Source: a virus. From it: a stretch of 38,254 bases of DNA. The notes under the pieces are model-generated. The model searched no databases. It was not told the DNA's origin and saw only the letters and a program-made list of their open reading frames with translations. Every line of letters begins with the position of its first letter. Position 1 is the first letter of the stretch. The position numbers and the translations under genes are program-made. The DNA is taken from the IMG/VR virus record IMGVR_UViG_3300010354_015404, positions 1 through 38,254 of that record; one strand, 5' to 3'. Shown one piece after another: positions 1-38,254 of this stretch.

Positions 1-685
1 CGGTGGCAACTGCTGCTCGGGCAAGGTAGGGCACCATCCCGCGATCCCCGCCAGTACTCGCTCCCAATCCTCCAGGTTGCTGGACTGAATGAGTAGCATC
101 GAACACAACAGGGTATTCAGTCCGAGCCATAATAGGCAAACTACGCATGTCCACCACCAAATTGTTATATCCATGGGTATATCCTCTTTCGCATAGCATG
201 ATACGCTCATTTCCAGTGCTGGCTATCTTTTCTGCTACATTTTTCATGTCATGCGGAGCAAGAAATTGACCTTTTTTGACATTTATGGCCAAGCCACTTT
301 CACCTGCTGCTATTAGTAAGTCAGTTTGACGGCAAAGAAACGCAGGAATTTGTATAACGTCAATTTCATAAACTTTGGCTAACTCGGCATGGTCTTTTTC
401 GTGGATATCTGTTAGAACAGGTACACCTAATCGAGTTTTTATCTCATTTAGTATGCTTAAACCAGTGTATAATCCCACTCCACGACGTCCATAGATGCTT
501 GACCTGTTAGCTTTGTCAAAACTGCTCTTAAAAATAAGATTCATTCCTAAATCACGACAAATATCCAATAATTGTGCTGCTAGTTCGTAAGCATGATCTT
601 TACTTTCTATTTGACAAGGCCCTGCTATTACTTTTAAAGGTTTATCATTGCTTAATGTAAAATTGTTAAGTTGGATTTCGTGCAT
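1..685 (-). CDS. kdsA: KDO-8-phosphate synthase (3' end beyond window edge)
   Basis: Condenses phosphoenolpyruvate with arabinose-5-phosphate to KDO-8-phosphate, the first committed step to the inner-core LPS sugar KDO, in the cytosol. I translated 228 residues from the ATG at 685; the family is about 275-285, so roughly 50 residues lie off the left edge. Family motifs appear in order: IAGPCQIES (20-28), [12 protein letters not shown] (52-63), TDIHE (92-96), [12 protein letters not shown] (113-124), [13 protein letters not shown] (135-147), [10 protein letters not shown] (166-175) and [12 protein letters not shown] (195-206). Cys24 in AGPC and His199 match ligands of the metal-dependent KdsA class; the metal-free E. 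coli type has Asn at the Cys position. The start overlaps the upstream glycosyltransferase by 20 nt and has only a weak ribosome binding site. G+C rises steeply toward the edge. The related DAHP synthase is less likely given the THSVQQPGG block. Confidence 0.95.
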
Positions 686-1439
686 TTATTCTATACTCAA
701 GTTCTATAATAGCTTCTTCATCATTACTTATTTTATTTTTTTCAGTTAAAATTTCTTCTACAATATTTCCGTTAAAATTACTATTAATTGCCCGTAAAAG
801 TTTAGGAATTTTGCTGCCATAGTGTACTGTACCAATATCATAAACATGTAATCCACCACCATGGTCAATATTTTGAATTTTTACGCTAGGATATTTGTCT
901 AATAAAAATTCTACAGCATCTCCGTCATATTGACGTCTAAAATCAAAAATTTTACCACTTTCCCAAATATTTTCATAATCGAAAATTAATGTTGATAAGC
1001 TTGGGTGTTTCATATTTACTACAATGTGACCTGCGTCTAATTTTTTAAGTTGACTTTCACCTGTGGCCCAAATATATTGAGTAGTTTGTAATAAATCAAG
1101 AATTTGTTTAAATTTTTCTATGTTAAATTTATATATTTCTATGTCTGTGTCAAGTAATACTACATAGTCATATTGACGTAACGTTTTTAAAGCCCAGACT
1201 TGACTTTGCATTTTACGCCAAAAATTTATAGGTTTTGTACGTCTACAAGTCTTGGTAAAAGTATTATATCTGTTAAAAATATTTTCCCATTGTATAACTG
1301 TAAACAATTTATTCTTTATATCGTTACCATCATGAATAATAAATTTATCACCTGGTAATCTTTTCCATGAGGGTAAACAATATTTTGCTATATAATGGTA
1401 ATAAGCAGAATCTGCTAACCCTGACCAAGCTATATTCAC
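666..1439 (-). CDS. putative GT-A-type glycosyltransferase
   Basis: Probable sugar transferase using a nucleotide-sugar donor; acceptor unknown. The acidic motif LLDTDIEIY (DTD at residues 97-99) follows a hydrophobic strand, as in GT-A enzymes that bind a metal-nucleotide sugar, and a late HGGGLHVYD...VHYGSK stretch has histidines of the kind found near the active site in related families. I start it at the GTG at 1439 (257 aa). The longer frame would begin with TTG at 1487 and run through a late-promoter-like motif, whereas GTG 1439 has GGAG six bases upstream. It follows a GT8-like gene and precedes kdsA, so a role in modifying surface polysaccharide during infection is plausible but inferred. 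The family assignment is weak beyond the GT-A fold. Confidence 0.7.
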
Positions 1440-1444
1440 TGATG

Positions 1445-1460
1445 ACTCCAATATAGGAGT
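1445..1460 (-). promoter_or_regulatory. RBS-masking hairpin before glycosyltransferase
   Basis: On the minus strand ACTCCTATATTGGAGT forms a perfect 5-bp stem with a 6-nt loop. Its right arm contains the GGAG that serves the GTG start at 1439. The left arm lies immediately after the late-promoter-like motif, so RNA started at that promoter (predicted near 1454) would lack the left arm. The stem is short, so its effect is inferred. Confidence 0.5.
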
Positions 1461-1467
1461 ATTTATT
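1460..1467 (-). promoter_or_regulatory. late-promoter-like motif
   Basis: AATAAATA on the minus strand, differing from the T4 late consensus TATAAATA at one position. It ends 20 nt before the GTG start at 1439 and overlaps the stop codon of the upstream GT8-like gene. Same motif and near-identical spacing as four other sites in this window. Confidence 0.6.
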
Positions 1468-2143
1468 TGGATTGATATTGTTGGCAATGCATTGTTAGTT
1501 TATGCTCAAAGTGCCAATCCTGTGCCATACTTGTATTTGTAAATTCTTCAAATGAAGGAGCACCTAAAGTATAGTGTAACAACTTAGCCTGATCATTAGG
1601 TCCAAATTCATCAGGTAACCAGTTCCATTCAATTGGTAATGTTCCTATCCTTGTATCATCTAACCATTGAAACCTATGTAAGTGACTTCCTTTTGATTTC
1701 ATTATATATTCAGGAGTAAGGCATCTGTTAGGATAATTTTGACAGTTCCATATGATTACACTACTCCAATTTTTTCTTGGATAATCCTCATTTTTACTTC
1801 CAAGATATTTTATAGGCATGCGTGTTTTGTAATCATGTTTGACTACTTGGACATCCATATCAAATGATCTCAAATTCCATAATTCATTTATATCGGATTT
1901 CACTATCATATCTCCATCAATATAGATGGCATGACCTATATAATTCATTAAGTAGGGAACAAGAAATCTACTGTATATAAAAGCATTACTACCATCTTTA
2001 TGAGTTTCCTCATAGTCTTGAAATAAATTTAGTGCTAAAGGTATAATATTGACCGGTTTTGAACTATGTCGTATTATACTATTGGAACACACATGAAATA
2101 CTACAGCTTCACGTGGATCGTAACCTATGAATATAGGAATCAT
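1463..2143 (-). CDS. GT8-like glycosyltransferase
   Basis: Probable retaining GT-A glycosyltransferase related to family 8. The 226-residue protein opens with FIGYDPREAVVFHVCSNSI (5-23), has SRFLVPYL (58-65), and then YIDGDMIV with DGD at 76-78, the metal/nucleotide-sugar site. LLHYTLGAPSFEEF near the C-terminus resembles the conserved histidine segment of GT8 enzymes. The ATG at 2143 overlaps the preceding cupin stop as ATGA, so translation is likely coupled. It lies between a cupin of the mannose-phosphate isomerase type and a second glycosyltransferase, consistent with a polysaccharide-modifying module. Acceptor and product are unknown, and glycosylation of a virion protein is also possible. 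Confidence 0.82.
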   Translation of the reverse strand: MIPIFIGYDPREAVVFHVCSNSIIRHSSKPVNIIPLALNLFQDYEETHKDGSNAFIYSRFLVPYLMNYIGHAIYIDGDMIVKSDINELWNLRSFDMDVQVVKHDYKTRMPIKYLGSKNEDYPRKNWSSVIIWNCQNYPNRCLTPEYIMKSKGSHLHRFQWLDDTRIGTLPIEWNWLPDEFGPNDQAKLLHYTLGAPSFEEFTNTSMAQDWHFEHKLTMHCQQYQSK

Positions 2144-2484
2144 AGTTTTCTTTCAATATCTTCTTCAATACATTTTCGCCCATATTGAATTTCAACTATT
2201 TTAATAGGTTCGTCATGTTCGTTTACCAGTTGATGCCACTCTTCGTAGTCTATAAAAATACTATCAAATTTTTTATATGGTCCCATACGAACAACTTCGC
2301 CATCTTTATTAAGAGTATTCACGTAGCCTTGGCCTTCCATAAAATACCAAAATTCTTTACGGTCGAAATGACGCTGCATACTTAATCTACTATGAGGATT
2401 ACAAACAAGTTCTTTTACTTTAGTTTCAGGACCATTTTCATAAACAACTTTATAATAGCCCCAAGTTTTATCAACTTTTTCCAT
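2140..2484 (-). CDS. cupin, mannose-6-phosphate isomerase type II-like
   Basis: A 114-residue single-domain cupin matching the C-terminal isomerase domain of bifunctional ManC/AlgA enzymes, here without the guanylyltransferase half. Visible blocks are TWGYYKVVYE (7-16), LSMQRHFDRKEFWYFMEGQG (34-53, with His39 and Glu44 as likely metal ligands), EWHQLVN (82-88) and a C-terminal IVEIQYG...EEDIER. The reaction would be mannose-6-phosphate/fructose-6-phosphate interconversion, but stand-alone cupins of this type may act on other sugars. The upstream in-frame start is a TTG at 2508 inside the neighbouring gene; the ATG at 2484 leaves a 2-nt gap and has GGA upstream, so I use it. It heads the sugar module, directly after the virion genes. 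Confidence 0.8.
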   Translation of the reverse strand: MEKVDKTWGYYKVVYENGPETKVKELVCNPHSRLSMQRHFDRKEFWYFMEGQGYVNTLNKDGEVVRMGPYKKFDSIFIDYEEWHQLVNEHDEPIKIVEIQYGRKCIEEDIERKL

Positions 2485-2486
2485 GT

Positions 2487-3497
2487 TTATCCGTTTGTTA
2501 TATACCAACCTGATGGAGCAGAGTAACTAAAGCCAGTTACATTAACATATACTCCAGATGGTCTACGTTGAAATATTTTTACATTCAAAGTGCCGTCAAC
2601 ACTCTCATCTTCTGCTGGTCCAAGTGGATTATAAGAATTATCAGCTCCTGGGCCAAATGGTGATCCAGGATAACCACCAGGTCTTTGATCGCCTGAATCT
2701 ACATCATCAAATCTAAAATGAAATATTAATTTAGCATTACTTGAGTTATTAACACTTACAGTCATATTATTTTCACTATATACACCACCGTCAACTACAC
2801 CTCTTTTAAAAATTTCATAAAATGTTGAGTTGTTGGGAATATCCTGAAAACCTAAAGTACTTCCAGAACTTGTGTTCCCAGCTCCATCTGTTCGTGTATA
2901 ATTAAAGTCTACAGCGCCAACATTACTTAATAAATTTGACCAGGAGGTATTCTTAGAATTAGTTGAACCACCAGTTCTTTCAAATGTAAAACGCAGACTA
3001 CCACCTGCGTTAAAATAATATTCAAAACCTCTCCATGTAGATCCGTCAAATACTGTGGCAGTAAGTTCTACCTTAATATTCAGTGTCCTATTAGCACCTC
3101 CACCCCATCCTGATGTATAAGAATAAGTTGCAGATTGTTCTTCAGAATATTGACTACTGTGCATGAGATATTTGTCTGTGACACAGGCATTAGCTATGTC
3201 ATTGAGAAGTTTTAAATGTTCATTATATTTGATTATTCTACCTACTGCTATCTGATCAGCGTCAAATGCGTTAGTGACACCTGTTGTTCCTATTTGATGT
3301 ACTCTTGCATTGATTATATAAGATTTTAAATCATTCCATTCAGCTGCTGTGATAACTTTTGTTGGGTCAGCTACAACAGGGTTAGCTGACATTGATTGAC
3401 CATAACCTGTTGATACAGGGCCATAGACTGCTTTGATTTTGTCATATACAGTTGTATAATCTACATCCTCAATTGATTGACCAACACCGAATCCCAT
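2487..3497 (-). CDS. putative virion/fibre-associated protein
   Basis: 336 residues, not assigned to a named family. The N-terminal part has a short helical-looking region with ITAAEWNDLKSYIINARVHQ (residues about 49-68), a pattern I associate with structural proteins of marine T4-like phages. The rest is rich in Gly, Ser, Thr and Asn with alternating hydrophobic positions, as expected for beta-rich fibre or baseplate appendages, and contains a Gly/Pro-rich linker (QRPGGYPGSPFGPG). The ATG at 3497 has AAGGA six bases upstream. It lies 10 nt after a tail fibre gene at the end of the fibre block, which supports a structural or host-contact role. An assembly factor for the fibres cannot be excluded. 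Confidence 0.6.
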   Translation of the reverse strand: MGFGVGQSIEDVDYTTVYDKIKAVYGPVSTGYGQSMSANPVVADPTKVITAAEWNDLKSYIINARVHQIGTTGVTNAFDADQIAVGRIIKYNEHLKLLNDIANACVTDKYLMHSSQYSEEQSATYSYTSGWGGGANRTLNIKVELTATVFDGSTWRGFEYYFNAGGSLRFTFERTGGSTNSKNTSWSNLLSNVGAVDFNYTRTDGAGNTSSGSTLGFQDIPNNSTFYEIFKRGVVDGGVYSENNMTVSVNNSSNAKLIFHFRFDDVDSGDQRPGGYPGSPFGPGADNSYNPLGPAEDESVDGTLNVKIFQRRPSGVYVNVTGFSYSAPSGWYITNG

Positions 3498-3507
3498 ATC
3501 AAATCCT

Positions 3508-5361
3508 TTATAAAATTACTGCTTCTATAAGTTTTATACCAACTTGATTTGAAGATTCTAAAGCGATGGCAAAAGTGTTAGAGCTGTTATACATATCATG
3601 TATAGCAGACCCGTTTGACCCAGCCATTAACTTTTGTCCCTTAATAATCATGCCTTCAACTTTTACAGGTACACGACCTTTTAGTGCTACTATAGTACCA
3701 TGTTCTAAATCTTTATTCATCAAATAAGCAGGATAAGCACTGACTACACCTATTGCTCTTGTACCAGGAGTACTGGCTGTAACTTCTTTTTCACCGCCTA
3801 CAATCAACACAGTGCCTACTTCATATTCCTTATCTGCCAAATATTTTTCAGCTAAGTCAGCATATTTAGCACTGGTTGACAGCCCATCAAAAAAAGCAGT
3901 TGTCAATGTAGAAGTAGTTGGATTGTATGATAGATTAGGTGAGTGTACTTTAAATGTTTGAAAACCTGAATTACCATCAACGAAGGTTAGGTAATAATTA
4001 CCTGCATCAGTTTCTTGTTCAACAGATAACTTTGATGCGTCAAATGAACTTGGTAGTAGAGAACTAAATGTTTGCCAAGCTAAATTGTTAGAATTGTTTA
4101 CAGTGAGTACACTACCAGCTGCACCTTTATTTAAAAATGCTGTGACATTAGGTGATGTCTGATATGGTATATCACCTGCACCACCCCCAAACAAATTAGA
4201 GGATTGAGTAGCTAATCCTATAAATCCTGCCGCTGTAATCTTTCCTTGGTTATCTCTTGCTGCAATACTATTGGCATCAGCTGCAATGGTTGCACTGTAA
4301 GATACACCAGATAAACCAGCTACTGGCATTGAATCTGCCACAGTAGAAACAGTAGCTCTTCCTACAAAATTATTAGCATATACATTATTATATTCATTGT
4401 TTATAGCACCTATATCATATTGATCTGCTTCACCAGGCACTATACTGGATCCAATTAATTTCATTGGAGTCTTAACTGCTGTACCAGTCTTTGTTTTGAA
4501 AACGATAGCACTTCCGCTAATTAAATTCTCTAAAGTTGGGTTATTTGTAGAATTATCTATGTAAAATTTAATATCATTATCAGTACCTAAGACGTAACCA
4601 GGATCTTCAAATTTCACTAAGGATGAGAATACTGCATTACCTGTTCTTACAAGGTTGCCTGCTGTAACAAGATTTCCATTTGAATCTACAAGACCTAATG
4701 CGGATGACGCTGTACCAAAATATATGAATTGATCTTGACTAATTCCGTCAGTGTTTCGTGTACGAGCTAAGGTTATGCCCTTTTTAATCAAGCCTCCTGG
4801 AAATAATGCTAATGCCCCACCTGAAGCCAATGAATTAGTATCAGGTATTGTAAATTCATTGTTGCTAATAATAAAAACAATATTACCATTGACCTTGGCC
4901 TGCACAATAGCTCTTGAAATTCCGTTGATATCTGTTACTGCTACGCTACTTAATTCAGTGCTGGCAGCTCCTTCTACAGCTTGTGGACCAATCAATTTGA
5001 AATCTGTACCATCAAATGCAAAAAGTTGATTTGTGCTCTGTTTAAACCAAAAATCTCCGATGGCTAAACCTGCAGGTGGTGTAGCTCCAATTTCAGCTCC
5101 ACCAGTGGTTCTAAACTTATCCCCATCATAAAATTTCAATTTTTTACCAAGACTATCGTACCATAATTGGCCTGATATTCTACGTGGTGGGGGAGTTGTA
5201 CCTGCAAAATTTTCCAACATGTGAACCATGTTTTCATTTTGTATTTCGCCATAACCAGCATAATTTTTACCTACTAACTTAATGTCTAAGGTATTATCTA
5301 CAGTTCCATCCTCTACTGTAGCCACTTTTACGCCGTTAAATTTAGTAATATTATATGGCAT
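3508..5361 (-). CDS. tail fibre with DLAEKY-type C-terminal domain
   Basis: 617 residues; first of three paralogous fibre genes as read from the left. The N-terminal anchor (1-130) has VEDGTVDNTLDIKLVGKNYA, ENMVHMLENFA and two copies of a G.[FL]W[FY] unit (SGQLWYDS, IGDFWFKQ), each followed by a DG turn, and ends in LIGP. The middle is beta-rich and variable. The last 121 residues begin SAKYADLAEKYLADKEYEVG and include RAIGVVSAYPAYLMN, resembling the C-terminal chaperone/self-processing domains (peptidase G2-like) of phage fibres; cleavage is not demonstrated. It has its own promoter-like motif and a strong SD (GGGG) before the ATG. Likely role: receptor contact at the distal tail. Confidence 0.85.
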   Translation of the reverse strand: MPYNITKFNGVKVATVEDGTVDNTLDIKLVGKNYAGYGEIQNENMVHMLENFAGTTPPPRRISGQLWYDSLGKKLKFYDGDKFRTTGGAEIGATPPAGLAIGDFWFKQSTNQLFAFDGTDFKLIGPQAVEGAASTELSSVAVTDINGISRAIVQAKVNGNIVFIISNNEFTIPDTNSLASGGALALFPGGLIKKGITLARTRNTDGISQDQFIYFGTASSALGLVDSNGNLVTAGNLVRTGNAVFSSLVKFEDPGYVLGTDNDIKFYIDNSTNNPTLENLISGSAIVFKTKTGTAVKTPMKLIGSSIVPGEADQYDIGAINNEYNNVYANNFVGRATVSTVADSMPVAGLSGVSYSATIAADANSIAARDNQGKITAAGFIGLATQSSNLFGGGAGDIPYQTSPNVTAFLNKGAAGSVLTVNNSNNLAWQTFSSLLPSSFDASKLSVEQETDAGNYYLTFVDGNSGFQTFKVHSPNLSYNPTTSTLTTAFFDGLSTSAKYADLAEKYLADKEYEVGTVLIVGGEKEVTASTPGTRAIGVVSAYPAYLMNKDLEHGTIVALKGRVPVKVEGMIIKGQKLMAGSNGSAIHDMYNSSNTFAIALESSNQVGIKLIEAVIL

Positions 5362-5378
5362 TCTTCACCCCTCTTCCT

Positions 5379-5386
5379 TATTTATT
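5379..5386 (-). promoter_or_regulatory. late-promoter-like motif
   Basis: AATAAATA on the minus strand, ending 17 nt before the ATG at 5361, in the 36-nt gap between two fibre genes. A purine-rich Shine-Dalgarno region lies between the motif and the start. Same motif and spacing as four other sites. Confidence 0.65.
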
Positions 5387-5397
5387 GTTATCTAACA

Positions 5398-8300
5398 TCA
5401 TATTAAAACCCAACCTCTTTCTTCACCCGTATACAAGAAAGTCACCGCCGTTCCAAGTGTGTTGAGCTCTGTATTTACTACAACCGTACCATTGTATTTT
5501 TTGCCATTAAATGCTACGAATACACTGTTTATATTAAAATAACCTCTTTGATCCACTATTCTAATTTCATCACCGGGTATGGGAGCCACAGGATTTATCA
5601 CACTTGGTGGTAATGAAATTGTTAAAGGCCCAAGATATGTATCTACAAGTAATCTATCGCCAGGATAAGCACTGTAATCTTGATCAGCAATAATGGATTT
5701 CCATGATGGTCTGAATCTACCTAAAGCTCTAATACTGCTTGTTGAACTGGCTAAGTTAATCACACTACCTGCTGCACCGCCTATGTTTAACGTCTGTACA
5801 TTGGCAGTGAATAAATTCTTTACAGCATCAGAACTTATTAGATTTCCATTAAATTTGGCATCAGCTGTAAATTCTGGGCTTAGTATTTGTACATTACCAG
5901 TAGCTCCAGTTAAACTTCCGCCCAATGTTATATTACCGTTTACTGTAAGATTAGAATTAGTACTACCTCTTATACCAGCTACAGATATAATTTCGTTATG
6001 TTCATTCTTGAATAATAAACCGCCTTGAGGTAAATTAGGCAAAATTAATCTGTTACGTATAACAAGATTCTTTCTAATTATTACTACTGGGAATTGGCTT
6101 CTAATAATATCAGGAGCACCACCTGGTTGAGGCTCAGTTATTGTATCAAAAATAGGCTGAGTTGCATTGAAGTCAACTTCTGTAAAATCTGGATTAGCGC
6201 CTATTTCTATTCTTTCAGCACTTGATCCTAAGAATATTCTATCCACATATTGTTCGGCGATACCTAATTGTTCTACATTAGTGCTTGTTTTTAGAAATAC
6301 TTTCTTAGTACCGTCGCCTGTTTCACCTGCCTCAATTATAAAACTTTGTCCAGTGATACCAACTCTTAAAATAGGACTTGTAATTACTGTATTTCCATTT
6401 AACCAACTTGGTCCACCTATTGTCATTGATCCTGTACCAATACCAAGATTAATCTCATCTACACCATTAAAAATATTGGCAATGGTAGCAAGATTTGAAT
6501 CAATAGTTACACTACCTGGAGAGCCACTACCTACACCATTAATATACAAATTACCTTCAAGGGTTGTTTCACTTGCATATATGTTAGCACGTTTGATAGG
6601 ATCACCTGCTACAATAGGTTTAAAAATATTAACAGTTTCGCTAAACTCACCTACGTTAACGGTTGTACTTGTACTATATAAATTTCCAACAGTGCCTCTG
6701 GATTTAATAAAAGCAGGACTGCCAAGATCATCACCTACAAGTATTTCTTTTTTAGCAACAAGTTTGCTAATGATGTTAGTATTAGGCGCCAATCCAACGG
6801 GATTTCCAATATTAATATTAGATGTTTCACCACCAAATGCAATTGTTGTAGTATTTTCATTTAACAAGCTAAATGTACCAACAAATCCTGGCGAAGTTCT
6901 TAATTTTCCTAAATTTGTAAATGTAAGTTCCTGTTCTACTGTTAAATCTTGAGTTGCTGTAGTTCTATTAATAAATTTGACTTGTCTTGTTGGTTCACTT
7001 ACACCTAAGTTAAGATCAAAATTTCCTGTGGATAAAACTTCATTATTTCGTATAGTTACGTTGTCAATTGTAAAAATACCTTGAATGGATAAATCCCCAT
7101 CCACAGTAAGATCATTCCTAAAAGTTACATTACCGTTATTTGCTCCAACATTAATAGAAGTAGCCTGATCACCAAAGTTAATTGTTTGAGTACCAGTATG
7201 TAACAGATTAAACACTGTGTTGGTGCTAATTAAGTTTTGACCACTGAGAGTAAGAACTTTACTTACAGTGGCATTATTATTGATTATAGTGTCACCTGTA
7301 GTTGCTCCTATGCTTATATCTGTGGCAGTTTCTAATATATTAGCAGTGATAACATTTTCTTTAAAAATGTCAATTTCTAAGTTAGGGCTTTTTAAATTTC
7401 CTCTAAATTGTGTATTACCTGCGATGTCTAAAGTTTCTGTAGGAGCAGTTGTAAAAACACCTACTCTTGATGTTTCAGCATTAATAAAAATAGCATCATT
7501 ATTATTAGAATTATCTTTTACAGTGATAACAAAGTTTTGATTAGCCTTTAAATTTCTTAATCTAACTGGGTATTGAATAGTGGATCCTGGAGCTTCTTGC
7601 TGCACTTCAATATTTAAATTAGGACCTGCCCCAAGACTAAGAGGAATGTTAAGTAAATCACTTGAATTAGTAGAATTTATACCTGATATTCCTAATCTTC
7701 CGTCAATTAAGTTATCGCCAGTGACTTTAACAAATTGATCTACACTAATTTCTTGTCCAAATTCATCAACAAGTTTTAACGCCTTTGTTGCTATAACATC
7801 AAATCTAAAATCCTCTCGGCTAACTGGTGTAAAGCCTTTTACAATAGGACCACTAATACCCTCACTGTTAAGAACTATACCTTCTCCAGAGGAATAGTCA
7901 GGAAGTGGAGTACCAGCTGACAATCCGTCCATAGTGTCATTACAAAATATACCAATTAGTATATTTCCAAGTTTAAGTTTAGCTACTATATGGTTACCAC
8001 CAGTTACATCTTGTATAGTAACTATTTCAAATCCACTAACTCCCTGCTGAGCAGTGTAGATTGGACCTGCCAAACGTAGACCATTACCGTCATTAAAATA
8101 AAGTTGTCTACGTTGAGTATCAAACCAAAAATCACCAGCACTGGAATTTATAGGTTGTGTACTACTAATAATTGGTTTAGCAAATTCTGTGAACTTATTA
8201 CCATCATATAATTTTAGTGAATTATCTGATGTGTCAAACCAAAATTGACCTGTTATAGGACTACGGGGAGGTTCATCATTGGCAAAGTTCTCAAGAAGTT

Positions 8301-8442
8301 TGATAAAATTCTCATTAAATAATTCGCCATAATTTGCTGTGTTTTTTCCAATCAATGCCAGATCAGTAGTGATTCGATCTACAGAATTATCTAAGATATC
8401 AGTTAATACAGTTCCGTTACTTTTATTAAGGGTATAAGGCAT
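5398..8442 (-). CDS. long tail fibre protein
   Basis: 1014 residues, the longest of the three fibre paralogues. The N-terminus repeats the shared anchor: NSVDRITTDLALIGKNTANY, ENFIKLLENFA, then TGQFWFDT and AGDFWFDT units and LAGP near residue 130. The long middle consists of many short repeats of a beta-strand pattern (for example ATSINVGANNGNVTFRNDL and SNINIGNPVG), typical of trimeric beta-helical fibre shafts. The C-terminus (about 910-1014) has DQDYSAYPGDRLLVDT, LTISLPPS, DEIRIVDQRG and a terminal GWVLI, a distal-tip arrangement common in marine phage fibres. The ATG at 8442 shares its A with the stop of the upstream collar-domain fibre (TAATG). Receptor binding is inferred. Confidence 0.85.
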   Translation of the reverse strand: MPYTLNKSNGTVLTDILDNSVDRITTDLALIGKNTANYGELFNENFIKLLENFANDEPPRSPITGQFWFDTSDNSLKLYDGNKFTEFAKPIISSTQPINSSAGDFWFDTQRRQLYFNDGNGLRLAGPIYTAQQGVSGFEIVTIQDVTGGNHIVAKLKLGNILIGIFCNDTMDGLSAGTPLPDYSSGEGIVLNSEGISGPIVKGFTPVSREDFRFDVIATKALKLVDEFGQEISVDQFVKVTGDNLIDGRLGISGINSTNSSDLLNIPLSLGAGPNLNIEVQQEAPGSTIQYPVRLRNLKANQNFVITVKDNSNNNDAIFINAETSRVGVFTTAPTETLDIAGNTQFRGNLKSPNLEIDIFKENVITANILETATDISIGATTGDTIINNNATVSKVLTLSGQNLISTNTVFNLLHTGTQTINFGDQATSINVGANNGNVTFRNDLTVDGDLSIQGIFTIDNVTIRNNEVLSTGNFDLNLGVSEPTRQVKFINRTTATQDLTVEQELTFTNLGKLRTSPGFVGTFSLLNENTTTIAFGGETSNINIGNPVGLAPNTNIISKLVAKKEILVGDDLGSPAFIKSRGTVGNLYSTSTTVNVGEFSETVNIFKPIVAGDPIKRANIYASETTLEGNLYINGVGSGSPGSVTIDSNLATIANIFNGVDEINLGIGTGSMTIGGPSWLNGNTVITSPILRVGITGQSFIIEAGETGDGTKKVFLKTSTNVEQLGIAEQYVDRIFLGSSAERIEIGANPDFTEVDFNATQPIFDTITEPQPGGAPDIIRSQFPVVIIRKNLVIRNRLILPNLPQGGLLFKNEHNEIISVAGIRGSTNSNLTVNGNITLGGSLTGATGNVQILSPEFTADAKFNGNLISSDAVKNLFTANVQTLNIGGAAGSVINLASSTSSIRALGRFRPSWKSIIADQDYSAYPGDRLLVDTYLGPLTISLPPSVINPVAPIPGDEIRIVDQRGYFNINSVFVAFNGKKYNGTVVVNTELNTLGTAVTFLYTGEERGWVLI

Positions 8443-10445
8443 TATATTTTCCCGGTGTATATTATATAATGTAAACCGTTACGCAGTCTAACTCTTCCAG
8501 TTCCAGTACCGGTAGCTGTGGCAGTAAAAACTGTATTTTCCTGTGCTGTGCCTGTGACACCTACAGTGGACCAAACTGTTGAACCAAGTTCAGTAATTAC
8601 ATATTCAATACCTATTTTAAGTTCAGTTACACTAAAATTAGGAGTACTACTTCTTAAATCTGGGAGATAAAAAGATCCTGCCTCACTACCTGTAATTTGT
8701 CTATATAAATGTTGATTTTTATAAACATTATTCCATAAATCACTGAATAGAGTTTGTCTAACTAATCTACCATCACATAATTCATAACCGTCTGGTAGTG
8801 ATGAAATATCACCACTCATTAAAATAACTGTACCAGTTGGCACAGTGGCCATACTTTTAGATAAATCTCTTCTACTTACTCTAAAAAACTGATTATCGTT
8901 AGATTGTATGAGGAATTGGTCTGTGCTTTGAACAAAATTAGTAGGAGGCTTACCGCTAATAAAGCTGGACCCTATTTGCGTTTTAATTGTTAGTGTTTCT
9001 GGTGAATTCTTAATTCTTATAGGAACAGTTGGATCAGAAGCAGTTTTGAAGGTCACATCGCTGGTTGTGTCCTCCGTTTGGATAGTTACACCAGACCCAG
9101 TTAAACCTTTACTGTATGCATTAATAGTTCCTGCACCATTATCTACATCAATTGAAGTAGCTTTAACACTGCCAAAAAATACTGAACCACTTGAAGCATC
9201 TCCTATTTGACTTACATACAATCGATCCCATTTTTTTGTAGGCGATCCTAAGTCAAATATACCATTATCTCTTGGTAATATATTTGCAACATCTATTATA
9301 TTACCTAAGTTAATTGTTAGATCAGATTTAAATTTTAGATCATTTTCTAAATTTAAATAATTGACTACAGTAAGATTATTTTGAGCCACTAAATTATTAG
9401 TAGATACAGTACCACTAACTTTCACATTACCTACAACGTCCAAAGATTCTTGTGGCGCAGTATTATTGACTCCTACTCTGCCTCCAGTTATTTCGTTACT
9501 GGTTATTCTAAGAGGCGTAAAAAATTCACTGTTTCCTTCTCTTTTTATTCTAAAATCTATTTTGGATCCAGCATTCTTATTATAAAGGTAGGCCCCAGAA
9601 GTATCATAACTGATATTAAAACTTAAGTCATTACCCATATTAAGACCAGAAGCGGATCTAATATTAAGACCATAATTAGTTGTACTAAGGACATCTGATC
9701 TAAGAAAATTTGCAGCTGGAATAACTTCATCACCCGTAGTAAGAGCTAAAGCTTTTTCACTTGTCCCCCAATATTTTGTATTAGTATCTGAAGCAGCAGA
9801 GCTGAGATTAAATCCTTGGTTTATGTTTTTGAATCCATCATAAATTAGCTTTGGCGTAAAATCTTTATCACTTATAATAGCTACTCTACGTGCTTTAACA
9901 AATACTGTAATTACACTTACAGGCTGATTATCTGTGCTATTAATTATTTCCTCAATCTCTAAACCTGTTTTTTCAAATGCATTAAATGTAGGTCCTACAA
10001 GATTATATCCACCACTGGCATTTTTAATATACAGTTGATTACGTGAAGTATCAACAAATAAATCTCCAGTTTTTAAAGCATTAGAATCATTTGATGGTGG
10101 TGTAGCAGATTTTTTAACTATGCCTATGGGTAGCCAATTTGAACCATCATAAACTTTTAAACCAAAAGTTCCTGTTACATCAGTGCTTGAATTTCCAGGA
10201 TCTACAACTTGGCTTAAGTTAGTATTGAACCATATTTGACCTGTTGTAGGTTGTAAAGGTGCTTGGGGACGAGCAAAATGTTCAAGTAGATGTAAAAAGT
10301 TTTCTGCTATAATTTCACTATAACTATTAGGAAATTTTCTACCCATTAAAGTAATTGAGGTAGTAGAATTAGCAGTTCCATCCTCTATAGTAATTTTATT
10401 ATTAGGAGTTTTACCTGGATCAGAATAATTTACATCTATACTCAT
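8442..10445 (-). CDS. tail fibre with tail-collar domain
   Basis: About 667 residues from the ATG at 10445. A GTG at 10454 would overlap the previous gene; the ATG has GGTGA upstream and leaves a 1-nt gap, so it is preferred. The N-terminal anchor (TIEDGTANSTTSITLMGRKF, ENFLHLLEHFA, TGQIWFNT, TGDLFVDT) is shared with the two fibres downstream. The shaft contains VGVNNTAPQESLDVVGNVKV, a typical fibre repeat. Near the end, VPTGTVILMSGDISSLPDGY and SFYLPDLRS are hallmarks of the phage tail collar domain (PF07484 type). Before the closing NGLHYIIYTGKI the collar appears interrupted by about 40 Gly/Thr-rich residues. Likely a baseplate-attached short or side fibre contacting the cell surface. Confidence 0.85.
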   Translation of the reverse strand: MSIDVNYSDPGKTPNNKITIEDGTANSTTSITLMGRKFPNSYSEIIAENFLHLLEHFARPQAPLQPTTGQIWFNTNLSQVVDPGNSSTDVTGTFGLKVYDGSNWLPIGIVKKSATPPSNDSNALKTGDLFVDTSRNQLYIKNASGGYNLVGPTFNAFEKTGLEIEEIINSTDNQPVSVITVFVKARRVAIISDKDFTPKLIYDGFKNINQGFNLSSAASDTNTKYWGTSEKALALTTGDEVIPAANFLRSDVLSTTNYGLNIRSASGLNMGNDLSFNISYDTSGAYLYNKNAGSKIDFRIKREGNSEFFTPLRITSNEITGGRVGVNNTAPQESLDVVGNVKVSGTVSTNNLVAQNNLTVVNYLNLENDLKFKSDLTINLGNIIDVANILPRDNGIFDLGSPTKKWDRLYVSQIGDASSGSVFFGSVKATSIDVDNGAGTINAYSKGLTGSGVTIQTEDTTSDVTFKTASDPTVPIRIKNSPETLTIKTQIGSSFISGKPPTNFVQSTDQFLIQSNDNQFFRVSRRDLSKSMATVPTGTVILMSGDISSLPDGYELCDGRLVRQTLFSDLWNNVYKNQHLYRQITGSEAGSFYLPDLRSSTPNFSVTELKIGIEYVITELGSTVWSTVGVTGTAQENTVFTATATGTGTGRVRLRNGLHYIIYTGKI

Positions 10446-10446
10446 A

Positions 10447-11055
10447 TTATTCACCCATTAACCCAGTTAAACTTTGTACTCGGACTGTGTAATCAATTTG
10501 AATAAGGCGGTTTAAACTTTTTTGTACAGGATGAAATATAACATGTGTTAGTAATCTTTCTCCACCTGATTCATTATCTGTGACTAAGCCTAATTCATCA
10601 AAAACATATAAACTATTATTATCACTGGTATTATCAAAGGCTTCTTGTCCATTTGGTTCACCATAGTCTAACAAACAAGTAACAAATACATCTGTATAAG
10701 TTGTTCCTGTTACATGCCTTGTTTCAATATAATTTCTAACAGGATCTACGTTTGCAGGATTAGCATCATCTACTACTTTACTATATGTTTTATTGTATAA
10801 ATTAGCATTGACCCCAGTGGTATTTGGGGTAAGATAAGTGATTATACCTGTAGGATCGACGGCAGTTCCTCCATTACCAAAAATCATCTTAGTTATGAAA
10901 CCGCTACCAGAATTGGCTAAACTGTTAGCAAGGGCTATACTCATGTTTTCATAATGAATAGCATTTCTTTTATTGATGTAGACTTCTTGAGAACCTGGAT
11001 CCCAAATTTTTATGTGCCCTTCTACATGAATTCCGCCAAAATCTCTTGTTTGCAT
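10447..11055 (-). CDS. conserved structural protein near tail fibres
   Basis: 202 residues; I do not know a named function. The sequence has GHIKIWDPGSQEVYINKRNA (14-33), MIFGNGGTAVDPTGIITYL and a C-terminal LLTHVIFHPVQKSLNRLIQIDYTVRVQ, which reads as a compact beta-rich domain rather than a fibre shaft. No signal peptide or membrane segment is seen. The ATG at 11055 lies 18 nt after a late-promoter-like motif, so it probably begins a transcription unit that continues into the three paralogous fibre genes. This position suggests a baseplate-fibre adaptor or fibre-anchoring protein, but that is inference. Confidence 0.7.
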   Translation of the reverse strand: MQTRDFGGIHVEGHIKIWDPGSQEVYINKRNAIHYENMSIALANSLANSGSGFITKMIFGNGGTAVDPTGIITYLTPNTTGVNANLYNKTYSKVVDDANPANVDPVRNYIETRHVTGTTYTDVFVTCLLDYGEPNGQEAFDNTSDNNSLYVFDELGLVTDNESGGERLLTHVIFHPVQKSLNRLIQIDYTVRVQSLTGLMGE

Positions 11056-11073
11056 GTTTTTTCTCTATCAAAA

Positions 11074-11081
11074 TATTTATT
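11074..11081 (-). promoter_or_regulatory. late-promoter-like motif
   Basis: AATAAATA on the minus strand in the 46-nt gap after the protease gene, ending 18 nt before the ATG at 11055. Same motif and spacing as four other sites. Confidence 0.65.
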
Positions 11082-11101
11082 ATTTCTAATATATGCTATG
11101 T

Positions 11102-12688
11102 TTACCTTCTTACACGTTGTCGTGGGTATAATCTTCCAGAACTTGGTCTTGGCTTATAATTTAGTTTGGGCCATGTGGTGCCAGAATCCTGCCTTTCCTT
11201 GTTAAAATACAAGTATCTATTAGGAGATCCTTGCAAAAATGCATAATCTGAAAAACTTGATCCTACTTCTGTAATTTGATTTTGCTTGGCAGTTTTAATC
11301 AAATAATCTAAGGCCTGATTCTGATTCATAGTTGGATAAGTTTCTAAAATACAGGCAAGAACTCCTGATACTTGAGGACTGGCCATACTTGTACCTGAAT
11401 ATTTTAATAAAAAATAACTACTATTTCTTGAGTCAGATACCCCAGTTCCTACCATAGCACTTATTATTCTACTTCCTGGTGCATACACATCTATTCTTGG
11501 GCCACATGAGCTGTAAGTAGCTTTTGATTCATTGGCTAAAGTTGATATAGCCCCTACACAGATGGCTTGATTGCCCCGAGTTGGACTCATACCTCTATGG
11601 TAAAAAAACGTGCTACCTCCCCAAGTAAAGCTATTATTATAGTCTTGGCCACCATCTATATCAATCTTTAGACTATTATTACCTGCTGCCCCTACTATAA
11701 TGATTCCATCATCGATTGCCATTTCTTGATCAGCTTCTATCGAAGGGCTTACAAAAGGAATAGCATATAAGTATACTCCATCGTTTAATAGCCCACAACT
11801 GGTCAAAAAAGCAGATGTAAGTCCGCTGGTATATTCTACTCCCCTAAAAGTAATCTTTGTTATACTGGATATATCAAAATTAGTTGTATACTCATAACCC
11901 CAACTATTGTTTACTATAGTAGGATTTTTTCTACCTGTAGTTTGATTTATAGGTTTATTATTGTGCCAAAGCCTAACATAATCAAAGTAATCTTCGTTAA
12001 CAGGATTAATATCTCCACCATACACGTACATATTATAGATATTAGCCTTTCTTGCCCAACCTTGAGTATTACCGGCTACAGTTCCAGCTACGTGAATACC
12101 GTGTTGGTTATTAGCGCCTGTATATGGCCCATATTGGTACGTTCCAGATGGAGTTGCATGTTGTAACCAATTATATTGAACTACACGACTACCTCCTGTT
12201 CCATCTGCATTAACTGCAAATTCAGGATGATTAGGATCAATAAATCCGTCCATTATTACAACATCTACATTTCTTCCTTCTGCATTAATTTGTACTGTAC
12301 CTGTTTGAGTAGCTGTCCCATCGCTACCCCAATTATTACGTTGAAGACCTTCTATGCAACGTAATAGAGCCCAATTTTTATGGGTATTTGAGTTGCCACT
12401 ACTTTTGTCCCAGAAGTTACTATTGTCAGTCCATAAAGGTTTAATAATAGCTCCTTTGTCTTTTGGCGTCAATTCTACTGCCAACACTCTGGGATCTTGT
12501 CTTATTTGTTCAGCTTCTTCGTCTGTGAGCAAATAGTGAGTATTCCTACTTATTTCTCTTCTATGAACAACATCAATAGCTCTATTTGGAATATATAAAT
12601 TACCTCCAGGTGTTTCCATGTCCTCATAGAAATCATCTAAATCCTCAAAATTTATTAGGGTAATTATATATTCTCTTAGTTCGCTCAT
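11102..12688 (-). CDS. subtilisin-like serine protease (S8 family)
   Basis: 528 residues with a complete subtilase triad: Asp147 in [15 protein letters not shown], His196 in HGIHVAG, Ser434 in [11 protein letters not shown], and oxyanion Asn337 in GAAGNNS. Residues 1-75 ([15 protein letters not shown]... [21 protein letters not shown]... DPRVLAVE) resemble an inhibitor I9-type propeptide, so activation by self-cleavage is plausible. There is no signal peptide, and the arginine-rich tail ([15 protein letters not shown]) is unusual. The ATG overlaps the stop of the collagen-like gene (ATGA), so the two are probably translated together. The position among fibre genes suggests a virion-borne protease or a processing enzyme for structural proteins. 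The substrate is unknown. It is unlike the T4 prohead protease gp21. Confidence 0.95.
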
Positions 12689-13674
12689 GCTTCTGCCTGC
12701 AATAAAGTTAAAGTAACAGTTATGGTGGCAGAACTACCACTTAAATTAGTAACTGCTGCTGGAATTATATCAGTTACTGGTGATTCATCATTAAATCCGT
12801 GTACAGCAGGAGCCATTATTATAGTTTGACTTCCTGTGCTGATCACTTCAGTTACAACGCCAGAATCATAATTAGGATCAGCCCCTTGTACTCTTGAAGA
12901 GTCAGCTGTGCGAGCTGCTGTAGATACATAAAGTCTCACCCATGCTGCTTGACTGGTTTGAATTTTATATAATAAGTATCCTTTAAATCCATTAAATTCA
13001 ATAGTCCCTGTAGCATTATTAGTTAGACTAACTGTAGTGGCTTGAGTAGTTGTACGTGATCCTAAAAATCCTGTGCCAGGAGGTCCTTGTATGCCAGGAT
13101 TTCCTTGAGCACCAGGATTTCCTTGTGGACCTTGTGGTCCTGTATCACCTGTATCGCCTTTTACTCCTTGCGGTCCTTGAGCACCAGGATTTCCTTGTGG
13201 ACCTTGAGCACCTGGAGTACCTTGTGGACCTTGTGGACCTTGTGGACCTTGAGCACCTGGACTACCTGGACTACCTGGACTACCTGGACTACCTTGTGGA
13301 CCTGGACTACCTTGTGGACCTGGACTACCTGGACTACCTTGTGGACCTGTGCTTCCTTGAGCACCTTGAGCACCTTGAGATCCAGGTCCTGAACTACCAC
13401 TACCTGGTGGTCCTGGTGGTCCTTGTAATCCTTGAATACCTTGCGGACTTTGAAAGCCTTGTAAACCCTGAGAACCCTGTCTTCCCTGTGCACCTTGAGC
13501 ACCTTGAGCACCTTGAGCACCTTGGATACCTTGATTTCCTGGTGTTAGGGATATATTTTGAATCCCATCATAAACTTCAGTAAAGTTGTCATTTATTTTA
13601 ATAGCAGCTCTACGTATGCTATCTCCAGTACCGTCATTAGCTCTTGTTCCTACATTAATTACCTGTTTGGCCAT
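12685..13674 (-). CDS. collagen-like fibre protein
   Basis: 329 residues in three parts. Residues 1-45 are an N-terminal attachment module ([32 protein letters not shown]) of the kind found in marine T4-like phage structural proteins. Residues about 46-200 are Gly-X-Y triplets, mostly GPQ, GAQ and GSP with PPG elements, expected to form a collagen triple helix. They are interrupted near residue 76 (GFQSPQG) and at 91-98 (GSGSSGPG). Residues 205-329 are a beta-rich domain ([40 protein letters not shown]), probably a trimeric head. The ATG at 13674 has GAGGA upstream and lies 2 nt after the giant gene. Likely a flexible host-contact or decoration fibre. No prolyl hydroxylase is seen, so stability would depend on charge and proline content. 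Confidence 0.93.
13075..13539 (-). repeat. collagen Gly-X-Y coding repeats
   Basis: Low-complexity 9-nt-scale repeats encoding Gly-X-Y triplets, for example runs of GGTCCACAAG-like and GGTAGTCCA-like units. They produce long spurious open frames on both strands, and slippage here could change the fibre length. Confidence 0.9.
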
Positions 13675-13676
13675 GA

Positions 13677-16600
13677 TTAATCCTCATCCATTCTTAAATC
13701 ATCTGAGTCTGATGTATAAAGTCCGCTATCAAAATTAGGGGATGTTCCCTCTATGAGATTGGCCTCAGTCTGTAAAAAGTCTACTATTTTATTTGTAGAA
13801 TCATTCAACATTTTGCCTTTATCATTCCACAATTTTCCATGTTTTCTTACTACAGTTAATGTAGTATTTACAGGAACTTCCTCCGAAAGTCTAATCTCAT
13901 AAGCATTTTTACTTGGTAATTTTTGAGCATTAGTAATAAAATCTGCAGGATAATTGTCATCACCTTCTGGACTATGAGGACTTACTAATTTATTATGAAT
14001 TGAATACGCAGTTTTCTTTAATCTTTGAGTCCCCACATATACCTCAATATCTAAAACTTCTTTATCAAAATTAGTACTTACACTATTACTTCTTGTAATA
14101 GGAGTCCATGGTACTACTAATGTATTGCTGGAATCTTCAAGATATGCAAATTCAGTTCTTGCCCAATTTGGATTATTATCACTTGGATATACAGTGAAGT
14201 TTACTGTTAATAATTTCCACCAAGAAGTACCACTATCTCCTGGATTTTGATTAATATTTTTAATAGCACCATCAACTTCTTTTACAGCAATATATAAATC
14301 ATTCAAATATATAACTTGTTGATTTAGTCTATAAACAACAGTGCTATTCCATTCTGAAAAATTATTACTGGTTAAGTTAATCCAGTTAACATTATTATAA
14401 TTAACAACATCATTAATTAGATATCTTGAATAGTTATTCCAATCACCCTTCCAATTATAGATCAATGTCTCGTCGTTATAAGGTATTGTTTCATTAGAAC
14501 CTATATCATATATATCTGTGCCTTTTTTGTGTATAAGTGGAACACCGGTACCTAAAGTACCTCTACGCAATTGGCTTAAAATAGATCCTACTTTACTAAA
14601 ATATTCAATACGTTCACCATTTATATAAATTACTCCAGCGACGTTGTTTATGGAGTTGGCATTTGTTATTTTAGAAGCGTCATCTATGATTATTTCTTTA
14701 TCACTTTGTAGTAAATCTCTGGCTAACTTAGTTGTTCTATTTTGACTTAAACGTTTATAAGAAGTATAGTTAAGCATATCTTTGAAATGTAAATAACTTA
14801 TATTAGGTCTGACAATGTTTTGACTAAAAGTAATTACACTAAACTTGTCAGAGGGAATAGGTTGTACAGTTAATTGAATTGATTTCTTACTTTCTCTTAA
14901 CACATAATCTGTATATGGAGTTAATAATTTTTTATTTTTTGTTACCCAAACATGATTAGTATCGTAGACTTCCTTATCCAAGTAAATTATACCACCTGTA
15001 ATTTCCACAAGAGTTGGATAATATATCGTGTTGATGTAACTACCTAACTTTGGATCTATTTGTTCATAAGTTCTATTAATATCTAATATATCATGATTTG
15101 TCATAGCCATAATTTCAATTTCAGTACCTACAGGATATACATTTTTAAAAGTAATAGTGGATTGTGCTTCATTTGATGTTATGGTATAATCAGCAAATTT
15201 AGTTATTGTAATTAATACTTCTGCATTTTCTCTATAATAATTAGGCTTAAATGTAATAGTAGAATCAGAAAGATTAATAGCATAAGCAATAGCATTTGGT
15301 ACTTTTACATTATCAATAAACACTTCATAATCATTGTAAGAATATATGTCAATATTAGTTTTTGAAACGTTTAATGTATATTTTAATACACGATTTTTCA
15401 AAGTTAATCTTAAAGTATCTACACTGTTTAGTAACGTATCTCCTATTCTTACAATAGTATTAGCGCCTAAAGGAAACTCATACCCTACAAAATTTGTCAG
15501 TAGATAACTCCTTGACAGGCCATTTGATATTACTGTTTCCTTAGTTACTACACTTTGTTTTATATCTGTATCAAGGAATATTGAATATGAAACTATATCA
15601 TTTATATCTAACTCACTTGCAAATCTTAAACCAACTTTGTTAAAATTATTGTAGGATGTTACATTCTTTTCAATTTCTTGCCAATACTCCCCATCTACAA
15701 CAAGAGTATTAGTCACTGTATCTAAAATAGTTGGTGTGTTATCAACATTATTACTTTTAACAGATCTATACAGTACATTTGCATATACAGCAAAATCATT
15801 TAGTTTATATTGTATTTCATTATTCCAAAGTCCGTATGTTCTAAATATTGTACTTTCAGTAATTTTTCCAGATACTACAGTAAAGCCTTTGATACCATCT
15901 CGCCAGTCTACATCAGTAACTACATCGTATGTTTTATCAGTAACTACAACATGGTCTGTAGATAACAAATTATAACCACTAAAACCTAAGCTTATTACAG
16001 CTAATTCTTTATTAGCCACTGGAGCTATTTTAAATTTTATGGTTAATGTCTTGTAATCAAAATCATATTGTGATGGCTCGATAATATCTTCACCTAATTT
16101 AACAATAATAGCTTTTTCATTGTTAGGATAATCATCAATAGTAAAATTTGTTTCTATTCCATCTGTAATAAACTTTTTACAACTAATTTTAGAACTATTA
16201 TTTAAACTGCGTTCAGTAACTTTGATAACCACTGTATCTGATACATGGCCAGGTAACATCTCTTCTGGGGCAGGGCTCGTAGTTGGTGTAATAAACCCAT
16301 CCCCATCAATAATAATATCATCTGCTCTTAATCCAGTGGCTGTGCGGAATGGCGTAATATTTCTATTGAGATTACTGACAAGATTTCCGCCTTCAATTAA
16401 TGTATCATACTGTTCATCATCTGTGAGCTCACCTGAGTCCCATAATCGTTCACCCCAATCAAATTCACCATCCCACAGATTAGTTTTACCAAATCCTATA
16501 CCAGTTACAACTACTCCTGCATAGTCTATACCATTCATTAGCTGTGCAAAATCTTTACCTAACATTCCTGATTTTGGTTCATAAAAATATTTTATTCTTT

Positions 16601-19600
16601 CAAGACTGTTTAAACTGTTGAAATTACGCACATATTCAATTCTTATATTAACACCAGCTTTAGGAGCATTTTTGAATATCAATTTGCCATAATTATATCT
16701 ATATGCTTTATCGAATCCTACATGTCTTTCTAAGGTATATTCAGTAAAAAATATTTCTGCATTATTAAGTTTAACTGTATATGTGCCTTTTTCAAAACTT
16801 GGTGTGTATGTCAAATCAAATGTAGTTTTTATTGCATCACCAGTAAATGTATCTATTGCTATTAATGGCACAAGATTAGCAATGTTTTCTTTGCTATATC
16901 TATCGAACTTCATACCAATTAAATTGCTTCGAACTAATCCATTTCCTAATACAGCAAAAGCTCTGCCTTCATATCCATTTTCTGTAAATTTACCCTCTAT
17001 TTTTATAGTAGGTGCGACAAAATAACCTTCACCTGGATCAAGTATATCTATTTTTGCTATTGATCCCTTACTTACAAATACTTTTACCTGTGCAGGTCGA
17101 ATACAATCACCTAACACTTCAACATTAGGATAATCTATATAACCAGCTCCGCCGTCGATTATAACTATTTCCTTAACATAATATCCTAAACCATCTTTCC
17201 ATGCTTTATATGGATATTTGTTTACAATTTGATTATTATTAACATAAACATTATTATCCTGATATTGAGTATAAAGAGTTATCAAGTTATTATTAGAATT
17301 AACATATGCGGGTAAATCAAAATCAGTAATTAAGCTTTGACTACTGTCCAATTTATCATAAATGCTAACAAATTCACGGATTTTAGTTCTAAATGGTTTT
17401 ACTTCTTTTATATAACTTTCATAATCTTCAAGACCATCATTATTAAATGTTACTTTTTGACGTAAAGGACCAACATGATGTAGTACTTTTACAAAGCTGG
17501 TTTTAAATAGCCAATCAACGAATGGTTGCTCAAATAACACATATTTTAGACTAATGAAGAATAAATTTATATAAATTTTACGTCTATTATCTATAAGAAT
17601 TTTATTCTTTAAGGCATTTAGAATAATACGTAATTCAGTTGTACCAACACTGTCAAAATAGTCGCTATCATAAAGCATTCCATCGTAACCTTTTTGATTT
17701 GCTTTAAAATTATAAAAGTTGTCGCTTATTTGTAGCGCACCATTTTGACGACCAACTACCTTGAATACCTTAGTATAATCTATGTTTAACGTATCAGTAA
17801 ATTTTTCTAATAATAGCCAATTGTTAGTACCTGAAATATTTTTTACCTTAACTATTTGGCCTACACTACAATTTAAATTTAGTGCTTCATTAACTCCATT
17901 TACTGTATAATCTATACGAGTAAATTGATTGTACCCATCAGCGTACCAATCTATAAAATTCCAATAATTACTTACATTGTACTTTTGTGTTTTGACTTTT
18001 AACCAATTATTATTAATGTAATGATATATGGCCCATTGATTTAATCCATTTAGAGCACTTAAAATTAGAGCACTTAAAGGTCTTACTTGAATTGTAGTAA
18101 ATTCTTTATTGTACCCTTTACCTTTATCTAAAATGGTCACAGAAGTTATAACACCTGCATTATTAATTATAGTTTTAGCTGAAGCTTGTTCACCGTCTCC
18201 TTGAATAATTATATTTGGAGCTATTTGATATCCATAACCGCCATCTATTACATCTATTTCTATAATTTGCCCATTTTCTATTATAAAATCAAGAGTGGCT
18301 TGTCTAAAATTTTGAGTTTGTATAAAACGTAATTCTGCGGTAACATCTTTGATATAGTCATAGTAACCTACATTACTTTGAGGAATCTCATCTTTTAAAT
18401 ATAACTCAGCAAGGTCAATATTATCTATTTGAATATCAGCAAGTTCAAAATTCAATCTTTCAATTAATTGTTTTAATACTTCTAATCTGTTGACAAACAT
18501 GCTTTGATTAGGTATAGATTCTATTCCATAACGTAGTTTAGGAGGTAGAGATAAACTGGGTAAGGGCCTGCCTATACTATCAAATCCAATTAAGCTATCA
18601 AACCATCTACGCTCAATTTGGGTAGGAATAGTAGTTTTTTCATTATCTGAAATAATTCTCCACTCACTATGCATGTTTAGATTAGTTGGATCTGAAGTCC
18701 AATATTGTACACTTAAAACTAAATCACGTTTATCTAAAATACTTCTTAAATTGACTAAACCAAAAGAATTAGTACCTAAGAATTGAATATATTTTAAATT
18801 AAAATTCTGTGGATTAGATATTGCACTGGCTATATCACTGGCACTATATTTTCTATCAAATGCATTTGGTACAATACGCTTATTCTTAACCCAGAAGTAA
18901 TAGGTACTTTTATACCTCTTTCCAAGACTATCATAAGTTAATTTAACACTATAGGCATTATTTCCATACAATGTTTTACCACTTATCCCTAATGGGAATC
19001 CTTCAGCAGTGTCCGCTAATACATCCCAATCAGCGGGTAGTACACTGGATTGTACCCACTCATAAACATCTATACTGGCTGTGGGAAACAAACTATTAAA
19101 AACACCACTATTGTAACTTGTATCACCTATACTACTGTCTAAAAATTTAGCCTTACGTAGATCCCACCATAACATACCAACATGCTTATCAGTCCATGCC
19201 ATGCCTTCATCTATAGTAATATTAGCAGTTAACGAATTTGATTTTACACTGTAAGTTGCTGGATCATAATAAGTTTTAAACTTTAATTCTTGTTCTATTA
19301 CTCCAGATATCTTACCATATACAGGATCTATTACATCTAAATAACTGATTAAATTATTAGTTTTTCTATTGTAAACAAAGACTTTTTTGATTCTATTAAG
19401 ATTGACTTTATCTTGTTCTTTTATGTACTGAGACCAACTATATGATCCAGATTTCTTATTATAAGTTAAAATTTCACCAATTTTTCTACTTAACACATTA
19501 TAATTTTCATTACCTATAATAATAAAATTTTCACCTACATCAATATTTTCTACATTTATAGAACCAGTGTTTAAAGTTTCAGAAAATATAAAATTACTTT

Positions 19601-22600
19601 GATATCTATCAAAAATATCAACTCTTTGTGTTCCTTGTTTACTGACAACTGTTAAGGTTTTAGGATCACCTTGTATGTCATCATTACTAAATTTTAGCCA
19701 ATAACCAAAATTATCATCGTTTGCAGGGTTTTTATTTTTTATAGTTTGATAGATAGTATAAGAATTATTTTCTAATTTGTATACATTAACTTGACCTTGA
19801 TTAGTTTTTTCATCATCTGTAAGTATACTACCTACAGCGATATATTTTGTGTTACTGCTTATGCTTACGCTATACCCAAAATTATCTGTACTAATTAAAG
19901 TTTGAATTATGTTATAGGTATTATTGTAGATATAAACTTTAGACACTGTATAATCTGCAATAACTATTCTGCTACCATCAGCACTTACATCAAAATCATT
20001 AGCATAAGTTACAGTTGAAGGTGGTAAAGCCAATTCTACAGCATTACTCCATATATTATTTGAACAACTATATACATCTAAAGCTTTATTAGTTGAACTA
20101 ATATAAAGTTTGTATATTGATAAACTTGGATTTGAATTTAAATTTAAACTAAATTTTAATTTTTTTCCATAATCTATATCTTGTACATTATTTGTAAACA
20201 CTGGACCTAAAACATAGTCATTATTGGCAAATAAGTTTGCAAAAAAATGTGTACCAGTCTCACTTTTATATAAGGTTACTATTTTATCCTGCTCAACATC
20301 TGTAGTTAGAGAAAAACTGTTAGGGGATAAAACTTTTACATAATATTCTTCGTTGTTTGTCAATCCATTTATAACTTGATCTTGAGTGCTGTAAGTTACT
20401 ATTGTTCCATTAATTAATAAATGATTAGGTATTATAAATGTATTATTTGCATAATCAATTTTATTTTCTGCAATAGTATTAAATTCGCTGGTGAATACCA
20501 AAGTTTTTTGAGGAATAGAATAGACATAAACTGCTTTTTCTATATTTGACATAGTCTTTTTAATACCAGTAATAGCGATAAATCTTCCGTCATCACTGAT
20601 AGTAATACTATCACCAAAATTATAAACTTCATTAGGTGCTTGAATGCCCTGTTTTTTAATCCATTGATCACTTAGGTATGGTTTGTAATATACTATAATT
20701 TGTCTTGCAGAATCAGTAACAGGAATAAAATCACCTAATAAGGTAAACTGTAAACCTATAGTATCCCCGTCAATAGTAATAAGAGCTGTATCATCTAATT
20801 GACTAAGTCTAAAAAACTTACGTACTGTGTTGACGCTACCAGCTATAACTTTATAAATTGAAGGACTACTATAACCGACTATGTTACCATTTGATCCAAA
20901 GCTACTATCTAATATACCAGCTACTCTAATTTGTGATCCACTTTCTATATAATTAACAGAAGTGCAACTAAATGTAGCAGTAAGCTCGGGACTTTCTTCT
21001 ATTTGAACACTACTTAAATCAATATTAGGTCTAAAGGACGTATGATTACTAGTTTCCTTAATACATCTCCAAAATAACCCATCACGATAAACTACATCAT
21101 CTTTTGTGTAAGTTGTCGCTGCGTTCCATATGCCTTTAAATAGTTCATTATTTTTGTGCGTAATTGCCATTACTGTAGCATCTTTATTTACTGCTACTCT
21201 ATGACCAAATTCACTATTATTTTGTTGTCTATCATTTACGATAGATGTTGATGAATACACTGGCATATTACGCCAAATGGTATTAACATTATTTTCTGTA
21301 AACCATACAAGTTCTCCAAATGGTTTAAGATTAGTTGTAGGATTTATATATCTTGGTACAGAAAATTCATCTATATTGAGATATCTTTGATCTGCAAATA
21401 CAAAAGTTTTTATTGTTGAAAATGTGAGATTATTTAATACAAATGTAGTTGGTTTAACTATTGTAATTTTTTTAAATACTGTATTAATATCAATTACCTT
21501 AAAAAACCCTGTTAATTTATCATAATTACTCTTAAAACCGATTAGATCGCCAGTTTGTATATCACCTAATATATTGTAAGTTAATATTAAATTAGTGCCT
21601 ACGATATCAGGAATTTGTGTAACTGAAACTTCTAATTCTGTAAACCTATATATAAACCAGTCGTCTTTAAATCTATTAATTTTAGTTTGAAATCCACACC
21701 ATATATAATCACCTACTTCAAAATCGTTAATATTAATTAAATTAGTTTGTTGTTCAACAAGTATATCATCAAGATCATTTAGTACAGCTTTGGCAAATTC
21801 TATTTTGCAAAATCCTGGGGTTTTCAACAATGGATTATAATCATTTTCCTTAGGCCAAATATTTTTATCGTAGTATTTAGGTTTTAGAAATAGGTCATTT
21901 TTTGTCACACGAACTACAAGATCTGTAGCAGCATTATCTACTTTATCAATAAGTTCATAAGGTTGTGGTTCTATTTTAAATTGATCTTCATCAATTATAA
22001 ATTCTATTTCATCAAAAGCTTCACTACTGCCAAAACGTCCAACCCTTACTGCCCATTCTTCAATAAATTCAAGACTTTCCTCATTATCAGGACCTAATAT
22101 ATCAAATAACTTAGTTAATGAATTTACAGTGCCTTTTTCAGTTATCATACCTTGATAAAACTTAAATTCACTAACATCATTTTTAATAATATTTCGTAAA
22201 TAACTGCGTTTTTGATAGCCAATTAAATGTTGTGCAATTTTTTGTTGTCCACTATCAAAATTATCACTATCAAGATCATAAAAATCTGTAAATTGTAAGG
22301 CCTTGTAGTCCCAATTGGGTAGTAGTTTACTTGTTGGAACTTCATTTAATCGTTCCCATTCACTGTTTACAAAATTCTGATCCCCTGGTATTTTTTTAGT
22401 TGCAGTGTAATAAAACTCTTTATATTTGACAATATCACCAATGTTATAGTCTACGTATGGAGTCCAATCCTGTACATATGCTTCATCATATATAAACCCT
22501 GGACTTTCAAAACCACCTTCCCAATTGATACTTTTATAGCCGTATATTTTAATACGATCTTGTCTATAACCAGTGCTTATGTTGTAAATTATGTCATTAA

Positions 22601-25600
22601 ACTGAGTAACATTATCAATAACAAGTACATGTTCTTTTTGTATTAGGTATACCCCAACACCATAAATTCCATCATCAGAATTTTTAGGTTTGACATTAAA
22701 AATACCATTATCTCTAAAATAATTTAAATCTTTTGGATTATATTTGGTTCCGTCTGATTTAAAAATTTCATATTCAATAGTTGAATTAATATCTTCAACT
22801 ACATTATAATTTAGTTTCAATTCAACATTAATAGCACCAGGACTCAAACTAATAGCACTGGCTCCTTCAGTATCTATACTATCTAAAAAAGTGTATTCTG
22901 TAGGGTCAAATATTGTAGAGGTTACATGTCTACTTCTTGATCTGTAAAATTCATTGTTGTACATAACAATGTCATTTTCTTGAAATAACGTTTGTGGTTC
23001 CCACTCTACATAAGTTTCTTTACCAGCTCCCCAGTTTTGTGTATTCCAAAATAAAAATTCTTTAACACTGGTTTCCCAATTAGCAATAGAATTTAAATCT
23101 TGTAAAAAGGTATCAAAAACAAATCCTTGGTCTTTAAGGTATGCATCATATCCTAAGATAAAATCTACAACTTCCTGTATGGAAAACAATACTGTTCCAT
23201 AATTTAATGTTTGTACCAAAGGATCAAAACTGGTTCGTATGTTAGCATTAATACCTCCTACTACTGGTAATGCAGGAAGTTTTTGTAATAATGTATAATC
23301 AACATTTGTTGAACTTGTATGGCTAATTTTTACTCTATAATAAAATTCACCAATTTTGAGTATGTTACCTGCAATATACTTTTGATTGACTTCCCAGTTT
23401 ATAAATGACTCACTAATACCACCAACATTAATTTCATAACCAGGTTGATTATAGAGATAATATTTAAAGTATGGTTCTGCTTGGCTGTACCCTTTTATTT
23501 CATAACCTAATCCATATCTTGTTAGTAGTTTAGTAATTATTACACCACTGTAAAATAATTTCTTAGTAGGTGAACTTGTATTAAGAAATATCTTATAATT
23601 TTCTTGTGGAATAAACACACCAGATTTGCTATTAACACTTCTACTATCTAATATCAAGTTAAATTTATCTTTACTACTAAATCCACTTAATCTATGACTT
23701 AACTTATTGGTTAATTTTGTTAGTATATCTTTATAATTTTCATAGGCTATATTCTTATCAGATATCAAATAATCTACAATATAATTAACTAAACCAGCAG
23801 TTTGGATACGCTTTGTATCTTTTGGTGTACTTGTTATAACTAAATCTTTAAGTTTTAGATGTAATCCTGTTTCTTTATATACATATTGATCACATGGGTT
23901 TTTGATAATTCGTGAACGATCAAAACATAGTCCAAACATGCGTGTAGGATTCATCAATAACAAAGTACGTAAAATTGCAAAAGGATAGTAACTACTTCTA
24001 CGCCAAGCATTTTCTACTGGACTAACATCACCAAATACATAATTCTTTTCTGTACGTGCATTGAATAAACCAGTAGCAAGACTGGCTTCTATAGGATTTA
24101 ATAATCCGCCACCTGCATTGGTAGGTATATTCTCTAATACTGGTTTTACAAATTTTGCTACTATAACAGGCTTATCAGGATATCTAATACGCCCTTCTGC
24201 AAGATCCTGCCATAAAATCAAGTTATCACTGGTATAGGGAGCAGGACCATATACATTATCCCACCATTTAGGTTTAATTGTAAATCCTAAACTCTCCCAA
24301 GGACAAATATGTATGCGATCAGTATCATAGTACCATCTATAAATACCTCTCCAAAAACCTGGTAAAGTAGTAAAATCAAAACTTTGTACTTCACTATAAT
24401 TATAGGTAAATGGGTTGGATTTAAGATATATTTGTGTTTTGGTATAATCTTGATCAATAAGTCTTGTCCATTGGAAAAAATTAGGACCTAATAGTTTGTT
24501 AAATTCATCAAGAGTGTAATCGGTTTTACGATTTGATCCAGGTATAAAATCATATAAATCAAAGACTTTTGGATCATATTCAACTTTTATGTTGTTGAAT
24601 ATACGTTTTTCTATTTCTAATATTAAATCGTCTCTAAAATCATTAAATGCTAATACTATACTACCATCATGACCCTGTATAACATGTTGTGGTTCAAGCA
24701 AAGTAGTATCAAGGTACTTGCGTGGTTCATATTTAGGATATAGGCCCAGACTTGTAGGTGTTGGTGGCACAAAGCATCCATCTGTGCTATCATACTCGTA
24801 CAGATCAACTATGTCGTTTTCTGTCAATTTTACCAATACATTAATAAATCCATCATCTGTAAACACATAATCACGCTCATGTAACAGTTGATTTTGATTA
24901 ACATATATGTATGTGGCTTGAGTACTAAGTTTTTTAAGGTTAAAAATTTTTGATAATGGAAAACTTTGCTGAACAAATTCTTTAATTTTGAATTGAGTAT
25001 GTACATGACCACTATATGCTAACATATCACTAAAATAATATGGCATACTTTTAGTTTTACTAAGATTTAAATTCTGTAATAACAAGTCTGTAGCATTTTT
25101 TACGCTCATACCTTCTTCAAGATATTGACTATTAAATATAAATGAACGCTTAAATTTATTATAATCATTCATAGACATTTCTAAAGCTTTAAAAATATTT
25201 GCTTTTTTGTCTGTGAAATGATATAATGGTAAATTTAAACTACCACTATGTTGTACAAACTTGGTTCCATAATTACTTAAACTACCTATATCTCTTAAAT
25301 TACATGGTCCTGGATAGACTCCATCAAAGTTTTGTATGTTATCAATAATACTATCAACATGATCTATGACTTCCCCTAAGGTAAAACTTTGTAAATTATA
25401 ATTTAAAGGATTATTTTGAAAGTTTATAGGAAAATCATAATGGCCATTACTATTTTTAGCCCGTTTAGAATAACATTTTATAGTAACAATGTCGTTTTCA
25501 ACTATGTCATTTTTTAGTACTACTTGTTTATATAATACTCCATTATAAATTTCTTTTATATCACTATCTAATAATCTTTCACCATTGACAAAAACTTTTA

Positions 25601-28007
25601 TCTTTAAATCTTCAAGATTATTGTAATCATCATAAACATCTAAGGAAAAATCATTTACTTTTAAAACTTGTTGGCCGTTTTTTGAGTAGTATTCATTTTT
25701 ATAAATTCTAACAATAGGTTGCACTATATCAATATGATTTACAGTCCATCCATTAATCAATGCCTTAGTTTGATTTATAGTATAAAATTCTAAGTATTTG
25801 TTAGCAATAATATCGTCTATAACTGTAATATCAATTTTATATTTAAAAGTATCATTAATAAGATTAAAATCAAATACAATATCACCTATATTATTAATAT
25901 TTCTGTAGGTTAAAGGAAAACCTAATTCTTTATCTATAGTCCCTGTTCCAACCTTATATGAAAATAATTTTGTACCTTTAAATGTACTTGAATCATATTT
26001 TGAGTTATCAGTCAATTTAATATGTTCATCATCAAACAATTCAAACAATGGCTGTTGATTAATTTGTGTTTTATTTTGTCCTAAAGTCCAAGAATTACCA
26101 TCAAACCACATCATTTTACCGGTGTATTGAGTTCCTGATAATATTAATACTGTTTGATCTTGTTCAGGATCACTGTCTTGTTCTCTGTTTAAATGAATTA
26201 CACGTTTGGTTATACCAGTTTTTTCATCATATAAATCTATAAATTCTACTTTGAAAATTTTATTTTTTACATAGATGTCGTTATCACCAGTAAACAATAC
26301 CCTATGACCAGTCAATAATGGCACTCCATCTACATTATACCCTGGACTACCTTCAATAATACTAAACACATCTGTGGTAAAATCATCAACAAGATCAATG
26401 TTTGGTTTGCTCCTATTACCGAAGTTAAACAAACGTATATTAGGCTTAAACTCAATAATAGGTCGTAAGGCTCTTTTATCCTGATCAAATACTGGAGTTT
26501 TACCTAATACCTTGGCAGTGGTTTCAATTATATCCTTGTGAAACCAACGATTATATCTACTCCAAGAATTTCTATCCTTGCTGCTTCTGTTTATAACAAT
26601 GTAATCTTTATCTAATGCAGCATATTTTATGTTGTTAAATGCTAATTCATCAAATCCTGTAACATCAAAATTTACGTCCACGTTGTAGGCTATATCATTT
26701 ACTACTTCTAATGTAGTTTCGTCAATAAGACTAATACCTTCTCCAACACCTTCTACGTAAAAGTCTTTGTCTCTATAATATTCTGGAAAAACTAAACCTC
26801 TAAAGCGTATTTTCATGCCATTAGATAATTTTAAACCATTGCTTACGAAGTCTTTTTTGCCAATAATTTCTTCATCTACATTGATAATACTATTTTCATC
26901 TATGTCAAAAATTTTAAAAATACCAGATGTATTAGCATCGTTTTCACTTACATAATACAAAATATCAGGTGTACGTGTACCAACTGTAAATTCTAAAATA
27001 CCATGTTTGACATTAAAATTTTTTGTTTCTTTTAATACACCATTGACATATTCAAAAGTTTTTATACCATCAAGATATCTGTATTCGTCGTTAATTCTCT
27101 TAATAAAAAAGTCAACTACAACTACTTGACCTAATGTTATATCTTTTTCTAATTGTAAAACTTTTTTCCTATTGGCATTAATATATGTTGTAAATTTATC
27201 TTGGGGTATTTTATTTCCATCAATGTAAACTTCTACAAGGAAATTATCTATAATATCATTATCAGTTAATATATCTAAGCTAAAATTATTTTTTCCATGT
27301 TGTGCATAGTTAAACGTAGTTGAGCCTCTGAACTTAGGTGTAGCACTGCTAACTTTGGCTGTTTTTACTGCAAAAGGATGGTCAGGGCTATTAATTTCAA
27401 ATCTATATGTTTGCCCTCTGTATAATCTTAAATCAGGGTTGCGTGTTAATGCATCTGGAGTAAACAAGTAAGCAAAATTATCACCTTCATCCACAACTTG
27501 TATGTTGTAAGTACTGGTGGTATCTAATGTTTTTTGTCCTCTAATTGGAATAGTTTCAGGCCCATATGGCAACCAGTAATATTGTAGATAATTAACAAAT
27601 TTATCCCAATCAATATGCGGATCCCAACTATAAAATTCTTGTTTATTAAGCCGTTGATGATTTTCTGTAAGACCACCTAATACACTGATACTATTAATAT
27701 AATCTATATAATCTTTAAAAAAACTGGTATTGCCTAAAGTATCCTCAGCCATTAGACAAGGTTCAAGCTGATAATTATTCCTATCTTCTGTAATTTCCTT
27801 TAGGAATATATCATCACCTTTAGATGCTTTACTGTTTTTTCTACCTATGAAACCATTTAACCTACGTGCCGTTCCGTTTTGAATTAAGGGATCAAGTGTT
27901 CCAGATAAAAACTTTTTATTGGTATCTGTTCTAAAATAACGAGGCAAAAAGCTTTCACTTTTTCTCTTACCTTTGTTATCAATAGGAACTCCGTATTCTT
28001 CAGACAT
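13677..28007 (-). CDS. giant modular virion protein (4776 aa), wedge/gp7 position
   Basis: One uninterrupted 14.3-kb frame; ATG at 28007 shares its A with the gp6 stop (TAATG), with AGGA upstream. The N-terminus has [20 protein letters not shown], a form I associate with large structural proteins of marine phages. Modules seen, approximate residues: W/Y units like CBM5/12 chitin-binding motifs starting at W1538, W1669, W1848, W2294, W4061, W4523 and W4553; an FG-GAP/WD-like beta-propeller at 2262-2860 (FGHRVAV, FGDSITI, FGYSVSI); GxGY repeats at 3247-3310 and 3611-3670; repeated beta-sandwich-like units with E/Y-type turns; and a C-terminal region ([31 protein letters not shown]). No catalytic motif was recognised. 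Its place after gp6 suggests a baseplate wedge or outer baseplate component replacing gp7 and perhaps gp8-gp10. That function is inferred. Confidence 0.85.
14280..14441 (-). other. tandem pair of CBM5/12-like W/Y modules
   Basis: Within the giant protein, two adjacent copies start at W4523 ([17 protein letters not shown]) and W4553 ([18 protein letters not shown]). Each follows W-x5-Y-x2-N[DQ]-x-V-x-Y. They are the closest-spaced of seven copies in this protein. Sugar binding is inferred from the motif only. Confidence 0.6.
19430..21230 (-). other. predicted beta-propeller region of giant protein
   Basis: Covers residues about 2260-2860. Repeating blades carry an FG turn followed by a strand and a D-G/N turn: [57 protein letters not shown] and [18 protein letters not shown], each followed by a V.VY or V.IY strand. 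This matches FG-GAP/integrin-alpha-type or WD-like propeller blades. A CBM-like module is inserted after the first blade (W2294). Confidence 0.7.
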
Positions 28008-31000
28008 TAGTTATATCCTGTTTTACTAATTATTACCTGTTGTGACACAATATTATTCTCATAATTTAATGTTCCAGAGGTCAAAGAACTTGCTGTTAAT
28101 GTTTCTATTACTTCAATATCATCAGTAGTAGCACCATTTATAAAAATTTGATCATTTTCAGCTTTAATTTCAAATAAAGATCCAAAGGCTAATTGCTCAG
28201 ACCTTGGAACTATTACAATATTAACAAGAAAAGGTGCAGTTCTATTCATAATGTAAGCTACCAGCTCACTAAAATAAAAACTATCACCAAAATCCCAATT
28301 ATCTAAACTAAAAAATTCGTTTATTGAATTTAACACACGACTTTTTATTTCATTATCACTAATAATTTGTTCTATATTTTTAATAATTTTAAATGATGCT
28401 CTTAAACTTGGTATAGCTTTACTACCAAATAATACCTTATACTTGACGGGGTGATATATAACTTCATCACTCATAGCCTTTATAGCATTTAAATCTGTGC
28501 TCAATGTTAGGAATAATTGATCACTACTTGGTGGCATAGGTTCATCAAGAATAGCACCATTTAACCATTGTCTAAAATTGATATCATATTGTTTTGTTAA
28601 TACATATAAATCCATCAAATTACTTTGGCCAGGATCTATACGAGCTTCATAATCTGCACTATGACTGTATTGAAACTTTAGATTATCTCTTCCTTCAAGT
28701 ACTTTATAATCAAGATTAGCCATAAATTTACCTAATAATACATTATATTTGAATAATGTACTTGTTTCTAAAGCATACACATATGTCCCATCAATTTCAT
28801 AAGGTTGAGAATAACTCATGTCCTTAACTACATTTACTTGATTTTGTCCGTTATCTTTAATTATACTTTTATATCTATAGTCATATTGCCCAGTTTCTGT
28901 TTCATATTTTTCTAAAATAATAAAATTATCTAAGATGATGACCCAATCTTGAGGAGTTTCATCAGGAATATTGCCAACATTGGCATTGACTAATGATTTA
29001 TAGATGTAATTTTTATACAGCACAAGGTTATCTAAAGAATAACTTTGAGTAATATTCCAAAAACTATAACTTGGTTTTATAATTACATCAAATAATTCTG
29101 GATCATCTACAATATTATCATCATTTTCATCAAAAAAACTGATTTCAACCTTTCTTGTATCAACATACCCATCAGTCCCTATATATTCATCTGTAACTTC
29201 CCAGTCTAAGTTGTAATTTATTATACCTGTATTATTAGGATTAGTATTGATGTTTAGTAAACTGATTCTATCTTTAATAATTTTATTAGTTTTGGTATCG
29301 TATACTTTATTAGATTTTTCAAAATAAAATCTAATTTTTTTATCACTTTCAAAAATATAACGAGTATTACGTGATGTTACTGTATAAAATTCACTATCTG
29401 TTGTAAAACTTATCATCCAACTGCTATCTAATTTTTGATTACTAATATCACCTGCACTACCTATACTAAATGTTTCAGTTAAATTAAGATTAACATCAAA
29501 AACAATTTTCCATTCTTTACTATCTATATCATAGCGTAGACCAAATTGCTTATTTGCATAAATTAATTCGCTGATTATTTCTATAGTTTCAGTATCTAAG
29601 CTAGTTCTCCATCGTGGAATGATACTATCCACAATAGCTCCTTCTGGAATTGGTTGGTTAAGAACTACAGCGCCAGTCCCATTGGTTAATTCTCCTGTTC
29701 CTGTTCCTAAACCGTTATTATCTAAACTAACTACTTTGGCCCATAGATAACTTACAGTGTTAGGTATATTTTCAGTAACATTAACCAAAACATTATTACG
29801 ATTTTTATTGAATAGTTTACCTGATGGAGCTACAAATTTTATCAATGCATTTGACTCAAGATGTCTTAAAATAGTGCTTGTATTTCCTATAACTTGATTA
29901 CTGTTATCTTTGAACTTGCCTGTACTTTGATTATAGCTCTCACTATTTTTAAACCAACGAATATTAAAAATTGTTCCAACATCTTGTTTGCCAAATCTTG
30001 CATAATAAAAATTACGTAAGTTTGTATTCTGTAAAAAAGGTAAAATTTGATTAGTAACAATACCTAATATATCTATTCTATTTCTATAGCTAAATCTAAA
30101 ACTTTCATTGTATTCTTCTTTATATAATATTCCATCATCACTAAAAAGATTTACACTACTGTATTTGCCAGTTGGATCAATTAAGTCAAAATATCTGCTG
30201 ATACCACTACTAGTTCTGTTCACTGCTTTTACTTTAAGAACATCTTGATCTACACTTAGAGGGCTAATATTATAGTCCTCAGCAGTTATCATTCTATTCT
30301 GTGTATAATAAGTAGCTGGTGCTTTATTCTTAATTTCATCATCGGTTTCACTTGGACTGCTATTAGATACACTGACTTGTAGACTCATTGTGATGGTCAT
30401 ATTCTCTAACTGTCCTGTATTTGATAGATACCCTATATCAATGCTTACATTACGTAAATCTTTTGGATTTATTGTATATGACTGACCATTACTTACTCTG
30501 TAATATATTCTAAATTGTCCTGCTGGTATATTTCCAAATACCCCATCTCCAAATATTAGACTTATTCTATCATTGGTACGTGTTACAACATTATAGATAT
30601 TTCTAATATCTTTCCTTAAACTATTATAGATAATGTTGTTTGCCTCAAAATTGGGAACTTGCTCCCAATATTCACTTTCAACACCATTAGCATTAAGTCT
30701 ATAAAGCCACACGTCCGAATTATTAATATTAATAGCGTCAATGTCTACTATTTCATTTGTTGTTGGCTGTGTTAAATTAAATGTACCTGTATTAAGACTA
30801 CCTTGTCTAAAGTGTAAAAAGAAACCGTTACTATTGCTGGCTGCTCCTCGACCATCATCTCTATAAAGAAAACTTAGTCTTCTACCTGCCAATGGTGGCT
30901 CCTCTACTATTGATCCATCCTTTATTATTGTACTGGCTATTTCAAAATTTACATTACGTCCATCAACAGGTTTAGTGAACCCATATACAGGCACGCTTGT

Positions 31001-31579
31001 TCCAATACTTTGCAATCTATACTGCTGTGTGGGTATATTATTAATTTCAGCACTGCTATCTGGACTGCCCCATTGAGCTGTAATAGGTAGAGCAGCATTT
31101 ACTATTCTTATAAATTGATCCTGCCAATTAGCATTACTGGGGTCATTCCATATAATTTCTGTATTACTGATATTTCTACCATTACTATCTATAATATCTT
31201 CTGTAGTGCTTATGCTTTCCCATTTAAGCAATCCATTTGCAGGTTTATTACGTTTTGCATTATAGCTTAATGTTCTGGCCAAACGAAGTATGCTTTCTCT
31301 ACGTTCAGCTAATTCAAGGAAATTTTCTCTGGCATTAAGATCTACACGAAAAGCAAAACTTTGACCAAGAAAAGCTATCATATCTATTAAAGCAAGATAT
31401 TCACTACTTTCTACATAATCGTTGAAATCTTCAGGATAGTTTTCTCTAAGGTAATTGATCATTACCCTACGTAGATTCTCAAAGTCGTAACTGGTAAAAT
31501 CAGCGTTTTTGAAGCTTTGATAGATGCGCTTCCAATCTTCCGCTACCAGTAACCTATTTTGTCTATCAGTTGATGACAT
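28007..31579 (-). CDS. gp6: baseplate wedge protein gp6-like (baseplate J family)
   Basis: Forms the inner ring of wedges around the tail tube in T4-type baseplates. The 1190-residue protein opens with the gp6 pattern: KRIYQSFKNADFTSYDFENL (18-37), YLRENYPEDFNDY (43-55), EYLALIDMIAFLGQSFAFRV (60-79) and DLNARENFL..ERRESIL. Near residues 415-430, YYTQNRMITAEDYN is a strong baseplate J signature. It is much longer than T4 gp6 (about 660 aa). The excess includes a CBM-like W/Y unit at W841 (SFWNITQSYSLDNLVLYKN), a module otherwise seen in the giant protein downstream. The ATG at 31579 has AAGGA and lies 17 nt after a late-promoter-like motif. Its stop is coupled to the giant gene. Confidence 0.93.
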   Translation of the reverse strand: MSSTDRQNRLLVAEDWKRIYQSFKNADFTSYDFENLRRVMINYLRENYPEDFNDYVESSEYLALIDMIAFLGQSFAFRVDLNARENFLELAERRESILRLARTLSYNAKRNKPANGLLKWESISTTEDIIDSNGRNISNTEIIWNDPSNANWQDQFIRIVNAALPITAQWGSPDSSAEINNIPTQQYRLQSIGTSVPVYGFTKPVDGRNVNFEIASTIIKDGSIVEEPPLAGRRLSFLYRDDGRGAASNSNGFFLHFRQGSLNTGTFNLTQPTTNEIVDIDAININNSDVWLYRLNANGVESEYWEQVPNFEANNIIYNSLRKDIRNIYNVVTRTNDRISLIFGDGVFGNIPAGQFRIYYRVSNGQSYTINPKDLRNVSIDIGYLSNTGQLENMTITMSLQVSVSNSSPSETDDEIKNKAPATYYTQNRMITAEDYNISPLSVDQDVLKVKAVNRTSSGISRYFDLIDPTGKYSSVNLFSDDGILYKEEYNESFRFSYRNRIDILGIVTNQILPFLQNTNLRNFYYARFGKQDVGTIFNIRWFKNSESYNQSTGKFKDNSNQVIGNTSTILRHLESNALIKFVAPSGKLFNKNRNNVLVNVTENIPNTVSYLWAKVVSLDNNGLGTGTGELTNGTGAVVLNQPIPEGAIVDSIIPRWRTSLDTETIEIISELIYANKQFGLRYDIDSKEWKIVFDVNLNLTETFSIGSAGDISNQKLDSSWMISFTTDSEFYTVTSRNTRYIFESDKKIRFYFEKSNKVYDTKTNKIIKDRISLLNINTNPNNTGIINYNLDWEVTDEYIGTDGYVDTRKVEISFFDENDDNIVDDPELFDVIIKPSYSFWNITQSYSLDNLVLYKNYIYKSLVNANVGNIPDETPQDWVIILDNFIILEKYETETGQYDYRYKSIIKDNGQNQVNVVKDMSYSQPYEIDGTYVYALETSTLFKYNVLLGKFMANLDYKVLEGRDNLKFQYSHSADYEARIDPGQSNLMDLYVLTKQYDINFRQWLNGAILDEPMPPSSDQLFLTLSTDLNAIKAMSDEVIYHPVKYKVLFGSKAIPSLRASFKIIKNIEQIISDNEIKSRVLNSINEFFSLDNWDFGDSFYFSELVAYIMNRTAPFLVNIVIVPRSEQLAFGSLFEIKAENDQIFINGATTDDIEVIETLTASSLTSGTLNYENNIVSQQVIISKTGYN

Positions 31580-31596
31580 AAACTATCCTTATTCTT

Positions 31597-31604
31597 TATT
31601 TATT
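31597..31604 (-). promoter_or_regulatory. late-promoter-like motif
   Basis: AATAAATA on the minus strand in the 45-nt gap between gp25 and gp6, ending 17 nt before the gp6 ATG at 31579. An AAGGA Shine-Dalgarno lies between the motif and the start. Confidence 0.7.
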
Positions 31605-31624
31605 GCAGCCTTTTAACTGCTACT

Positions 31625-32065
31625 TTAACCAATCAAGCCCAAGCTTTGATCAAATCTGAACTGTAAATTTTCACTAATATTATATGGCAAATAGGTTAAT
31701 TCACACTCGATTTGTATGCCTGTAGCATAGGCAGTTACAATAATGTTATCAGCTCTAACTCTTGGATCGTAATTTATTATCTGTGTTACATTTTCCAAAA
31801 GTATTCTTTTTATATCTTCAGTTAAAGGTTCAAAAATAATATCCCATATTATGGTACCAAATGTAGGATCACTTAATTTTTCTCCCTGTCTAATATTAAA
31901 ATGATTAAGTAAATCCTGTTTGATCAAACTTAAATCATACAACGTAAAATTTTCACTATAACTATTATTACTACTAAACCCCCTATAGGTACGTGGTAAA
32001 GGTGGTTGATCCTTAGGCATCAAGCTTTTTACTGTGGTAGTTTCATATAATCGTTGTATACTCAT
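31625..32065 (-). CDS. gp25: baseplate wedge protein gp25-like
   Basis: 146 residues, close to the usual size of T4 gp25 (132 aa) and of the GPW/gp25 sheath-initiator family. The core YDLSLIKQDLLNHFNIRQGE (43-62), then SDPTFGTIIWDIIFEPL (65-81) and NYDPRVRADNI, matches the family order of helix, conserved Gly/Pro loop and DPR segment. In T4-type tails gp25 binds gp6 and gp53 and nucleates sheath assembly. The ATG at 32065 overlaps the spike gene stop by 4 nt (ATGA). In T4 gp25 lies apart from gp5/gp6; here it sits between them, next to its physical partner gp6. Confidence 0.93.
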   Translation of the reverse strand: MSIQRLYETTTVKSLMPKDQPPLPRTYRGFSSNNSYSENFTLYDLSLIKQDLLNHFNIRQGEKLSDPTFGTIIWDIIFEPLTEDIKRILLENVTQIINYDPRVRADNIIVTAYATGIQIECELTYLPYNISENLQFRFDQSLGLIG

Positions 32066-33645
32066 GATTTAACCTTTGAAAATGTGTCGTACTTAGTAGT
32101 ATATTTCTTAAAGAATGAAGGTGTTATTAGTATACTTTCACTATTACCTTCATATCTACCATCTATATCACGATCTGTTTTATCTGGTTTATAATCCTCA
32201 GGTGAAAGATTTTCGTGACCTGGCCATGGTTCTTTTATAGGCACTCTACGTACAATAGTTTTAAACAGTTCGCTTCCTTCTTGATCAGGTACACTGTGGG
32301 TCTTTAATTCTTGTGGTTTAGTAGCCAAAGCAGCAGTTGCAGCCTCTGGACCATTCATATGTATTACAGGAGCGGTTTCAATTATAGCTGATCCTGATCT
32401 GGTTTCATTATTATCACCACTTGTCTCAAAAATATGACCACCAACATTTGTATCATAATTACCAATAATGTTGTATAGGCTATTACCGTCCACAGTTTCA
32501 TCTTTATTTTGTTTTATATGAATTTTTTGGTTTTGATCAATAATTAAAATATTATCTTTGCCCACTTGAGTGTGCATTTCTTCTTTTACTTTGATATTAA
32601 AATTACGTCCTGCTTCCATATTAATATCACGATCGGCATATAAATTAAAATCGTTTTTAGTATGAACATTTATACTATCTTCACAATAGATATCCATCTT
32701 ACCATCACTGGTTAATTCTATCCATGTAGTACCACGAGCATTACCTATATAAATTAAATCTTCACTATTATGTAATAATATTTGATGACCTGTTCGAGTA
32801 CGTATGCGTATGAGTTCATTATGGGGTATTTTATAGTCACCATCTGTTTCATCATCTTCTACAGCAGCATAATCTGGTGGGCCTTCACTGGCATTTTTAC
32901 GGCGTATAAACTTATCATCACCATCGTCCATAACAAAAGTACTACCACCTAATCTACTCACAGGCATTTTGGCCTTACTTTCATACTTGCCAACCTTGCC
33001 TATGGGACCACTTTTGTCTATTGGACCTGGTGTGCTAATACCAAATACAGCACTGGGCCATTCTCTACGAGCACTACTGGTTGTTATACCTCTAATATCA
33101 TCCTTTAATAAACCTTGTGCCTGTAGAGTGAGAGTAAAAGGATGTTGTGGTTTCTTAATTCTTGTTGTATCTTGGCATATCAACAGATCAGCTTTTTTAT
33201 TATATTCTGCTACTGGAACACGTTCCTCAATTCCGTCTTCATGATAAATGGTTGATGCCATACCAGGTATCATAAAATTAGCATCCTTAGTTTGAATACT
33301 GCCTAAGTAATAACCTCTTGATGGATCACCGTCAACAAAGAAACAAACTACTGTGGTACCAACATCTGGAGGTACCATCCAAAAACCATAACTTTTTTGA
33401 GTACCGTTGTAATCATTAGTTTTGTTATTGAAAATTTCGCTGGTACTACCTATGAATGGGCTACAATATTGTACAGTTGCTAATTGTCCCGTACGTTCTC
33501 TATCATTACCTACTTCACGTAATTTTTCTACTTGTAAGGCACCCATGTAGTTAGGATCAAGATGACTCACTACAACAGCCAAAATGAGTCCATCTTCTTT
33601 TGTTTGTCCTACATAGTCTAAACTTGATCTGTTAAGCTCACTCAT
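32062..33645 (-). CDS. gp5: baseplate central spike, gp5/VgrG-like, no lysozyme domain
   Basis: 527 residues. Residues about 15-120 form a gp5/VgrG-type OB fold (GLILAVVVSHLDPNYMGALQ, MVPPDVGTTVVCFFVDGDPS, GYYLGSIQ). Residues 279-334 (IRIRTRTGHQILLHNSED, GTTWIELTSDGKMDIY) and the following D-N rich repeats to about 415 (DFNLYADRDINMEAGRNFNI, DNILIIDQNQKIHIKQNKDE) form the trimeric beta-helix that makes the membrane-piercing needle. The C-terminal VRRVPIKEPWPGHENLSPE matches gp5 homologues of marine T4-like phages. The lysozyme domain that T4 gp5 carries between the OB fold and the needle is absent; its place holds a roughly 150-residue linker. Its start is coupled to the hub gene (TAATG). Confidence 0.9.
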   Translation of the reverse strand: MSELNRSSLDYVGQTKEDGLILAVVVSHLDPNYMGALQVEKLREVGNDRERTGQLATVQYCSPFIGSTSEIFNNKTNDYNGTQKSYGFWMVPPDVGTTVVCFFVDGDPSRGYYLGSIQTKDANFMIPGMASTIYHEDGIEERVPVAEYNKKADLLICQDTTRIKKPQHPFTLTLQAQGLLKDDIRGITTSSARREWPSAVFGISTPGPIDKSGPIGKVGKYESKAKMPVSRLGGSTFVMDDGDDKFIRRKNASEGPPDYAAVEDDETDGDYKIPHNELIRIRTRTGHQILLHNSEDLIYIGNARGTTWIELTSDGKMDIYCEDSINVHTKNDFNLYADRDINMEAGRNFNIKVKEEMHTQVGKDNILIIDQNQKIHIKQNKDETVDGNSLYNIIGNYDTNVGGHIFETSGDNNETRSGSAIIETAPVIHMNGPEAATAALATKPQELKTHSVPDQEGSELFKTIVRRVPIKEPWPGHENLSPEDYKPDKTDRDIDGRYEGNSESILITPSFFKKYTTKYDTFSKVKS

Positions 33646-36164
33646 TATTCTGCATCTTGTATAGTTCTTGCACTGTCAGAATCTTGAGGAGTTTCAAGCA
33701 CTGTAGGTGTAGTAGTTGGTGGTGCGAAATCAACAGCATTTTCACCACTGGTAGCCCCAGTACCCCCAGGTGAAACAGAATCATAATTGGGCATACGTGT
33801 TAGCTCCAAATCTTGAGAAAACATACCTCTATCAAACATACTTTCTAACATATTAACTTTGTATAGTCCACTGATCTGTGGTACAATTTTTTCATTAGGA
33901 AAATCATATAAATTACCATTAATATCTATGGGATTTCTAAAATTTATTGTAATGTAAACTTCAGAACGTTCATTATTAATGGCTCCACTCTTGTTAATAT
34001 TTTTATTGCTTGTACCTTTTTCAGTAAAATTACCTATACCACTGTCACCAAGGAAAAAAGGATCACCTAAAATTTTCATATTAACAGTAATCATATCAGC
34101 ACCTTTGCTTATGCTTTCCATAAATTGCTTGGTTATCAGTGTAGCAGGATCATCTGGAAAAATACCCCCTCCAGTTTTCTTAATTTTTGTACGATCTGTA
34201 TTAATCAACACTTTTGTGGCAGAATCATTTATGTTTACATTACCATGTTTGCCTTGATTATATTCATCCTTAGCATCATATAAGGTACCATCTGCTTTTC
34301 TTCTAAATTGTGTAACTTTACCGTTTACTACGACTGGACTTGTAGGTGTAGCTACTGTAGCATTTTTATCTCTTTGTACAGCATCTTGGTTATTTTTGCC
34401 AGCATCACTGCTCATAGATGTGTAAAATGTTGTGTTAAATTTTATTTGAAAATCTAAGATTTCAGTATTTTTACCACTATAATAGTAATTGTATTCTTTT
34501 AATGATGTTTTCTTGAGCTCACCTACACCACTTGGCTTTGTCTCTGGACTAATAAATTGACTATGTTGCACTTCAAATGGTATTATTCTAAATACTGTAA
34601 GATATGGATTACGTCCTAATTTACCAACATTTTCATCAGTGTCCAAAACATAAACTTGACTGCTAATTTTATACCATTGAATTTTTCCTTCTTTACTAAT
34701 GTTGGCAGGATCTAAAGCACTTATTCCATAACTGCTACTGGATAATACTTCATTCAATATTGTAGGTATTAATGTTCCTTGTTTAAATGTGGCCAAACCC
34801 TTATTAGATGTAAGTTCAATTCTACCACGTTTTAAAACCTTAGTTTTTTCATCGTAAGAAACACCCTCTTTACCAAATATACCCTGTGCTTTACGTCTAT
34901 CTGTAAAACCAATACTAGCCTTACCTACAGGATTGACATTGGCTTTTTGTACTAAATTGTATCCGTCACTACTTAACTCTAAACCTAATTGTTTGAATAA
35001 TTTGTCATTCTTTTTAACATTAGGATTGGCTGTAGCACCTTTAGGACTACTACTATCATCTGTTGTATCACCTTTGCCAGTTGATGTATCTGTGGGAAAC
35101 AAAAATACTATACGATCAGGAATAGATATTTTATTTTTTATAGCTTGTTCTACGAGCGCATCATTAAGTATACTTTGAACACTCATTGGACCATCCTGTA
35201 TCATTTGTTGTACTGTACTACCTTCACAGGTAATATCCACAGGTATTGAACTTACAGTATCACTATAGGCTTGATCATTCCAAGCTACTGCTTCACATTC
35301 ATATAAACTACCACGTTCAGTTACACGTAGATTAATATTAGTGATCCTTATAGGAAAATGACGTTTGGTTACAGCATAATCAATATTTTGTGTATCTGCA
35401 CTATAATGCCCTTTAAATTGTAGAGTTAAAAGTACAGGCATAACTACCCAATTTTCATAACCGTTATTAGCAGCTGCCATTTGTAAAGATTGGAAGAACA
35501 TACCAAAGCTATTTGGTTCAAGAATATTAAAACTCATTGTAGTAGCATTAGTATTTTTTGTTTGGGCATCCATACCAATGACACTTTTTATTCTTACATT
35601 ATCTATAAAAAAATCAAATTTACCTTCAGGATTATAATCTGGAGGATTGCGATCTATGTCACCTAAGTTAGGACTGGCATAGGCCTTAAGTCCCACGCGA
35701 TTTTCAGGATTACCACCTGCACTTTGAAAAATTATGTCACCAATATCACCCTTCTTATATGTTTCATCTGGAAAATTTATTTGAAACGGTGTCAGCACAC
35801 TCATAGTCCAAAAATAATTTACCACTGCATAGTTAGACAAAATATTGCGTAGGGGTAATTCATTAGCTTCAAATTCAACTACATTTTCTTCATCAAGATT
35901 GCTTAATAATTTGGCTCTTTCTGTTTTTATAACACCACCAATTATACCTGCTGCAAGTGGATTAACACTTTGCCCAGGAATCTTATTCAATATTTGACTG
36001 GGATCAAGATTAGGTATTTGTTTAAGTTTATCTAATTGACCCCCAAGATTTTGTGCTGCATTTTTTAATCCATCTACTACACCATTTTTATTAAATGCTC
36101 CTGCTACGGCATTGGCTACACTTACGGCTGCTGTGGCTTTGACGAGATTTTTAAGTGTTGGCAT
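33645..36164 (-). CDS. putative baseplate hub protein
   Basis: 839 residues, not matched with certainty to T4 gp27 but in its expected place just upstream of the spike. Residues 8-24 are Ala/Val-rich (VKATAAVSVANAVAGAF). Residues about 100-330 are beta-rich and include FDFFIDNVRIKSVIGMDAQT, TTMSFNILEPNSFGMFFQSL, ITNINLRVTERGSLYECEAV and YSD. The C-terminal part has ITVNMKILGDPFFLG, VYITINFRNPIDI and GLYKVNMLESMF, motifs seen in large hub-like structural proteins of marine myophages, and ends in an acidic Pro/Thr tail. The ATG at 36164 has GGAG six bases upstream and follows the gp53-like gene by 1 nt. Expected role: hub that joins spike, tube and wedges. Function rests on context plus general family feel. 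Confidence 0.72.
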   Translation of the reverse strand: MPTLKNLVKATAAVSVANAVAGAFNKNGVVDGLKNAAQNLGGQLDKLKQIPNLDPSQILNKIPGQSVNPLAAGIIGGVIKTERAKLLSNLDEENVVEFEANELPLRNILSNYAVVNYFWTMSVLTPFQINFPDETYKKGDIGDIIFQSAGGNPENRVGLKAYASPNLGDIDRNPPDYNPEGKFDFFIDNVRIKSVIGMDAQTKNTNATTMSFNILEPNSFGMFFQSLQMAAANNGYENWVVMPVLLTLQFKGHYSADTQNIDYAVTKRHFPIRITNINLRVTERGSLYECEAVAWNDQAYSDTVSSIPVDITCEGSTVQQMIQDGPMSVQSILNDALVEQAIKNKISIPDRIVFLFPTDTSTGKGDTTDDSSSPKGATANPNVKKNDKLFKQLGLELSSDGYNLVQKANVNPVGKASIGFTDRRKAQGIFGKEGVSYDEKTKVLKRGRIELTSNKGLATFKQGTLIPTILNEVLSSSSYGISALDPANISKEGKIQWYKISSQVYVLDTDENVGKLGRNPYLTVFRIIPFEVQHSQFISPETKPSGVGELKKTSLKEYNYYYSGKNTEILDFQIKFNTTFYTSMSSDAGKNNQDAVQRDKNATVATPTSPVVVNGKVTQFRRKADGTLYDAKDEYNQGKHGNVNINDSATKVLINTDRTKIKKTGGGIFPDDPATLITKQFMESISKGADMITVNMKILGDPFFLGDSGIGNFTEKGTSNKNINKSGAINNERSEVYITINFRNPIDINGNLYDFPNEKIVPQISGLYKVNMLESMFDRGMFSQDLELTRMPNYDSVSPGGTGATSGENAVDFAPPTTTPTVLETPQDSDSARTIQDAE

Positions 36165-36165
36165 C

Positions 36166-36465
36166 TTAGGCTCCTAATACTTTGAATAAACTACTTTTCT
36201 TTGGCAAATATATTTGAGTGCCTGGAATAAAATCAAATATAGGATCCTGTAATACATTTAAGTTACGTTGAATAAAAACCCACCATAAGTTATGGCTTCC
36301 ATAAAGATCATAAGCCAATAAATCTGGTCTAAAAGTATATTGACTTTCTATAGTGTACAAATAATCATCAGATTCAGCACTAACTGGTCTAATACTTAAT
36401 ATATCCAAGTAATTATTAGTTACCGGAGTTTCCACATAGGGACTTGTTGGGCTATATTTGGCCAT
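36166..36465 (-). CDS. LysM-type baseplate wedge protein (gp53-like)
   Basis: 99 residues. The segment YTIESQYTFRPDLLAYDLYG (37-56), then NLWWVFIQRN (59-68), DPIFDFIPGTQIYLPKK (74-90), has the order of a gp53/LysM-type baseplate protein: a conserved aromatic pair after YG..NLWW and a closing PGTQIYLP strand. T4 gp53 (196 aa) also carries a LysM-like domain and links wedges to gp25 and the tube. This copy is much shorter and keeps only the LysM-like core. Its start shares a base with the stop of the tube-initiator-like gene (TAATG), and it leads into the hub gene with a 1-nt gap. The alternative is the P2 gpX type of small tail LysM protein. Confidence 0.75.
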   Translation of the reverse strand: MAKYSPTSPYVETPVTNNYLDILSIRPVSAESDDYLYTIESQYTFRPDLLAYDLYGSHNLWWVFIQRNLNVLQDPIFDFIPGTQIYLPKKSSLFKVLGA

Positions 36466-37457
36466 TAGATAAATCCATCCTTTACATAACCACCATTTAT
36501 AAACGTTTCAAGATTAAATTTGCGTATTCTTGTTCTGCTGTAAACTGGTAATAAACTAACATTGAGTGTACTTTGAGTAGGAACATGGCTATCATCTGAA
36601 CTCGATGTTGACCCAGTACTACCAATACTCTTAGGCTTAGTCATGCTTAAACCTCCACTTATTAGATTAGCTACATTGCCTACATTTCTTAAAGTATTAG
36701 CTGCTTGAGTAAGACCTGCTGCACTGGTAACGCCTGCTATCTTGTTGGCCATATCAGATATAGCGTTTGTAGGATCTCCAGCACCAAATCCGCCACCTGC
36801 TTTGCTTGGAGGATTTTCTATATTTGTGGTGATATAATCAACTTCTTTAGGTAGTGTCATACTAAAACTTTTAACCACCACAGGTACATCCTTAAAAACA
36901 TAGTCACCATATGCATTAAAGTATAAAATTATGGGAGGGTTACCAGCGAGACTACTGTCACCTGTGAACATTTTTGTTGCACTACGCAGAAAATGAACCA
37001 CTGACAACCAATATTGAGCCTGCACAGCATCTTCTACAAAGAAATCACCAGATACACTGATTTCACTGACTCTACTACCTTGATAGCTAACAAATTGAAA
37101 ATTATGATGTGTAAGGGGAGTTTCAGTATAATTTGCTTGACTACTTATAGTAATAGTTGGAGTGTAGGGAAAGATTAACCCTCCTGAATCACGCAAAGGC
37201 TTAAATAAGTTACTTGAAACATATGGCATAACACTACTGGGGAATCCAAGTCTAACACGCCAATCCTTAGGATCACCATCTGAACCACTTTGAGCAGTGG
37301 CTACCTCTTTGGGAGAGAAACTTTCTGCATTTAACGGTAAATTTTTACTGCGTAAAGCACTCATCAACCCGCTGGCACCTGCTCCTATGGCACTGGCTGC
37401 TGCTGCGGTTGCTGCTCCTGCCACAGCGGCTGTGGCTAAATTTCTTAAGAATGACAT
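36465..37457 (-). CDS. putative tail-tube initiator-like baseplate protein
   Basis: About 330 residues from the ATG at 37457, preceded by GGGGA. The longer frame starts with TTG at 37475, inside the promoter region, and is rejected. Residues about 3-34 are Ala/Gly-rich and could form a hydrophobic helix (AAVAGAATAAAASAIGAG). The core has DWRVRLGFP, GLIFPYTPTITISSQANYTE (93-112), GSRVSEISVSGDFFVEDAVQ, PPIILYFNAYGDYVFKDVPV and SFSMTLPKEVDYI, an arrangement I associate with gp48/gp54-type tube-initiation proteins in marine T4-like phages. It is the first gene of the minus-strand block and has its own late-promoter-like motif. A hub or tube-cap protein is an alternative. Confidence 0.65.
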   Translation of the reverse strand: MSFLRNLATAAVAGAATAAAASAIGAGASGLMSALRSKNLPLNAESFSPKEVATAQSGSDGDPKDWRVRLGFPSSVMPYVSSNLFKPLRDSGGLIFPYTPTITISSQANYTETPLTHHNFQFVSYQGSRVSEISVSGDFFVEDAVQAQYWLSVVHFLRSATKMFTGDSSLAGNPPIILYFNAYGDYVFKDVPVVVKSFSMTLPKEVDYITTNIENPPSKAGGGFGAGDPTNAISDMANKIAGVTSAAGLTQAANTLRNVGNVANLISGGLSMTKPKSIGSTGSTSSSDDSHVPTQSTLNVSLLPVYSRTRIRKFNLETFINGGYVKDGFI

Positions 37458-37476
37458 TTTATTCCCCTTTGGCAAA

Positions 37477-37484
37477 TATTTATT
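37477..37484 (-). promoter_or_regulatory. late-promoter-like motif heading the baseplate block
   Basis: AATAAATA on the minus strand, ending 19 nt before the ATG at 37457, within the near-palindrome CAAATAAATATTTG (37473-37486). It shares one base with the -35 box of the opposing gp55 promoter. Confidence 0.7.
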
Positions 37485-37512
37485 TGACTTTGTTATGTGC
37501 GTAGTTTATACT
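37484..37512 (+). promoter_or_regulatory. sigma70-type promoter for gp55-like gene
   Basis: TTGACT (37484-37489), a 17-nt spacer, then TATACT (37507-37512): one mismatch to each sigma70 consensus box and ideal spacing. Transcription would start near 37519, giving a leader of about 15 nt that contains the strong Shine-Dalgarno AGGAGAGGA (37519-37527). This implies early expression by unmodified host RNA polymerase. Confidence 0.75.
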
Positions 37513-37534
37513 AATAACAGGAGAGGAATATTTA

Positions 37535-38254
37535 ATGAGCGTTAACTATCTTAATAACAAAGATTTATTGGAAGAAATACACAAGAGTAAAAACACATAT
37601 TCCAGTTATAGCAAACCAGAATATAATCAGTATGATTTAATTCTTTATAGTTTAGAAAAAATCAACATTAGAACCATAGCAGAGGCCAAACGTAATCGTG
37701 CCAAAAGAATGGGTGATGAGGATTATGCTCGTAGACGTGAAGCTGGTGAAAAGATTAAATTAGCAGAATGTGAAGTTGACTATAAAAAAATAGCTAAAAC
37801 AGATATTGTATTTAGAATAATGACTTATGAACATATTCCTGTGAATAAAACACGAAAAAAGAATCAAAAAACTGAAGCAGATGGACATGATCGTGTAAAC
37901 TTTCCACCATTTCAACACTGGAAATTTGATGAAAACGATGAATTAATATGCGTTGGAAAAAGTCATTGGAAGGGTGGAGTAAAAAGCGGTAAATTTAGCA
38001 AAGATCATGGACAAATAACCAACACTCTAGCTCGTATGTATATTAAATTATGTGAACGTTATGCTACCCGTGGCAACGTTCGTGGCTATACCTACAATGA
38101 TGAGATGCGAGCACAGGCCATATTACAACTTACACAGGTAGGACTACAATTTAATGAAGCCAAATCGAACAATCCTTTTGCTTATTTTACTGCTGCTGTT
38201 ACTAATAGTTTTGTTCGAATAATCAATATTGAAAAACGTAATCAAAATATTAGA
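37535..38254 (+). CDS. gp55: late-transcription sigma factor gp55-like (3' end beyond edge)
   Basis: I translated 240 residues from the ATG at 37535 to the window edge. The start has AGGAGAGGA seven bases upstream. YLNNKDLLEEI (5-15) matches the gp55 N-terminus. Residues 160-240 (QITNTLARMYIKLCERYATR, GYTYNDEMRAQAILQLTQVG, NNPFAYFTAAVTNSFVRIIN, IEKRNQNIR) match the sigma-2-like core of gp55, which binds RNA polymerase core and reads the late -10 box. Between them, residues about 25-155 are an insertion relative to T4 gp55 (185 aa total), including TDIVFRIMTYEHIP and CVGKSHWKGG; I recall a similar insertion in cyanophage gp55. It is the only plus-strand gene, transcribed away from the virion block it would control. 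Confidence 0.92.
   Translation, partial: MSVNYLNNKDLLEEIHKSKNTYSSYSKPEYNQYDLILYSLEKINIRTIAEAKRNRAKRMGDEDYARRREAGEKIKLAECEVDYKKIAKTDIVFRIMTYEHIPVNKTRKKNQKTEADGHDRVNFPPFQHWKFDENDELICVGKSHWKGGVKSGKFSKDHGQITNTLARMYIKLCERYATRGNVRGYTYNDEMRAQAILQLTQVGLQFNEAKSNNPFAYFTAAVTNSFVRIINIEKRNQNIR

Follow-up and report, generated by a model that had tools for sequence, protein, structure and literature searches.

The window, which is the whole stretch of DNA analysed here (38,254 bases), is an entire virus record that is itself a fragment, and the motif counts given for it apply to this fragment only. Its right end encodes a gp55-type sigma factor on the plus strand, and divergently from it runs a minus-strand block of genes in which the word AATAAATA occurs shortly before five start codons. 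The genes and predicted promoters are these:

37535..38254, plus strand: gp55-type late sigma factor gene, cut by the window end (PHROG 12791, E 2.6e-68)
37484..37512, plus strand: predicted sigma-70-type promoter of gp55, TTGACT (37484-37489), 17 nt, TATACT (37507-37512)
37477..37484, minus strand: predicted late promoter 1 (AATAAATA), 19 nt before the ATG at 37457
36465..37457, minus strand: virion structural protein, first of the baseplate group (PHROG 12050, E 6e-41)
31597..31604, minus strand: predicted late promoter 2 (AATAAATA), 17 nt before the ATG at 31579
28007..31579, minus strand: baseplate wedge protein, gp6-like (PHROG 10646, E 8.6e-300)
11074..11081, minus strand: predicted late promoter 3 (AATAAATA), 18 nt before the ATG at 11055
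10447..11055, minus strand: conserved phage protein of 202 aa, first gene after late promoter 3 (PHROG 11259, E 2.7e-72)
5379..5386, minus strand: predicted late promoter 4 (AATAAATA), 17 nt before the ATG at 5361
3508..5361, minus strand: fibre-like protein of 617 aa, first gene after late promoter 4 (PHROG 22593, 19602 and others)
1460..1467, minus strand: predicted late promoter 5 (AATAAATA), 20 nt before the GTG at 1439
666..1439, minus strand: protein of 257 aa without a family match, first gene after late promoter 5

Late promoter 1 is predicted to serve the baseplate genes, namely the gene at 36465-37457, a gp53-like gene, the gene at 33645-36164, and gp5-like and gp25-like genes. Late promoter 2 is followed by the genes for the gp6-like wedge protein, a giant protein of 4776 aa, a collagen-like fibre and a subtilisin-like protein; late promoter 3 by the conserved phage gene and fibre-like genes; late promoter 4 by the 617-aa fibre-like gene and those after it; and late promoter 5 by the 257-aa gene and then kdsA. 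All five motifs in the window thus precede baseplate, fibre or adjoining genes.

A preliminary description had located five copies of the word at these coordinates, 19, 17, 18, 17 and 20 nt from their start codons (in order from 37477 to 1460), and had read them as a late regulon. Scanning both strands, we find exactly these five copies, all on the minus strand and at these distances; the GTG start at 1439 is backed by a TTG at the same place in the near relative G010. Dinucleotide shuffles predict 12.95 copies (sd 3.84), so the word is depleted in the window and rarer than chance would make it, yet all five copies stand before starts. The sites had been said to cover almost every promoter-sized gap of the block; in fact it has five gaps longer than 20 nt, and these are exactly the five motif sites, with late promoter 5 overlapping the TAA stop of the upstream gene. 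In a window that is ~67% AT, an AT-rich 8-mer chosen after looking might be a coincidence noticed after the fact, but the probability that five random placements would all fall 10–33 nt upstream of one of the 19 starts is ~7e-12, no other 8-mer exceeds two copies in that zone, and the independent enrichment in relatives described below refutes chance, to which we assign a negligible probability.

Searching with gp6 and gp55 yielded 91 loci from a broad clade, many of common ancestry, so that locus counts are not independent. Across the 92 sequences (window plus loci), AATAAATA ranks first among 8-mers in the zone 15–35 nt upstream of starts, where 89 of its 107 copies lie and 0.9 would be expected; the two most shared orthologous sites recur in this count. 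The check proposed in the preliminary description, comparing frequency before starts with expectation, favors the regulon: with gene starts taken from a simple calling script, enrichment of the 8-mer in front of starts is ~100-fold across the window and its relatives, and window coding sequence contains no copy. When whole records are taken one by one, words with the core ATAAATA lead before starts in all but G006, the smallest record. The motif had been described as the T4 late consensus but for its first base, and seven of its eight bases do agree with TATAAATA; the 8-mer itself stands, but its core is more correctly given as ATAAATA with a nearly free base at -13, which is A here, G in many relatives and T in T4. 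Among 235 sites from nine records, composition is flat upstream of the motif and AT-rich downstream, and we found no conserved -35 element upstream, as in T4.

The motif is also conserved by place. All 78 readable sequences have late promoter 1, which reads TATTTA on the gp55 strand, and of 56 distinct relatives 54 carry N[AC]TAAATA at the gp6 junction. The motif is rare at junctions inside the block (gp53 1/69, gp5 0/63, gp25 4/56, giant gene 3/46 and one further junction 0/15). Fibre and glycan starts, where the 91 loci offer no usable upstream sequences, were compared by means of G010, in which all five sites lie before the same five genes, each identical at 8/8 positions (counterparts of late promoters 3, 4 and 5 at 27302, 33214 and 36521). 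At four of these sites the 60 nt upstream of the motif are just 13–33% identical in ungapped comparison; at the remaining one, conservation extends over the gp55 intergenic region (72%). G010 has one further copy outside the five, at 17505.

Inside genes the word is avoided. Relative to synonymous-codon shuffling, a null model without codon-pair preferences under which control words of like composition mostly come out near 1, the coding sequence of the window has no AATAAATA where ~8 are expected, and ATAAATA is seen once against 25 expected. The corresponding figures are 3/56 in G004, 1/37 in G006, 7/70 in G002 and 3/72 in CBB, with weaker avoidance in PA5oct, G001 and T4 (20/51 in T4). Pooled over the window and four relatives, ATAAATA is the most avoided of the 8192 strand-merged 7-mers in coding sequence (17 seen, 214 expected). 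The avoidance is equally strong on the sense and antisense strands. That coding sequence is nearly free of ATAAATA in either orientation suggests a word potent enough, by itself, to do harm elsewhere. We found no earlier description of such avoidance in the limited literature that we searched.

Strand symmetry also bears on whether the motif could act in translation, either as an AT-rich enhancer or by belonging to a longer ribosome-binding region. The fixed short distance at which it stands upstream of the Shine–Dalgarno sequence would fit such a role, but antisense copies are avoided no less strongly than sense ones, within one block the motif singles out the genes that head a group from those inside it, and the signal is one exact 7-mer, not AT-richness in general. 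We therefore regard a translational role as very unlikely.

Two further observations concern words in coding sequence. The single ATAAATA in window coding sequence belongs to a perfect TATAAATA at 24338-24345 on the plus strand, antisense within the giant gene. In the coding sequence of G002, G006 and G008, 7-mers containing CTGCAG and AAGCTT are strongly avoided (ACTGCAG, 54 seen and 144 expected, pooled), which looks like restriction-site avoidance.

The link with virion genes could be examined in PA5oct, taking as virion genes those whose proteins the record marks as found by mass spectrometry. In its first 150 kb, 12 of 51 virion genes have the motif before them versus 5 of 173 others (Fisher P 1.6e-5), and none of the 114 genes in its early block does. 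The PA5oct gene at the place matching 36465..37457 has a product found in the virion by mass spectrometry. The jumbo phage phiKZ transcribes with its own RNA polymerases. Its composition is similar, and neither avoidance in coding sequence (48 ATAAATA seen vs 62 expected) nor enrichment at starts (three sites before 217 starts, 0.97 expected) gives a clear signal there.

The gene at 37535 was already assigned to the gp55 type in the preliminary description, and the assignment holds: PHROG 12791 is annotated 'sigma factor for late transcription', and a profile of 18 gp55 homologues, searched against the PDB, matches T4 gp55 alone (7d7c_F, E 7.5e-12, profile positions 131-237), over the sigma domain 2 region of the latter. 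The complete protein, 273 aa, was read from an overlapping contig (IMGVR_UViG_3300051212_001215) that is 99.995% identical to window positions 18010-38254 and runs ~1.25 kb past the window end. An AlphaFold model (20 sequences) had a mean pLDDT of 54, too poor for a fold search.

Taken together, the computed position, enrichment, in-gene avoidance, conservation at orthologous starts, virion-gene link and gp55 homology make it very probable that the five copies of AATAAATA are gp55-dependent late promoters of the T4 type, and the late-regulon reading gains from the enrichment, the virion-gene link, the conservation at orthologous starts, the gp55-family sigma factor and the lack of a clear signal in phiKZ. 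Recognition by a host sigma factor or another phage sigma factor is a shade less probable even than a translational role; it could appeal to the missing clamp-binding tail of this gp55 (see below) and to the fact that gp55 binding to the sites is predicted, but these sites have the very core of T4 late promoters, the similarity to T4 gp55 extends over its sigma domain 2 region and phiKZ, with its own polymerases, gives no clear signal.

Under the gp55-dependent reading, the sigma factor encoded divergently at the right end would replace the host sigma factor on host RNA polymerase and direct it to N-ATAAATA as a -10-like element, with no -35 element required. Transcription would start ~6 nt downstream, leaving leaders of 12–15 nt, little more than a Shine–Dalgarno sequence, and the baseplate, fibre and sugar genes would thereby be expressed late. 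For late promoter 1, T4 geometry (-13 to -6) places the predicted start at ~37471. The block had been described as split into at least five late units, which is overstated: a terminator scan found no more terminator-like hairpins than chance would give, and the five gaps contain none on the minus strand. Five initiation points is therefore the safer wording, and the block is possibly read through. An uncultivated jumbo-phage lineage gains a predicted late regulon that can be tested.

Missed in the preliminary description was the overlap of late promoter 1 with gp55's own promoter. Base pair 37484 is both the first of the gp55 -35 box and, on the opposite strand, position -13 of the late promoter. 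The arrangement is nearly invariant in 78 relatives: the composite TATTTA[T/G]TTGAC-N17-TATAAT occurs in 74 of 79 sequences of the broad jumbo-phage clade, with a spacer of 17 in 72 of the 74, and bases just outside it are near background. The other five comprise one truncated sequence, two in which the elements stand one base closer and two in which TATTTA accompanies a different promoter. In RaK2, PBECO4, BF, CBB, GAP32 and XbC2, TATTTA lies 33–34 nt from the gp55 TATAAT, compared with 30 in the composite, and RaK2-, PBECO4-, BF- and CBB-type phages have similar spacing with other -35 elements. A divergent pair of this form is limited to gp55 in five of the six records having one; G001 has two further candidates.

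RNA polymerase on DNA covers far more than the gap between these two promoters, so that two polymerases cannot occupy both together. We infer, tentatively and as one possibility, that the late sigma factor limits its own synthesis through the shared promoter: polymerase carrying gp55, when on late promoter 1, would obstruct the promoter of gp55, and polymerase with the host sigma factor on the gp55 promoter would in turn obstruct late promoter 1, giving a mutually exclusive early-to-late switch with negative feedback and without T4 clamp coupling. A more sober explanation is that a short intergenic region is simply packed tightly. If self-limitation holds, the timing and the limiting of a late sigma factor in such phages can both be modelled simply, through the promoter that gp55 shares with the baseplate genes. 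In the limited literature searched, we found no description of overlapping divergent early and late phage promoters with a sigma factor.

Conservation extends to the 17-nt spacer of the gp55 promoter, in the window and in the related loci L012-L091 (A at +11, T at +14 and TA at +18/+19 from the -35 start, with a TRCRTA-like core). This exceeds the need of a plain sigma-70 promoter and perhaps marks an activator site. The 372-kb record G001 has a second divergent early/late promoter pair at 318699, and ~30 early-type promoters, TTGAC-N18-TATAAT, before genes.

Late promoters of this kind are already known, as shown by the prediction of ATAAATA in CBB and GAP32, by A at -13 as a common variant in the T4 family and by the poor conservation of -13; what goes further is the lack of the T4 clamp-binding tail in this gp55, with no gp45 clamp found, and the shared promoter. 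For Pectobacterium phage CBB, 35 ATAAATA sites upstream of structural genes had been predicted, and the motif had been predicted in Cronobacter phage GAP32 as well (PMC5259590). Both resemble this phage in having the heptamer upstream of structural genes, a gp55-like sigma factor and a divergent baseplate/gp55 layout. They belong, however, to another lineage and have a GGAACG-type element in place of TTGAC at the -35 position of the gp55 promoter; -13 is A at all five sites in this phage, and called starts in CBB are more distant from the motif (median 34.5 nt, against 17–20 nt here).

T4 late promoters, TATAAATA, are recognized by gp55 acting together with gp33 and the gp45 clamp, and A stands at -13 in nine of 50 listed (PMC2988020). 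They share with those of this phage the lack of a -35 element and a short distance to the start codon, but T4 gene 55 is not back to back with a baseplate gene, whereas gp55 here is divergent from one. The position -13 is poorly conserved among T4-like phages, and Aeh1 late promoters read CTAAATA (PMC1524935). Similarly, -12 is C in the ACTAAATA found among relatives at the gp55-shared site (40/74); this C is rare at the gp6 site (3/54) and is therefore mainly a feature of the overlapping site here.

The sigma factor differs from that of T4 in its long N-terminal extension and in its C-terminus: T4 gp55 ends in SLDFLYEAND, where its clamp-binding epitope has been placed (PMC2988020), whereas C-termini here are variable and not hydrophobic. 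The gp45 clamp families PF02916 and PF09116, found in T4, were absent from eight jumbo relatives, and the DnaN-type clamp PF02768 was absent from the jumbo relatives searched, although a diverged gp45 clamp could have been missed by a family search. The gp45 result is in line with the reported absence of gp45 and gp33 from CBB (PMC5259590); CBB and GAP32 thus resemble this lineage in that no gp45 homologue was found, the absence of gp33 being the CBB report's (PMC5259590). Judged by sequence, coupling to gp45 through a hydrophobic gp55 C-terminus, part of the T4 system, appears to be missing here, and our claim therefore covers the promoter and the sigma factor, not the clamp-coupled T4 system. 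Across a broad clade, the T4 late promoter core is kept although the clamp coupling that defines late activation in T4 appears missing.

Among the named phages compared, PA5oct (Wroclawvirus) has the most similar gp55, with the same gene layout and ATAAATA before virion genes; it differs in preferring GATAAATA and in the greater distance between gp55 promoter and late motif (offset 52). Its ~3,857-codon gene for a virion protein (49627-61200) lies at the place matching the window's 4776-aa giant gene, which sits between gp6 and the fibres (13677-28007). Among the fibre genes, 11102-12688 resembles subtilisin-like serine proteases (mycosin and others; PHROG 3677 protease). The last unit had been described as a glycosyltransferase with kdsA; kdsA is borne out by a match above the NCBIfam cut-off, but 666..1439 has no family match to make it a glycosyltransferase. 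KdsA (3-deoxy-8-phosphooctulonate synthase, window 2-685) is encoded under a predicted late promoter beside fibre genes, and nearby are genes for a glycosyltransferase of family GT8 (1463-2143) and for a cupin resembling mannose-6-phosphate isomerase (2140-2508).
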